Origin: Candidatus Poribacteria bacterium | GTDB lineage: Bacteria > Poribacteria > WGA-4E > WGA-3G | DNA: 64,000 bases | Direction of reading: 5' to 3' | Assembly (NCBI GenBank): GCA_007571305.1 | Contig: RKRR01000078.1 | Span: 38,128-102,127 of the forward strand | Part shown: in pieces, positions 1 through 64,000 of the stretch | Numbering within the stretch: position 1 is the stretch's first letter | How the letters are laid out: every line of letters begins with the position of its first letter | The notes under the pieces: generated by a model | Told to the model about the DNA's origin: nothing | Databases searched by the model: none | The model's input: the letters and a program-made list of their open reading frames with translations, nothing else | Position numbers and translations under genes: made by a program

Positions 1-423
1 CCCCATTTTAAGCTCATCGTTTTTGGACCTCATCTGCTTTGTTGTTCAGAAGACAGGGAGATTGCTAAAGGAAAACCTCTAAGCAAAACACCTCACCCAG
101 CAATGGGCAGTCAGTCTTATTGTTTGTAGACCTCGTTTGTTTCGTTGCTCTGTATATTATAGGGGACTTTAGGATATATCTCAATATTTTTGTATATGGC
201 TGTTAGCAGTTGGCTATCAGAATTTTAAACGTTAGTCATTAGTTCTCTGTCAGCAAAAGTAGGTGGGGCGACATCTCTATAGGGCAACGGCGTTAAATTT
301 GTTGGGTTTTGCTGTATGTTTTTCCAAGAAACGTGTATTGTGGAGTTGAAATTTCGGGAGTAGCAAGAGGAACCAAGGATTCACCACTCAACCCAACCTA
401 CGGGGGGACCTGATTGCTGGTGG

Positions 424-1137
424 CTAATTGCTCAACAAGAGATGCACACCGGTCGCGAATAGGAAGAAGAGGACGATTCTTGAAAAGAGGAGTTCCGGCA
501 CGCGGTTGTTGAGCGAGATACCTGTTAGCACGCCCAATCCAATGAACGGGAGAAGCGCGAATGCTTCAATCAGAATCTCGAAAGAAAAAAGTTGTAACTG
601 GAAATAGAATGGAATTTTGATGAAGTTGAGTAGGAAATACGTGGCGGTTGTGGTTGCGACGAAGGCATTATTCCCCAAGCGTTGTGGGAGTAGGTACGCG
701 ACGACGACGAGTCCACCCATGTGTGCGAGGGTTGAGAACGCGCCAGCGAATATTCCGGCAAGGAGCCCCTGCCATGTTTTGAATTGGAGTGCTGTTTGAA
801 CGGGTTGTTCAGAATTTCCGAGAAGTGGTTGCCAATACGGACGCAGGAATTCTAATATCGCAAATAAACTGGCGATGCCACCGATAGCCCTTTTCAGATG
901 GACATCAGAGAGGTCCTTCAAAATTAGGCTTGCTAAGGTGATGCCGAGCAGGGAACCGAGGATCAGTCGTGTGACACTTTGTCTATGCCACCGCTTCCAG
1001 TAATGGCAGAGCGAGAAGATGTCTGTTGAAAACAGGAGTGGGAGCATCAACCCGATGACGTTTCGAGCACTACGGAAATGCGTGAACATGGGGACGACGA
1101 TCATCCCGATGCCGCCGCCGAAGCCGGCTTTGCTCAC
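424..1137 (-). CDS. TauE/SafE (TSUP) family sulfite exporter-like membrane protein; start probably further upstream
   Basis: Multi-TM protein with GxSKAGFGGGIGMIVVP motif typical of TauE/SafE. In-frame coding continues upstream (TIYEIIILCFGAWLTGVSKAGFGGG) to about 1182, behind an AAGGAGG. Confidence 0.8.
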   Translation of the reverse strand: MSKAGFGGGIGMIVVPMFTHFRSARNVIGLMLPLLFSTDIFSLCHYWKRWHRQSVTRLILGSLLGITLASLILKDLSDVHLKRAIGGIASLFAILEFLRPYWQPLLGNSEQPVQTALQFKTWQGLLAGIFAGAFSTLAHMGGLVVVAYLLPQRLGNNAFVATTTATYFLLNFIKIPFYFQLQLFSFEILIEAFALLPFIGLGVLTGISLNNRVPELLFSRIVLFFLFATGVHLLLSN

Positions 1138-1431
1138 ACCGGTAAGCCATGCCCCGAAGCAGAGGATGATGATTTCGTAGATGGTGCTGCCTCCTTTTTG
1201 GTGAGGTAAGTATAGCAGGTGGTTGGTAAATTGTCAAGAATATATCCGCGATCAGCCATCAGCAGTCAATAAAGGAGGCAGATCGATGAAGGGAAAACCG
1301 TTACTACCAGAAATGCTTACTGACGACTGAAAGTCTATAGCCAATAGAAGAAATATTTGACATTCGGCGTGAGATGTGATATAATTTGCAAGGTGCTTTT
1401 GTAATTCTAAATTCTAATGGAGGGCAAAAAA

Positions 1432-1674
1432 ATGGTTCAAGTAGAAGTGAGTGTCAATTCAGGCGAGGCGTTTGATCGCGCCCTGGCACGTTTTAAGAAG
1501 ATGTGTGGAAAAGCTGGTATCGTCACAGAAATTAAAAAACGGAGTTTTTACGAGAAACCGAGTGAGAAGCGTCGTAGAATTGAGATGAAACGGCAGCGGA
1601 AGGTGAAACCGCGCAGAATGGGGGGCGAGCGTCCACAGTTCTACAACAGCGGTGGTAGTGGTAGTACTCGATAA
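1432..1674 (+). CDS. rpsU: 30S ribosomal protein S21
   Basis: [49 protein letters not shown] is S21. GGAGGG precedes the ATG at 1432. Confidence 0.95.
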
Positions 1675-1693
1675 ATAGTTTTAGGAGGGATGC

Positions 1694-2212
1694 ATGGCAG
1701 ATTTGGCTACTGGCGAGGCTTTGGAGAATTATAAAGGACTTTTGATTCAATACTGCCAGGAACGTGGGTTGCGCCAACCGACTTATGCTGAAACGCAGCA
1801 CGGCCCGGCGGATTCTCCACAATGGCAAGTGACAGTGTCTTATGGCGACTCGGTTCATGAAACACAGGAGCCGATTCCTGGTTCAAAGAAATTTGCGCAC
1901 CAAGTAGCCGCACAGCAGGTGTTAGACGTAATCAATTCGCGGCGCGAAAGTTTTTTAGCGGGTGATGCAGTTAATGCCGCCTCTACGCCGATTTCGGAAC
2001 CTGCTTCAGCTCCTTCTGTACTGCTTGAAGTTCCTATACCACTTGTATCAAGTGCCCTGACGATTGCCAATGAACGGTTGACCACATCGCAACCTTCAAG
2101 GTATCGAACGCTTACAGATGCCGAATTTTCGAAAAAACTTTCCAAACTGACGTTAGAGATTGTCCGGAGTCTGCTTGAGAGGGCGGAGGAAGATAAGATC
2201 ACGTTTCAGTAA
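1694..2212 (+). CDS. Stand-alone double-stranded RNA-binding domain (dsRBD) protein
   Basis: ENYKGLLIQYCQERGLRQPTYAETQHGP..PQWQVTVSYGD...GSKKFAHQVAAQQVLDVI matches the dsRBD pattern. No RNase III catalytic domain. Confidence 0.75.
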   Translation: MADLATGEALENYKGLLIQYCQERGLRQPTYAETQHGPADSPQWQVTVSYGDSVHETQEPIPGSKKFAHQVAAQQVLDVINSRRESFLAGDAVNAASTPISEPASAPSVLLEVPIPLVSSALTIANERLTTSQPSRYRTLTDAEFSKKLSKLTLEIVRSLLERAEEDKITFQ

Positions 2213-2214
2213 GT

Positions 2215-2976
2215 TATAGTAAAGTTTAGCATTGAATGTCCATATTTATAAGAGTGTCTATGGATATATCAACATTGTATTCTCGCAGGCGTTTGATATT
2301 TGCGAAGTCGTGTGCAATCGGATGATAGTCAGGCGAATAAGGGGTAAGAACAATATCTCTGACCCTGTGGCTTGTATCAACTCTTGGGTCCGGAACGTTT
2401 TGTGGAGCCTCGCATTCTCTCAGACAACGACATCTGTCATGAGAAAGCCGCGAACAGAAGTAGGGTCAACCCAGGCATTGAAACACGCAGCATCGCAGCC
2501 CCCTCAAACAGGCACGGCACCGTAAAAGTGGAACCGATGCGTGCAGCAACCAACGTCTTCTGAGTGCTTTTCTCTGAGATCATCCCCAAAGCAGGTTCGC
2601 CTTTCGAAGCGGACCCAGGATGCCTATAACTTTCGGCACGAAACCCATATTCATCGACGTAAATGATCGTTTTGCGTGCGGCGTGTTTCTCAGCACGTGC
2701 TTGACGATAGGTGGCACGTTGGGTATCGCACCGCTCTTTATATCCGAACCGCTCATCTGTTTCGGCTCCGGTTTTTGGGTCGAGAGCAGGTCTTGAGCCT
2801 CTAACCCTCTATAAATTGTTGAACGATCCACGGAAAAACGACGCGAGGTTTCGGATTTTTTACCCCCGGTTTGAATAAAATCTAAGATGCGTTTGCGCAA
2901 ATCTGTTGAATAGGTCATAAGAAACATATTTTATCATAAACAGAAAAATGGCTCTTTAATTCTAAAGGTCACTATA
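2215..2976 (-). mobile_element. IS630-family element remnant (degenerate transposase with frameshifts)
   Basis: Minus strand encodes the HTH MTYSTDLRKRILDFIQTGGKKSETSRRFSVDRSTIYRGLE, then in other frames YVDEYGFRAESYRHPGSASKGEPALGMISEKSTQKTLVAARIGSTFTVPCLFEGA and SPDYHPIAHDFANIKR. Ends are imperfect TIRs tatagtaaagtttagcatt / tatagtgacctttagaatt (about 15/19). Confidence 0.85.
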
Positions 2977-3023
2977 ATACCTGTGGCGATAAAAAACAAA
3001 GGACTTACAACCGGAGGTGCATT

Positions 3024-4868
3024 GTGAATATTTCAACCCCTACCCTTGAAGAAACCGGTATCGGCTCTATCCACGTTGAAGAACTTCCACCAATAGAAAT
3101 AGACGAATCTGAACTTACCTATCACCAACTCTGTCCGGCTGAGGATTTTGAGGAACTGGAAGGCAAACCCTTTCATGTCAACGGCACACATCTGGCTGTT
3201 TTCAAGACTGATGATAAGTATTACGCCGTTGACAATCGTTGCCCACACATGGGGTATCCGATGTCTAAAGGGAGTGTCCGTGATGGTGTGCTTATCTGCC
3301 ATTGGCATCATTGGGAATTCGATCTCAAGTCAGGCGCATGTTTTTTGGCATTTGGGGATGATCTGAAAGCATTTCCTGTTGAAGTGCGGGATGATGGCTA
3401 TTTGTACGTTGGGTTAGCAAAAGGTGAGAAAGAGGCAGCAAAACGGCGAGTCATTGAACGTGGCAAACGCGCACTTGAGCGTGGACTCAAAGACCGCAGT
3501 ACCTTCTTTATCGCCAAAGCCGTTACAGCACTTCGTGATGCAGGCGCGGCACCTGCGGAGATTATTCAACAGGGACTCCACTATGGAGCACATAAAAGTA
3601 GTGATGGATGGTCGTCAGGTATCGCTATCCTCACACTTGCAGCGAACCTGTGGGATGACATTGACCCGAAAGACCATAATCTGTTTCTCGTCCACGGATT
3701 AAGCCAGATCAGCCGTAGGACAACGGGAAGCTCACGTCCCTACCGCGCACCCTTTCCAAGAGTGAACGAGGAGCACGACTTGGAAACATTGAAGCGATGG
3801 TTCCGTTATTTTGTCGATAAACGCCACGCTGGTGCAGCAGAACGCATTTTGCTAACGCTTAATGATCGAGATTACGATAAATCGGTCATCGCAGATTTCG
3901 TCTACACGGCAGCAACAGACTTCTACTTTACCGGCGATGGGCATGCCCTTGATTTTGCCAACAAAATGTTTGAAGCGTTGGATTACGTCAAATGGGAGGG
4001 ATCGCACGAGATTTTACGCCCGATTGTCGTTGATTTAGTTGGTAGAACACGGCATGAAGAGACATCTCGATGGGCTGATGCTGTACCTGTTTTGGAGCCT
4101 GTCTTTGAGAGACTTGATAGTATGTGGGAAGACAATCAAGCGAACGAAGCAGAACTGGATATTTCGGATTTTACGCAGACACTGCTCGGTGACGACTTTG
4201 AACCCATTGTCGCGGAGGTTGAGCAGAGCATTCGTAAAGGGGTCAAGCCGACCGATATCTGCCGCGCGATGACCTATGCTTCGGCAGTGCGTACTGCCCG
4301 TTTCCATCTCAAAAACGAGGGGGACTGGCACGATGTCGCGAACATTTACTCGTATGCTCACGCTCTTTATCACGCTTTCCAGTATGCGCCGAGTGCTCAT
4401 CTCCTGCGCGGAATCTTTCACGGTGTCGTCTACTTAGCATATCTGCGCTGGTTGAACATGCCTGCTGCTCGCGTTCCCAGACCCGGGCAACGGATACCTG
4501 ATGAAACTTACGACTCCGTTGACAAAATGTTGGATCGACTCCAAGAGTTCGCTGACTTCCAAAAGGTTTATGAGGCGGAAATTCTTGTGAATCAGTATCT
4601 CGAAGAAGGGCATGATATTGACGCACTGAAACGAGCACTTGCACACATTCTGCTACGTGAAGATGCCGAGCTCCACATGTTCCAAGTCCTCGAGGTCGCT
4701 TTTCGACATTACGAATTGTCAGATGATTTTGAAGAACAACGGATGCATTTGTTGGCAGCGACGCGTTACATCACTGCACAGAAACTGATGAAGAACATTT
4801 TATGGTCTACCGAAAACGCGGAACGGCTTGCTCGAGGCGAATTGCTTAGCGAACGTGAAGATGATTAA
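3024..4868 (+). CDS. N-terminal Rieske [2Fe-2S] domain fused to a large mostly helical domain of unknown function
   Basis: CPHMGYPMSKGSVRDGVLICHWHHWEF carries the Rieske CxH...CxxH ligands. It is followed by ~480 aa rich in conserved-looking His (HYGAH, SYAHALYHAF, GIFHGVVYLAYL). Confidence 0.8.
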   Translation: MNISTPTLEETGIGSIHVEELPPIEIDESELTYHQLCPAEDFEELEGKPFHVNGTHLAVFKTDDKYYAVDNRCPHMGYPMSKGSVRDGVLICHWHHWEFDLKSGACFLAFGDDLKAFPVEVRDDGYLYVGLAKGEKEAAKRRVIERGKRALERGLKDRSTFFIAKAVTALRDAGAAPAEIIQQGLHYGAHKSSDGWSSGIAILTLAANLWDDIDPKDHNLFLVHGLSQISRRTTGSSRPYRAPFPRVNEEHDLETLKRWFRYFVDKRHAGAAERILLTLNDRDYDKSVIADFVYTAATDFYFTGDGHALDFANKMFEALDYVKWEGSHEILRPIVVDLVGRTRHEETSRWADAVPVLEPVFERLDSMWEDNQANEAELDISDFTQTLLGDDFEPIVAEVEQSIRKGVKPTDICRAMTYASAVRTARFHLKNEGDWHDVANIYSYAHALYHAFQYAPSAHLLRGIFHGVVYLAYLRWLNMPAARVPRPGQRIPDETYDSVDKMLDRLQEFADFQKVYEAEILVNQYLEEGHDIDALKRALAHILLREDAELHMFQVLEVAFRHYELSDDFEEQRMHLLAATRYITAQKLMKNILWSTENAERLARGELLSEREDD

Positions 4869-5082
4869 TGCTTATCAGATCAACCAGTTCGGAATCACAA
4901 CCAACTTCCGCTGGTAGGGTTTGAACCCTGCCAGCGGTTGAACTGTAGATGAATTTGTTTGTAGTAGAGCAATTCATCGCCCGTTGCAATGTGAAATGAA
5001 TCAATCGATTCCAAGCAAGCCTTAATTTTAGACTGAACAGGCTACTATAGCTACGCAATCCATTGGTGGGCAGGGGCCTCAG

Positions 5083-5742
5083 ATGGGTTACAGCAATTTT
5101 ACCTTACAAACGGTGCAAAAAACCTTCCAACTTGAAACGGTTCACGCTATTGGACTCTTTGCGGACACAGAACCGATAGCCCCCAGTGCCGCGCTCACGG
5201 AGGAGTTGGCGAAAAAGGTGCCCTTAGCCATCGCCATAAGAACCGAGAAAGCCCGTTCAGAACTCATTGTAGCCGGGGTACTCGTTGAACTTCTTGAACA
5301 CTTCGATCGCCGCATTAGTTTCTTTTCAGGGATCGAATTCAATGTAGACGCTGATGAAGGATTAACGGGGACTTGCGATTTTCTTGTGAGTCTTTCACCA
5401 AACCAACTGTACTTGGAGGCACCGGTTATTAGCCTCGTAGAAGTGAAGAAAGATGACCCCTTGCTAGGGTTAGGACAGTGCGTCGCAGAGATGATCGCAG
5501 CGCAACGTTTTAACGCAGAGAGTGGAAATGGCATTCCACATATTTATGGTGCCGCTACCACAGGCACTGAGTGGCATTTCCTCAAATTGGAGGAAACACG
5601 ATTGTCTATTGATATGGCAGTTTACCCGATCGCGCAATGCGATAAAATCCTCGGCATCCTTGCGAGCATGGTTGAACAAGCGGGATTCCCCCTGCTTGCG
5701 CGGAATAAAGAGGGAACCTCTCCTCTGCTTGCGGAAGAGTAA
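5083..5742 (+). CDS. Uncharacterised protein with PD-(D/E)XK-like signature
   Basis: GTCDFLVSLSP...ISLVEVKKDDPLLGLGQCVAEMIAAQRFN resembles the D...ExK nuclease-fold motif. Confidence 0.5.
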   Translation: MGYSNFTLQTVQKTFQLETVHAIGLFADTEPIAPSAALTEELAKKVPLAIAIRTEKARSELIVAGVLVELLEHFDRRISFFSGIEFNVDADEGLTGTCDFLVSLSPNQLYLEAPVISLVEVKKDDPLLGLGQCVAEMIAAQRFNAESGNGIPHIYGAATTGTEWHFLKLEETRLSIDMAVYPIAQCDKILGILASMVEQAGFPLLARNKEGTSPLLAEE

Positions 5743-5847
5743 AGGGAGGGGTAGGAACAGGTCCAAGGCGCTTGTGTGATAGACGAAATCCCTACAAGCA
5801 GTTGTTTGACAATATCTCAATTACAGCGGGAACTAAAGTAGGATTTC

Positions 5848-7119
5848 ATGAAATTTTCTGTTGAATATGTAAAAGCACTTGAAGCCGTCCCTAACGCAAC
5901 AAGGCGAGACTTTCTTGCCAGAGTAGGCAAGAGCGCGCTGTTCGCGAGTTTGGGTATATTTGGTGCAGGATGTGAAGCCGTCGATCGGGGGCTTTTGGAC
6001 AGAGGACTCGCACCGATTGTCTTGGCAGACGCGCATGAAGCAGGGCTTCCGAAGCCGGACATGCTTGTCCATTCGGAGACTCCTTTTAACGGAGAGTTTG
6101 CCCCGCACCTTCTCAACGCCGATGTTACACCTACAGAACGCCATTTCGTCCGGAACAACAGCGGTATTCCACAGCGAGCGGTGAACAAGGATCTCCATGG
6201 GTGGAAACTCGTCATAGACGGTGAGGTTTATAAGGAACTCGCGTTGTCAATGGATGACTTGATGCAGTTTCCCCAGGTCACTATGGAAGTGGTATTGGAG
6301 TGTGCGGGAAACGGGAGAAGCCTATTTGAACCAAAGGTTAGCGGAAACCCATGGCAACGTGGTGCGATCGCCTGTAGTGAATGGACGGGTGTGCGCTTGC
6401 GTGATGTCTTACAAACCGCGGGTTTGAAGCCGACTGCTGTCTATACTGGAAACTACGGAGAGGATATTCCCAATGACGGGAGTGAACCCTTTTCGCGAGG
6501 GATTCCGATTGAGAAGGCGATGGACGAACATACGCTTATCGCTCTTAAGATGAATGGAGAAGTATTGCCAGCCGCCCACGGGTTCCCCGCAAGATTGATT
6601 GTCCCCGGATGGATCGGCAGTGCAATGCAGAAATGGCTCCACCGCATCTGGGTGAGGGATAGAGTTCACGACTCGAAAAAAATGAGCGGATATTCCTATC
6701 GCATTCCAACTTACCCAATAACACCCGGCGATGAACCTCCAGTTGAAGATATGCGCATCGCGACTGCATGGCGGGTTAAGTCGCTCATTACCCTTCCCGA
6801 ACCGCATCTGGAATTCAGGACAGGCACCCCAATACAGGTGAGAGGACACGCATGGGCAGGTGAAAATCACATCGATAAGGTCCTTGTCTCAAGCGATTTC
6901 GGTGTCCAATGGCAGGAGACTCTATTGATTCAGCCGTCGAATAGATATGCTTGGTATCATTGGGAAACCGAACTCATGCTTTCAAATAGAGGCTACTATG
7001 AAATATGGGCCCGTGCTTATGACGATACTGGTGCCTCGCAGCCTTTCACACAACCTTGGAATCCCAAAGGTTATCTTGGGAATGTCATTCATAGAGTGCC
7101 TATCACGGTAGCCGCCTAA
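5848..7119 (+). CDS. Sulfite-oxidase-family molybdopterin-dependent oxidoreductase, exported (RR..FL signal ending in a lipobox-like C)
   Basis: TRRDFLARVGKSALFASLGIFGAGC N-terminus; VLECAGNGRSLF and PAAHGFPARLIVPGWIGSAMQKWLHRI motifs of the sulfite oxidase molybdopterin domain. Confidence 0.88.
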   Translation: MKFSVEYVKALEAVPNATRRDFLARVGKSALFASLGIFGAGCEAVDRGLLDRGLAPIVLADAHEAGLPKPDMLVHSETPFNGEFAPHLLNADVTPTERHFVRNNSGIPQRAVNKDLHGWKLVIDGEVYKELALSMDDLMQFPQVTMEVVLECAGNGRSLFEPKVSGNPWQRGAIACSEWTGVRLRDVLQTAGLKPTAVYTGNYGEDIPNDGSEPFSRGIPIEKAMDEHTLIALKMNGEVLPAAHGFPARLIVPGWIGSAMQKWLHRIWVRDRVHDSKKMSGYSYRIPTYPITPGDEPPVEDMRIATAWRVKSLITLPEPHLEFRTGTPIQVRGHAWAGENHIDKVLVSSDFGVQWQETLLIQPSNRYAWYHWETELMLSNRGYYEIWARAYDDTGASQPFTQPWNPKGYLGNVIHRVPITVAA

Positions 7120-7496
7120 ACAGTTTTTTTAATCATTGGGTTTTCGCACTGCGCTCCGCTTACGCGCAGGTTTAAGGTATAATTCAACTACGCAGTAAGT
7201 AGTTTCGGACATAGAAAAAGTGCTGTAACTCCACGTGACACGGGCTTTTTCGCTTGGCAAATTTATGTAAATCCGGAGGTTCTGCTTATTGCAACTTGCA
7301 CCTTGACGATGCAACGAACGATGCCATTACGGTCTATCCCAAAGATGCAACCGATCAGTCGAGTTTCTTCGCTGAAATCCAAGATATAGTTGTCTTGGTC
7401 GAACCCGCTGGGAAATTGACAACAACTTAGGCAGACATCAAACAGCAATAGATTCGTATTGTTTATTATATGGGGGTTTCATGCCCTCTTACACAC

Positions 7497-7540
7497 GGTG
7501 GATTGTCACATCCCTATGTATGACAATCCACCATATTTTT
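7497..7540. terminator. Strong hairpin followed by T-tract, candidate intrinsic terminator
   Basis: ggtggattgtca (7497-7508) and tgacaatccacc (7521-7532) are perfectly complementary 12-bp arms followed by atattttttt. Confidence 0.7.
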
Positions 7541-7674
7541 TTCATCCTCATCGCACTTGTCTGTAAGAAGGAACTTCGCCTTAAAGTCTCCATGGCAAGG
7601 GAGATGTAGGGAGCCTGTCTGCTATTCCGCCGGATTTGTTTGCAAACCGCAAAAGTTTCTGCTATAATGGGACT

Positions 7675-8304
7675 ATGTTGAACAAAATGCTCTGTTGCTC
7701 TCTTATGACTGTTTTCGTTGCTGTCCTCGTCGGATGGATAGGCGGTTGGAGCCGCGCCGTGAAAGTCGGAAACGAGGCGTATTTTCGCGGAAACTACGAC
7801 GAAGCACAAGCCGCTTTTCAACAGGCAACGCTTGACAAACCTGACAATCCCGTTGTACACTATAACTTAGGGACTGCACTCTATAGACAAGGCAACTTTC
7901 GAGAGGCAGCGCGGACATTTCAGACATCACTCTCAAGGCATTCCGAGCAAATCGAAGATATTCTCAATCTATCAAGCATCTTGTATAATTTAGGAAACGC
8001 CCAATTTAAAGTCGGCGACCTCACAGACGCAATTTCTTCTTACAAGGAAGCCCTCCACTTGGACCCGGGAGATGCTGATATCCAATATAACCTCACATTG
8101 GCACTCCAACTCTTAAGACAGCAGGAAGACCTTGCACAACAGCTGGTAAATAAAAGCACTGCTCCGAAAACCGAGTCGGACGACATTGGCAGAGCGGAAA
8201 CACTTCGACTCTTAGAACGTTTCAGTGAGAATGAAAATAGACTACGGCGAAAATTACTACAACAACAGCGCAAAAGTGGATATCGGCGTGAAAAGGATTG
8301 GTAA
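7675..8304 (+). CDS. TPR-repeat protein (BatC/BatE-like)
   Basis: N-terminal hydrophobic segment and repeated TPR units (NPVVHYNLGTALYRQGNFREAARTFQTSL...DADIQYNLTLAL). Adjacent to a BatD-like gene. Confidence 0.75.
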   Translation: MLNKMLCCSLMTVFVAVLVGWIGGWSRAVKVGNEAYFRGNYDEAQAAFQQATLDKPDNPVVHYNLGTALYRQGNFREAARTFQTSLSRHSEQIEDILNLSSILYNLGNAQFKVGDLTDAISSYKEALHLDPGDADIQYNLTLALQLLRQQEDLAQQLVNKSTAPKTESDDIGRAETLRLLERFSENENRLRRKLLQQQRKSGYRREKDW

Positions 8305-10030
8305 ACTGTTTAACCAAATCTCTGCGGCTGCTTTCGTGTGTTTTCCCTTGATGCTTTTTCCATCTCTCGCTACTGCCCAAGGAATATTGAAGCGAGAGTC
8401 TCCACAACCTGCTATCAACGTCGCTGCCGTGGTGAGCCCTCGGCACATCCAATTTGGAGAAAAAGCGAGGTTGGACCTCACAATTTCAGGGGAGACCTTT
8501 ATCAAGCATATTGAAGCACCACAGTTCAGTTTCCTACCGGCCTTCCTCGCAGTGCCACTGCATTCCAAAGCAACACCACGGTTGGAAGAGAACAAAATTG
8601 CGGTTTCTATAGCGTGGGCTTATGAATTGATCCCACAAGCTATCGGCGACTTCGCTCTATCCGATATCCGTTTTGCATATCAAGGTACTCCCTATTTCGC
8701 AAATCCAGGCTCGATTCGGGTGAGCGGTACCGACACCTATGTAGATAGCTCAACCAATGCCATTCATCGAATTGGAGCAGAGGTTGATACATCTGAACCG
8801 TATCTCAATGCCCCGCTGACCTACACTTTCCGCTATCTTTATACAGCGGTGCTGCCAACTCGAGAGTCCCCAACCCCACGGCTCCCGACATTCCGGGATT
8901 TCTTCGTTGAGGCACTTCAAAAGTCTGCCACCTACACACAGCAAATTCGCGGACAGACATTTTGGGTCGAAGCCTACACACATAAGTTATATCCAAAGAT
9001 AGCTGGGCAGATCGTTCTTGCTCCTGCTGAACTACTACTCCCCCTCCCGCAAGGCCACAAAACCTTGAAAACCAAACCCTTGTCCTTGACGGTGCAACCG
9101 ATTCCCGAAACAGGCAGACCGCCTCACTTCGACGGTGCTATCGGTGAATATCAAATTTCCGCTGAAATTGAGAAGGGTTGGATTGCAGCAGGACGCGCGC
9201 TAACGCTGACTGTTCGTATCTCCGGACACGGCAATCTCCAGACCGTCACACCCCCCATGCTGCCCAGTATTGCCGGGGTCCTGGTGAGCGGTCCCAATTT
9301 GCTTGAAGTGACACCAACGAGCCGCGCTTACGTATACGCCCTAACCCCTGCCAGAATCGGGATATTCCGCATTCCAGCGATTGAATACGTCTACTTCGAT
9401 CCGATCCGTGCGGTTTATGCAACGACGCAGACCCAGCTTATTCCTGTCTCCGTGCGGCCGCATCCAAATGATCCAGTTGAAGATGAGACCGGTAGTTCAC
9501 CGTGGTTACCCTGGTTCATCCTCTCGGCAGTTCTGATAGTAGTATTGGCGGTAGCAGGCTATCTCTGGCACCGCACCGGATTTGTGATACCAATGCGAGG
9601 GAAGCCCAAGGCAAAGACCGGAGCGGATACGCCTGACAGGGGAGGACGGAAAAATAGAAAAATACAGGATACAGATATAGCACCCGTAACACCGGTTTCA
9701 CAAGCCCGTGGAGCACTTTCTACTCTCGTAAATAGCGACACCACAGAAAATGCAACAACATTCGCGAATACGCTTGCCCATGTGCTATATCAGTATCTTG
9801 AGGATATATTCGACTTGTCGCAGCGGAATATTGATACAGCGCGCGAGGTATGCATGCACGCCGGAATCTCCGAATCTATTTTTAGTGAGTTTATTGACCT
9901 TCTCCTGAAGTGTGATTACCACCGATTCGCCCCCGTGCCGCTGTCCGTGGACGAACGAAATGCATTGATCGCTCGCGCCGAGACGGTTATTAACGAAATT
10001 GAAACCTCTCAGAATACTCAAGACACGTAG
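8288..10030 (+). CDS. BatD-like oxygen tolerance/aerotolerance membrane protein
   Basis: Signal peptide, VVSPRHIQFGEKARLDLTISG.. repeats, C-terminal TM and cytoplasmic tail typical of BatD. ORF open from 8225; GTG at 8288 before the signal peptide is a likelier start. Confidence 0.75.
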   Translation: MKRIGKLFNQISAAAFVCFPLMLFPSLATAQGILKRESPQPAINVAAVVSPRHIQFGEKARLDLTISGETFIKHIEAPQFSFLPAFLAVPLHSKATPRLEENKIAVSIAWAYELIPQAIGDFALSDIRFAYQGTPYFANPGSIRVSGTDTYVDSSTNAIHRIGAEVDTSEPYLNAPLTYTFRYLYTAVLPTRESPTPRLPTFRDFFVEALQKSATYTQQIRGQTFWVEAYTHKLYPKIAGQIVLAPAELLLPLPQGHKTLKTKPLSLTVQPIPETGRPPHFDGAIGEYQISAEIEKGWIAAGRALTLTVRISGHGNLQTVTPPMLPSIAGVLVSGPNLLEVTPTSRAYVYALTPARIGIFRIPAIEYVYFDPIRAVYATTQTQLIPVSVRPHPNDPVEDETGSSPWLPWFILSAVLIVVLAVAGYLWHRTGFVIPMRGKPKAKTGADTPDRGGRKNRKIQDTDIAPVTPVSQARGALSTLVNSDTTENATTFANTLAHVLYQYLEDIFDLSQRNIDTAREVCMHAGISESIFSEFIDLLLKCDYHRFAPVPLSVDERNALIARAETVINEIETSQNTQDT

Positions 10031-10211
10031 TGGTTTATTTACCGTTGAATCATCAGAACGCGGGTTCGTAGGGGCGAGGTGACCTCGCCCGGTGTGTTGG
10101 AAAACACAGTCTGTAAGCGAAGCAGAGGGCGGATTTGAGGAGTTGATCTCAAAGTCTTAGCTCACGTCGTTCTCCCGCAAGGTAAAATTTAAAAAAAGGA
10201 GTCATAGAAAA

Positions 10212-10718
10212 ATGGATATATTTTGGCTTTTCGTTCGTTGGCTACATGTTATCGCCGCTGTCGTATGGATCGGCGGCAATATGATTTTAGCGATGGTAAT
10301 CGTCCCTCACTTCAGGCAAAGTCTGCCACCTGTCCAACGCATTCAACTCTTAACGCAGATAGGGAAACGATTTGAGCCTATCGTATGGGGGTGCATCGGT
10401 GTACTATTTTTTACGGGCATTGTCAATCTCTTCGATGCCCTCGACCTCACTTCCCTCGCCCCAATTTCCAGTGCGTTTATGCGGACGTTCATCATCAAAA
10501 TCGGACTTTTCTTTCTACTGATTATCCTGACGGTATTGCACAGTATGATTTTCGCACCACGACTGGCAGCAGCAATTGAGACATTAGACCCCACACTTGA
10601 GGAGCTCCCGCCGGAAGTAAAGCCCCTCCGTTCCCAGATGTCAGTAATATCGAGTTTGATGGGAGTCATATCACTGCTAATCCTACTCGCCGCTGTCGCT
10701 CTTCGGATGGGTATCTAA
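10212..10718 (+). CDS. CopD/DUF-type four-TM membrane protein
   Basis: FVRWLHVIAAVVWIGGNMILAMVIVPHFR... typical of CopD-domain small membrane proteins. Confidence 0.65.
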   Translation: MDIFWLFVRWLHVIAAVVWIGGNMILAMVIVPHFRQSLPPVQRIQLLTQIGKRFEPIVWGCIGVLFFTGIVNLFDALDLTSLAPISSAFMRTFIIKIGLFFLLIILTVLHSMIFAPRLAAAIETLDPTLEELPPEVKPLRSQMSVISSLMGVISLLILLAAVALRMGI

Positions 10719-10840
10719 CTTTGTAGGGGTAACCATGCATGTCAAAAGGGTATTTATTTTTCTTCGGTATCGTAGGGGCGAGGTTCCTTTGCCAATGAAC
10801 CATCGAACGCATCTCTGCTTTAAGGAATAGAGAAAATTCT

Positions 10841-11593
10841 ATGCGAATCAAAATTTTCGCCGATGTTGGTGATGGACTCACCCTTTCTATTAACTACAAC
10901 CATCTGCTTGCAGGCGTAATTTACCGTTTCCTCGCCGAATCCGATCCCGAATATGCTACCTTCTTACACAATAAAGGCTATGCTGTGGCAGGGAAACATT
11001 TCAAGCTCTTCACTTTCTCGCAGCTCATGGCAGAACGTAGACGCATCATCGGCAATAAAATCCGTTTCCGTTCAACCTTAACCTGGTTCGTTTCTTCGCC
11101 AATAGAACGTTTCCTCTCCCATTTTGCTGATACACGCTTAACCGAGGGCCAGCTATCCCTTGGGCACCACCACTTACCAGTCAAGGATGTCACCGTACCA
11201 CGCATTCCTCACTTCCAATCTGAAATGCATTTCCGGTGCCTCTCACCGATTGTGATGTCCACTGTCCGCAACCGCGATGGAAAACAGGCAATGCACTACT
11301 GCCTACCTGATGATCCTGCTTTCTCCAAACTCATCCGTCACAACCTAACCCGAAAACATACAGCAATCCACGGACATGCTCCACATGACGACACTTTGAC
11401 ATTTGCCTTTGATAAAAACTATATCAATCGGAAACAAGGACGCGTCACTCGCCTAACAGACTACAAGGGCATCAAAATACGAGGAATATTGTGCCCATTC
11501 CGTGTAACCGGTAGCCCAGCACTTATTCAGGTTGGGTATGAATGTGGGGTTGGAGATAAAAACAGTGCCGGTTTCGGTATGGTTGAGGTTTAG
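10841..11593 (+). CDS. cas6: CRISPR-associated endoribonuclease Cas6
   Basis: MRIKIFADVGDGLTLSINYNHLLAGVIYRFL N-terminus and C-terminal glycine-rich VGYECGVGDKNSAGFGMVEV motif are Cas6 hallmarks. Confidence 0.88.
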   Translation: MRIKIFADVGDGLTLSINYNHLLAGVIYRFLAESDPEYATFLHNKGYAVAGKHFKLFTFSQLMAERRRIIGNKIRFRSTLTWFVSSPIERFLSHFADTRLTEGQLSLGHHHLPVKDVTVPRIPHFQSEMHFRCLSPIVMSTVRNRDGKQAMHYCLPDDPAFSKLIRHNLTRKHTAIHGHAPHDDTLTFAFDKNYINRKQGRVTRLTDYKGIKIRGILCPFRVTGSPALIQVGYECGVGDKNSAGFGMVEV

Positions 11594-11754
11594 ATGCCTG
11601 ATACACCGTATCAATTGTAGGAGAAACTCCGATTCCTCACCTATAGTTTTGTTGTAGGAAGCGTTTCCAAATCCCAACAAATCCGCGTAGGAGCGTCCTC
11701 CTGGGATCGACTTTTTAATTTGATAGCAAAACGAATGTATCCTATACTTTGAAA

Positions 11755-11914
11755 TAACCTAAGTTGCCACCTTATCGCATAACCTGTTAGGGTGTGCAGC
11801 TTCGGGCGCAAGAAACCAAGATTTCCTACGCTACGAAATGCTGCGGATCCTGAACGTTTTCACTGAAACATAGCAGATGCATTTCTAAAATTGTGTCTGT
11901 AGCAACTTAGGTTA
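11755..11914. repeat. MITE-like element, TIR type 1 (TAACCTAAGTTGC...GCAACTTAGGTTA)
   Basis: Perfect 13-bp terminal inverted repeat, internal core gcataacctgttagggtgtgc. Confidence 0.85.
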
Positions 11915-12150
11915 TATTACGAAATGATCCCTCTGGTGTGACCCATAAAAAGAAAGTAGGGTCGAGATGATTGCACAAATTTGGGCATTTCTCAGTAATG
12001 TCTGCCCTATTTGGTGCAGTGTTTTCCAAGTATTACTGCTAAAGACTGTCTAATCTCACATTTAGCACACTGTCTCTGATTGGCACATAAATTGCTCACT
12101 GCTTATTATTATGTCTGCTATTTCAAGGCAACCTATATTAGGAGGAAAAC

Positions 12151-12969
12151 ATGACACGATTATCCATCTGGACCATTTTCTTCAGCGTTGTTATTTTGTT
12201 AGCGACGACCTACGCGAATGCTGGGCTTGATGGGAGACTTGTCTTTTATCTGAGCTTTGACAACACTAAAGGGCAAACGATTGGTGATACTTCCAGCAAC
12301 GGTCTTGATGCAGAGATCATTGAGAATGCCAAGATTGTGAAGGGCAAATATGGGGAAGCGATTCATATTACGAACAACGGACAGGATTGCGTCAGTATCT
12401 CTTCTCACGAAAAGTTAAAATTCACAGATGAAATAACAATGACAGCATGGATCCACTCTCAAGAAACGTGGGAAGGCAAGAAGGTGCATTGGATAGATAA
12501 AGGGTGTCATTGGTTTGAAGTCGAGTGGGGAGCCTCTTATGGCATCGGTAGTATCGATATCGGTAACGGACCAGAGATATGGTTGTTTTTGGGGGCGCGG
12601 GATGACCGCGGGATTTCGGATCGGCAAGAATTCATCGTTCCGCATGAGATGCAGGAGAAAAGGTGGCATCATATTGCGGGAAGTTACGACGGAAAAACGA
12701 TGAAAATCTATTTAGATGGTGATGTCATGGGCGAAGAAAGAAGGGAATTCAACTTCTCTGGCGATAATATCGCAAGTGTCTGGATAGGATGTGCAAGAAA
12801 CAAATACGCATTTGTCAATGGCACCATTGATGAAGCTGCGGTCTGGCGACGGGCACTCAGCGAAACCGAAATCAAACAAGCAATGTCGGGAAACTTTCTC
12901 GCTGTTTCACTGACCGATAAAGTAGCAACGACTTGGGCGAATCTCAAAGCAACGTTTGTATACCCATGA
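12151..12969 (+). CDS. Secreted LamG/concanavalin-A-like domain protein
   Basis: Signal peptide plus DGRLVFYLSFDNTKGQTIGDTSSNGLDAEI...WHHIAGSYDGKTMKIYLDGDV...IDEAAVWRRALSETEIKQAM. Confidence 0.88.
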   Translation: MTRLSIWTIFFSVVILLATTYANAGLDGRLVFYLSFDNTKGQTIGDTSSNGLDAEIIENAKIVKGKYGEAIHITNNGQDCVSISSHEKLKFTDEITMTAWIHSQETWEGKKVHWIDKGCHWFEVEWGASYGIGSIDIGNGPEIWLFLGARDDRGISDRQEFIVPHEMQEKRWHHIAGSYDGKTMKIYLDGDVMGEERREFNFSGDNIASVWIGCARNKYAFVNGTIDEAAVWRRALSETEIKQAMSGNFLAVSLTDKVATTWANLKATFVYP

Positions 12970-13052
12970 GAGAAGGTCGATGTTCCAGTTTTCTCAAAAT
13001 AATGCAACCTTTTAAGACCTCAATTACGTCCCCTAAATCACAGGAATTTTTT

Positions 13053-14279
13053 ATGCGAAAACAATTGCATGCAATATGGTTTGTTGTATTTTTATCGTTA
13101 AGTTGGGTAGTGTCCATTTCCGACGCAGCAGAACTCAAAATAGAAAAGACACTCACCGAAACGAACGGTTTGGCATCCAACACAGTGCTTACCATTTTTG
13201 AAGACAGTCGTGGGAATATGTGGTTCGGAACACCTAAAGGAGTTACCCGTTATGATGGAGAGAATTTTCGGACCTTCACCACAGACGATGGATTAGCACA
13301 AAACACGATAGGACTTATCTTTGAAGACCAACAAGGGATGCTCTGGTTCGCTGATGGTATGCTTTCCGACGTTGTGGAAAGAGGAAAACCTATGGACATG
13401 TCATGGATGGAAACGCCTTTAAGTGAACTGGATATCACGCCGCATCCCGAAACGTCTGAAGGAATGAAAACGCATCCATCCTTAAAAGGCGTGAGCCGCT
13501 ACGATGGGCATGCGTTCAGAATTTTCACGACAGCCGATGGACTCGCGGGCGATACCGTCACGAATATAATTGAGGATACGACAGGCACACTTTGGTTCGC
13601 GACAGGGTTCGGTGTGAGTCAATACGACGGTGAAACGTTCAACAACATTGCTATGAACGGACCGATGGGGATGAACATCTTGCCCGAATCGTGGAATCAA
13701 GTCACAGCAATTGTACAGGATACAGCAGGAAATTTTTGGTTTGGCAGTGCTGCCGGCATCACCTACTACAACCTCAAAACGTCCGGTTTCCGCCATTTCG
13801 GGATTGATTCGGATTTCACGCTTTTTCAAGAGATGGGGGAGGCACATAGCGCATACATAACAGATCTGCAGTTCGATGCAAAGGAAAACCTCTGGATGAG
13901 TCAAGATGGGACAAGCGAGGAGAGTTCCGGGATTCGTCAATACAATGGCAAAAAACTGACAACTTTTCCCCAAAGTGCAGAACTTCCGATGAACAGCGTT
14001 AACAATATCATGCAGGATAGCAGCAGTAACCTTTGGTTCACGGGTGTTAAGAAACTACCTCCAAAGATGCATGAAACCGAGGACAGTGTGAGTATGACTT
14101 TCCCTGAAGTTGAATCCGGCGTAAGTGTCTACAATGGTGAAAAGTTCCAAAACTTTAACATAGACGACGGGCTGCCGAGTAACCGCGTCTGGTCAGTATT
14201 TGAGGACATCGATGGCAAACTCTGGTTCGCCACAGATTCTGGTGCTGTAGTCGGGATTTATCTGCCTTCCCAAAAATAG
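13053..14279 (+). CDS. Two-component-regulator-propeller repeat protein (no kinase domain)
   Basis: Repeated GL.SN.V..IFED..GN.WFGT..GV.RYDGE.F units; signal peptide from ATG 13053. Confidence 0.85.
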   Translation: MRKQLHAIWFVVFLSLSWVVSISDAAELKIEKTLTETNGLASNTVLTIFEDSRGNMWFGTPKGVTRYDGENFRTFTTDDGLAQNTIGLIFEDQQGMLWFADGMLSDVVERGKPMDMSWMETPLSELDITPHPETSEGMKTHPSLKGVSRYDGHAFRIFTTADGLAGDTVTNIIEDTTGTLWFATGFGVSQYDGETFNNIAMNGPMGMNILPESWNQVTAIVQDTAGNFWFGSAAGITYYNLKTSGFRHFGIDSDFTLFQEMGEAHSAYITDLQFDAKENLWMSQDGTSEESSGIRQYNGKKLTTFPQSAELPMNSVNNIMQDSSSNLWFTGVKKLPPKMHETEDSVSMTFPEVESGVSVYNGEKFQNFNIDDGLPSNRVWSVFEDIDGKLWFATDSGAVVGIYLPSQK

Positions 14280-14376
14280 CTATCAACTGTTAACTGTCGC
14301 TGGCTGGAAAAGGAAACGTTCCTGAAACGTTTGCGTTCTTGCTGATCGCTGATGACTACTCAAGGAGACAAAACAG

Positions 14377-17300
14377 ATGAAAAGGATTCTTCAAAACATC
14401 ACTTGCTTGTGGATGGCGATTCTCTGTGGCATTCCTCTCCTGTTAATCGGTTGTGTAGAAAAAGAGATTACGCGTATAGCGGACTGGGAAACCCATTTTA
14501 CGGATGTCTATTTCGCAGATGCCAAACACGGATGGGTTGTCGGACATCAAGGATGGATCCTTCATACTGCCGACGGGGGTGAGAACTGGGAAAAACAGAC
14601 GGTGAACACACATGAGGATTTCAAAGCCGTCTATTTCACAAATCTCCGTAACGGTTGGGTTGTCGGAGATAAGGGATTGATTGCCACAACGGATGACGGT
14701 GGACGACACTGGACCCTACAAAAGAGCCAAACTTACGCGCTGTTTTTGGATGTCTTTTTTAGCAACTCAAAGACCGGCTGGATTACTGGACAGGATGGGC
14801 TATTATACACAAAAAATGGTGGAAAGACATGGCATCACCAAGAAACAAGCGAGTTCGGACTCGGCGGTATCTGGTTCATAGACAAGCACCGGGGATGGAT
14901 CGTCGGAGATTACGACCGAATCTTTCTCACTACAGACGGCGGTCAAACGTGGCATAGACAAGATAACATCGTGAGAGAAGATCAAACAACAACAGTTTGC
15001 AACCTCTATACGGTATTTTTTACAAATGCTTCTAAGGGATGGAGCGGTGGCTCAGACGGGACTATTTTCCATACCACCAACGGTGGGACAGAGTGGCACT
15101 CACAGGATAGTCGGCTCCCACCAATTTATGGACATGTCCGTCCAACCGTCAATGACTTCGATTTCATTGATGATGACTACGGCGTGGCGGTTGCACAGGG
15201 TGGGTTTATCATCCGAACCGAAGATGGTGGGGATAATTGGAGATTAACAGAAAACCAGACCAAGAATGACTTGATGGGTGTTCATTTTGCGACACCGAAA
15301 CAGGCATGGGCGGTCGGTTGGAACGGCACCCTCCTGCACTCGACAGACGGTGGCGTAACATGGAACATGCGGAGCGGCACGACAGCAGATACTCTGCAAA
15401 GTGTCGCATTTGCGGATGCAAATCGTGCAGTTGCCGTCGGAGAGAAAGGCACAATTGCAACGAGCAATGACAGTGGTAAAACTTGGACCAATATCGAAAT
15501 GGACACAATGGACACATGGCACCGCATTCGAAATCTGTCATTTGCCACTGACAGAGAAGGTTGGGCAGTTGGTGACGGGGGACTCATCCTCCACACAACC
15601 GATGCGGGTCAGACGTGGGAACGGCAAACCAGCGGATGGTGGTATACCCTCAATGCCCTCCATTTCATCAATCCGCAAAAAGGCTGGATTGTCGGAGACT
15701 TAGGGACTGTGCTGCATACAACAGACGGCGGCGAAACGTGGATACAACAAGCCCCACGATATTTCCACGAGATGATAAAAGGCATCTTTTTCCTCAACGA
15801 AAGAGAGGGATGGGTGGTAGGTTGGCCCGGTATCGTTTTCCATACCACAGATGGTGGATTGACGTGGAAACGGCAAAATAGCAACAGTTACAACGAACTC
15901 TATGCCGCCTATTTCATCGACAGACATACCGGTTGGGTAGTCGGACAATTGGGCGAGATTTTGCATACCCTCGATGGTGGTAAAACGTGGAAATTTCAGC
16001 GGAGTGGAACGCAGGCAAATTTGAACAAAGTCTACTTTGCCGATGAAAATCACGGATTAATTGTGGGGGACGAAGGTGTTATTTTGACCACTACCAATGG
16101 CGGTATCACGTGGGTACGACAGAACAGCGGCACATCCAATGATCTCTATAGTTTTTCGCTCTCCCCTGACGGTATACTCGCTGTTGGTGAAGGTGGTATT
16201 GCGATGCGCTACTCTGTGGACACGGAGAAGTTCATTGTTGAATTGCCTCCTGTTGCGCAAGAAATGGAAAGGGTTGAAAAACCGATTGAACCACTTGAAT
16301 ACCACTGGGAAATCGTCCGTCGGGGAAGCTGGCAAGCCGAATTTACCGATACATATTTCCTGTCTGCACAGCACGGGTGGACAGTGGGGAGCGGTGGTAC
16401 CATTTTACGAACCACAGATGGTGGCACTACATGGCAGACACAGCAGAGCGGTGTATCAGAAACATTGCAACGGATCGTCTTTATTGATGAAAACTACGGC
16501 TGGATTACCGGTCAAGGTGTCCTGCTGCGAACCGAAAATGGCGGTAAGAGTTGGCAAGTTATTCGTACAGGATTGAAAAACTTTCACAATATTCCTGCGA
16601 TACACTTCATCAATCCGAAGGAGGGATGGCTCGGTGTTGATAGAGGACAAATCCTGCGGACACGCGATGGTGGTAAAACTTGGATGCCTCAGCAAACGGG
16701 AACAACGCATCAACCGATTACGCACTTACATTTCATCAACAGTCGAGAGGGATGGGCAGTCGCGCCACAACGGTGGACCGGCGGATTTATTCTGCACACG
16801 GTTGATGGCGGTGATTATTGGGAAATCCAAGCCCGGACCCATCATCGTGGCATCGGTGTCCATTTTGCAAATGCCCAATCGGGTTGGGTGGTAATGGAAA
16901 ATGGGACCTCACTCCTTACCAGAGATGGCGGAGAGAGTTGGCAACAGGATTTGGAAATAGCGCGCGGCATTAAAGGGACGAATTTTGATATCCAATTGCT
17001 TACCGTGAAATTCCGCAATCACACTGAGGCTTGGGCAATTAATGGCGAACGTACAATCCTTACAACCCAAAACCAAGGGAAACATTGGGAAAAAATGGAT
17101 TTTTTGCTTGACCAAGGAACCATAGATGATGAGGGAAGAAGTTGGATAGAGAGAATGGTAGAAGAACGTCCTTTTGGATCCTCAGGGCAAATTAACAACG
17201 CGCACCTACTCTCAAATGGGCAAGGTTGGGTAGTTTCCGGTGAACAGATTCTCGATAGGGAATCGGCCAGAGCTGATATTGGTGGTTCCGAAGAATCAGG

Positions 17301-18252
17301 TGTATCTACCGGTCAGATCTACGCCACCACAGATGGCGGAAAGACGTGGCAGCATCAACTCGGTGAATCGCTCGATAACTTCCGTGATGTGCAATTTCTT
17401 GATGAGCAAAACGGTTGGATCGCCGGGGACAACGGTGCTCTACTATCAACAGAAGATGGTGGAGAAAATTGGAAGCACTTGCAGAGCGGCACCACCGCCC
17501 GTATCGTCGATGTTCACTTCATCAGTCTTGATCCGAAATGGGGTTGGGCAATGGAGAAGGATGGAACCTTGCTTTATACCATAGACGGTGAGGACTGGTC
17601 GGTAGACAACAAACAGGAACTTCCCGATCGTGTCCTACCTGATCTTCCCCAGCATAATCTACCTCCACTCTCTATAAATGAGGTTGCCTTCGGCAAGTTC
17701 TCTGAAGGATGGGCGGTCGGTGAGAATGGAGAGATAATTCACAATCTGGATGGGGGACCGATTTGGACGCTGCAGCGCACCTCAACCGGTAAAACCCTCA
17801 CGAGCGTTGATATGAAATTCGCACCCCTCGGTTGGGCGGTTGGGAGCAATGGTGTCACCCAGCGAACCGTCAACGGTGGCGAGTATTGGAAGTTCCACGA
17901 GACGCATGTTGGCTACGACCTTTACGCCGTATCGTTCATTACGAAACGAAAAGGGTGGGCGGTCGGACGGGCAGGGATTATCCTATCCACCTCCGATGGT
18001 GGATTCACTTGGGAAGCGGAACTGAGCAGTGTAGTGGAGACGCTTTACGATATTCTGGCACTCTCAGAACAGGAACTTTACGCTGTCGGTGCCTCTGGAA
18101 CGATCATTCATTCGACAGACGGTGGGACAACTTGGGAACAGGAGCACACCGGTGTAGACAACGACCTATATGTTATCACACAGGTCAAAGATGGAGGGAC
18201 GTTGTGGGTCGTTGGGCAGGGAGGCGTTGTGCTGCGTCGCCCTAAACGTTGA
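14377..18252 (+). CDS. Giant Ycf48/BNR-type repeat beta-propeller lipoprotein
   Basis: Lipobox LLLIGC; about 26 copies of W.VG..G.I..T.DGG.TW plus two degenerate copies. Confidence 0.9.
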   Translation: MKRILQNITCLWMAILCGIPLLLIGCVEKEITRIADWETHFTDVYFADAKHGWVVGHQGWILHTADGGENWEKQTVNTHEDFKAVYFTNLRNGWVVGDKGLIATTDDGGRHWTLQKSQTYALFLDVFFSNSKTGWITGQDGLLYTKNGGKTWHHQETSEFGLGGIWFIDKHRGWIVGDYDRIFLTTDGGQTWHRQDNIVREDQTTTVCNLYTVFFTNASKGWSGGSDGTIFHTTNGGTEWHSQDSRLPPIYGHVRPTVNDFDFIDDDYGVAVAQGGFIIRTEDGGDNWRLTENQTKNDLMGVHFATPKQAWAVGWNGTLLHSTDGGVTWNMRSGTTADTLQSVAFADANRAVAVGEKGTIATSNDSGKTWTNIEMDTMDTWHRIRNLSFATDREGWAVGDGGLILHTTDAGQTWERQTSGWWYTLNALHFINPQKGWIVGDLGTVLHTTDGGETWIQQAPRYFHEMIKGIFFLNEREGWVVGWPGIVFHTTDGGLTWKRQNSNSYNELYAAYFIDRHTGWVVGQLGEILHTLDGGKTWKFQRSGTQANLNKVYFADENHGLIVGDEGVILTTTNGGITWVRQNSGTSNDLYSFSLSPDGILAVGEGGIAMRYSVDTEKFIVELPPVAQEMERVEKPIEPLEYHWEIVRRGSWQAEFTDTYFLSAQHGWTVGSGGTILRTTDGGTTWQTQQSGVSETLQRIVFIDENYGWITGQGVLLRTENGGKSWQVIRTGLKNFHNIPAIHFINPKEGWLGVDRGQILRTRDGGKTWMPQQTGTTHQPITHLHFINSREGWAVAPQRWTGGFILHTVDGGDYWEIQARTHHRGIGVHFANAQSGWVVMENGTSLLTRDGGESWQQDLEIARGIKGTNFDIQLLTVKFRNHTEAWAINGERTILTTQNQGKHWEKMDFLLDQGTIDDEGRSWIERMVEERPFGSSGQINNAHLLSNGQGWVVSGEQILDRESARADIGGSEESGVSTGQIYATTDGGKTWQHQLGESLDNFRDVQFLDEQNGWIAGDNGALLSTEDGGENWKHLQSGTTARIVDVHFISLDPKWGWAMEKDGTLLYTIDGEDWSVDNKQELPDRVLPDLPQHNLPPLSINEVAFGKFSEGWAVGENGEIIHNLDGGPIWTLQRTSTGKTLTSVDMKFAPLGWAVGSNGVTQRTVNGGEYWKFHETHVGYDLYAVSFITKRKGWAVGRAGIILSTSDGGFTWEAELSSVVETLYDILALSEQELYAVGASGTIIHSTDGGTTWEQEHTGVDNDLYVITQVKDGGTLWVVGQGGVVLRRPKR

Positions 18253-18391
18253 CGTGCCTCATTTTACCTCATGCCTTTAAAACGAGAAACGCGCATTCAA
18301 TTTTAACCGCTCACTCACAGAATAAGATGTTATGCCTTACCTTCATTGATAAGATGAACAGGCAAGGCACAAAAAGCCTTCCTATGTTCTA

Positions 18392-19324
18392 TTAGGCATG
18401 GTCTTCAGGACGGACCCCTTTTGTAAAAGTGCCGAAACCGAAGAACGTTGGCGCATAATCACCGACATAATCGACAACACTCTTATCAGGAATTGCGTCC
18501 TCCATCCCCATACACCAATAGCAACCGTTGACGAGGAGACGACGAAGCCCTTCGCTTTCTAAGTCGACAGAGGCACCCATTGTTGTATTGAAGACGCGTG
18601 AGGTGTTGCCTTCATCGCCTGTATAGGTTTTAATCCACACCATCGGCATTGTAACTGCATCGGGTTTTGGGGCATCTGTTGGGTCCATACCGACCAATAC
18701 CTGTCCGTGGATAAGTACCTGTGAGTCGCCTGTCAATTCCGTAATGCCGTAGACATCGGACGGCCCCCAGACATCGTCAACACCTTTGAGAATAGGATGA
18801 TCTTGCATTGCCTCGTCAATTACGCCGCGCGCGCTCTCTTTGCCGTGATGTCCATGGTGGTTAACCCAAGTCTCTCCGAGTACTTGCCTGCCATATCCCC
18901 CCTCAAACTCCTCACTGTTAAAACTGTATTTTGCATACGGACTATCGAGGTTGCGGCTATAACTGAAAGCGTGTGTCGCTGTGCGGAGCCCCATCACAGG
19001 TTTGCCAGCATTCGTATAGTCAACGACATACTTCATTTGGTCATCGGGCAGTTCGCGGAAACGTGTGAACAGCACCATCATATCCGCGGATTCTAAATGG
19101 TGGAGTCCTGGAATGTTCGTCTGTACCTCCGGATCGATTTCCCCTGATTCCGGATCAATAGCAAACAGCACCGTACATTTAAATCCATGGTGCGTAGCTA
19201 ATACCTTCCCTAACATCGGCAACGCCTCTTCAGAGCGATACTCTTCATCGCCACTGACGAGAACAATATGCTTGCCGTTTCCAGGTCCTTCGTTTCCTTC
19301 GTAAACAACCCATTCGTTTTTCAT
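18392..19324 (-). CDS. ThuA-like domain protein
   Basis: HIVLVSGDEEYRSEEALPMLGKVLATHHGFKCTVLF...LVLFTRFRELPDDQ..YVVDYTNAGKPVMGLRTATHAF; start probably at MKNEW. Confidence 0.75.
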   Translation of the reverse strand: MKNEWVVYEGNEGPGNGKHIVLVSGDEEYRSEEALPMLGKVLATHHGFKCTVLFAIDPESGEIDPEVQTNIPGLHHLESADMMVLFTRFRELPDDQMKYVVDYTNAGKPVMGLRTATHAFSYSRNLDSPYAKYSFNSEEFEGGYGRQVLGETWVNHHGHHGKESARGVIDEAMQDHPILKGVDDVWGPSDVYGITELTGDSQVLIHGQVLVGMDPTDAPKPDAVTMPMVWIKTYTGDEGNTSRVFNTTMGASVDLESEGLRRLLVNGCYWCMGMEDAIPDKSVVDYVGDYAPTFFGFGTFTKGVRPEDHA

Positions 19325-19469
19325 GAAAAGATAAACTCCATACAATAAGATTTTGCATGAGTATAGCATACTTTCCTGATAAAGTTACACCGAATCTGTT
19401 TCGGAGCATTAAAGATTCTGTCCATCATAGAGAAAAAACTTTGACAAATGTCTGGAGTTACCATAAAAT

Positions 19470-19625
19470 TAATCTAAGTTGTTACCTCTATGATTTCATA
19501 TCCATGAACGCCTGTTTTCAGCGAGAATCCTTCATTTTTGCGAAAAGTTTGGTGTATTCCGTGTGATTTTCGGTGTGAAGCTGCACACTCTAACAGGTTC
19601 TGCGACGAGGTGGCAACTTGGGTTA
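19470..19625. repeat. MITE-like element, TIR type 1, interior variant A
   Basis: Starts taatctaagttg, ends caacttgggtta. Interior 19531-19580 is identical over 50 bp to 28637-28686. Confidence 0.85.
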
Positions 19626-19702
19626 AAATTATTAAAAGGAAGACTTGAAAACATTATCTAAAATGGAGTTTTATTTTTCAATAACCCTCAACTAAATAGT
19701 AA

Positions 19703-19820
19703 AGGACTTACGCATTTTTGACAATAGCACGGTTTCTGAGTAGGCGAACCGACAAAAAACACACGGTTCTCTGACACAACCTAACAGGTTATGCTACAGA
19801 AGCACAGCCTACGTAAGTCC
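19703..19820. repeat. MITE-like element, TIR type 3 (GGACTTACG.../...CGTAAGTCC)
   Basis: aggacttacgca ... tacgtaagtcct inverted ends; interior contains acacaacctaacaggttatgctacagaagcac. Confidence 0.75.
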
Positions 19821-19847
19821 TATAGCATAAAAACTGGAGGATCTGGA

Positions 19848-21203
19848 TTGTTAAAAGTATCAAAGTTTGGCGGAAGCTCCCTAGCATCAGCGGAGCAAGT
19901 CCGCCGTGTTTGCGACATTATTACTGCCGATCCGGGACGCCGTATCATTGTTGTTTCTGCTCCCGGAAAACGAGATAACCAAGACATCAAAGTAACAGAT
20001 CTGCTTATCGCCGCGGCATCCCAACGACTCATGGGAAAAATCGGTGCTTCGGAGTGTGCTGAAGTGATAGAACGGTATCGGGGCATTGCGTCTGAATTGA
20101 AACTCCCGCCGGAAGTTATGGATTCTATCGCTCGTGACCTAACGGAACGTTTGGAAAATAGCACAACCGACACCGACCTCTACATGGACACAATGAAGGC
20201 TGGTGGTGAAGACAACTGCGCTCGCCTTATCGCACAAGTTTTACAGGCACGTGGTGTAGACGCACATTATGTGAACCCGAAGGATGCTGGCTTACTGCTT
20301 TCGGACGAGCCAGGCAATGCCCAAGTGCTACCTGAAGCATACAACCGACTGCGGGATCTACACGAGCGTCCCGGTATCACCATTTTTCCCGGCTTCTTCG
20401 GATACTCGAAAGATGGCAATATTGTCACTTTCTCGCGCGGTGGTTCAGACATCACAGGAGCTATTCTCGCCAGTGCTGTTCGAGCAGAAGTCTATGAGAA
20501 CTTTACAGATGTCGATTCTGTGTTTGCCGCAAACCCATCTATCGTTGAAGATCCGGTGCCGATCTCGGAGTTAACCTATCGTGAGATGCGCGAACTCTCT
20601 TACGCAGGATTTTCTGTATTCCACGACGAGGCACTCGAACCGGTCTACCGAGCACATGTGCCTGTCAATATTCGAAACACCAATAACCCGAAAGCAGATG
20701 GCACACTGATTGTTCCAAGCCGCACGTCAACAGATATTCCGGTCGTTGGTATCGCAGCAATGGACAGCGTCTGCTGTATCTATCTCAGTAAATACCTGAT
20801 GAACCGCCAAATCGGGTTTGGCAGACGACTGTTGCAGATATTGGAAGCCGAAGGTATCTCTTTTGAACACGTCCCGTCGGGTATAGACAATATGTCCATC
20901 ATCCTTCGAGAAGAAAACCTATCTGCGGCAAAAGAGAAGAGAATTGTCGAACAAATTCGGCAAACACTGGCACCGGAAGACATTTTCGTGGAACGCGGAC
21001 TCTCTTTAATAATGGTCGTAGGTGAAGGTATGCGTCATACTGTAGGCATCGCCTCGCGTGCTACAGGTGCATTAGCCGATGCGAAAGTCAACATTGAGAT
21101 GATTAATCAAGGTTCTAACGAGGTCAGTATGATGTTCGGTGTAAAATCCGAAGATATGGAGTCTGCCGTTCAAGCACTTTATGCGGAATTTTTTGATTCC
21201 TAA
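19848..21203 (+). CDS. lysC: Aspartate kinase
   Basis: LLKVSKFGGSSLASAEQVRRVCDII...FSRGGSDITGAILASAVRAEVYENFTDVDSVFAANP and C-terminal ACT domains. TTG 19848 behind ggagg is a likelier start than 19791. Confidence 0.9.
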   Translation: MLKVSKFGGSSLASAEQVRRVCDIITADPGRRIIVVSAPGKRDNQDIKVTDLLIAAASQRLMGKIGASECAEVIERYRGIASELKLPPEVMDSIARDLTERLENSTTDTDLYMDTMKAGGEDNCARLIAQVLQARGVDAHYVNPKDAGLLLSDEPGNAQVLPEAYNRLRDLHERPGITIFPGFFGYSKDGNIVTFSRGGSDITGAILASAVRAEVYENFTDVDSVFAANPSIVEDPVPISELTYREMRELSYAGFSVFHDEALEPVYRAHVPVNIRNTNNPKADGTLIVPSRTSTDIPVVGIAAMDSVCCIYLSKYLMNRQIGFGRRLLQILEAEGISFEHVPSGIDNMSIILREENLSAAKEKRIVEQIRQTLAPEDIFVERGLSLIMVVGEGMRHTVGIASRATGALADAKVNIEMINQGSNEVSMMFGVKSEDMESAVQALYAEFFDS

Positions 21204-21366
21204 CAAATAGTGACTTGGATGACACCGGTTACTGGAAAGGACAACTTCTCGCGAAGGTAGTTATCCACCTTTAAGTCCGCCTAATTATCACTGATGCTGT
21301 TGATATGCATCGAAAACCCGTTTTTGACAACGGAAAAAACGGAGCAAAAATTCAATCGTTAAAAAA

Positions 21367-22206
21367 ATGGAAATAACAGTTCAGCAGGAAGAATTAGCCT
21401 TAGGAAAACTGACAGACGCACACGTGGAGCAAGCCGTCAAGGCAATCCGCGTTGATGGCTATGTCATTTTAGAGAATGTCATCAATCACGACCACTTGGA
21501 CATTCTTCGCGAACGGATGGATGCAGATTCGCGTATCCTTATTAATGCGGAAAAATGGGGTGGAGCCGGCAAACTCATAGGGCATCTCCAACAGGGACCG
21601 CCACCATTTGCTCCCTACATTTTTAGAGACCTCGTCGCGAATCCGTATGTTGTACAGGTGACGAAGGAGCTGCTTGGTTCCGGACTCTATAATAACTTTT
21701 ACAACGGCAACACGAACTGTCCCGGCAGCACAACACAGCCGCTCCACAGAGATGGTGCCCACTTGTGGCCAAACCAAGAAGTAGCACATCCAACCACAGA
21801 AGTCGTCGTCAATATTTCACCACAGGACACAACTGAGGAAAATGGAAGTGTAGAACTCTGGCCCGGTTCACACCTTCAGGTAGGTGATGGAGGCGTAGAT
21901 GAAGATCAGGAGGAAGCCCGTCGCAAAATCTGTCCGCCTATCCGTGGAAATGCGAAGAAGGGAAGTGTCCTGATTCGAGACATGCGGCTGTGGCACCGAG
22001 GGGTACCTAACCCATCCGATAAGCCACGCCACATGATAGCAATGATTCATCGCGTCAATTGGCTCAAATCCCACCGCCAACTCAAGTATAAAACGGGATG
22101 TGAAGTCGCTTTTGAGAACAGCGATCTCGACCATAACGCTGAATTCATTAACTTCGCCGAGAAAAAGATAGATGAGTACGATTACCTCTTCAATCCGAGA
22201 TTCTAA
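21367..22206 (+). CDS. Phytanoyl-CoA dioxygenase (PhyH) family protein
   Basis: DGYVILENVINHDHLDILRERMD...LHRDGAHLWPNQ...NGSVELWPGSH...RDMRLWHRGVPN motifs. Confidence 0.85.
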   Translation: MEITVQQEELALGKLTDAHVEQAVKAIRVDGYVILENVINHDHLDILRERMDADSRILINAEKWGGAGKLIGHLQQGPPPFAPYIFRDLVANPYVVQVTKELLGSGLYNNFYNGNTNCPGSTTQPLHRDGAHLWPNQEVAHPTTEVVVNISPQDTTEENGSVELWPGSHLQVGDGGVDEDQEEARRKICPPIRGNAKKGSVLIRDMRLWHRGVPNPSDKPRHMIAMIHRVNWLKSHRQLKYKTGCEVAFENSDLDHNAEFINFAEKKIDEYDYLFNPRF

Positions 22207-22257
22207 ATATGTGCGCGCGGTGTCCACTGCCGCTCTGAGTTCATGACGGAGGTTACC

Positions 22258-23094
22258 ATGAATGGCAAAAACAGTTGGCTCCCCGCTGAGCCTAACCTCG
22301 AGAGGGTTTGTGAAACTTACAGCGATCCGATTTACGCACTTTCCCAAGCAGAAGTGCCTGCCATCATCCTTCGGAACGCTTATCCACCAGAGCAATGTCA
22401 AGGGCTTATCAACCGCTTCACGAATATGGGTTTGATGCGCGATGAAGCAGACACCAACTCCGCTGACAAACGTACCCGCATTGACATCGGCACGAGCCTC
22501 GGTAATCGTGGCGCGGATAAAGCGAAATTCTTGGCACACGCCGAAGCGACAGAACACCTCTTTAAATTCCTATTCAATGGATTTGATAATCCTGTCGATC
22601 TCATCTACGATTCGCTTACGGCACTTTCACCGGGCAAAGAGGTAAAAACCGCCCGTGAACCAGACGGATCACGCTACGGTCCCGCGATTTTTCGGGTGCA
22701 TTACGAAACCCATAGTTATAAGCCGCATATCGACCACGTCAAGTATCGCGAGCAGCGCACCAATTATGATGTTTATCGTTTTGAGCATCAGTTTGCAGGC
22801 GTGCTGTGCGTCCAAAACGCAGACGAACACGGGAAAGGAACACAAGCCATCTTGCACCGGTGTCTCTGGTCTGAGGAAATTCAACCCCATATCGTTGAAG
22901 AAACTTTTGATCAATACGCCGCTCAAAACGGGGTAGAAAACTATCAGGTTGATTTGCAACAGGGGGATCTCTACTTTTTTAATACCCGTTGTATTCATGA
23001 GGTTCCACCTGTTCAAGGCACGCGGGCTCGCATTGTCTTGGCAGTATTTATCGGATATTCCCCTGAAGATAATGAAGTGTTCGTTTGGTCGTGA
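22258..23094 (+). CDS. 2-oxoglutarate/Fe(II)-dependent oxygenase-like protein
   Basis: FRVHYETHSYKPHIDHVKYRE...GDLYFFNTRCIHEVPPVQGTRARIVLAVFIGY shows HxD...H...R. Confidence 0.7.
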   Translation: MNGKNSWLPAEPNLERVCETYSDPIYALSQAEVPAIILRNAYPPEQCQGLINRFTNMGLMRDEADTNSADKRTRIDIGTSLGNRGADKAKFLAHAEATEHLFKFLFNGFDNPVDLIYDSLTALSPGKEVKTAREPDGSRYGPAIFRVHYETHSYKPHIDHVKYREQRTNYDVYRFEHQFAGVLCVQNADEHGKGTQAILHRCLWSEEIQPHIVEETFDQYAAQNGVENYQVDLQQGDLYFFNTRCIHEVPPVQGTRARIVLAVFIGYSPEDNEVFVWS

Positions 23095-23127
23095 ACATCG
23101 CTAATCAGTGTGTTCAATGTTTTACAG

Positions 23128-23148
23128 GCGCGCTTTGTCAGCGCGCCG
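23128..23148. other. Short GC-rich hairpin (ggcgcgctttgtcagcgcgcc)
   Basis: Perfect inverted repeat downstream of the oxygenase gene. Confidence 0.5.
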
Positions 23149-23201
23149 AAAAACAGTCTTTGTTGAACCCTCAACGATTTCTCATCCCTACCTATCTGAT
23201 T

Positions 23202-23326
23202 TATAGTAAAATCCGAAAACAGGTTCACCCTTGTAGCGTAGCCTGTTAGGCTGTGCCAGTCAGAACAGATAACTTCAGCGTTCACACGACGCTATGAGTG
23301 TCCAAGTAATTACGGAATCTACTATA
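23202..23326. repeat. 125-bp MITE-like element with IS630-type TIRs (TIR type 2)
   Basis: tatagtaaaatccg ... cggaatctactata. Near-identical 125-bp copy at 55765-55889. Confidence 0.9.
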
Positions 23327-23573
23327 ATACCCCTAACATTTATATAGATTTTTCTCTCAGAAGGCACTTTTTAACTGGATCCTTAAAAAACAGGAATTAT
23401 TTGGCTTTTTCTTGACATTTTTTTGACAAATATGTTAACGTCTTGGCAAATGAGGTCGGCAGCATCCGTTTTATAACGTAAATCTACCATAAGTTCCATC
23501 ATAAAAAGAGCAGCGAGCTCTTATGTTCTGGAACACACAGTTTTCCATTCCATCAAAAGGAGATATTCAAGCC

Positions 23574-24365
23574 ATGAAAAAGGGCGCAATAACGAGTCAA
23601 TTTCATACCGTTTCGATCTATTGTTTATGTTTTCTCCTTATAGCAGGGATGTTCCTTATTACTACATTAGTAGCTGCGAAAACAAAAAAGGTACTGATGT
23701 TGGGAAACAACATCACTCAAGTTGAAACGGCAACGATTAGCAAAAATGTGAAAAAAGTTCAGAATTATACCTTCGATTATGAGGTTACGAAAGATCCGAA
23801 ACTCGCGAAAGCGGATGCCGCTGATTTTGATATCCTCTGGCTTGGGCAAGGTGAAATTTGCGAAGGTGGATGGCGTTTCACTGACCAGGGATCAGAGGCC
23901 GTTTTAGAGTTTGTTGAAAAAGGAGGGGTTTGCATTGTCGTTGAGCAGGACCACGATGATGCCGTAGGATGTCCAACACCGTGGCTCCCTAAACCACTAA
24001 ACGGTGATGAAACCGGTGGTGCAGAGAACTTTGAACTGACAAAAGCACCGGAGATTAGAACGCTTTTCACCAAGCCAAACAAGATAGAAAGGATTGTGAC
24101 GAATGATAGATGGCACAACCCCGATAAGGCGTTTATTACACTCGCGACGGTTGGTAAGCATCTCATTGCTGCACTCCTATATCATGGTAAAGGCGCATAT
24201 ATCATCACAGCGATGCAAAATGAAAGTCAGGCGCAGCTCGATACAAATCTTCCGTTTATTGAAAACTTGTTGTTTTATACCGCTACCCTTCAGGATGAAA
24301 TTCTTGCGGTTGAACCGCACCACAAACTGGCTGGGACGTGGGCGCAACTCAAAATGAATCCGTGA
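23574..24365 (+). CDS. Exported ThuA/GATase-like protein
   Basis: Signal peptide; KKVLMLGNNI...DFDILWLGQGEICEG...AVLEFVEKGGVCIVVEQDHDD...GKGAYIITAMQNES. Confidence 0.5.
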   Translation: MKKGAITSQFHTVSIYCLCFLLIAGMFLITTLVAAKTKKVLMLGNNITQVETATISKNVKKVQNYTFDYEVTKDPKLAKADAADFDILWLGQGEICEGGWRFTDQGSEAVLEFVEKGGVCIVVEQDHDDAVGCPTPWLPKPLNGDETGGAENFELTKAPEIRTLFTKPNKIERIVTNDRWHNPDKAFITLATVGKHLIAALLYHGKGAYIITAMQNESQAQLDTNLPFIENLLFYTATLQDEILAVEPHHKLAGTWAQLKMNP

Positions 24366-25760
24366 TAGCACCCACAGCGTAAACGCTGGAGTTTCGGTTT
24401 CGTAGCAACTGCAGTTTCCTCAAAGAGGCAACCGTCTTATAATCGCTCCACCCTCAGACAGCTATCCCTGCCCGCAGAATGTTGACAGCCGCATTGACAT
24501 CTCGATCGTGGTGCGAACCACATTCAGAACAGGTCCACTGCCGCTCAGAGAGAAAGATCTGCCTTGTGATACCCACACGCTGAACACGGTTTAGAAGTCG
24601 GTGTCCATTGACTGAGTTGACGGAAGACACGATGATGTTTAGAACATTTATACTTCAATATCTCAACAAACTGGTGAAACGCAAGGTCAGAGACTTTCCG
24701 TCCCCACAAACGTTTCATGCCAGCAAGGTTCAACGTCTCCGTGACGATAACATCAAACCTTCTACACAAATCGGTCGCGAGTTTCCAATGCCAATCTCGG
24801 CGTTGATGGCTTATCCTTCTATAGAGACGGGCAACTTGTCTGACACACCGCCACCAGCCCTGAGACCCTTTTGCTTTACGGCTCAGCACCTTGTGGAGAG
24901 ACCGAAGTTTGTTCAAGGAGCGTTTCAGAAACTGTGGCGATTGGAGCTTCTCGCCTGTGCTCAATGTCAAATAAGCCTCTTTCAGGCCAAAATCTGCCCC
25001 AACGCTTTCACCTGTTGTTGGCAGCGGTTCAGTCTCTGTGTGAGTTGTTGTGATATAAAGCCAGTAGTCACCGCAATTATCACGCTTTATCGTAACTTGG
25101 CGAAGCGTTCCATACCACACACGGTGTTTGTAAAACGTATACGGGACTTTCTCAAAAGACCCTTTACCTGTTTTTGTGTGCCATCTTCGGAAACTCAACG
25201 TAAGACGATTGTTTTCCAAATACCAGCCAGCAGCACTCGGATACGTAAGAGACTTAAACTTATGTTGTCTTTTTATTTTCGGTCTACCGCCAAGTTTCTT
25301 GAAAAATCGCTGATGCGCTGCGTCAATCCGCTTCAACTCCTCTTGTATCGCTTGGCTCGGCAACGCCTTCCAATGCGGATGTGTCGTTCGCTTGAGTTCT
25401 GTAAGATGCCCCGACATAGCAAAGTAGTTCGCATACGGCAGTCCGTCTTTATACCGTTGCTGCTGCCATTTATGGAAGTATGCATGCACCTGCCACATCT
25501 CATCAAGCAAGTTGCCAATCCGAATACAATTGGATTGGTCACTAAACTTATACTTATAGGTTTTCATGGTCGGTCTATCAAGTGCCAAGTCTTTACCCGT
25601 GTCAAGTGGGTAGGCAGACACCCCCCTTGTGGTTAGCTTGACAAGTCTGCCAACTTGATACGATTTCAGCCAAAAGTCAAATGTTTGTTGATATATCAAC
25701 CCATTGGTTTTCGCTACGACATCCCAAACCTAAAAGATTGGGTCTTGTAGCGGAAGAGAG
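24366..25760 (-). mobile_element. IS200/IS605-type (IS1341-like) element carrying only tnpB; boundaries approximate
   Basis: tnpB on the minus strand. Hairpin near the right end (cccacagcgtaaacgctgg, 24371-24389) and near the left end (cgctacgacatcccaa...ttgggtcttgtagcg, about 25713-25753). No tnpA. Confidence 0.7.
24454..25567 (-). pseudogene. tnpB: TnpB RNA-guided nuclease/transposon protein, frameshifted near C-terminus
   Basis: MKTYKYKFSDQSNCIRIGNLLDEMWQ...VGADFGLKEAYLTLSTG...IVTETLNLAGMKRLWG...[15 protein letters not shown] then, in another frame, [31 protein letters not shown]. Confidence 0.85.
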
Positions 25761-25940
25761 ATAAGTCGAAAAGCCACACAACTGACAGGCAACGGAAGCA
25801 ATTATGCCGGTAATTGCTTCGCACCACAGCAGCTGCCTGTTTCCCCATCAACACTGTTCTTGAGCACGTCGTGGGGCAATGTGAAAAGCCAGACGAAGTA
25901 GCGTCGGCTATGGAACGTTATGGGTAGGGGTTTGCGATTC

Positions 25941-26636
25941 TTACAATAACGCCTCCGCTAACTCCGTAAAATCGTTCACTGTCACATCGGGTTGGTACGG
26001 TGTATCTTCATACGGAAGTTCATAACGGTTCACAAACGCCCCTCTAAATCCGCATGCTCGCGCGCCCATAATGTCAAACGAATTCGCAGATACCATCACG
26101 CACTCGTCAACTTCAAGTCCTAACTGCCCCGCTGCGGCACGGTAGACCGCCGGATGCGGCTTAAATGCACCGACCGATGTTACCGAGATCACATCGTCGA
26201 AATCCCACGCGACCCGTTCCGAGACGAGATACTCCAAAAAAGAGGGATCCCCGTTGGACAACACTACCAACTGATACCGAGATTGCATCTTCGCGAGGGC
26301 AGACAACACCTCTGGAAAAGGAGAAAGGGACTGCCAGCCATGCATAAATTCTGCTACCGTATCGGGGGTCGCATCAATGCCGTTGTGCCTCAGGATGTAG
26401 TGGACAGCACGCCGAACGGTCTCCAAGTAGCCGCTATGTCCGAGCATTACAATTGTATCTTGATACTGCTCAATTCGTTGACGGTATCGCCACTGTGCCC
26501 AGAATATATCCGCCGATACATTGGCATCCCGTGCCTTTAGTGATTCGTCAATGAAGGGTATAAGACTTCCCCCTAAATCCAAAATTGTACCGAACAGGTC
26601 AAAGGTAAGAGCCTTCGTCTCCGCAAAATTTTCCAT
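25941..26636 (-). CDS. HAD-superfamily hydrolase (haloacid dehalogenase type II-like)
   Basis: KALTFDLFGTILDLGGSL...VVLSNGDPSFLEYLV...ISVTSVGAFKPHPAVYRAA...VSANSFDIMGARACGF. Confidence 0.9.
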   Translation of the reverse strand: MENFAETKALTFDLFGTILDLGGSLIPFIDESLKARDANVSADIFWAQWRYRQRIEQYQDTIVMLGHSGYLETVRRAVHYILRHNGIDATPDTVAEFMHGWQSLSPFPEVLSALAKMQSRYQLVVLSNGDPSFLEYLVSERVAWDFDDVISVTSVGAFKPHPAVYRAAAGQLGLEVDECVMVSANSFDIMGARACGFRGAFVNRYELPYEDTPYQPDVTVNDFTELAEALL

Positions 26637-26680
26637 AATAGTTCTGAGAATAAGGGCAACCAGCCATCAATTTAATTCTA

Positions 26681-27700
26681 TTATCCCAATTCGACTGTTC
26701 GTCCAGTGGCCATTGCTTCAAACGCAGCATCAATGACACGCATCTGATTTATGCAACTTTCCGGTGAGACGCGGTGCGGTTTTCCAGTCGTCAAAACGTC
26801 ACACATATGTTCTAACTGCAGTGCAAACTGGAAACACGGCTCAAAATCAATAACTTCCGTGCCCTCTCGTGTGGTGAGTTCAATATTGACGGCTGAATTC
26901 TCGTTGTTCCACACCCGATCCAAGCGGCACATGCCGCCGGTACCTGACATTTCAGCATACTGTCCACCCGCGCAATTAAAACCGGTAGAGATCTGCGCAA
27001 CACGTTCGCCCGGGAATACCAATAGTAAGTAAGAACCATCGTCCACTTCTAATCCAGCTTGTGAAAGACCAGACACCCGAATCGGTTCAGCACCGAACAT
27101 AAACCGCGCATGGTGGATATTGTAACACGCCAAATCGTAGATACTACCGCCACCTTTTGCCTTATTAAACCGCCAATTCATTTCAGGGCGCCTCGTTTCA
27201 GGACCGCCGCCTCCCCCCCCTGTGCAGAAGGTACTGCGGATTGTTTTAAAGTCCCCAATCGCCCCCGAATCAATTAGTTCTTTCGCTTTGAGGTGCATCG
27301 GATGATGCCGGAATTTAAACGCCTCCGCCACTAAAACCCCGTTCTCTTGTGCTGCCCCGACGAACGCTTCTGCCTCCGCCGCTGTTGACGTGAAGGGTTT
27401 CTCGCACAAAATCGCTTTGACTTGGCGGGATTCAGAGAGCTGGATACCGACCTCAGCGTGGAAGGCACCCCAAGTACAAATAATAGCGATGTCTAAGTTC
27501 TCAGCGTCTAACATCTCTTCCAGAGAGAGATACCGGTTTTCAGGGGCCACGTCAAAGCGTTCACCGAAACTGGCTAATGCATTTTCCGACACATCACAGA
27601 TCGCTGCCAATTCGGCACTCGGTGCTTGTTGACACGCGTTACCGTGTGCGTTGGCGATCCCACCTGCTCCGACAAGTCCAACACGATAAGTAGTTGACAT
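26681..27700 (-). CDS. Gfo/Idh/MocA family oxidoreductase
   Basis: YRVGLVGAGGIANAHGNACQQ...ICTWGAFHAEVGIQ...AILCEKPFTSTAAEAEAFV. Confidence 0.92.
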   Translation of the reverse strand: MSTTYRVGLVGAGGIANAHGNACQQAPSAELAAICDVSENALASFGERFDVAPENRYLSLEEMLDAENLDIAIICTWGAFHAEVGIQLSESRQVKAILCEKPFTSTAAEAEAFVGAAQENGVLVAEAFKFRHHPMHLKAKELIDSGAIGDFKTIRSTFCTGGGGGGPETRRPEMNWRFNKAKGGGSIYDLACYNIHHARFMFGAEPIRVSGLSQAGLEVDDGSYLLLVFPGERVAQISTGFNCAGGQYAEMSGTGGMCRLDRVWNNENSAVNIELTTREGTEVIDFEPCFQFALQLEHMCDVLTTGKPHRVSPESCINQMRVIDAAFEAMATGRTVELG

Positions 27701-27717
27701 AATAGTTCCTTCCTCAG

Positions 27718-28476
27718 TTATGCTGCTGTTAAGGGATAACCGTTCTCAACAATTGCCTCTTTCAGAAACTCAAATTCGTATTGTGGTAACGAGGTACCAG
27801 GCTCCAACGCCGCAAAATCTTTTTTCCAGCGATCTACTGCATCTGCCCGTACAATGATCCTGCCCAACGGGATACCCAAGAACGCTTCAAGTTCCTTGAG
27901 TACCCGTTCCTGATCTAAAACAAAGTCCTCAAAACGGATATGGATAACATTTTTAGGCATAGGGGTCGCTTGCATAAGTTTATATTGGTAGATCCAAGAA
28001 ATCGCGCGTCTTTCATAGATGTCGTCGGTTTCAGGGTACGCAACGCCGAAATCCCGAAGATCATCGGTTTTGTGGCTCCCTCGAATACAATCCCGTGGAT
28101 CCCGAATCCAGTGGATGTATTTTATATCAGGGAACATCCGAATTATCCACGGATAGACAAGCGTAGTCTCTGGTATCTTCCAACCTTTGTGAGGTGCTGG
28201 GTTCTGCAGCACATCTTCAAGGTAGGTATTGATAAGTCGCTCAAATTCCGGATCAATCGGCACCGTAAACAGTGGGTCAAAATTCCATGATAGTCCACCT
28301 CGCCACTTGACATATTGCGCCATCACTCGGCACGCATCATACATCGCAAACGGTGGAATCTTATCGCCGGAGGGGTTCAATTGGCTTCCCATGAAAACCC
28401 CACTAGCGTATAACGTATGAGAAATGGCGCGCGTCCCAGAATGACCGCGGCCGATCACCGTAATCAAATTTTCCAT
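27718..28476 (-). CDS. Sulfotransferase family protein
   Basis: ITVIGRGHSGTRAISHTLYASGVFMG...IKYIHWIRDPRDCIRG...VIHIRFEDFVLDQERVLKELEAFLGI. Confidence 0.85.
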   Translation of the reverse strand: MENLITVIGRGHSGTRAISHTLYASGVFMGSQLNPSGDKIPPFAMYDACRVMAQYVKWRGGLSWNFDPLFTVPIDPEFERLINTYLEDVLQNPAPHKGWKIPETTLVYPWIIRMFPDIKYIHWIRDPRDCIRGSHKTDDLRDFGVAYPETDDIYERRAISWIYQYKLMQATPMPKNVIHIRFEDFVLDQERVLKELEAFLGIPLGRIIVRADAVDRWKKDFAALEPGTSLPQYEFEFLKEAIVENGYPLTAA

Positions 28477-28574
28477 AAAGAGATGTCTAATATAATCAGA
28501 AGTCTTTTACCGACAGCCGGCAACTATTTCATAGAAATCACTTGTTTATTTCGGGAAATTAAAGGATAATCATT

Positions 28575-28734
28575 ATACCCCAACTTGCTACCTATAGGAT
28601 TTCGGATACACGAACACCTTTTTTTAGAGAGACTCCTTCATTTTTGCGAAAAGTTTGGTGTATTCCGTGTGATTTTCGGTGTGAAGATGCACAACCTAAC
28701 GGGTTATGCTACATAATCGGCAACTTAGGTTATA
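28575..28734. repeat. MITE-like element, TIR type 1, interior variant A
   Basis: Left taccccaacttgctacc, right ggcaacttaggttata. 50 bp identical to the 19.5-kb copy. Confidence 0.8.
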
Positions 28735-28823
28735 CTTACCCAATTTTTGTCTCCAATAATTTGAAAACATTGTAGCAAATATCTTAAACAAAACAAATCA
28801 TTTTTTACAAGGAAATTAATGAA

Positions 28824-29981
28824 ATGTGCAAATTTCTCGTACTCGTAAGTCTTATTGTGTCGCTAATCGGACAGGTCGGATGTGACAGAGCCCAAAAGAT
28901 TGTTACACCGAAACAAGAACAAAAAACGCTCAAGATTGGTTTTGTCGTTGCCGGTGAACGTGTTACCTATCCAAACGGCGCAGAGATGGCTGTAACAGAG
29001 ATTAACCAGCAAGGCGGACTTTTGGGGATGCCGGTCGAATTGATTGGTCACATCAACAAAGAGGCGATACCGGAAGTCTCCATCCAAATCGCTGAACAAC
29101 TCATTGTGGAGGACGAAATCATTGCTCTCATCGGACCTAACCGCTCGTCCCATGCGGTCGAAGTAGGTCCAATCGCACAGCGTTATGGGATCCCGATGGT
29201 TACTACGACCGCAACCAATCCTAACGTAACAAATGCTGGTGATTTCGTGTTCATGGCATCCTTCACAGACAGTTTTCAAGGCAGGGTCATGGCGCGGTTC
29301 GCGAAAGATGATCTCGATATTACGACTGCTGCCCTTCTTACGCGTAGGGGTGATCTCTATACGGAAGGCATCGCTGAATTCTTCGCACTCAATTTCAGCA
29401 AATTAGGCGGTGAAATCGTTGCAAACGAATCTTATGAAGCAGGAACAGTAGACTTTACAGCACAGCTGACCCGCATTGCGGCGATGAAACCAGATGCCCT
29501 TTTCGCATCCGGATTCGTTCAAGAACTTGCGTTTCTAACGCAACAAGCACGGGCAATACCATTGCAAAATGCCAATGGAGAGCCAACACTTTTCCTCGGA
29601 GCAGATTCATGGGATAATCCGCTGCTGCTTGACAGCGAAAACGCGAAAGTAGAAGGCAGCTTTTTCAGTGGACACTTCTCACCAGATACAGATGAACCCA
29701 CAGTTCGTGCGTTTGTTGACGTTTACGAATCCATCTATGAATCTACGCCAACAGGTGGTGTCGCGGTGAGTTACGACTCGGTCAAATTGCTTTTTGAGGC
29801 AGTAGAGCGTGCAGGCAGTCTCGATCCCGATGCAGTCCGTCAGCAACTCGCTGCTACAGAAAACTATATCGGAGCGACTACGATTGCCAGTTACGACGAA
29901 AATCGTCATCCCACGAAAAGCGCAGTAATTTTCACCATTAAAGACGGCAAAAAACAGTTTTACAAGCAGGTCGCCCCTTAA
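28824..29981 (+). CDS. ABC-type branched-chain amino-acid/ligand-binding lipoprotein (periplasmic binding protein)
   Basis: KTLKIGFVVAGERVTYPNGAEMAVTEINQQGGLLGMPVELIGHIN...LIGPNRSSHAVEVGPIAQRYGIPMVTTTATNP; N-terminal LIGQVGC lipobox. Confidence 0.88.
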   Translation: MCKFLVLVSLIVSLIGQVGCDRAQKIVTPKQEQKTLKIGFVVAGERVTYPNGAEMAVTEINQQGGLLGMPVELIGHINKEAIPEVSIQIAEQLIVEDEIIALIGPNRSSHAVEVGPIAQRYGIPMVTTTATNPNVTNAGDFVFMASFTDSFQGRVMARFAKDDLDITTAALLTRRGDLYTEGIAEFFALNFSKLGGEIVANESYEAGTVDFTAQLTRIAAMKPDALFASGFVQELAFLTQQARAIPLQNANGEPTLFLGADSWDNPLLLDSENAKVEGSFFSGHFSPDTDEPTVRAFVDVYESIYESTPTGGVAVSYDSVKLLFEAVERAGSLDPDAVRQQLAATENYIGATTIASYDENRHPTKSAVIFTIKDGKKQFYKQVAP

Positions 29982-30062
29982 TTTTCCGTGGGTGAATGAA
30001 GTGATTATTGATGTGCAAAGCCTCTGCGGACATGGGTATTTTTAGGAGGGGTAACGAGTTTC

Positions 30063-30560
30063 TCATGGTAGAATTCCATATTCTCTACATTTGTCGATGA
30101 TTACTTCCTTATTTTTACAATTTTCCAGAATGAAGTAATTTTCCTTCAAATCGCTAATTCTATTAATAGAAATACTCTTCTGATTGAGTTCTTCAATGAG
30201 AGTAGTTGGAACAAAGTAAAGTTCAAAAGCGTTGTTACCTGCTGAATGAACTCCGATAACAACATCTGAGGTCGCAGTGGACTGTGTATAAGTCTTAACA
30301 TCCGATTTGTACTCTCTATCAACTCCACCTCTACCTCCACCAGTAAAGTGGACTGCTCGTTTTGCTGTTTTGATTTGCGCGCGGATTATGTCCTCACTGT
30401 TATCTGCTGTCTTACGGACAATAATGATATCATAAGGCAATAAAGGTAGATCTACCAATGAGACGTTCTGATACTTTTTCATCAAAATTCCAACCGCGAT
30501 ATGCTCATGAGCAAACCCCTCTACTGAAGCCTGTCTCCCTCTCTCTTCTATTTTAAGCAT
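30063..30560 (-). CDS. Candidate restriction endonuclease (PD-(D/E)XK-like, QxK variant)
   Basis: LPYDIIIVRKTADNSEDIIRAQIKTAKRAVHF resembles PD...(E/Q)xK. Located 10 bp downstream of a co-oriented DNA methyltransferase. Confidence 0.55.
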   Translation of the reverse strand: MLKIEERGRQASVEGFAHEHIAVGILMKKYQNVSLVDLPLLPYDIIIVRKTADNSEDIIRAQIKTAKRAVHFTGGGRGGVDREYKSDVKTYTQSTATSDVVIGVHSAGNNAFELYFVPTTLIEELNQKSISINRISDLKENYFILENCKNKEVIIDKCREYGILP

Positions 30561-30570
30561 GTTTCCGCCT

Positions 30571-31872
30571 CTATTCTCTCGTTTTTTTCAAGACTAAAAC
30601 CCAATCAGTGTTGATACGTTCTCCTCTGGGGACCTTAATAAAATGTTTGATGATCTCCGAACCAAAGTAAGTTTCAATTTCAAATCCAATATCTTCGGCG
30701 ATTGGCATGAGATACTTCCAGTTCTCAAATAATTGCCCCCGGATACGATTATTACCTACAACAATAATGTATCTACCTCCGTTGCGTAGGATTTTATAAA
30801 CCTCAATCAGGTTTTTTCGCATGTCATCTAAATACTTGAAGGCAATGAATGCACGTCGCGGATCATTTTCAAAGATGTTGGCTATCACTTTATCCGCTTC
30901 CGGAACACCAATTTTATGCTGGTGTTTGTAGTCATTGGCTGAAACACTTTCTGTGCCAACATTTTGTTTTTTCAGTGCTGTTAATGAGTCTTGAGCGAAG
31001 CCAAGCCAATACATTTCTAATTGGTGGGTTCTTGGATAATCAACGGCATTGACATAAGGGGGTGAAGTTACCGCTAAATCAAAGTAATTTGTCTCATATT
31101 TAATATTCCTTGCGTCCATGTCTTCTGGAAAATCGACGGTTATGCCTGATGGATAATTTTGGGAGAACATTACCATTTTAGGCATTTTAACCGAAACTGT
31201 TTTAGCAAATCGGTTCAGCGCGTCGGAGGGACGAACCAATTTATTCAGTTTCTTCCGAATCACAGTTCGAGTACAATTGTCATCGGCATTGGAAACAGAG
31301 CGAATGATAGAAGAAAGACAAATCTTGAAGAAATCTTTAACAGCATTGTCAGTATCAAGGGACTGAATCTGTTTTTTTAAATAGGTGAGTTCCCAGAGAA
31401 TTTCCTTGTTGAACCAGTTGTCTCTGTAAGGAAAGTCTGGTAAGTCAGAGTCGCTTATAAGTGAAGGACGGTAGTGGAGAATCGACTCCAAGAGGATCTT
31501 TTGTGCTGACTTAAGTTCCGTTTCCGCTAAAGGCGTTACCTTTACTTTTGAAATGAAACGGGAGAATGGGTCGACATCAATTCCAACGGAATTCCGCTTT
31601 GAAAGAAGTGCTTCAACATTTGTGGTGCCGCTCCCAGCAAACGGATCGAGAATCCAGTCGTTTTCTTGAGAATATCGTTTAATGAGCCAACGAGGTAATT
31701 CTGGGAAAAATTTGGCAGGATACTTGTGCAACCCATGCGTCAAGAAACTCTGATCGTGACTAATAAACAAAAACCTGTCGCCATCTTTTGTTGGCAGATT
31801 AACAGGAATATCGCCATCCACTCGAGTAATGCTTTCACCGAAGTCATTTACAATTTTAGTAATGTTGTCCAT
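30571..31872 (-). CDS. DNA methyltransferase (amino-methyltransferase, TSPPY motif)
   Basis: LTHGLHKYPAKFFPELPRWLIKRYS..DWILDPFAGSGTTNVEALLSKRNSVGIDVDPFS...LAVTSPPYVNAVDYPRTHQLEMYWLGF. Confidence 0.88.
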   Translation of the reverse strand: MDNITKIVNDFGESITRVDGDIPVNLPTKDGDRFLFISHDQSFLTHGLHKYPAKFFPELPRWLIKRYSQENDWILDPFAGSGTTNVEALLSKRNSVGIDVDPFSRFISKVKVTPLAETELKSAQKILLESILHYRPSLISDSDLPDFPYRDNWFNKEILWELTYLKKQIQSLDTDNAVKDFFKICLSSIIRSVSNADDNCTRTVIRKKLNKLVRPSDALNRFAKTVSVKMPKMVMFSQNYPSGITVDFPEDMDARNIKYETNYFDLAVTSPPYVNAVDYPRTHQLEMYWLGFAQDSLTALKKQNVGTESVSANDYKHQHKIGVPEADKVIANIFENDPRRAFIAFKYLDDMRKNLIEVYKILRNGGRYIIVVGNNRIRGQLFENWKYLMPIAEDIGFEIETYFGSEIIKHFIKVPRGERINTDWVLVLKKTRE

Positions 31873-32068
31873 ATTTTACGTTGAGAAACTTTTTCATTTT
31901 TGCCGATAAGTACACAATGGGTTAAGCGTGGATGATTGGCTTCCGTTCAAGTTCTTCTATTTTTCGCCAGTCTTAACATTTTCATAGCAGTTTCTCCATG
32001 CCTTAGTATTTTTTTCACACATCATTGGGGCATTATAGCACAGCTGCTGAGTATTCGCAACAAAATGC

Positions 32069-32857
32069 TTACACAAAGAAACGCGAAAAAGCGACAGCCA
32101 CTACATCCATCGTCATCGCGACGAGCCAGTGAATTGCCGCTCCGTAGATAAAAGAACGGGTTTCCAACGCGAGCACACCAAGTAATACACCGGCAATGAC
32201 TGAACCGATTGCCTCCGGTAACGGCTTTGTATAGTGCATTACTGCGAATGGGATCGTCTGAATTAACAGAGTATAGTTTCCGAATTTCCGTTCTAATCCG
32301 AAGAGCATAAATCCACGAAAAAAGAATTCCCACGAAAACATGTAGACACCGTAGGCGAGTTGATAGGGTAGGAACACCTGCCAACTACTTGCCACTACCT
32401 TGCTGAGTGGATATTTCGCTACGAAAGGCGGGTAGACGATGACAGCGAGAATAACCACAGGTATCATCAGAAACCATGCCGCGCCTGTTATGCTCCATCC
32501 GAGTTTCTGATTTCCGAGTTGGAATCCGTAGTCCTTCAATCGCTCCTTCGTTCCAAATTGTGCAACAAGGACGGGCGCGAGGAGTAAAGTAAGTGCTGTC
32601 GTCAGAAACCAATAATAGTACGAATGGCTCTCTGCTAATGGGATGTCGATAAAGTATTCTGCGAAGTGTTGCCTGAAGAAACTGCGGCGACTGTAATACC
32701 TGTGCAACGTTAACAGGAGCCCAGAAGCAAGTAGGATAACAGTTGCTTGTTGTTCCCAACCGCGCAGATATTTTTCTTTTAAGTTTTGGAGATGGGAATT
32801 CATCTTGACATCCTGCCTATTTTCGCGTATTATATCGTGAGTAGCACAAATTTGCAA
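32069..32857 (-). CDS. CPBP family intramembrane metalloprotease
   Basis: SWEFFFRGFMLFGLERKFGNYTLLIQTIPFAVMHYTKPLPEAIGSVIAGVLLGVLALETRSFIYGAAIHWLVA; E-x4-R and H motifs. Confidence 0.8.
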   Translation of the reverse strand: MQICATHDIIRENRQDVKMNSHLQNLKEKYLRGWEQQATVILLASGLLLTLHRYYSRRSFFRQHFAEYFIDIPLAESHSYYYWFLTTALTLLLAPVLVAQFGTKERLKDYGFQLGNQKLGWSITGAAWFLMIPVVILAVIVYPPFVAKYPLSKVVASSWQVFLPYQLAYGVYMFSWEFFFRGFMLFGLERKFGNYTLLIQTIPFAVMHYTKPLPEAIGSVIAGVLLGVLALETRSFIYGAAIHWLVAMTMDVVAVAFSRFFV

Positions 32858-32900
32858 TAATCAGCTAAGGAGATCGGGGTTCCAAGGTCCGATTCGCAAA

Positions 32901-33932
32901 ATGCAAAGGAGTAGGATGTTTGCCCCTGATCAGATTAATCGCATTTTAATCATCAGACTTGCACCACTCGGCGAAACGGTTTTAACAACACCTGTCATTC
33001 GTGCTTTACGTCGGCACTTTCAAGATGCCTATATCGCTTACATGGTAGCTCCGACACGAGAAGATTTAGTATCCGCAAATCCATACTTGAATGAGGTCCT
33101 TACCTATCAGACTTCAGTGCCGAAACTCATCTATCAGATGGCTCGGCGTAAATTCCAAATGGCTGTTGTGCTACAGCCAACGTTCCGCCTCGTCCTTCAT
33201 ACATTTCTTGCCGGGATCCCGTTCCGCGTAGGATTTGAAACGAACACTGGTGGAAAGAAATTGTTGAATCTGACAGTCCGAAATAACACCGCGCAGCATG
33301 AGACAGAACGTTATCTTGATGTTGTGCGTGCGCTCGATGTTGAAGTTGCAGACAACGAACCGGAAGTATTCGTTGATAGTGCAGGCAGTGCCTGGGCGAA
33401 CAATTTTCTTGAAGACCGAAAACTAAATGACGATAGGCACATTATTGGTCTCAATCCGGGTGCCGCGACAACCTATCGTCGGTGGGATGCTGCGAATTTT
33501 GCCGATCTTGGTGATCGGCTACATACAACATACGGCGCACATATTGTTATCACGACCGGCCCTCGGGAAGGTGAATTGGCAGATCAGGTGATGAAATTGA
33601 TGTCACATTCACCGGTGATTGTCAATCAGGCGACCCCGATGCAACTTGCGGCACTGCTGCAACGGTGTCATCTATACATCAGTAACGATACGGGCCCAAT
33701 GCACCTCAGCACCGCAGTGAAAACACCGACGATCGCCTTGTTTGGAGGCTCTAATCTTATCCAGTGGGCACCGCCGTGGAATAGACATGCAGTGATGGCG
33801 CGCACTGAGTGCTCGTTGATGAAAACGCTATCGTCCAAAGAGTGGGACGCATATCCCGATCGCGCACGTGAGAATCTTGAGGCGATTACTCCAGATGCAG
33901 TTATGGCGACAGTGGAGAAACTCGCATGGTAA
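32901..33932 (+). CDS. Glycosyltransferase family 9 (heptosyltransferase-like)
   Basis: RILIIRLAPLGETVLTTPVIRALRRHF...IGLNPGAATTYRRWDAANFADLGDRL...YISNDTGPMHLSTAVKTPTIALFGGSN. Confidence 0.9.
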   Translation: MQRSRMFAPDQINRILIIRLAPLGETVLTTPVIRALRRHFQDAYIAYMVAPTREDLVSANPYLNEVLTYQTSVPKLIYQMARRKFQMAVVLQPTFRLVLHTFLAGIPFRVGFETNTGGKKLLNLTVRNNTAQHETERYLDVVRALDVEVADNEPEVFVDSAGSAWANNFLEDRKLNDDRHIIGLNPGAATTYRRWDAANFADLGDRLHTTYGAHIVITTGPREGELADQVMKLMSHSPVIVNQATPMQLAALLQRCHLYISNDTGPMHLSTAVKTPTIALFGGSNLIQWAPPWNRHAVMARTECSLMKTLSSKEWDAYPDRARENLEAITPDAVMATVEKLAW

Positions 33933-35434
33933 GTTCTGAACACAACCGAGTCGAAGGATTGCATGTGCAACTCATCAAAAATTGTCTAACCAGCATTCGT
34001 AATAGGATGTATCGACAGGCACTCTTTGAGATAATCACGTTTACATTTTTCTGTGGGCTCATTCTGATCGCCATTCTGTTCTTGCTGAACCGGGTGATTC
34101 TCCTACCGGCATCTGTATCAAAGATCAGTTGGATCGTCATGTCTATCGCAGTGGTTGTAGGTGTCTGCCTCAGTTTGAGACATCGTAAGGATTTAAGCTT
34201 TGTCGCGCGAATTGTTGACGAAAAGATGGGACTCAGTGAACGTCTCAGTACGGCACTTGGATTGGTGCAACACGATTCCCGAAGTGAGTTCGCTCAACTC
34301 CAAATCCAAGATGCTACAGAGATTGCTACAACCTTAGCCGTAAAAAAAATAAGTCCGCATCGTCCGCCGAAGTTCCTGAAACTGTTGCCGATTCCTGTGT
34401 TGCTGATTGGGCTTTCTTTCGTTGTTTTACCCTTTTATGAAGTGCCACAGCCACTGACGGGTTCACAGCAGCAGGCGTTAGATGGAGTGATTCAAAATCT
34501 TGAAGGCGAACACGTTGAGAATTCGGCATTAAAACGTCAGATCACCGACACTGTAAAAGAGTTAAAAGCCGTATCGGATATCAACACAGCACAGAAACAT
34601 CTCAGTAACTTAAAGAAAGAGGTACGTGAACAGCAATCGGTGCAAGCTGCTATTACCGATGTCACAGAAGCCAGTCAAGATTTTCGTGGTATGGATGCTA
34701 ACGAACTCGCTGCAGCGTTGAAAGACCTCACTGAACAGGCTGAGATACCACCGGAGCTCCAAGCGGAACTGATGGAACTCTTTGAACGTTTAGCTGAGAA
34801 TCTGCCGAAGGGTGCTCTCAGTGATTCATTGAATCAGATTCAGGGCAAAACAGTTACACCGGAAACGTTACAAGATATCCTCACTGCGCTTGAGGAGATG
34901 GAAAAATCAGCAGATCTCGCGCAATTGGAGGCACAACTCACGGCAAGTCAGAAGGAATTGGCATTGGCAACGATTGAAACGAAATCCCCTGATGGCGGGG
35001 TTGCAAATAGTGATGGTGCCCCCGGGCGAGACGCTGGAACTGGCGAGGTACAAGGAAGCCATGAAGGTGCGTCGAATGCCGATGTACCCTCGGAAGCACA
35101 GATGACTGAATCCGGCGGAATGGACATCGAAACAGACAACGCAGATTCTACAACGCCACTGACAGGTGAGGAGACTCCGGTCCTACAGGGAAATAGAGAA
35201 CAATTGACACTTACAGCAGGTGCGTCTGGGAATACAGAAGGTTTCTCTCGTGTCTTTACGGGTGAGGTTGCCGACGAGGCACCTGCCTATTTACCCTTTG
35301 CCGATGTGGTACTTAATGCATCGCGTGCGTATGCTGAGGCAGTAGAAAATAACCGTATTCCTATCCGGTATCAGACACAGATTAAATCCTATTTAGAGGC
35401 AGTATCCACAAAAAGTGAAAAAACACATCATTAA
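33926..35434 (+). CDS. Membrane protein with two N-terminal TMs and long coiled-coil/low-complexity tail
   Basis: Two TM segments, then LSERLSTALGLVQ... and Glu/Ser-rich region; start overlaps the preceding gene by 7 bp. Confidence 0.6.
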   Translation: MVSSEHNRVEGLHVQLIKNCLTSIRNRMYRQALFEIITFTFFCGLILIAILFLLNRVILLPASVSKISWIVMSIAVVVGVCLSLRHRKDLSFVARIVDEKMGLSERLSTALGLVQHDSRSEFAQLQIQDATEIATTLAVKKISPHRPPKFLKLLPIPVLLIGLSFVVLPFYEVPQPLTGSQQQALDGVIQNLEGEHVENSALKRQITDTVKELKAVSDINTAQKHLSNLKKEVREQQSVQAAITDVTEASQDFRGMDANELAAALKDLTEQAEIPPELQAELMELFERLAENLPKGALSDSLNQIQGKTVTPETLQDILTALEEMEKSADLAQLEAQLTASQKELALATIETKSPDGGVANSDGAPGRDAGTGEVQGSHEGASNADVPSEAQMTESGGMDIETDNADSTTPLTGEETPVLQGNREQLTLTAGASGNTEGFSRVFTGEVADEAPAYLPFADVVLNASRAYAEAVENNRIPIRYQTQIKSYLEAVSTKSEKTHH

Positions 35435-36089
35435 AATTCTAATTACTGTTGGGATCGTTGCAGGGGTTTATCTCGTGTTGAGGTACTACGGCGTGACAGA
35501 CGAAATTCGCTTAGAGAACGTACCGAAAATCAAAACATGGGTAGCGAGTTTCGGGAAAATAGCTCCCTTGATTTACATTGGACTTTATCTGGTATCCACT
35601 GTCTTTTTCCTTCCTGGCTTTCCGATAACTGTGTTAGCAGGTTTCGTCTTCGGACCCTTGTGGGGTATCTTTTATGCGTCCGTTGCTTCTATTATCTCTG
35701 TCTCCGTTGCTTTTCTTATTGCCCGCTATGTTGCCCGCGACCTCGTTGAAGGTTGGGTCAAAGACAATGCGCAGTTCCGTAAAGTAGATGATCAGGTTGA
35801 AGAGCAGGGATGGCGTATCTTGATGTTCACACGTTTGGTCCCGATTTTCCCATTTACCCTTCAAAACTATGCCTATGGGTTAACGAGTATTCGGTTCTCT
35901 ACTTATGTACTGGTCTCTGCTATCTTTATGTTGCCGGGAACTGCAGTGCTTGTCCAGTTAGGTGGGGCGTTTGTGAGTGGTGAGGGCAATATTTGGAAGA
36001 CGCTCCTCTATCTTGGGATAGCTGGGGTGCTTATGCTCTTGCTGTCGCTGATTCCCAGATTGCTACAAAAATATCAAACAAAATTGTAG
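35415..36089 (+). CDS. TVP38/TMEM64 (DedA-like) family membrane protein
   Basis: STVFFLPGFPITVLAGFVFGPLWGIFYASVASIISVSVAFLIARYVARD...RLVPIFPFTLQNYAYGLTSIRFSTYVLVSAIFMLPGT. Confidence 0.88.
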   Translation: MKKHIIKILITVGIVAGVYLVLRYYGVTDEIRLENVPKIKTWVASFGKIAPLIYIGLYLVSTVFFLPGFPITVLAGFVFGPLWGIFYASVASIISVSVAFLIARYVARDLVEGWVKDNAQFRKVDDQVEEQGWRILMFTRLVPIFPFTLQNYAYGLTSIRFSTYVLVSAIFMLPGTAVLVQLGGAFVSGEGNIWKTLLYLGIAGVLMLLLSLIPRLLQKYQTKL

Positions 36090-36115
36090 TTCAGAGAAAT
36101 GGGGGACCGGGTGCA

Positions 36116-37447
36116 TCACGGGTGTTTCTGAATTAACGCCGCTACGGCAGCAATCGCTTCCTCACGGGTTCTGATTTCACCGTCAAATTGACGGTCCTCA
36201 AGCTCTTTTAACAAATCTCCAATTTGCTCCCCTTCTTTCAAATGAAATTCCTGAACCAGATCTTTCCCTGTGATCAGTCTGCCCTGCTTGTAGATTGGCA
36301 GAATGTGTTCATAGTAAGTATCAGCGATCTGCTTTAGGATCGCCGAATCAATCGGAGATGACGCTGCGGAATATAGGAGAATACCCCACCAATCGGACGC
36401 ATAAGTTCTAAGGAAGCGATTAATCTGTTTCTGCGTCAATTGTGGGATTATGTTTTTAAGTTTCTTGCTCCCTGAGATGAGACATTCTATAAACTGTAAG
36501 GCTTTTCGGCTGAACCGAAGACGCTCGCCGATACCATCCAAATCGTCTCCTAAGAGTAGACTCAATTTGATAAGTGAACGCCTATTGACTTCTGCGCTCA
36601 GTTCGTCTTGTAGGTAGTGATTAATTTCTTTTTGATAACCGTGGAGGGACGCAGGAATTGGACTTTCCTCGAAAGTCTCGAGTGAATTCCAAGTTTGATG
36701 AGACCGTTTTATCGTTGGAACGACCTGTGTGAGGAGTCCTGCTGCGTCCATTTGTTGTAAATATGGGAGGGCTTTCTTAACGTAAAAAATTTTCATCAGT
36801 TCATCCCGGCATCTTTCCGCCGCTACAGTAGACAGCATCGACCTGTACGCTGTCACCAGATCGATTGCATTCTCGGAGATCTGGAAGTCTAACTGGGCTG
36901 CGAATCTATAAATTCGTAAAAGTCGAACCGGATCCGCTATTACAACCTGCTTGTTCGAGAATTGGAGTAGACCTGCTTCCAAGTCTTTCATACCACTGCA
37001 TGGGTCAATTACCTGAGAGAGATGATGTTCGTGTGCCTGTCTTGTAAATGTCTGCACATTTTCAAACGCGATTGCCATGGCATTAATCGTTAGATCCCGT
37101 AGACGTAAGTCGTCGATGAGCGATACAGCTCGGAATTGTGCGAAATCCATGCTGAGGTGTGGGGACTGTGAAGTGTTATTCTCCTTAACAATCACGCGGG
37201 ATGTGGATGGGCTTTTTTTTAAGGCGATGGCAATTGCTCCGATACTGGTCGCAAACGCTTTGGCAAACTGGATCGCATCAGAAGCCAGGGTAAAATCAAT
37301 ATCCGTCGTCTGACGTCCGAGCAACAAATCCCTGACGCTCCCTCCAACGAGATAGAGCTGCACCCCTCGATCTTTTGCGAAAATATTGAGTGCTTGCATG
37401 GTCGGGTGGTCAAATAGTTCTTGGAGTGTTTGTGTTGCTAGCTTCAC
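36116..37447 (-). CDS. CCA tRNA nucleotidyltransferase/poly(A) polymerase family
   Basis: VQLYLVGGSVRDLLLGRQTTDIDFTLASDAIQFAKAFA...RDLTINAMAIAF...VIADPVRLLRIYRFAAQLDFQIS. Confidence 0.9.
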   Translation of the reverse strand: MKLATQTLQELFDHPTMQALNIFAKDRGVQLYLVGGSVRDLLLGRQTTDIDFTLASDAIQFAKAFATSIGAIAIALKKSPSTSRVIVKENNTSQSPHLSMDFAQFRAVSLIDDLRLRDLTINAMAIAFENVQTFTRQAHEHHLSQVIDPCSGMKDLEAGLLQFSNKQVVIADPVRLLRIYRFAAQLDFQISENAIDLVTAYRSMLSTVAAERCRDELMKIFYVKKALPYLQQMDAAGLLTQVVPTIKRSHQTWNSLETFEESPIPASLHGYQKEINHYLQDELSAEVNRRSLIKLSLLLGDDLDGIGERLRFSRKALQFIECLISGSKKLKNIIPQLTQKQINRFLRTYASDWWGILLYSAASSPIDSAILKQIADTYYEHILPIYKQGRLITGKDLVQEFHLKEGEQIGDLLKELEDRQFDGEIRTREEAIAAVAALIQKHP

Positions 37448-38064
37448 CGGTTGACTCGTGCCTTCTGTCGTTGTGCTTTCCGGGAGCGGAATAGGATCCC
37501 ATCCAAATGGAGATGTGTTGCGTAGCCGATAAAACTTGCTACATAGAACGGAAAACCACTACGGACAGCACCCGTAAGTCCTTCCCATTCCTGCAAGGCA
37601 TTGAGTGAGTCTACGAAGGTATCAGATGTTTTCCAATCTGAATATGCCGCATAGATCGGAATTAACAGAAACACACTGGGGAGCAGAATCATCGTAATTT
37701 TGGCGTGTGTCCATCCACGGTGTTTGCTCATGATTGGGAGCATTGCGAATAGACCGAGCAGCGCGGATTCCAGATACCTTTGCAAAAACACGATGAGCAC
37801 TACGTTCAGCACAAAGAGTACGGTATAAAATATTTTTTGACTCTTGCTCTTAATATCAACGTCTGGCCATAATCCGAACAGGACTGCGACAGCGAAACAA
37901 CCGACGATTTTTACAACGTCTGTCACGGATGGAATGGTTGGATTCCACCCCTGTGGTAGAGTATCATAAAGGATTGGAACAGCAAAGGTGGCGATGAGCG
38001 AGATGGTGAAGAAAGTACTATAAGCGACTAACCCGCCGATCCAGTGCTCGCGGAACATACTCAT
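37444..38064 (-). CDS. Membrane-bound metal-dependent hydrolase (YdjM/DUF457-like)
   Basis: HWIGGLVAYS...LFGLWPDVDIKSKSQK...HRGWTHAKITMILLP...GYATHLHLDGI. Confidence 0.75.
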   Translation of the reverse strand: MSMFREHWIGGLVAYSTFFTISLIATFAVPILYDTLPQGWNPTIPSVTDVVKIVGCFAVAVLFGLWPDVDIKSKSQKIFYTVLFVLNVVLIVFLQRYLESALLGLFAMLPIMSKHRGWTHAKITMILLPSVFLLIPIYAAYSDWKTSDTFVDSLNALQEWEGLTGAVRSGFPFYVASFIGYATHLHLDGILFRSRKAQRQKARVNR

Positions 38065-38144
38065 AAGGATAGTATAACATACTTATCGTCCAAATAAAAT
38101 TTCTTTCACCATTATCAACAGACGTGGGATGGCTTGGATTTAAT

Positions 38145-38173
38145 TTGACTTCAAGCACTGAATATGATACAAT
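38145..38173 (+). promoter_or_regulatory. Sigma70-type promoter (TTGACT-17-TACAAT)
   Basis: ttgact 38145-38150, 17-nt spacer, tacaat 38168-38173. Confidence 0.6.
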
Positions 38174-38474
38174 TATATCATAATCTTTACGAAACTTGCT
38201 TTTAGCAATCGTTTTTTCCGCACAGTGCTGAAAGAACTGTTGAAATGATGAAGGGTTTCACGCGGCTATTGGAACCGAGAACTCAGTGATTCCGGGATGG
38301 GGTGCTCACCATACACGTGAGCGGTAGAGAGATAACCTTAGAACCAACTGATATTGACCCCGGAAACATCAAGGAGACTATCGCTTTTTTTATAAGGTCC
38401 CAGTGGCGAGGTCATCGGATTTTTTGAAACGCATGAGTCTTTGATTCTCAGGGTTAAGATTACTGACAATTGGC

Positions 38475-38503
38475 TTGACTGAAAAAAGGAAAACGGGTAT
38501 TAT
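38475..38503 (+). promoter_or_regulatory. Sigma70-type promoter (TTGACT-17-TATTAT) upstream of rimP
   Basis: ttgact 38475-38480, 17-nt spacer, tattat 38498-38503. Confidence 0.65.
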
Positions 38504-38510
38504 GTAATAA

Positions 38511-38700
38511 TAGAGGTGGATAGGCGAGAATTGATACCCCGCTGCTTCGGCATCGGTCAGGTCGTAAAACGCAGTCTTTAGAATTTAAACCATCTTTCGT
38601 CCTTGATTTGTCTGTTCTTTTCAACTGTGCACTACGACATCATATAAACCGCGAAGAACCTCTACGATTGGGAGTATCGCGTTTTTTTATTTTTTATTTT
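38511..38700 (+). promoter_or_regulatory. Candidate structured leader/attenuator of the rimP-nusA-infB operon
   Basis: 5' tagaggt (38511-38517) complements acctcta (38658-38664). The latter overlaps the 3' hairpin cgcga...ctc...gag..tcgcg (38650-38681), which is followed by a T7 tract. Confidence 0.45.
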
Positions 38701-38711
38701 ATCTTTTAGGT

Positions 38712-39161
38712 ATGACAGCAGAAGAGAAAAACGCAATTATTGAGATGTTAGCACCGATGCTTGATACTGATGGTATTGAGCTTGTGGATGTTGAAACACA
38801 TTCAAAAACGCTGCGGATCCTCATTCATAAACCCGATGGACTTTCAGTGGCAGATTGTCAAACGGTGAACCAGATCGTACGTCCGATTTTAGAAGTTCAT
38901 GACCACTTAGCAAACTATGCTCAGTTGGAAGTAGCTTCCCCCGGCATAGACAGACCCTTGCGAACCGCTAAGGATTTTCAGCGGAATTGCGGACGGACCG
39001 TTCAGATAGAAGTCGCCTCAGAAAACGAACACGAGCGTCAAGTACAAGGCACCGTCGTAGAGGTGCATCCTGAAGAAGTCGTCTTAGCACAGTCTGATGG
39101 AAAGGACATCTCCATTAAAATATCGCAAATTCTCAATGCCTATATACATCTGAGATGGTAG
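38712..39161 (+). CDS. rimP: Ribosome maturation factor RimP
   Basis: MLAPMLDTDGIELVDVETHSKTLRILIHKPDGLSVADCQTVNQIVRPIL...YAQLEVASPGIDRPLRTAKDF; gene order. Confidence 0.92.
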   Translation: MTAEEKNAIIEMLAPMLDTDGIELVDVETHSKTLRILIHKPDGLSVADCQTVNQIVRPILEVHDHLANYAQLEVASPGIDRPLRTAKDFQRNCGRTVQIEVASENEHERQVQGTVVEVHPEEVVLAQSDGKDISIKISQILNAYIHLRW

Positions 39162-39277
39162 CGAATAAGAGCCAAAGACGGACGCTGTGAATATAAAAAT
39201 ATGGAAAGGAGCACGCGGACTATTGATACGGGGTGACACCTGCTAACCTGTATCATAAAAAAACGCGGGCGATTATT

Positions 39278-40591
39278 ATGTTAGAAAATCTCCAAAATGC
39301 TATTCGTCAAAATACAGCACACACAGATTTACCTGAAGAGGTTTTCATTGAGGCGATAGAGGAGGCACTTCGTGTCGCTGCACGCCGAGTGTACGGTGCT
39401 GAGGCAAATGTTTCTGTTGAGATTAACTTGGAAGCAGGGGATATACGCTGCTATGTCCCGAAAAAAGTGGTCAATATTATGCGTGATTTCTCAACAGAGA
39501 TTCCGATAGAGCAAGCAGTGAAGTTCCAAGAGGACATCGAGGTTGGAGAGATGCTGGATGTCGAAATCAACCCCAACGAGCTTGGACGGATTCCTGCACA
39601 ATTGGCGAAGCAAATCCTTTTCCAAAAGATCAAGCAGGCGGAACGAGAGAAGATTTATCATGAGTTTGAGGGCCGTGAGGGCGAGGTCGTCACGGGTTAT
39701 GTTCAACGTTTTGAACGTGGTGGTATCATCTTAGATCTTGAACAGACGGAAGCGTTCTTACCACCCCGCGAGTTGCCGCGTTCACATAACTATGAACGTG
39801 GTAAACGTTTGCAATGTCTAATTCTGTCCGTAAAGAATGAGATGCGTGGTGCTCCCATTATTGTATCTCGGACGCATCGTGATTTGGTAGCGGTGTTATT
39901 TGAGCACGAAGTTCCTGAGATTTATGAGGGTCAGGTTCAGATTATGGCAGTCGCTCGGGATCCTGGCAATCGAGCGAAGGTGGCGGTCAGAGCGACAGAA
40001 GAGGGTATAGATGCCGTAGGGACATGTGTTGGCGTTAAAGGTATACGTGTCCAGACGATCGTCGGTGAGCTTGATGAAAAGATAGACTTATTGGAATGGA
40101 GTGAGGACCCCAGCATCTTTATTGCGAATGCTCTGGGGGCGCGAGTCAATGTGCGTAGGGTTGAGTTGAATGAGGAAGAACAGAGTGCTCTTGTGATTGT
40201 TCCTGACGATCAACTCTCTTTAGCAATTGGACAGCGGGGTCAGAATGCGCGACTGGCTGCGAAATTGACGGGTTGGAAGGTTGACATAAAAGGTGAGTCT
40301 GAAGCAAGCGTTTCGATGGATGAACTCTTTAAACCAGAAGATTCTGATAATACAGAGGGGCAAACCTCGGACAGTCAAGCAGAAAGTCCTGACCAAAGTC
40401 TGCAAGAACAGGAGACTGTTGATGTGTCGGATTCAACGGAGGCTGAACAAGTCGTTGATTTGGTGGAGGATGTTGAAGTAGACACAGACGCGGATGTTAT
40501 TGCCGCTGAGATGATTGAGACTTCAGGCGAGAAGATCGTGGCGGACACCACTGGCTCTCCTGAGGGTGATGATTTTGATACTGAATCTTAA
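39278..40591 (+). CDS. nusA: Transcription termination/antitermination protein NusA
   Basis: S1 and KH domains, RAKVAVRATEEGIDAVGTCVGVKGIRVQTIVGELDEKIDLLEW; acidic C-terminal tail. Confidence 0.95.
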   Translation: MLENLQNAIRQNTAHTDLPEEVFIEAIEEALRVAARRVYGAEANVSVEINLEAGDIRCYVPKKVVNIMRDFSTEIPIEQAVKFQEDIEVGEMLDVEINPNELGRIPAQLAKQILFQKIKQAEREKIYHEFEGREGEVVTGYVQRFERGGIILDLEQTEAFLPPRELPRSHNYERGKRLQCLILSVKNEMRGAPIIVSRTHRDLVAVLFEHEVPEIYEGQVQIMAVARDPGNRAKVAVRATEEGIDAVGTCVGVKGIRVQTIVGELDEKIDLLEWSEDPSIFIANALGARVNVRRVELNEEEQSALVIVPDDQLSLAIGQRGQNARLAAKLTGWKVDIKGESEASVSMDELFKPEDSDNTEGQTSDSQAESPDQSLQEQETVDVSDSTEAEQVVDLVEDVEVDTDADVIAAEMIETSGEKIVADTTGSPEGDDFDTES

Positions 40592-40597
40592 AAGTAG

Positions 40598-40891
40598 GTG
40601 GAGTCATTGAGAGATGTTATTCGCACTTGTATTGGGTGTCGTGGGAAGTTACCGCAGAAAGCGTTGGTTCGTTTCACACATCAGGGCGGCGGAAAACTGC
40701 ACATAGACTGTTCCAAGAAGTTAGGTGGGCGCGGGGCTTACGTTTGTTCTTCTCAAGACTGCATTCGGAAAGCGTTTAAGTTTCCCAAACGGATTAATTC
40801 TGTATTACGTGTACAACTGGCGAGTGAGAATATAGCACAATTTGAACAGATGCTTCTTCAGAGGACCCAAAAGTCCACGAGCTCAAAATAG
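40598..40891 (+). CDS. ylxR: YlxR family RNA-binding protein
   Basis: RTCIGCRGKLPQKALVRF...GGRGAYVCSSQDCIRKAFK. Confidence 0.9.
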   Translation: MESLRDVIRTCIGCRGKLPQKALVRFTHQGGGKLHIDCSKKLGGRGAYVCSSQDCIRKAFKFPKRINSVLRVQLASENIAQFEQMLLQRTQKSTSSK

Positions 40892-40908
40892 AAAAGGAGT
40901 AAAGTACT

Positions 40909-42951
40909 ATGAATCAAGCCCAACGACCGCGGCGGAGGTCCGCCAAAGGTAGTCAAGAGGAAAGTCAAGTCTCTGGTATGCGGGTTTATGAATTAGCGAA
41001 AGAATGTAACCTAACAAATAAGGAACTTATTGATCTACTTGAGGAGCATGGAGTTCGCGTTAAAAATGGGATGAGTAGACTCGATCCGGACACCGTCGCG
41101 CTTATTGAATCAGAATTGGCTGAGGAACCGGTTGATGAAACCGAGTCTACGTCCGAAGAGGTGGTTGAAAATACTTCGGAGTCAGAAGAAATTAACACCA
41201 ACGGCGGTTTGCGGGTTGAGGAAGGCATAACTGTCGCTGACCTTGCAATATCATTGAAGCTGCAACCTTCAGCGTTGATTATGCGCCTCATGAAGTTACG
41301 GGTGATGGCGAACATAAATCAGCGGCTTGATTATGATACGCTTGTGAGTCTTGGGGAGCACTTGAATTTTGAAGCGGTTCGGGCGAAAACACTTGAAGAA
41401 AAACTATTGGCCGAGATACCGGATGACCCAGAATCTTTACAACCTCGAGCTCCGGTCGTTACAATCATGGGACATGTGGACCATGGCAAAACATCTCTTT
41501 TGGACTCTATTCGTCAATCAAATATCAGTGAATCTGAAGCAGGTAACATAACACAACATATTGGAGCGTATCACGTAAGATTAAAAGGTGGGAGCATCGT
41601 TTTCTTAGATACGCCGGGGCATGCCGCCTTTACCGCGATGCGAGCTCGTGGCGCACAAGTAACCGATATTGTCGTTCTTATTGTCGCAGCTGACGACGGA
41701 GTCATGCCTCAGACAATTGAAGCGATCAGCCACGCAAAAGCCGCGAAGGTTCCGATTGTGGTCGCCATTAACAAAATAGACGTGCCCGGAGCGCGCCCAG
41801 ACTACGTCAAACAACAATTGGCAGAACAGGAACTTCTGCCAGAGGATTGGGGTGGACAAACAATTTGTGTTGAGACTTCGGCTATAGATGGAACGGGGAT
41901 TGATTTTTTGCTTGAAATGCTCCTGTTGGAATCCGCTCTGCTTGAACTCAAGGCGAACCCAAATAAGCCAGCACGTGGTGTTGTTATTGAAGCAGAGGTT
42001 GACAAAGGGCGAGGTGCGATCGCAACCGTTCTCGTCCAATCTGGAACGTTGAGGGTTGGTGATGTTTTTGTTTCAGGTAGGTACTCCGGGAGAGTTAGAG
42101 CAATAATGGACGATTTCGGGAAACGGATGAAGGAATCTGGACCTTCATGCCCCGTTGAGGTGCTCGGTTTTACCGGCGTACCAGAGGCAGGCGACAGATT
42201 CTATGTCGTTCAGTCTGATAAGGACGCACGTGCTATCAGTGAAACCCGTCAAGACCAGTATCGCAATGAAAAACTCAGGGCAAATAGCCACGTCAGTTTG
42301 GATAACCTGTTCCAACAAATTCGGGAAGGCGAGATCAAAGAATTGAACGTTGTTCTTAAAGTGGATGTACAGGGTTCTGTCCAAGCCGTCGCTTCATCAC
42401 TGCTCGAGTTGAGTACCGATGAGGTTAAGATCAATATTATTCATCAAGCGGTCGGAGGGATTACCGAGACCGATATTTTGCTCGCCTCTGCTTCTGATGC
42501 AATTGTCGTCGGCTTCAACGTGCATCCTACGACGGAGGCGGTACAGGCTATAGAGATGGAGGGGATTGATGTTCGGACTTACAACGTCATCTATAATCTC
42601 ATCTCCTATATCCGTTCGGCTATGGAAGGCTTGCTTGATCCTGAAGTACGAGAAGTCGTTATCGGGCGTGCTGAGGTCCGTGAATTATTTAAAGTGCCGC
42701 GCCTCGGTTTGGTTGCCGGTAGTTACGTCAATTGGGGGCGAATTTCCTTCAATCAACCGCTCCGTATCCTTCGCGACAATCGATTGATCCACGAAGGTAA
42801 AGTCAATTCGCTCCGCCGGTTCAAGGATAATGTCAATGAGGTGCAAGCGAACTACGAATGTGGGATAGGAATTGAGACGTTCGATGATTTGAAGGTTGGT
42901 GATGTCCTTGAATGTTATGTCTACGAACAGATAGCGCGCTCACTTTCGTAA
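40909..42951 (+). CDS. infB: Translation initiation factor IF-2
   Basis: [21 protein letters not shown]...[19 protein letters not shown]...[13 protein letters not shown]. Confidence 0.97.
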
Positions 42952-43036
42952 CTTGGTTCTGTTCGTATGGTAACGTCCTTATCATCAGGGATGCGGTTGT
43001 CAATCGCACCCACAATTGATTGACATTGGCACTTTC

Positions 43037-43321
43037 ATGCACATCGGTGTTTGTAAAATCCGTCTACGAATTCCGGAGAGTCATTCGCTGAAAGCGAAAC
43101 GCCGGGTTATCAAAAGCCTCATCGCGAGACTCAAAAACCGCTTCAACGTCGCTGTTGCTGAAGTTGAAGCATTGGAGGCGCATCAGTTCGCCATATTAGC
43201 TGCAGTTTCAGTTTCCAATGATGTCGTACATCTGAATAAGATTATCTCACATCTCATCGCTTTCGTGGAGGCGAATGTAGATGCTGAATTAGTGGATTAC
43301 GAAACGGAATTTTTCTTTTAA
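43037..43321 (+). CDS. ylxP: DUF503/YlxP family protein
   Basis: MHIGVCKIRLRIPESHSLKAKRRVIKSLIARLKNRFNVAVAEVEALEAHQFAILAAVSVSND. Confidence 0.88.
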   Translation: MHIGVCKIRLRIPESHSLKAKRRVIKSLIARLKNRFNVAVAEVEALEAHQFAILAAVSVSNDVVHLNKIISHLIAFVEANVDAELVDYETEFFF

Positions 43322-43364
43322 TAAAGATCGCAAGCCAAAACTTGCTGCAAGGGATAGGATTGAC

Positions 43365-43724
43365 ATGGTAGATAATAGAAGACAAGATCGGGTGGGAGCT
43401 CTCATTCAGCGAGAATTAAGCGAGATTATCCAACGTTCTGTAAAGGATCCGCGCGTCGCGTTTTGTACTATCACACAGGCATCTGTGTCCCCGGATATAA
43501 AATATGTGGATGTGAAAGTGAGCGTTATCGGCGACGAGGAGCAAAAAAGCAAAACGCTTGCAGGCCTCAAGAGTGCAGCGGGGTTCCTGAGGCGCGAGAT
43601 CGGGAATCGCCTGACGCTTCGCTATTCGCCGGAACTTCGGTTCACTATAGATGAATCTGCTGATTATCTCTTCAAAATAGATGGGCTCCTCAAGTCTGTG
43701 GAGACCGACGACGAAACGACATAA
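43365..43724 (+). CDS. rbfA: Ribosome-binding factor A
   Basis: RVGALIQRELSEIIQRSVKDPRVAFCTITQASVSPDIKYVDVKVSV. Confidence 0.93.
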   Translation: MVDNRRQDRVGALIQRELSEIIQRSVKDPRVAFCTITQASVSPDIKYVDVKVSVIGDEEQKSKTLAGLKSAAGFLRREIGNRLTLRYSPELRFTIDESADYLFKIDGLLKSVETDDETT

Positions 43725-43744
43725 GACCACGCAGCGGACACTTC

Positions 43745-44776
43745 ATGAACACCCCACAGATGGCTCATACGCAAAACTACACCGCACTCCTTACCTTATT
43801 TGAACAATACCATGACTTTGCCCTTTCAACGCATATTCATCCTGATGGTGATGCAATCGGTTCCGAGTTAGGGCTTTACCTCTTTCTCACAAAACTCGGG
43901 AAATCTGTTAAAATATTTAACACGGATATAGTACCCCCTAACTATCGGTTTCTCCCATTTTGGGAGAGTATTGAGAGTGTGGATTCCGTAGGGCGGTATC
44001 GTCCAGAGGTGTTGATTGTTTTAGACGCAAGTACGCTGGAGCGAATTGGAAAAAGACTTTCCAACACCTTGCATCCTATACATAGCCTCGTTAATATTGA
44101 CCACCACGCCACTGCAGAGGCATTTGGCGATATCAACCTCATTGTTCCTACTGCCTCTTCCACCTCAGAGATTGTCTACAAACTCATTAAACACCATCAA
44201 TCCCCAATATGCGAAGCGTGTGCCCTTTGTCTCTATACGGGACTGATGTTCGATACCGGCTGTTTTCGACATAGTAATACCACAGCCGAGACACATCGAA
44301 TCGCTGCAGAATTAATTGAGATTGCAGGGATCACGCCAGACGAAGTCTATCGGAATGTCTATGAACACGTTCCTGTTGCGAAAATACATCTGTTGAGTGA
44401 AGTCCTCAGCACATTGCAAACAACAGATGATGGAAAGATAGCATCGGTCTACGCGACACAAGCGATGTTTCACAAAACCGGAACGACTGCTGATGCTGTG
44501 GAAGGGGTTGTCAATCAGATTCAAGCAATAGCGGGCGTCGAAGTGGCACTCTGTGCGTCTGAGATGACAGATCAAAGTACAAAAGTGAGTCTGAGGAGCC
44601 AAGGGGATGTTGACGTTAGTCAGCTTGCCGCAGAGTTTCAAGGGGGAGGACATGCTCGCGCCGCTGGATGTCGGATTGCCATGCCTTATCCATTAGCCAT
44701 TGCTGCCCTTATTCAAGCTTCACTCCGCTATATTGATCCGAATCACATGGGATATGGTGATTGCCAGAAGGATTGA
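43745..44776 (+). CDS. DHH/DHHA1 phosphoesterase, NrnA-like
   Basis: FALSTHIHPDGDAIGSELGLYLFL...NIDHHATAEAFGDINLI...GGGHARAAGCRIAM. Confidence 0.92.
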   Translation: MNTPQMAHTQNYTALLTLFEQYHDFALSTHIHPDGDAIGSELGLYLFLTKLGKSVKIFNTDIVPPNYRFLPFWESIESVDSVGRYRPEVLIVLDASTLERIGKRLSNTLHPIHSLVNIDHHATAEAFGDINLIVPTASSTSEIVYKLIKHHQSPICEACALCLYTGLMFDTGCFRHSNTTAETHRIAAELIEIAGITPDEVYRNVYEHVPVAKIHLLSEVLSTLQTTDDGKIASVYATQAMFHKTGTTADAVEGVVNQIQAIAGVEVALCASEMTDQSTKVSLRSQGDVDVSQLAAEFQGGGHARAAGCRIAMPYPLAIAALIQASLRYIDPNHMGYGDCQKD

Positions 44777-45753
44777 CGAACGTGGAAAATGCCGGTAGTG
44801 GAAGCGACCTACAGGTCGCAACCACGTCTTGTAGTTTAAACGACATCGTTGAATTTAATAGGGAGACTGCTGTCACTTTTGGTGTGTTTGATGGTATCCA
44901 TCTTGGACACCAAGCGGTTATTAAGACACTTCTGAAACGCGCTGCACACGAAAATTTGATGAGTGTATTGGTCGGTTTTTACCCACATCCACTTGCCTTC
45001 CTTGCCCCAGAACGATGTCCATCTCTCCTAACACCCTTTTCCAAGCGCCTCGAAATACTTCAACAATTTGGCATTGATGAAATTGTCATGCTCAGTTTTG
45101 ACGCACAGATTGCCTCAATGTCTCCTGAATCCTTTGTAGAATGTGTGCTCTTAGAGAAATGTCGGGCGAGGCACGTCGTTGTGGGGTATGCTTGCCAATT
45201 TGGCAAAGACCGGGCCGGGAACGCAGAGCGACTGGTGGAACTTAGCCAAGGGTATCCATTTGATGTTTCTATTGTTCCCCCTACGGAGGTGGATGGTGTC
45301 TCAGTCCATAGCACGCGTATCCGAGAAGCACTTGCACAAGGCGATCTTGAACGGAGTTCACAGTTGTTGGGGCGTTCCTATTCCTTGATCGGTAATGTCG
45401 TTCATGGCGATGGTCGTGGCAGGCAAATTGGGTTTCCTACCGCGAATATAGAAACCCAGGATCAAGTCTACCCGCCTAATGGTGTTTATGCGATCCGGGC
45501 AAAGTTAGAGGAACGATGGTTAGATGGGGTATTGAACATCGGAATACGCCCTACGTTTCACGGTGTGAGTATTCAGGTGGAGGGGCACTTCTTCAATTTT
45601 AACGAAATAATCTACGGTAAACCGATAGAAATATTCTTTGTAGAGAAGATTAGAAGTGAACGGAAATTCCCAAATCCTGAATTTCTGATTCAACAGATAC
45701 AACGCGATATCGCAGCCGCGACAGAGATTCTCGCATCGTCTACCTCCTTGTAG
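44761..45753 (+). CDS. ribF: Bifunctional riboflavin kinase/FAD synthetase
   Basis: AVTFGVFDGIHLGHQAVIKTLLKRA...HSTRIREALAQGDLERSSQLLGRSYSLIGNVVHGDGRGRQIGFPTANI. Confidence 0.95.
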   Translation: MPEGLTNVENAGSGSDLQVATTSCSLNDIVEFNRETAVTFGVFDGIHLGHQAVIKTLLKRAAHENLMSVLVGFYPHPLAFLAPERCPSLLTPFSKRLEILQQFGIDEIVMLSFDAQIASMSPESFVECVLLEKCRARHVVVGYACQFGKDRAGNAERLVELSQGYPFDVSIVPPTEVDGVSVHSTRIREALAQGDLERSSQLLGRSYSLIGNVVHGDGRGRQIGFPTANIETQDQVYPPNGVYAIRAKLEERWLDGVLNIGIRPTFHGVSIQVEGHFFNFNEIIYGKPIEIFFVEKIRSERKFPNPEFLIQQIQRDIAAATEILASSTSL

Positions 45754-45940
45754 ATGATACCGCCTTAAAGTTAGGTGCTGCCGTGAGGTTGTGAGTTTAA
45801 TTTGAAATTTGGGTTGATTTGTGATATTATATATGTATCAAATACAGATAGAAGAGATCGCACTCCCGATTACGATTGAGTTTTTATTCCATATATATTT
45901 TACGAAAGTGAGTTGTTCGACCAGAAGGAGGTGAACGCAA

Positions 45941-46231
45941 TTGGCAATCGATGCAGCAGAGAAGAAGAAATTGATCCAACAGTACCAGATACACCAACAA
46001 GACACTGGTTCCCCGGAGACTCAAGTGGCAATTTTGAATGCGCGTATTCAACAGTTAACTGAACATTTTCAGACACACCGGAAGGACTATCATTCGCGCC
46101 ATGGACTTTTCCGATTGGTTGGCAAGCAGCGCCGCTTGTTGCGGTATGTTTATAAGAAAGACGCAGCGCGCTATTACCGTTTAATTGATGATCTCGGAAT
46201 TCGTGACACCATCGGATCGAGGAGAAGTTAG
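45941..46231 (+). CDS. rpsO: 30S ribosomal protein S15 (TTG start)
   Basis: IQQYQIHQQDTGSPETQVAILNARIQQLTEHFQTHRKDYHSRHGLFRLVGKQRRLLRYV. Confidence 0.96.
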   Translation: MAIDAAEKKKLIQQYQIHQQDTGSPETQVAILNARIQQLTEHFQTHRKDYHSRHGLFRLVGKQRRLLRYVYKKDAARYYRLIDDLGIRDTIGSRRS

Positions 46232-46470
46232 TTTTTATATCAACGCCGGACGAGTTTATCGTATCGGTGTTAAGCGGGAAACGAATAAGTCTTACCTTGT
46301 GATAAATGCCATGAGAATTGTCCGAGTGGCATTATCTGATGTTTTAAAGACTGTATGTATTGTTCTCAAATCGACAAAACTTTTTTCGGTGATGACTATT
46401 CTTAACCGCTTTTTTATGTTTCTACTTGGTAGCACGAGGAAATAGATAGGAAATACAGGAGTATTATATA

Positions 46471-48798
46471 GTGAAAGTTGAAATGCAACTTGGGAGCGAG
46501 AAGTTATCAATTGAAACCGGAAAAGTTGCGAAACAGGCAGATGGTGCCGTTTGGGTGCAATACGGTGGAACGGTTGTTTTAGTCACGGTGGTAGCCGATG
46601 ATGTTGAACAAGATCTCGATTTCTTTCCTTTAACAGTAGATTACCGTGAAAGGGCATACGCCGCTGGACGAATACCAACAGTTTATGGTAGGCGCGAGCC
46701 CCGTCCCGGGACATCAGAACAGTTGGTAGCTCGTTTAATTGACCATTGCATCCGCCCTCTCTTTCCAAAAGACTTTAAGGCTGAGGTGCAAATTTTATGT
46801 AACGTGTTTTCATCGGATGGTATCCATCCTGCGGATGTGCCTGCCCTTATTGGGACTTCAGCAGCATTGTCTATTTCTGATGTCCCCTTTGATGGACCTG
46901 TCGCTGCTGTCACCGTTGGAAAAGTTAAAGACAGATTAATCATCAATCCTACTTACGAGGAATTACATGCCTCAAGTATGGAATTGTTCGTAGGTGGCAA
47001 GGCTGACGCTGTTATGTCTGTTGAAGGCAATGGGCATGAAATTCCTGAAGATGAAGTCATTGACACAATTATCACCGCCCACGAGCAGATACAAGAGATC
47101 ATCAAACTTCAAGAAGGGTTGGCTGCTGGTTGCAGTAACACAAAACGCGACTATACCTCTAAAAATATCGGGTCTGACCTCAGTAGCCGTGTCCGGCATC
47201 TCGCTACTTCCCGTATTCGAGAGTCCATCGGGATAGCAGACAAGAAGGTACGGGAGGATTATCTCGAGCAGGTGCAGGAAGAGGTGCTCTCAGAAGTTCT
47301 TGAGGATACCCTTGAAGAAGTCGATCCCGATGCAACAAAAGATACCATTTCTATCTTAAGTGACATCGAAAAAGAAGAGATGCGTGAGGCAATTCTCACA
47401 CAGGGAAAACGTGTTGATGGTCGAGGTGTAACCGACATTCGCCCGATCTCAGGAGAAGTTGCATTACTCCCGCACACCCACGGCTCTGCTCTGTTTAGCA
47501 GAGGGCAAACACAGGCACTCTGTGTAACGACGCTCGGTACATCCGGAGATGAAGATGTCCGGCGGGGACTTGATGGCGAAGCAAGACGTTCCTTCTTTTT
47601 GCATTATAACTTCCCACCTTTCAGTACCGGTGAAGTCAAACGTATGATGGGACCCGGTCGCCGCGAAATCGGGCACGGGGCACTCGCGCAAAAGGCACTT
47701 GAACCGGTTATTCCCGATAGAGAAGAATTTCATTATACCATTCGGGTCGTCTCCGAGATTTTGGAGTCTAATGCCTCATCTTCAATGGCAAGTGTCTGCG
47801 GCGCAACACTTGCACTCTTAGATGCGGGTGTGCCACTTAAAAGACCCGTCGCTGGGATCGGGGTCGGTCTTATCAAGGAAGGTGAACAGGAAGCCATTCT
47901 TACTGATATGCTTGGAACCGAGGATTTTCTCGGTGATATGGACTTTAAAATAGCAGGAACCAGTGAAGGTGTCACGGCTATACAAATGGACATCAAGATT
48001 GCCGGTGTTACACCTGAATTGATGCGTCGGGCAATTCATCAGGCAAGAGAGGCACGTCTATCGGTCATAGAACAGATGAACGCTGTCATAGCCGAACCGC
48101 GTGCGGAATTATCACCCTACGCGCCTCGAATTTACTCCCTCCAGATTGCACAGCAGAAAATCAAAGACCTTATCGGTCCGCGGGGTAAAACTGTGCAGGG
48201 TATCCAAGAAGAGACAAACACAACCATCAATATCGAAGATAGTGGAACTGTTGAGATTGCCGCGACAAGCGCAGAAGATGTGAAACGCGCAGAGGAGCAA
48301 ATTCGGGCAATCACTGCTATGCCTGAGATTGGCAAGGAGTACACGGGTAAGGTGGTCCGGACAGCACCTTTTGGTGCGTTTGTCGAGATCCTGCCGGGTA
48401 AGGATGGGCTTGTCCATATTTCACAAATGGGGGCTGGGTATGTCCGCCGCGCCGAGGATGTTATGCAGGTTGGTGACGAAGTTACCGTCCGCATTCTTAC
48501 TATTGATGAGCAGGATCGCGTAGATCTTACACTTGTTGCCGCAGGAGGCGTGCCTGTTGAAGAACTGAATATTGAATCAAGTGAGGATCGCGAATTCTCA
48601 TCCGATTGGAGCCCTCCCAGAGAATCCCGGGACTCCCGTCGCTCTAGCTACCGTGATAATCGAGATTCTCGTGGCTACCGTGATAGGCGTTCTAATGACA
48701 CACGCGAGCGACGTGGAAATCGATATAACTCACGAGATGATTCTCGCGACTTCCGTAATCAACGCTCACCGCGCATTCCCAAAGGACGTTCTCGATAG
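46471..48798 (+). CDS. pnp: Polyribonucleotide nucleotidyltransferase (GTG start) with R/S/D-rich tail
   Basis: RNase PH repeats, KH (LIGPRGKTVQGIQEETNTTINIEDSG) and S1 (GKVVRTAPFGAFVEILPGKDGLVHISQ). Confidence 0.97.
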   Translation: MKVEMQLGSEKLSIETGKVAKQADGAVWVQYGGTVVLVTVVADDVEQDLDFFPLTVDYRERAYAAGRIPTVYGRREPRPGTSEQLVARLIDHCIRPLFPKDFKAEVQILCNVFSSDGIHPADVPALIGTSAALSISDVPFDGPVAAVTVGKVKDRLIINPTYEELHASSMELFVGGKADAVMSVEGNGHEIPEDEVIDTIITAHEQIQEIIKLQEGLAAGCSNTKRDYTSKNIGSDLSSRVRHLATSRIRESIGIADKKVREDYLEQVQEEVLSEVLEDTLEEVDPDATKDTISILSDIEKEEMREAILTQGKRVDGRGVTDIRPISGEVALLPHTHGSALFSRGQTQALCVTTLGTSGDEDVRRGLDGEARRSFFLHYNFPPFSTGEVKRMMGPGRREIGHGALAQKALEPVIPDREEFHYTIRVVSEILESNASSSMASVCGATLALLDAGVPLKRPVAGIGVGLIKEGEQEAILTDMLGTEDFLGDMDFKIAGTSEGVTAIQMDIKIAGVTPELMRRAIHQAREARLSVIEQMNAVIAEPRAELSPYAPRIYSLQIAQQKIKDLIGPRGKTVQGIQEETNTTINIEDSGTVEIAATSAEDVKRAEEQIRAITAMPEIGKEYTGKVVRTAPFGAFVEILPGKDGLVHISQMGAGYVRRAEDVMQVGDEVTVRILTIDEQDRVDLTLVAAGGVPVEELNIESSEDREFSSDWSPPRESRDSRRSSYRDNRDSRGYRDRRSNDTRERRGNRYNSRDDSRDFRNQRSPRIPKGRSR

Positions 48799-48837
48799 AC
48801 GGAACGCGTTGTAACAACCAATTTTCATAGAGCACAG

Positions 48838-48870
48838 AATAGGGTGAAGGGTGATTCCTTTACCCTATTT
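48838..48870 (+). terminator. Candidate intrinsic terminator after pnp
   Basis: aatagggtgaaggg..cctttaccctattt inverted repeat. Confidence 0.55.
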
Positions 48871-49056
48871 CTATGTTGAAGCCTCGAATACCACTGACTT
48901 TAGGCACTTGAACTTATAGACAGAGGAAATTTAAAATTTGGCATGTTCCCTGTACTTGTGCTATAATATGAATGTCGTACAGTTATCCCATCTTTAGGCA
49001 AGGACGATACATTCGCCAGATGAAGTAAAACACACCACTGAAATGAGGGCAAACCC

Positions 49057-49317
49057 ATGAAAGCACGACGTAACCTAACAAAACATGCCTTTGATAAAGG
49101 AGATTTGCTCGATCAAAAATGGCTCACCTATTTTTTAACCGTTGTTCTCATACTCCTTGTTCTTGTCTTTGTTGTTCTATTATCGCCTACCTATAAGCGG
49201 TATGTTGTTGATACTGTTAAATCTGTGTTTTATGGTGGAAAGCAGAAAGCACCGAAACCGAAAGCGGCTCCAGTCAACTTTCAGCCACCTGCACTCACGA
49301 AGGGTCTCATATTTTAA
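49057..49317 (+). CDS. Small single-TM protein of unknown function
   Basis: One TM (YFLTVVLILLVLVFVVLL), basic/proline-rich C-terminus; plausible start region. Confidence 0.5.
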   Translation: MKARRNLTKHAFDKGDLLDQKWLTYFLTVVLILLVLVFVVLLSPTYKRYVVDTVKSVFYGGKQKAPKPKAAPVNFQPPALTKGLIF

Positions 49318-49475
49318 CCCAAGTTGCGAGTTCTGTAGCATCACCTGTTAGGTTGTGCCTCTTCGCACGCAGGAGACTGACGGTCTCCTACGCTACGAGA
49401 GACTGCGGATTCTGAGCGTTTTTCACTGAAAATAGCAGATGCCTCTCTGAAATTGTGTCCGTAGCAACGTGGGTT
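49315..49475. repeat. MITE-like element, TIR type 1, interior variant B
   Basis: taacccaagttgc ... gcaacgtgggtta; internal hairpin aggagactgacggtctcct and core gtagcatcacctgttaggttgtgc. Confidence 0.87.
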
Positions 49476-49572
49476 ATTTTACGGAACAGACAAAAACGTG
49501 AGGATTAGGAGGCACGAGGCTAACTTTAGGACACCCATCTGTCCTTTCTATCGACGAAACTCGGGGGAAAGA

Positions 49573-50088
49573 ATGTCTAAAACGTTTTTCATTTTCGTGC
49601 TACCGATTTGGTTGAGTTTAATCTCTGGGTGCGGTTATGTTTCTAAATCAGAGTATTTGGAACACATCTCAACTATTCGTATCGCACCGATTGAAATTCT
49701 GGATGCAGATTTTGCTTATAATAACGCTGCCCAACGTCCGAATGATGAAGTCATCCACGAGAAGCTAACCCAACGTTTCAACCGTAAATGGCGAGATGGA
49801 AACGATGCCGAATTCACGATGCGGATACAAGATTACCATGTGAAGGAACACGGCTTCGGACCTAACGGTGAAGTTGAACTGGTGCGGATGACGCTTCAGA
49901 TAGAGTATCAATTTATAGATAGGATCCGGGGTCAAATTATTGAGGAAAGTGATAACTATCTCCAAGTCCACGATTTCTATATTGTCCCCAATCGGGCTGA
50001 ACCAATGGAAAGTCCTGAACAAGCTCGAGGCCTTATTGTAGAGGAGTTGATCGAAGACCTTTACAACCAACTCGCTGAGCAGTGGTAG
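49573..50088 (+). CDS. LptE-like outer-membrane LPS-assembly lipoprotein
   Basis: Lipobox LISGCGY...LEHISTIRIAPI and overall size fit the LptE family. Confidence 0.6.
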   Translation: MSKTFFIFVLPIWLSLISGCGYVSKSEYLEHISTIRIAPIEILDADFAYNNAAQRPNDEVIHEKLTQRFNRKWRDGNDAEFTMRIQDYHVKEHGFGPNGEVELVRMTLQIEYQFIDRIRGQIIEESDNYLQVHDFYIVPNRAEPMESPEQARGLIVEELIEDLYNQLAEQW

Positions 50089-51161
50089 CAGAACCTAGCG
50101 TAGGAGCCCGCGCCCGCATGAAACGTAAAACAGGATATCCTTTTCAAAGACTTCATCGTTTTTCGCTCTGTATGACCTTTTTCTGTAGTCTCGTGCTAAT
50201 TTCGTGCAGTGAAGAACAAGGAAATTGGACAGCCGTTCAACAGGAAGGTAAATATATCTACGGAGTCTGGCACAGCACGACACTCAAGACAGCAGAACAG
50301 ATAATGCAGGAGGTTTTTGAGAATATCAGCAGTGCTCCGACATTACCGACAGAATCACGAACGGCGCGAGGCGATGAGGGAACAAATATTTCACCTGAGC
50401 GTCTCTTACCGAGCGATGGTGACATATTGGATTGGGTGCGGTCGCGCTCACCATCAACCTACGAAGGCAAAAGCCTCTATCGGGATAGAGCCGAGTCACC
50501 GGATCTGTTATATGCTTACGGTTTCCAGCGGCAAGCGGAAGTGGAATATCAAACACCGCGATTTGGTTCAAAGCCTTTGATTTTGCTCGAAATTTTCGAT
50601 ATGGACACCCCTGAAAATGCCTTTGGGATTTATAATTTTCATGTCTATCCGCAAGTAAAGTTTGAGTGGGTAGGCAGCAAGGCGATCCTTTCGGGTGGGT
50701 ATCTCCGATTTTCAAAAGGGAAATATTTTATTCAGATCGAAGGCTACGAATTCGCGACGGGGATTCGTGAAGCGATGGTGCTGCTCGCAAAAAATATCGC
50801 CGCAGGGATTAAAAAACCTGCTTCAGAACCACGAATGCTTGCTTTACTCCCAAAAAATAAGATGAGTGGAAGTGTCAAATTATTCCGGTCGAACTGGGTT
50901 TTGCGTCAACTTTACAACACATTGCCTGTTAATGTGCCCCAATTAAGTGATACGGCATTCGGAGTATCCGCTCGCTATCGGGATAACCCAGATTTAAAAA
51001 ATTGGGTGGAGGCACAGATCGTTTTTATCATTCATTTTCCGGATCCTTCTGTAGCAAAATCTGCTTATACTATCTACCGAGATTCCGTGATGGAAGCGGC
51101 ACTGCCTCTTGAAGTTGGCACAACTGGACCGCTTCTTGTGAATGAGTCTTTGGTTCCGTAG
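50082..51161 (+). CDS. Lipoprotein of unknown function (DUF6599-like)
   Basis: Lipobox LISC; LILLEIFDMDTPENAFGIYNFHVYP...FSKGKYFIQIEGYE. Confidence 0.55.
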   Translation: MVAEPSVGARARMKRKTGYPFQRLHRFSLCMTFFCSLVLISCSEEQGNWTAVQQEGKYIYGVWHSTTLKTAEQIMQEVFENISSAPTLPTESRTARGDEGTNISPERLLPSDGDILDWVRSRSPSTYEGKSLYRDRAESPDLLYAYGFQRQAEVEYQTPRFGSKPLILLEIFDMDTPENAFGIYNFHVYPQVKFEWVGSKAILSGGYLRFSKGKYFIQIEGYEFATGIREAMVLLAKNIAAGIKKPASEPRMLALLPKNKMSGSVKLFRSNWVLRQLYNTLPVNVPQLSDTAFGVSARYRDNPDLKNWVEAQIVFIIHFPDPSVAKSAYTIYRDSVMEAALPLEVGTTGPLLVNESLVP

Positions 51162-51233
51162 TGGAGGAGAAAGAAGTTTTTGATAATTCTATAGCACGTA
51201 ATGTAAGGGAACATCACAAGAAGGAGTTTTCTG

Positions 51234-51986
51234 ATGCGAGGAGATTTTGAAGCCTATCTCAACGATTTATTTCGTGATGAAAATGGGAATCTTGATTTAG
51301 CATCACTGTTGGCATTAGAGGATGAAGCTGACATGGATGTCGCAGTGATTATGCCGAATACCCAACCGCTTCCCGAAAATGGTGAACTCGCCGATGCGAT
51401 TCGCGGTAATTCGCGTGCCCTTGGCTGTGCCCTCGTACATCCAACGGAACCAGAACCCGTTGAACAGGTGAGATTGGCAGCCGAAGCGTGGGGAATGCGC
51501 GGGATCAAACTCATGCCTGCAGTTCACAACTACGATGTGGACGATGAAATCGTGCGTCCTGTTGTTGAAGCTGCCCGTGACTATGGGCTTATTGTTTCAA
51601 TTCATTCCGGACCCAACAATTGCCATCCCAACCGGATTGGTACTGTGGCAGGTTGGGTCCCAGAAACCCCGGTTATCATGGATCACATGGGACTTCCAGA
51701 CGATTTGGATTCGGCTATCTCTGCCGCAAAAGATAACAAAAATATCTCGTTGGGGACAACTATCTTACGTTTTCATCGGCGGTGGGGAACGGATCCGGAG
51801 ACCGTTGTTCCAACGGAAGTAAAAACCGCTGTTGATGAGCTTGGACCTGATCAGATAGTCTTCGGCTCTAATTTACCTGAGTACCGTCCTATTCAGGTTA
51901 TCAACGCCCTCAAGCGGTTGGAGCTCGGAGATGATGCTGAAGCACAGATTTTCGGTGGAAATCTCGCCCGTATTTATGGACTGTAA
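51234..51986 (+). CDS. Amidohydrolase-type TIM-barrel protein
   Basis: AVIMPNTQPLPENGELADAIRGNSRALGCALVHPTEPE...WGMRGIKLMPAVHNYDVDD...IVSIHSGPNN...VIMDHMGLP. Confidence 0.8.
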   Translation: MRGDFEAYLNDLFRDENGNLDLASLLALEDEADMDVAVIMPNTQPLPENGELADAIRGNSRALGCALVHPTEPEPVEQVRLAAEAWGMRGIKLMPAVHNYDVDDEIVRPVVEAARDYGLIVSIHSGPNNCHPNRIGTVAGWVPETPVIMDHMGLPDDLDSAISAAKDNKNISLGTTILRFHRRWGTDPETVVPTEVKTAVDELGPDQIVFGSNLPEYRPIQVINALKRLELGDDAEAQIFGGNLARIYGL

Positions 51987-52067
51987 CTGCTTGGGTACCT
52001 CACCGCTCCGCCTCCGCTGGCGAGGTTTCTAACCTCGTCTACCTTATGCCCAACGGGATGTAAAGAA

Positions 52068-53144
52068 ATGAAGCGAACACCCCTTTATGAGGTCCATAGA
52101 AACCTCAATGCGAAATTCACCGAATTCGGCGGTTGGGAGATGCCCATTCAGTATAGCAGCATTGTTGCGGAACATTTGGCTGTTCGGAGCATTGTCGGTT
52201 TGTTTGACCTATCGCACATGGGAGAGATTGAAGTCTCTGGACAGGGAGCGAACGAATTGGTACAGAAGCTCAGCACGAATGATGTCAGTCGTTTAAGCGA
52301 TGGGCGTGTGTTGTACACCCTATTCTGCAATGAAACAGGTGGGATCGTTGATGACCTACTTGTCTACCGACACGCTGATCATCACTATATGCTGGTAGTC
52401 AATGCCGCCACGATAGAAAAAGATTTGGCGTGGGTGGAATCCTGTAACGATACAGGTGCAGAAGTAAAGGACATGTCCGAGGAGACGGCTCTCATTGCTC
52501 TGCAGGGTCCAAAGGCAATAGATATTCTGAATCCTTTCGTTCCTAAGAGAGATGTCTCCGAGATTCCGTATTTCCGGTTTACAGTTGGTGAAGTTGCTGG
52601 TGTCCCTACTCTTATTTCACGTACGGGGTATACCGGTGAAATTGGATTTGAGTTGTATGTTTCTGCAGCGGATGCCGGGCGTTTGTGGGCTGCTCTGTAT
52701 CCTACTGTCATCGCGGCAGAAGGGCAACCTATAGGGCTTGGGGCGCGCGACACGTTGCGCCTTGAAGCAGGACTTCGTCTTTACGGAACGGATATGAACG
52801 ACGACATGAATCCGTTTGAAGTCGGGCTTGGTAAGTTTATCAGATTTAAAAATCGACAATTTATCGGTAAAAGCGCACTCGTTGCAGAAAAAAAGAAAGG
52901 CATCTCGAAACAGATGATAGGATTTCAGATGCTTGACCGTGCTGTAGCACGTGCTGGTTATGCAGTTTATCAAGGCAATCAACGCATCGGTAGCGTGACC
53001 AGTGGTGCTCCTTCGCCGAGTCTTAAGTGTAGTATCGGTTTCGCCTCTATAAAGTCGCAAGTGAAACCTGAGGATGGAAAAATCGATATAGAAATTCGTG
53101 GCAAGATGCATCCTGCTAAAATTGTAACCGTCCCTTTTATCTAA
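52068..53144 (+). CDS. gcvT: Glycine cleavage system T protein (aminomethyltransferase)
   Basis: TPLYEVHRNLNAKFTEFGGWEMPIQYSSIVAEHLAVRSIVGLFDLSHMGEIEV...SRTGYTGEIGFELYV. Confidence 0.96.
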   Translation: MKRTPLYEVHRNLNAKFTEFGGWEMPIQYSSIVAEHLAVRSIVGLFDLSHMGEIEVSGQGANELVQKLSTNDVSRLSDGRVLYTLFCNETGGIVDDLLVYRHADHHYMLVVNAATIEKDLAWVESCNDTGAEVKDMSEETALIALQGPKAIDILNPFVPKRDVSEIPYFRFTVGEVAGVPTLISRTGYTGEIGFELYVSAADAGRLWAALYPTVIAAEGQPIGLGARDTLRLEAGLRLYGTDMNDDMNPFEVGLGKFIRFKNRQFIGKSALVAEKKKGISKQMIGFQMLDRAVARAGYAVYQGNQRIGSVTSGAPSPSLKCSIGFASIKSQVKPEDGKIDIEIRGKMHPAKIVTVPFI

Positions 53145-53173
53145 TATCTATCAATTATCAAACGGAGAAAATC

Positions 53174-53986
53174 ATGGATACCGTAAACGACTTTGAATTC
53201 AAACAGAGAAAATATATGCCAGTCTTTCCAAAAATAAATGGCAAAACGACTGTCTATATAGAAGGCTATCCGTGTGAAGACGACGAACCTATGGCAGCGA
53301 CCAATTTTCACGGTGAACAGATTACTACGTTTTTCGAGCAACTCAAGCGATACTTTTCGATCAATGAATTGGTGTATATCGGAATTGACAGTTTTATCTA
53401 CTATCATGAAGGAGACATTACCAAATCCGTCGCACCTGATATCTACATTGTGTTTGGCGTTGATAAATACCCCCACCGCCGCAGTTTCTATACATGGGCA
53501 GAAGGCGCAGCACCCGTTGCGGTTTTTGAGTTCCTCTCCGACTCAACAGCACGGCAAGATCGGAATGAAAAAGTCGACGTGTATCTCAGTGATATAGGTG
53601 TCCAAGAGTATTTTATACATCAACCGGAGTTGAAGAAGCCTGCGGAATTTCGCGGGTGGCGGCGGGATCTATCAGGGAACACTGTTGAGATGGAACCCGA
53701 CCCACAAGGCGGTCTGTTCAGCGAGGCGTTAAATCTCTATTTTCGCTGGGAGGAACAACAGCACACCCACGTTAGACTGCTCCGTCCATATCTACCAGAC
53801 GGCACGCCGATTACAACTTCTCTCGAAGAACATCATCTGAGAGAAGCAGCACAAGCACGCGCAGAAGGAGAAGCACAACGCAGACAAGATGCCGAAAAAC
53901 TCGCAGCAACTGAAGCACAACGTAGGCAAGATGCTGAAGCAGAATTAGAGAAACTCCGCGCGCAACTCGCAAAATTTCAACGTTAA
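53174..53986 (+). CDS. Uma2-family (DUF820) putative endonuclease with coiled-coil tail
   Basis: YIGIDSFIYYHEGDITKSVAPDIYIVFGV...APVAVFEFLSDSTARQDRNEKVDVYLSDIGVQEYFIHQP; C-terminal AQRRQDAEKLAATEAQRRQDAEAELEKLRAQL. Confidence 0.85.
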   Translation: MDTVNDFEFKQRKYMPVFPKINGKTTVYIEGYPCEDDEPMAATNFHGEQITTFFEQLKRYFSINELVYIGIDSFIYYHEGDITKSVAPDIYIVFGVDKYPHRRSFYTWAEGAAPVAVFEFLSDSTARQDRNEKVDVYLSDIGVQEYFIHQPELKKPAEFRGWRRDLSGNTVEMEPDPQGGLFSEALNLYFRWEEQQHTHVRLLRPYLPDGTPITTSLEEHHLREAAQARAEGEAQRRQDAEKLAATEAQRRQDAEAELEKLRAQLAKFQR

Positions 53987-54097
53987 TAGTTACCCAACGA
54001 AAGCGTTAACAGGACGCGATGTCCGTATTTGCAGCACAAACTGTTAATGTTGATAACTTGTGAAATCCAACATCATCCGTGATACAGACAAGAAACA

Positions 54098-55612
54098 ATG
54101 AACACCCTCTACTTCGGCGACAATCTTGAAATTATGAGAGAAATGGACGACCAAGGTGTCGATCTGATATGCACCGACCCGCCCTTCAACTCCGGCCGCG
54201 ACTACAATACCTTCCTCACCGACTCGAAGGCACAATCCAAAGCGTTCACGGACACATGGACATGGGACGACCCTGCACAAGATACTCGAGCCGACATAGA
54301 GAGACGCGCACGCACCAGCGACACCTATAAAGCGTTGGATACCTGCTTGAAAGGTTATGACCTTGTACTACAAAATGCAGTGTCAGGAAACAAAGGCGCG
54401 ATGCGGGCATACCTCGCGTTTATGGGACCACGGCTGGCGGAGATGCACCGACTCCTGAGAGACACAGGGAGCATCTACCTCCACTGTGACCCAACCGCAA
54501 GCCACTATCTCAAAGGCATAATGGACGCGATCTGGGATCAAAACAATCGCAAAAAGAATGAGTATTTTCGAAATGAAATTGTGTGGTGTTATAGAGGTGC
54601 AGGGTATCCTAAAAAAGATTTTGGCAGAAGACATGACATCATCTTAAGATATAGTAATGGACCGCAATATATTTTTAATCTAGATGACATCAGAGAAGAA
54701 TATGCTGAAGCCACAATAGAAAGGTTTAAACATCATATTGGGAATAAACGAAAAGCAGGTGATTTCGGAGTCCAAAAATTGAATCCGCTCGGGAAGCATC
54801 CCGATGACTGGTGGCAGATTCAACCGATTGCACCATCATCTAAGGAACGCCTCGGTTATCCGACACAGAAGCCGCGTGCCCTCTATGAACGCATGATAGA
54901 AGCGTCCAGCAACGAAGGCATGTTGGTGATGGACCCGTTCTGTGGGTGCGGCACCACAATAGACGCAGCACACACCCTCCATCGATTCTGGATAGGTATA
55001 GACCTCACTATCCTCGCACTCGATCCGATGCGCCGCAGACTCGCTGACCGACACGGCTTAGAACCCTCAAAAGACTACGAAATCCACGGCTACCCGACAA
55101 ATATGCAAGAAGTCCATAAACTCGTCCGAGATGAAAAGAAATATCACGACTTTTCTAACTGGGCAGTCACACGACTCGGACTTCAACCGACAAAATCTGT
55201 CGGGGACGGCGGAAAAGATGGCGAGGCACACGTCGGGCATATCACGCTCTGGGACCCAGAGGAAGGTCAAACAACCGACACGCGTATCCTCGCAGAAGTC
55301 AAAAGCGGTAGACCCACTATCACACAAGTCCGCGCCTTCTGTCATGTCATGGATAAAAACGATGCTATCGGTATATTTATCACGATTGAACCCGTCAGTG
55401 CAGGTATGCGTCAAATTGCAGCAGATATGGGAACGTTCTATCATAATAACGAAACATTTCCGCGTCTGCAGTTCTGGCAGATAGACGACACCTATTTTGA
55501 AAATCCGAGTTCCTTAAAGGATATTATCCGTCTCCCTGCGGCCTGGCTTGCACCGATGCGAAGAATAGAAAGGCATTTTACAGACACACAGATGACGCTG
55601 CTCCGTTCATAA
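54098..55612 (+). CDS. Site-specific DNA methyltransferase fused to C-terminal PD-(D/E)XK/Mrr-like domain
   Basis: DLICTDPPFNSGRDY and MVMDPFCGCGTTIDAAHTL MTase motifs; C-terminal GDGGKDGEAHVGHI...TRILAEVKSGRPTITQVRAFCHVM. Confidence 0.82.
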   Translation: MNTLYFGDNLEIMREMDDQGVDLICTDPPFNSGRDYNTFLTDSKAQSKAFTDTWTWDDPAQDTRADIERRARTSDTYKALDTCLKGYDLVLQNAVSGNKGAMRAYLAFMGPRLAEMHRLLRDTGSIYLHCDPTASHYLKGIMDAIWDQNNRKKNEYFRNEIVWCYRGAGYPKKDFGRRHDIILRYSNGPQYIFNLDDIREEYAEATIERFKHHIGNKRKAGDFGVQKLNPLGKHPDDWWQIQPIAPSSKERLGYPTQKPRALYERMIEASSNEGMLVMDPFCGCGTTIDAAHTLHRFWIGIDLTILALDPMRRRLADRHGLEPSKDYEIHGYPTNMQEVHKLVRDEKKYHDFSNWAVTRLGLQPTKSVGDGGKDGEAHVGHITLWDPEEGQTTDTRILAEVKSGRPTITQVRAFCHVMDKNDAIGIFITIEPVSAGMRQIAADMGTFYHNNETFPRLQFWQIDDTYFENPSSLKDIIRLPAAWLAPMRRIERHFTDTQMTLLRS

Positions 55613-55764
55613 CACAAACTGTTCGTTTGTGTGGTATTGTAAAACTATGCGTTGTATCACCAACATTTATTTCCTTATTTTATCCGTTCTCCTGCTGGCA
55701 AGGGGGTGCGGGTATGGATGGGCAACGTTTCCGGAAAATGAAGCATAGTCTTTTAGAAATGTTA

Positions 55765-55889
55765 TATAGTAAAATCCGAAAACAGGTTCACACTTGTAGC
55801 ATAGCCTGTTAGGCTGTGCCGGCCATAACAGATAACTTCAGAGTTCACACGACGCTATGAGTGTCCAAGTAATTAGGGAATCTACTATA
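55765..55889. repeat. 125-bp MITE-like element with IS630-type TIRs (copy 2)
   Basis: tatagtaaaatccg...gggaatctactata, near identical to 23202-23326. Confidence 0.9.
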
Positions 55890-55899
55890 AGAATACAAC

Positions 55900-56053
55900 A
55901 GTTTGGACAATTCGTATCACATTCTGAGGGATTTTTCAAAGATCAGCGAATTTTATAGAAATTTCCCTCCCAACAGCATTTGGCAAAAAATAACGGTGGT
56001 GCTCAGTGCTTGACACAGGCTAACAGCCTATGCTACAGAAGGTCGTCCAAACT
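55900..56053. repeat. MITE-like element, TIR type 4 (AGTTTGGAC...GTCCAAACT)
   Basis: 9-bp perfect inverted ends; interior acaggctaacagcctatgctacagaag is a core variant. Confidence 0.6.
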
Positions 56054-56059
56054 TTAGTA

Positions 56060-56221
56060 TAACCCAAATTGCGACGGACAAGTTTTTAGGTACATAGATG
56101 CCGTTTTTCAGCGGAAAGCCTTCAGTATTCGGATGTTTTTGTAGCATAGGAGACCGTTGGTTTCCTGTGGATATTTATGCACAACCTAACAGGTTATGCT
56201 ACAAGGTGGCAACTTAGGTTA
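56060..56221. repeat. MITE-like element, TIR type 1, directly upstream of gcvH
   Basis: taacccaaattgc ... gcaacttaggtta; core in inverse orientation gcacaacctaacaggttatgctac. Confidence 0.85.
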
Positions 56222-56242
56222 AAAATAATATAGAGAGCGAAA

Positions 56243-56629
56243 ATGATCCCACAAAACTTAAAATACATGGAAAGCCATGAATGGGCAAAGCAAGAAGGCG
56301 ACATTGCTACTATCGGTATCAGCGATTATGCTCAATCCGAAATTCAGGATATCGTCTATGTTGAATTGCCCGAAGTTGGCACTGAACTCACACAGAAAAC
56401 AGAGTTCGGCGTGATAGAATCTGTCAAAGCCGCATTTGACCTCTATGCCCCTGTTAGCGGAGAAGTTATTGCGGTCAACGAATCCCTCCTTGATGCCCCA
56501 GAACACGTCAATGAATCTCCTTATGATGAGGGGTGGTTTCTCAAAATCAGAATGACAGACACCGGCGAACTTGATGCCCTTCTTGATGCCGATAGTTATC
56601 AGGCACATATTGAGGCGGAGCATGCTTGA
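56243..56629 (+). CDS. gcvH: Glycine cleavage system H protein
   Basis: [71 protein letters not shown]. Confidence 0.97.
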
Positions 56630-59510
56630 AAAACAGAAAAACGGAAGACCTTTCGCAAACCGACATATCGGCCCTCGCCCAGAGGATATTGAATTGATGT
56701 TGTCAACGCTCGGCTATTCGTCAATGGCTGATTTCGTTGAAGACGTTGTGCCAGCGGACATTCGTGTATCCTCCCCCTTCAGTTTAGATGGAGCTGCATC
56801 TGGCCTAGGGCGTAGTTTGCAAGCCCATATTGTAAAGTCAGAGTCAGAGGTGCTTATCGCCCTAAAGAAACTTGCTGCCCAAAACCAGGTCTTTCGCTCT
56901 TTTATCGGCATGGGATACTATAATTGCTTCGTTCCCCCAGTCATCCAGCGAAACATTCTGGAGAATCCGGGGTGGTACACCCAATACACACCCTATCAAG
57001 CCGAGATTTCACAGGGACGTTTGGAAGCATTGCTAAACTTTCAAACGATGGTAATTGATTTAACCGGCTTGCCTGTTGCGAATGCTTCTCTCTTGGATGA
57101 GGCAACAGCCGCCGCTGAGGCGATGGGGATGTGTGTTGCAAATGTGAGGCAGAAGAGCAGTCAAAATTTTTTTGTGTCAGAAACCTGTCATCCACAAACA
57201 ATTGCTGTCCTACAAACACGCGCTGAGCCGCTCGGCATTGAATTACAGATCGGTGACCATCGCGATGTCAATTTTGACACACCGATCTTAGGTGCCATCA
57301 CGCAATATCCTGCTACAGATGGGGCGATCTACGATTACAGTAAGTTCGCTGAACAAGTGCATGCCGCTGGCGGTTTATTCGTTACCGCGACGGACCTGTT
57401 GGTACTCACGCTCTTACGCCCCCCCAGTGAGTTTGGTGCTGATATTGCTATCGGTAGCGCACAGCGGTTTGGTGTGCCACTCGGATACGGCGGGCCCCAC
57501 GCAGCTTTTCTGTCCACACATGAAAAACTGAAACGTAGTATTCCCGGACGGATTGCAGGTGTTTCTCAAGATGTGACCGGCAAACCGGCTATTCGCTTAG
57601 CACTCCAAACCCGGGAGCAGCATATCCGACGCGAAAAAGCGACGAGTAATATTTGTACCGCGCAGGTCCTGCTCGCTGTGATGGCAGGGATGTATGCCGT
57701 CTATCATGGCCCCACAGGACTTAAGGACATTGCTGAACGCGTCCATTCCCTCACTTGTATCTTACGTGCAGGACTTGAAGAACTTGGGTTTGCAACGGGA
57801 GAATCACCCTGTTTTGATACTCTCTCCATTGGTGTTCCATCAGGAACAGTGGAGGCGTTGCACGAATCCGCACATGCAAAACACATCAATCTTCGGGTGA
57901 TTGATTCAACACATATCGGTATCTCTTTGGACGAAACGACAACATCTGCTGATGTCGAAGAAATCCTACGGATATTTGGTGCGCGGGCGGGTTTAGAAAG
58001 CGTCTCTGCAAGTGAAATTCCAATAGATTTACAACGGAAGAGTTCCTACTTGACGCATCCTGTGTTCAATAGTTACCATTCTGAAACCGAGATGCTTCGC
58101 TATATCCACAAACTGCAAACCAAAGACCTTTCCCTTGTGAATGCCATGATACCTCTCGGTTCTTGTACCATGAAACTCAACGCTACGGCGGAGATGGTCC
58201 CGGTGACGTGGAACGAATTTGGGGGACTGCACCCCTTCGCGCCACGAGAGCAAGCAGAAGGCTATCAGAATCTATTTTCACAGTTAGAAACGTGGTTAGC
58301 TGAGATAACCGGTTATAGTGGAATCTCATTGCAACCGAATGCGGGTTCACAAGGCGAATATGCAGGACTGTTAGTCATACGTCAATACCACCAGAGCCGC
58401 GGGGAGTCGCATCGTAATGTTTGTTTGATACCAACATCTGCTCACGGCACAAATCCTGCGAGTGCTGTGATGGCAGGGATGCAAGTTGTCGTCGTCGCAT
58501 GCGATACCGATGGGAATATTGACCTCGAAGATCTTCGATTGAAAGCCGATGATCATCGTGAAAATCTCGCAGCCGCCATGATTACATATCCTTCAACACA
58601 CGGGGTCTTTGAAGAGAAAATCCGAGAGATTTGTGATATTGTTCATCAATCCGGCGGACAGGTCTATATGGACGGTGCGAATCTGAATGCCCTTGTCGGT
58701 ATCGGACAGCCGGCAGATATTGGAGCGGATGTCTGTCATTTGAATCTTCACAAAACTTTCTGTATCCCACACGGGGGCGGTGGACCAGGGATGGGCCCTA
58801 TTGGTGTCAAAGCACATCTCACAGATTTCTTGCCCACGCATCCGCTTGTCCCTGTCGGGGGTGACGCTGGAATTGGTGCCGTGTCTGCTGCTCCTTGGGG
58901 GAGTCCGGGTATTCTGCCTATCTCTTGGGCATATATTGCAATGATGGGAACAGAGGGACTTACCGCCGCGACAGAAGTTGCGATCCTGAATGCTAACTAT
59001 ATTGCCAAACGGCTTGCTCCTCATTATCCTGTCCTTTATACTGGAAAGAACGGCTTAGTTGCTCATGAATGTATCATTGATTTGCGTGCTTTCAAGAAAA
59101 GTGCCGGTATAGATGTGACCGATGTCGCAAAGCGACTAATGGACTATGGATTCCATGCACCGACTGTCTCCTGGCCCGTGCTGGGAACAATGATGATTGA
59201 ACCGACAGAAAGCGAATCAAAGGCGGAGTTGGAACGGTTCTGTGCCGCTCTCATTTCAATACGTGAAGAGATAGCGGAGATTGAGGCGGGCGTTGCTGAT
59301 CGGGTAGACAATATGTTAAAGAATGCCCCCCATACTGTGGAGGCGGTTACACAATCTGAGTGGAGTCATCCGTATTCGCGTGAAAGAGCCGCCTTTCCAC
59401 AACCTTGGGTCCGAGAGGCTAAATTTTGGCCCGCAGTCGCGCGTATCAACGAGGTCTACGGGGATAGAAATCTTATGTGTGCCTGTCCGCCTCTTGACGA
59501 ATATTCCTAA
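56622..59510 (+). CDS. gcvP: Glycine dehydrogenase (decarboxylating), full-length P protein
   Basis: [17 protein letters not shown]...[15 protein letters not shown]...[24 protein letters not shown]; 963 aa from ATG 56622. Confidence 0.97.
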
Positions 59511-59511
59511 T

Positions 59512-59668
59512 TAACCCAAGTTGCCAGTTCTGTAGCATCACCTGTGAGGTTGTGCAGCTTCACACCAAGAATGACGCGGAATACACCAAACTTTTCGCAA
59601 AAATGAAGGATTGTCGCTGAAAACGGGTGTTCGTGGATATGAAATCATAGAGATAGCAACTTGAGTTA
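59512..59668. repeat. MITE-like element, TIR type 1, variant A in inverse orientation
   Basis: taacccaagttgcc ... gcaacttgagtta; contains the reverse complement of ttcatttttgcgaaaagtttggtgtattccg. Confidence 0.85.
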
Positions 59669-59671
59669 CTA

Positions 59672-59837
59672 TAACCCCAGTTGCTACGGACGAGATCTTC
59701 GGCATCCAGTCCTATTTTTTACTGAAACGGTTTCATGATTCGGAGGTATTCCGTAGCGTAGGGTGTTGGTCTCCTGCATGCTTAAAATGCACACCCTCAC
59801 AGGTTATGCTGCAAAAGAGCAGCGTGCATAAGTCCTA
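59672..59837. repeat. Hybrid MITE-like element: type 1 left end, type 3 right end
   Basis: Left taaccccagttgctacgg; right ...gcagcgtgcataagtccta (complement of aggacttatgcac); core gcacaccctcacaggttatgctgc. Confidence 0.6.
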
Positions 59838-59981
59838 ATGAATCTGAGCAAGTTTCGCACGTAGTTTAGCCGAGAAAGCTCACCGATCCCAAAAACGTAT
59901 CGAATTAACCAGAAACCTGTCCCAAACGAAGTGGAAAGATTTTACTTGGGCGTTTTTCGTCCAAGAGGCAATAGATAAAAA

Positions 59982-61388
59982 ATGAAAGCAATAATTATAG
60001 GTGCAGGAGAGGTAGGGTTCCATATTGCCAAACTTCTCACTGTCCAAGCTAACGATGTTGTTCTCATTGACGAATCCAGTGCCGCCTGCGACCGGGTGAA
60101 TGAGCAATTAGACTTGCAAACGCTGCACGGATCAGGGGCATCCCCGCGCCTTCTCAAAACCGCTGGGATTGACGAAGCTGAACTTCTCATAGCTGTTACA
60201 AATAGCGATGAGATTAATATGCTCGCTTGTCAGATAGCCAGCAGATACAGTGTCAGCACAAAAATTGCACGTGTCTCAAATCCTGACTATTTCTCCACAG
60301 AAAGTGGTCTGACTCCTAAAGATTTCGGCATTGATCTTCTGGTAAATCCAGAGCAGCACTGTGTTGCTGAATTTGTTCGACTCTTGCAGATACCTGAAGC
60401 GCGGGAGATTGTCGAGTTTGAAGACGGAAAAGTCCAACTTGTTTCCTTTCGTGCTAGACAGTCGAACCCCTTAATCGGAAAATTGCTCGCGGAGTTAGAT
60501 GCGAGTGGCCTGCTCACTGATATCCGTTTTGCTGCTATTAGTCGTCGAGGAGCTCCCAGTAACGGCAACCCGATCAGTAATGGTAGCAGGCACATTATCA
60601 TTCCGAAAGGAACAGATGCTTTGCAACAAGGTGACGAGGTCTTTGTCATCGGTAGTGCGTTGGCAGTGGAACAATTGTTACGCATCAGTGGTATCACGTT
60701 TAATCAGCAGCTTGAGCGCGTTATCATTGTTGGGGCAAGTCCTATCGGCATTGGGCTTGCTCGTGTGCTTGAAGAAAACGGCACCGACGTTAAACTCATT
60801 GAAGCCGATGAAACGCAAGCGCAACTGGCATCCCGAATGCTAAAACGCACCACCGTTTTACAGGGTGACTATCTCCAATATAGACTCCTTGAAGAAGCTG
60901 GTATAGAGGGTGTTAACGGATTCGTCTCGGTTACAGGGGATGATGAAAACGATATTATGGCATGTATGACCGCCAAAGAGAACGGTGCCCAGCGTGTCCT
61001 CGCACTCGTTCAGCGACCGCGTTATCTCCCCTTGTTGGCACGTATTCCGAGACTTGATGGCGCGGTTAGTCGACATCTTACTGTTGTTAGCAATATCCTG
61101 CGGCTCATCCGCCGTGGAAATATAGTTTCTGTTGCTTCGCTCCACGGTATAGATGCAGAAGTCATTGAAATTGTCGCTGGTGTCAACGCGAAAATAGTCC
61201 ACAAGGAACTCTCCTCTTTCAAAACAAGGTTTCCAGAAAATGCCTTTATCGGTGCTGTTATTCGACGGGAAAAACTCATTATTCCAACGGGTCAGTCTGT
61301 TATCCAACCCGCAGATCGAGTGATTGTCTTTAGTATGCCCGGCGCGATTCCAATTGTCGAAGACCTTTTCGCCGAACGCCGAGCCTAA
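59982..61388 (+). CDS. trkA: Trk potassium uptake regulatory protein TrkA
   Basis: MKAIIIGAGEVGFHIAKLLTVQANDVVLIDES and second VIIVGASPIGIGLARVLEENGTDVKLIEAD; two RCK_N/RCK_C modules. Confidence 0.95.
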   Translation: MKAIIIGAGEVGFHIAKLLTVQANDVVLIDESSAACDRVNEQLDLQTLHGSGASPRLLKTAGIDEAELLIAVTNSDEINMLACQIASRYSVSTKIARVSNPDYFSTESGLTPKDFGIDLLVNPEQHCVAEFVRLLQIPEAREIVEFEDGKVQLVSFRARQSNPLIGKLLAELDASGLLTDIRFAAISRRGAPSNGNPISNGSRHIIIPKGTDALQQGDEVFVIGSALAVEQLLRISGITFNQQLERVIIVGASPIGIGLARVLEENGTDVKLIEADETQAQLASRMLKRTTVLQGDYLQYRLLEEAGIEGVNGFVSVTGDDENDIMACMTAKENGAQRVLALVQRPRYLPLLARIPRLDGAVSRHLTVVSNILRLIRRGNIVSVASLHGIDAEVIEIVAGVNAKIVHKELSSFKTRFPENAFIGAVIRREKLIIPTGQSVIQPADRVIVFSMPGAIPIVEDLFAERRA

Positions 61389-61410
61389 AGGGTTGTCGAT
61401 CGTCTATTAT

Positions 61411-61595
61411 CGGTTAAGAGCAGTTTGTAGCATAACCTGTTAGGTTGTGCAGCTAAGCACGCAGGAGACCCACGGTTTCCTACGCTACGAACTTAAGCAC
61501 GCAAACTAACGATCTCCTACACTACGAAATGCCTCCGAATTCAGTGAAAAATGGGACAGGATGCCTAAAATCTTGTGAGTAGCAACTTGCGTTAA
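61411..61595. repeat. MITE-like element related to type 1; left end decayed
   Basis: gtagcataacctgttaggttgtgc core, two cacgca..ctcctac/gctacga units, right end gtagcaacttgcgtta. Confidence 0.65.
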
Positions 61596-61603
61596 CTGTT
61601 AAC

Positions 61604-63109
61604 ATGAGTCTTAAATTAATCGCCTATACGCTTGGTAATTTACTGATTTGTCTCGCGGGAACGATGCTGCTTCCTTTGGGAGTGGCTATCTATTATCAGG
61701 TAAGAGCAGGTGAAACCGAGAGTAATTTGACAGCATTTGTCATCTCGGCGATACTTACCGTAGTCGTTGGGATGGCTCTGCGTTTAAGTATTCGCGCGCG
61801 GCAGGAGGAACTCGGCATACGCGAAGGCTTTGCAGTTGTCGCTTTAGGATGGGTGACAGTCGCCCTTTTTGGCTCGCTTCCCTACATCTTTGCAGATGTA
61901 TTTCACACTGAGGGTCGTTCATCGTGGGTAGAATTTTCTTTTTGTTATTTTGAATCTATGGCAGGATTCTCGACGACAGGTGCCACTGTCCTGACTGAGA
62001 TTGAGCAGCTTTCACACGCAGTCCTCTTCTGGCGGAGTCTTTCCCATTGGCTTGGTGGGATGGGAATTGTCGTGCTTGCAGTCGCTATTCTTCCAATGCT
62101 CGGCATCGGGGGTATGCAGCTTTTTCGCGCCGAGGCTCCCGGACCGCAGACCGATCGACTCACACCCCGTATTGCCCAGACCGCTAAACTTCTCTGGGGT
62201 GTTTATCTCCTGCTCTCTTTTTTGGAAACTGTGCTACTGATGTTTGGTGGAATGTCGCTTTTTGACGCGCTCTGCCACACCTTTGGCACGATGGCAACGG
62301 GTGGGTTTTCGACAAAGAACCATAGCATCGGACACTACAATAGTGTTTATATAGATATGGTCATCAGTTTCTTTATGTTCCTCGCCGGGACCAATTTCGC
62401 ACTTCATTATCGAGCTCTCCGAGGCAATGTCAAAGCTTATCTTCAAGATACGGAATTCAAATTCTACTGTATTGTTATCGCAGTGAGCATTACCATAATT
62501 TCATGGAATACAATCAGATTTCAGGTTGATGGGGATATTCCCTATGATTCAATGTGGACATCACTACGTTATGCTACGTTTCAGGTCATGTCTATCATCA
62601 CGACCACCGGCTATGGGACTGCTGACTTTGAACGCTGGCCCGCCCTCTCCCAATTCATTTTGGTGACACTGATGTTCTACGGGGGGTGTGCGGGTTCCAC
62701 TGGTGGGGGGATGAAGCAGGTGCGATTCCTACTTCTCATCAAACAGAGCGGAGCTGAAATTAAACGCCTCCTCTTTCCACATGCCTTGCTTCCTATTCGC
62801 GTTAATAATCGGGTCGTTCCACCCGAAGTCATGACGAATGTCCTCGGATTCTTTTTCTTTTTCATCGGGATTTTCGCGATTGTAACGTGCATTATGACAA
62901 CTCTGGGACTTGACCTTATGAGTGCTGCGGGAGCGACAATCGCTACGATGGCGAACATCGGCCCCGGTCTCGGCAGTGTCGGACCAACCGATAACTATGC
63001 CCATATCCACACAGTTGGAAAATATGTGCTGTCCTTCTGCATGCTGCTGGGACGTTTAGAACTTTATACCGTACTGATTCTCTTTTCACCGAATTTCTGG
63101 AAACGATAG
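61604..63109 (+). CDS. trkH: Trk potassium uptake protein TrkH/KtrB
   Basis: SMAGFSTTGATVLTEIEQLSHAVLFWRSLSHWLGGMGIVVLAVAILPMLGIGG...TMATGGFSTKNHSI...FYGGCAGSTGGGMKQVRF. Confidence 0.95.
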   Translation: MSLKLIAYTLGNLLICLAGTMLLPLGVAIYYQVRAGETESNLTAFVISAILTVVVGMALRLSIRARQEELGIREGFAVVALGWVTVALFGSLPYIFADVFHTEGRSSWVEFSFCYFESMAGFSTTGATVLTEIEQLSHAVLFWRSLSHWLGGMGIVVLAVAILPMLGIGGMQLFRAEAPGPQTDRLTPRIAQTAKLLWGVYLLLSFLETVLLMFGGMSLFDALCHTFGTMATGGFSTKNHSIGHYNSVYIDMVISFFMFLAGTNFALHYRALRGNVKAYLQDTEFKFYCIVIAVSITIISWNTIRFQVDGDIPYDSMWTSLRYATFQVMSIITTTGYGTADFERWPALSQFILVTLMFYGGCAGSTGGGMKQVRFLLLIKQSGAEIKRLLFPHALLPIRVNNRVVPPEVMTNVLGFFFFFIGIFAIVTCIMTTLGLDLMSAAGATIATMANIGPGLGSVGPTDNYAHIHTVGKYVLSFCMLLGRLELYTVLILFSPNFWKR

Positions 63110-63188
63110 GTATTTTATTCTAACGGCTATTGGTTTAGAGAGAAGTCTGATCTCACCAAAAATCTCTTAACTGACAACTAGATAAAAA

Positions 63189-63833
63189 ATGAACACCGAA
63201 AAACTACGCAGAGAATATAGAACATATAGTGGGCATCTGCTTGAAGAGAACGTTTCGGACGATCCGTTTGAACAATTTGAAAAATGGTTCTCAGATGCAA
63301 TTGCCGCCAAACTCGATTTACCAGATGCTATGACCTTAGCAACAGCAACACCACAAGGTCTTCCTTCCGCTAGAATGGTGGTACTCAGAGGCTTTGATAC
63401 GAAAGGCTTCTGTTTCTACACTGATTATGGCAGTCAGAAGGGAAGGGAACTTGCTGAGAATCCGAATGCCGCGTTGGTATTCTATTGGCGAGAACTTGAT
63501 CGACAAGTCCGCAGTACCGGCACGGTTGAAAAAATGACAGCGGCGGAATCGAATGCTTACTTCGCCAGCCGACCTCTCAGCAGTCAACTTGCTGTCTGGA
63601 CAGAACGCCAGAGCCTTGTGATTACAGGGAGGGAACATCTCACAGAAGGGTTCCAACGAGTAGAACAGACATATTCACCCAATACTATTCCGCGTCCGCC
63701 ACATTGGGGTGGGTACCGACTCGTGCCGACTCTGTTTGAGTTTTGGCAAGGTTGTCCAAACCGCCTTCACGATAGACTCTGTTATACGCTACAGTCCAAT
63801 CGCACATGGGAGATGAAACGTTTATCACCCTGA
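63189..63833 (+). CDS. pdxH: Pyridoxamine 5'-phosphate oxidase
   Basis: PDAMTLATATPQGLPSARMVVLRGFDTKGFCFYTDYGSQKGRELAENPNAALVFYWRELDRQVR...NRLHDRLCY. Confidence 0.93.
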   Translation: MNTEKLRREYRTYSGHLLEENVSDDPFEQFEKWFSDAIAAKLDLPDAMTLATATPQGLPSARMVVLRGFDTKGFCFYTDYGSQKGRELAENPNAALVFYWRELDRQVRSTGTVEKMTAAESNAYFASRPLSSQLAVWTERQSLVITGREHLTEGFQRVEQTYSPNTIPRPPHWGGYRLVPTLFEFWQGCPNRLHDRLCYTLQSNRTWEMKRLSP

Positions 63834-63909
63834 GTCTGTCATCCTGAAGTTAAAATGTAGCAAGAACTCTTAATTTTTGATACGATAGGACGTATCAGTA
63901 TATTAGGAC

Positions 63910-64000
63910 TTACGCAATATTGAGAGAAATAGCAGGTTTTTGAAGTTGTTGCCGGATGTAATCCTCGAGGAAACTCTCTTTGAGTTGATAAATCGTTTGG
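63910..64000 (-). CDS. C-terminal end of an ORF running off the window (possible transposase)
   Basis: Minus strand reads ...QTIYQLKESFLEDYIRQQLQKPAISLNIA* ending next to an aggacttacgca terminus matching TIR type 3. Confidence 0.4.
   Translation of the reverse strand, partial: QTIYQLKESFLEDYIRQQLQKPAISLNIA

Follow-up and report, generated by a model that had tools for sequence, protein, structure and literature searches.

The window analysed here, a stretch of 64,000 nucleotides from a Candidatus Poribacteria genome, harbours twelve copies of a 24-bp core (GTAGCRTARCCTGTTAGGYTGTGC), each within a short mobile element or its remnant. Eleven of these copies match the pattern within the threshold of ≤3 mismatches, at which 100 dinucleotide shuffles gave none, and the twelfth (19583, minus strand) matches with four, so that every site listed in the original prediction does hold the core. 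The genome-wide search that it proposed returned 577 matches (306+271) at ≤3 mismatches in the whole 4.8-Mb MAG, and the same pattern with its letters in reverse order had no match; copy numbers between genomes vary with the stem types that the pattern admits.

The core had been described as near-palindromic. It consists of an unpaired GTA(G) on the 5' side and an imperfect 9-bp hairpin with a 3-nt loop, with a DNA fold z of about -4.7. Six stem types occur among its copies, and complementary stem changes lie far above shuffles: the three inner pairs are all Watson-Crick in 17 of 34 distinct copies from the own genome of the window (shuffle mean 5.8) and in 18 of 28 from its relatives (shuffle mean 3.9). 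The T7.G21 mismatch is kept in most distinct copies and GTAGC is conserved in elements selected by their terminal inverted repeats (TIRs). Members of the GTAG REP superfamily combine an unpaired GTAG 5' of a hairpin of 5-13 bp, complementary stem changes between members, tens to thousands of mainly intergenic copies and the presence of the same REP beside a RAYT gene. The first three traits are found in the core, with 577 copies in the genome, and the fourth in sister genomes, not in the own genome of the window. We identify the 24-bp core as a GTAG-type REP (repetitive extragenic palindrome), one of the mobile DNA hairpins already known.

Six of the twelve cores sit in MITEs of the IS982 type (family n=68), whose ends in the window read TAACCYAAGTTGC. 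Such elements extend from 11755 to 11914 (+, REP 11774-11797, with an inverted long-stem REP at 11804-11834; TIR TAACCTAAGTTGC at both ends), 19470 to 19625 (-, degenerate REP 19583-19606), 28576 to 28732 (-, REP 28689-28712), 49315 to 49476 (+, REP 49335-49358 and inverted long-stem REP 49363-49396), 56060 to 56221 (-, REP 56179-56202 and inverted long-stem REP 56141-56170) and 59512 to 59668 (+, REP 59532-59555). An IS701-type MITE occupies 19702 to 19822 (-, REP 19774-19797; TIR pair (A)AGGACTTACGYA, ends AGGACTTACGCA), and two IS630/Tc1-type MITEs lie at 23201 to 23327 (+, REP 23233-23256; TIR TTATAGTAAAATC / TTATAGTAGATTC, TA target) and 55764 to 55890 (+, REP 55796-55819). A further element with AGTTTGGAC ends (type 4) spans 55900 to 56053 (-) and bears a REP with the stem variant GGCTGTTAGCC at 56013-56036. 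The ends are as originally described, but two sites are not plain elements. The one at 59672 to 59837 (-) is a chimera, in which an IS701-type left end and the REP (59789-59812) are followed by an IS982-type interior and right end. The other, at 61427 to 61594 (+), is an IS982-type remnant without a left end, starting with its REP (61427-61450) and continuing through two inverted REP-like hairpins (61457-61488 and 61497-61525) to a right end at 61594. The statement that all copies are intergenic stands in that they lie between long ORFs, with one exception: 7 nt of the REP at 19774-19797 fall within ORF 19791-21203 when this is counted from its earliest possible start.

Element-level work covered 1.46 of the 4.82 Mb of the own genome of the window. 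Of the four unrelated TIR types announced, types 1, 2 and 3 are represented there by 82, 47 and 40 elements and are solid REP carriers, while type 4, a single case, is weakly supported as a separate type. The IS982, IS701 and IS630 types have the marks of MITEs, namely TIR pairs, a length of 100-170 bp, a target duplication and too little room for a transposase gene. Their TIRs fall into three classes with different target duplications: 3 bp in a TANNNTA context, TA (the IS630 type) and 5 bp. Partner transposases of the IS982 (E 7e-51) and IS701 (E 1e-97) families were identified; autonomous copies with the same TIRs are found in another genome of the genus, G022 (IS982, L275 489-1413 and 3925-4849; IS701, L274 543-1634), and no autonomous partner of types 1-3 appeared within the 1.46 Mb of the own genome. 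For the IS630 type no autonomous partner with the same TIR was found in the stretches examined, and it is assigned to IS630/Tc1-like elements by its TA target and its TIR. The idea of one passenger adopted by several transposase systems thus gains from the different TIRs and duplications and from the two partners, the passenger being the REP: it is supported that one short sequence rides in MITEs of at least three unrelated systems, IS982, IS630/Tc1-like and IS701.

No single TIR underlies the copies; a single one had been named beforehand as the outcome that would contradict the original prediction. That all copies might be decayed kin of one ancestral element, with ends differing by drift, is accordingly very improbable. 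An AAAATTGYGT stretch is common to the right ends of the IS701 and IS982 types and some right ends are mixed, but TIRs, duplication lengths and partner transposase families are distinct.

Within each MITE family the REP always has the same orientation and the same place, some 12-35 bp inward from one end. When core and rest of the element were compared in elements chosen by their ends, the core was clearly better conserved in two families (1.61 vs 1.10 bits and 1.71 vs 1.31 bits) and only slightly in the IS630 type (1.68 vs 1.58 bits), contrary to the second refuting outcome, a core no better conserved than its surroundings. The proposal of a conserved interior with variable ends must nevertheless be narrowed, for the 24-bp core alone is common to all types, whereas the remaining interior is a family trait as well. 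Together with the compensatory stem changes, the fixed placement and the higher conservation in two families could suggest that the hairpin is a functional part selected for the MITE, as a transposase-accessory site, an insulator or an RNA element. We consider this quite unlikely, since the REP is absent inside the ends of the full-length autonomous IS982 and IS701 copies, the hairpin also occurs outside MITEs and at RAYT genes, and the same hairpin would have to serve three different transposases. Rfam gave no match either, and a regulatory RNA role, suggested in the original prediction as a regulatory or RNA cassette, has no support here: the unpaired GTAG, the retained mismatch and the RAYT flanks are the anatomy of a single-stranded DNA transposase substrate. 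An intrinsic terminator was ruled out from the sequence, as the T run precedes the hairpin instead of following it.

The enzymes that would act on such a substrate are encoded in relatives. In other species of the genus, RAYTs of 223-250 aa are preceded by inverted REPs, followed by direct REPs, or both, and core-type REPs flank the gene at 10 sister-genome loci (L212, L219, L220, L222, L224, L225, L227, L228, L229 and L232). The loop type of the REP (GTT, TTT or TTCC) tracks the RAYT tree, and the alignment of the clade conserves an NHVH motif and several tyrosines. REP_Tyr_transpos NF047646 has a curated threshold of 80 bits, which L225 (68.7 bits) and L220 (61.8 bits) do not reach, and we therefore speak of a divergent, RAYT-like clade with REP flanks. 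Of 38 genomes of the genus, 18 encode it at full or almost full length. It was not found in the genome of the window (G000), a draft (94% complete, 200 contigs) in which a missing RAYT could sit in an assembly gap, nor in G019, also rich in REP-carrying IS701 MITEs. The sole RAYT of the own genome, L031 (90.5 bits against NF047646), was rejected as cognate because its REP differs (GTAGTAGKGCRATTTATYGC). IS200-type Y1 transposases were discarded as well: the strong PF01797 matches are IS200-like, and the core flanks none of the 30 loci examined, apart from a single copy that lies at a distance of 1.1 kb and belongs to an IS701-type MITE. GTAG and the stem mismatch are RAYT determinants, with cleavage at CT, in a published precedent (PMC8266576). 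The core REP is predicted to serve one particular RAYT clade of this genus as its single-stranded DNA substrate, and GTAGCATAACCTGTTAGGTTGTGC as a single strand would be a candidate substrate of the L225-type RAYT in IS701, IS982 and IS630 MITE contexts.

The association of REPs and MITEs runs both ways, with one REP in several MITEs and several REPs in one scaffold. The REPs of one IS701 MITE scaffold vary from genome to genome, and some of them match the RAYT of the genome in question: the scaffold carries GTAGGTGCGGTTTCCTAACCGCACC in G022 and TTCC-loop REPs in G005, where the own RAYT is also flanked by TTCC-loop REPs. Cores lacking a recognisable MITE end nearby make up 4 of 168 in G000 and 40 of 99 in relatives, against 92% of random places.

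An exchange of MITE ends had also been suggested, and about five of some 200 typed cores indeed have different MITE types on their two sides, a limited support: an IS701 left end meets an IS982 right end at 59789 in the window and at L141:2682 and L234:2178, and an IS630 left end meets an IS982 right end at L136:5261 and L152:3817. These joins are what a recombination hotspot would leave if MITEs exchanged ends at the 24-bp core, as homology or cleavage point, with no REP insertion. This explanation nonetheless appears unlikely. By far the most typed elements have ends of one type, interiors and target duplications differ between the three families, REPs in relatives are also seen singly, in tandem arrays and beside RAYT genes, and exchange cannot account for the origin of the hairpin.

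We therefore favour, with a probability of roughly 85%, a GTAG REP that has its RAYT clade in relatives, was placed in at least three DDE MITE families and spreads as a passenger with no cognate RAYT found in its genome. REPs would at some point have been placed inside one end of short non-autonomous IS982, IS630/Tc1-like and IS701 elements. A RAYT cleaving at CT beside GTAG may be responsible for the first insertions or for exchanges that came later. DDE transposases would have done the amplification, most REP copies of this genome now presumably spreading with their MITEs, and REP-bearing elements may occasionally recombine at the REP. Repeated RAYT action is not required, as one founder insertion per family explains the fixed place and orientation equally well. 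A further and tentative possibility, which we deem rather improbable, is an exchange system: at fixed sites in MITEs of several transposon families, REP hairpins would be inserted and replaced by a RAYT or a different single-strand endonuclease; the MITEs of each genome would carry the REPs that its RAYTs recognise, and REP lineages would outlive their own enzyme via DDE transposons.

REPs are generally held to rely on a single-copy RAYT of their own. In this genome, a REP lineage seems to have reached hundreds of copies with no detectable cognate RAYT, riding MITEs of three unrelated DDE families. If true, this would offer a route for REP persistence or spread after enzyme loss and a testable point at which single-strand (HUH) transposition meets DDE transposition. 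The divergent RAYT-like clade, with a REP loop that tracks its phylogeny, would be useful for studies of REP recognition.

Known GTAG-type REPs and REPINs with RAYTs (Nunvar 2010, PMC2817692; Bertels & Rainey 2011, PMC3116915; Di Nocera 2013, PMC3733652) share the unpaired GTAG, the short imperfect hairpin, the high copy number and the mostly intergenic location, as well as the single, tandem and inverted arrangements and flanking RAYT genes seen here in relatives. The present case departs from them in that DDE-type MITEs house most copies of this genome, where no cognate RAYT was detected; the literature searched held no description of the core REP family in Poribacteria. GTAG-15 dimers of A. 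variabilis are likewise regularly embedded in a long-TIR element, the TATAGGA...TCCTATA palindromes (Di Nocera 2013, PMC3733652), but of one type, whereas here one REP has at least three unrelated MITE families and one scaffold several REP types. Bacterial MITEs of IS982, IS630 and IS701 are similarly short and non-coding, with the TIRs and target duplications of the parent IS, while those described here enclose, close to one end, a REP hairpin foreign to them. REPs also meet another transposon in the case of REP-targeting insertion sequences such as ISPpu9 of P. putida, which inserts into the REP (PMC8450116); here, the REP is inside the MITE at a fixed place.

The REP identity, the cognate RAYT clade in sister genomes and the several REPs of one scaffold are points that the original prediction did not contain. 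In G005, a replication-strand reading of the arcs of REP orientation was set aside: GC skew and gene strand switch at different places, and the MITE-borne copies follow the arcs too.

The 24-nt core recurs 11 times in the window at ≤3 mismatches (0 in 100 shuffles), and the twelfth site of the original prediction, at 19583 on the minus strand, matches with 4 mismatches, which bears out its list. The host genome, a 4.82-Mb draft in 200 contigs (94.4% complete), holds 577 copies and none of the reversed pattern. In a scan of named genomes the core was found, among the matches listed, in Candidatus Poribacteria only, and in the GTDB neighbourhood all 24 members of the genus had it, against none of 16 genomes from outside. 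At ≤2 mismatches the host carries 481 copies, versus 16–94 in its relatives among the 24 genus genomes.

The core is predicted to fold into three unpaired bases and a hairpin of 9 bp with GTT as its loop. With only the anchors GTAGC and CTGTTAG imposed and the inner stem left free, six complementary stem types were recovered. The three free inner pairs were all Watson–Crick in 17 of 34 distinct sequences of the host (shuffle mean 5.8, maximum 12) and in 18 of 28 from relatives (mean 3.9, maximum 10), while the T7.G21 mismatch was retained in 25/34 and 20/28, respectively. This anatomy is that of GTAG-type repetitive extragenic palindromes, or REPs (PMC3733652). REP-associated tyrosine transposases (RAYTs) need GTAG for cleavage at a CT, and the E. 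coli system also needs a mismatch in the stem (PMC8266576).

Short elements were defined by pairs of terminal inverted repeats (TIRs) in 1.46 Mb, or 30%, of the host genome; this coverage and the draft state are the main limits of the analysis. The core is carried by 65 of 82 IS982-type, 36 of 47 IS630-type and 35 of 40 IS701-type elements, with target duplications of 3 bp in a TANNNTA context (28/68), TA and 5 bp (17/36), respectively. The same IS982-type sequence, interrupted at L039:15780 and uninterrupted at L039:16427, is consistent with the IS630-type TA duplication. In the related genome G022, full-length elements with IS982-type and IS701-type TIRs encode the corresponding transposases, so that at least two of the three types have ends that trace to identified transposase families unrelated to one another; the third was classed as IS630/Tc1-like by its TIR and TA target. 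The proposal that the core sits in MITEs of several unrelated transposase systems thus stands. The core REP is absent from the full-length IS982 and IS701 elements of G022. IS630-type MITEs also lie nested at TA sites in IS982- and IS701-type MITEs (L039:15780, L151:16463, L147:642, L238:12209), giving a relative age order.

In elements selected by their ends, mean information was higher in the core than in the rest for the IS982 type (1.61 vs 1.10 bits, n=68) and the IS701 type (1.71 vs 1.31, n=36), as anticipated, and by a small margin for the IS630 type (1.68 vs 1.58, n=42). No other 24-nt window scanned in these elements equals the core, whose conservation in the IS982 and IS701 types is about that of the TIRs. 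Only 4 of 168 host cores have no recognisable MITE end nearby, whereas such an end is missing at 40 of 99 cores of relatives and at 92% of random places. REPs of relatives also occur solo, in tandem or as inverted pairs, and in further vehicles with AATGTGAGTTTG ends or TATAGTGAATCC...GTTTTACTATAA ends. IS982-type MITEs can bear an additional REP-like hairpin with a longer stem (GTAGCGTAGGAAACC...GGTTTCCTGCGTGC), which is inversely oriented and forms a head-to-head pair with the first (window 11804-11834, 49363-49396, 56141-56170, 59753-59781 and 61457-61488); long-stem variants are found at RAYT genes too.

Genus-wide searches yielded a clade of proteins of about 223–250 aa, with complete or almost complete members in 18 of 38 genus genomes, termed RAYT-like because it scores under the NCBIfam RAYT cut-off; its REP flanks are a stronger argument for RAYT identity than the profile score. 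Ten loci form a subclade with core-type REPs, typically an inverted REP immediately before the start codon and, immediately downstream, a direct one, sometimes in tandem arrays, and the loop of the flanking REPs (GTT, TTT or TTCC) tracks the RAYT tree. The host has the highest core count of the 24 genomes compared, yet no member of the clade was found in it at E≤1, with positive controls run. G019, also devoid of the clade, likewise abounds in IS701 MITEs that carry REPs. The host's only RAYT, at L031 900-2080, lies amid copies of a different REP, GTAGTAGKGCRATTTATYGCMCG (~8 copies in 1.46 Mb).

Anatomy and distribution together suggest that REPs were put into MITEs by RAYT activity and would have been amplified in the host by DDE transposases. 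A single IS701 scaffold (TAGGACTTACGCA...GCTCTTTT, the REP, ...AAAATTGCGTAAGTCCTA) holds differing REPs across genomes: AACC/GGTT, GGC/GCC and AAAC/GTTT stems, all with a GTT loop, as well as TTT-loop, TTCC-loop and long-stem forms. Another IS701-ended element, in G022, holds GTAGGTGCGGTTTCCTAACCGCACC. In the related genome G005, one IS630-type scaffold bears at least three stem types, and the TTCC-loop REPs in MITEs are of the type flanking its own RAYT (L221). The exchange of MITE ends envisaged originally finds limited agreement in the host, where about 5 of ~200 typed cores mark the exact point at which two MITE types are joined. Both the REP variety per scaffold and these joins could stem from exchange by a single-strand endonuclease, from recombination or from repeated founder insertions. 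A regulatory or RNA function of the core, also suggested, received no support.

On other aspects, REP hairpins of two or more types in relatives harbour an inserted two-hairpin sequence of ~33–37 bp, GATGCACKTCGCATCTGGKCGAGTACGCCGCAAA (L128:252-, L286:658-, L291:1367+, L293:1653-, L296:1654-, L297:1654-, L062:5045-). It looks like a REP-targeting mini-element; 13 copies lie in other loci examined and 1 in 1.46 Mb of the host. Host core-type REPs show no comparable local strand clustering to those of the whole G005 chromosome (OX639973.1), which are strand-segregated into two arcs, 2+/13- at 0.1–1.3 Mb and 39+/6- in the remainder (60 places; Fisher p 4e-7; 0/2000 permutations). Neither coarse GC skew nor gene strand changes over at the arc boundaries in G005, and its MITE-borne copies follow the same strand trend.
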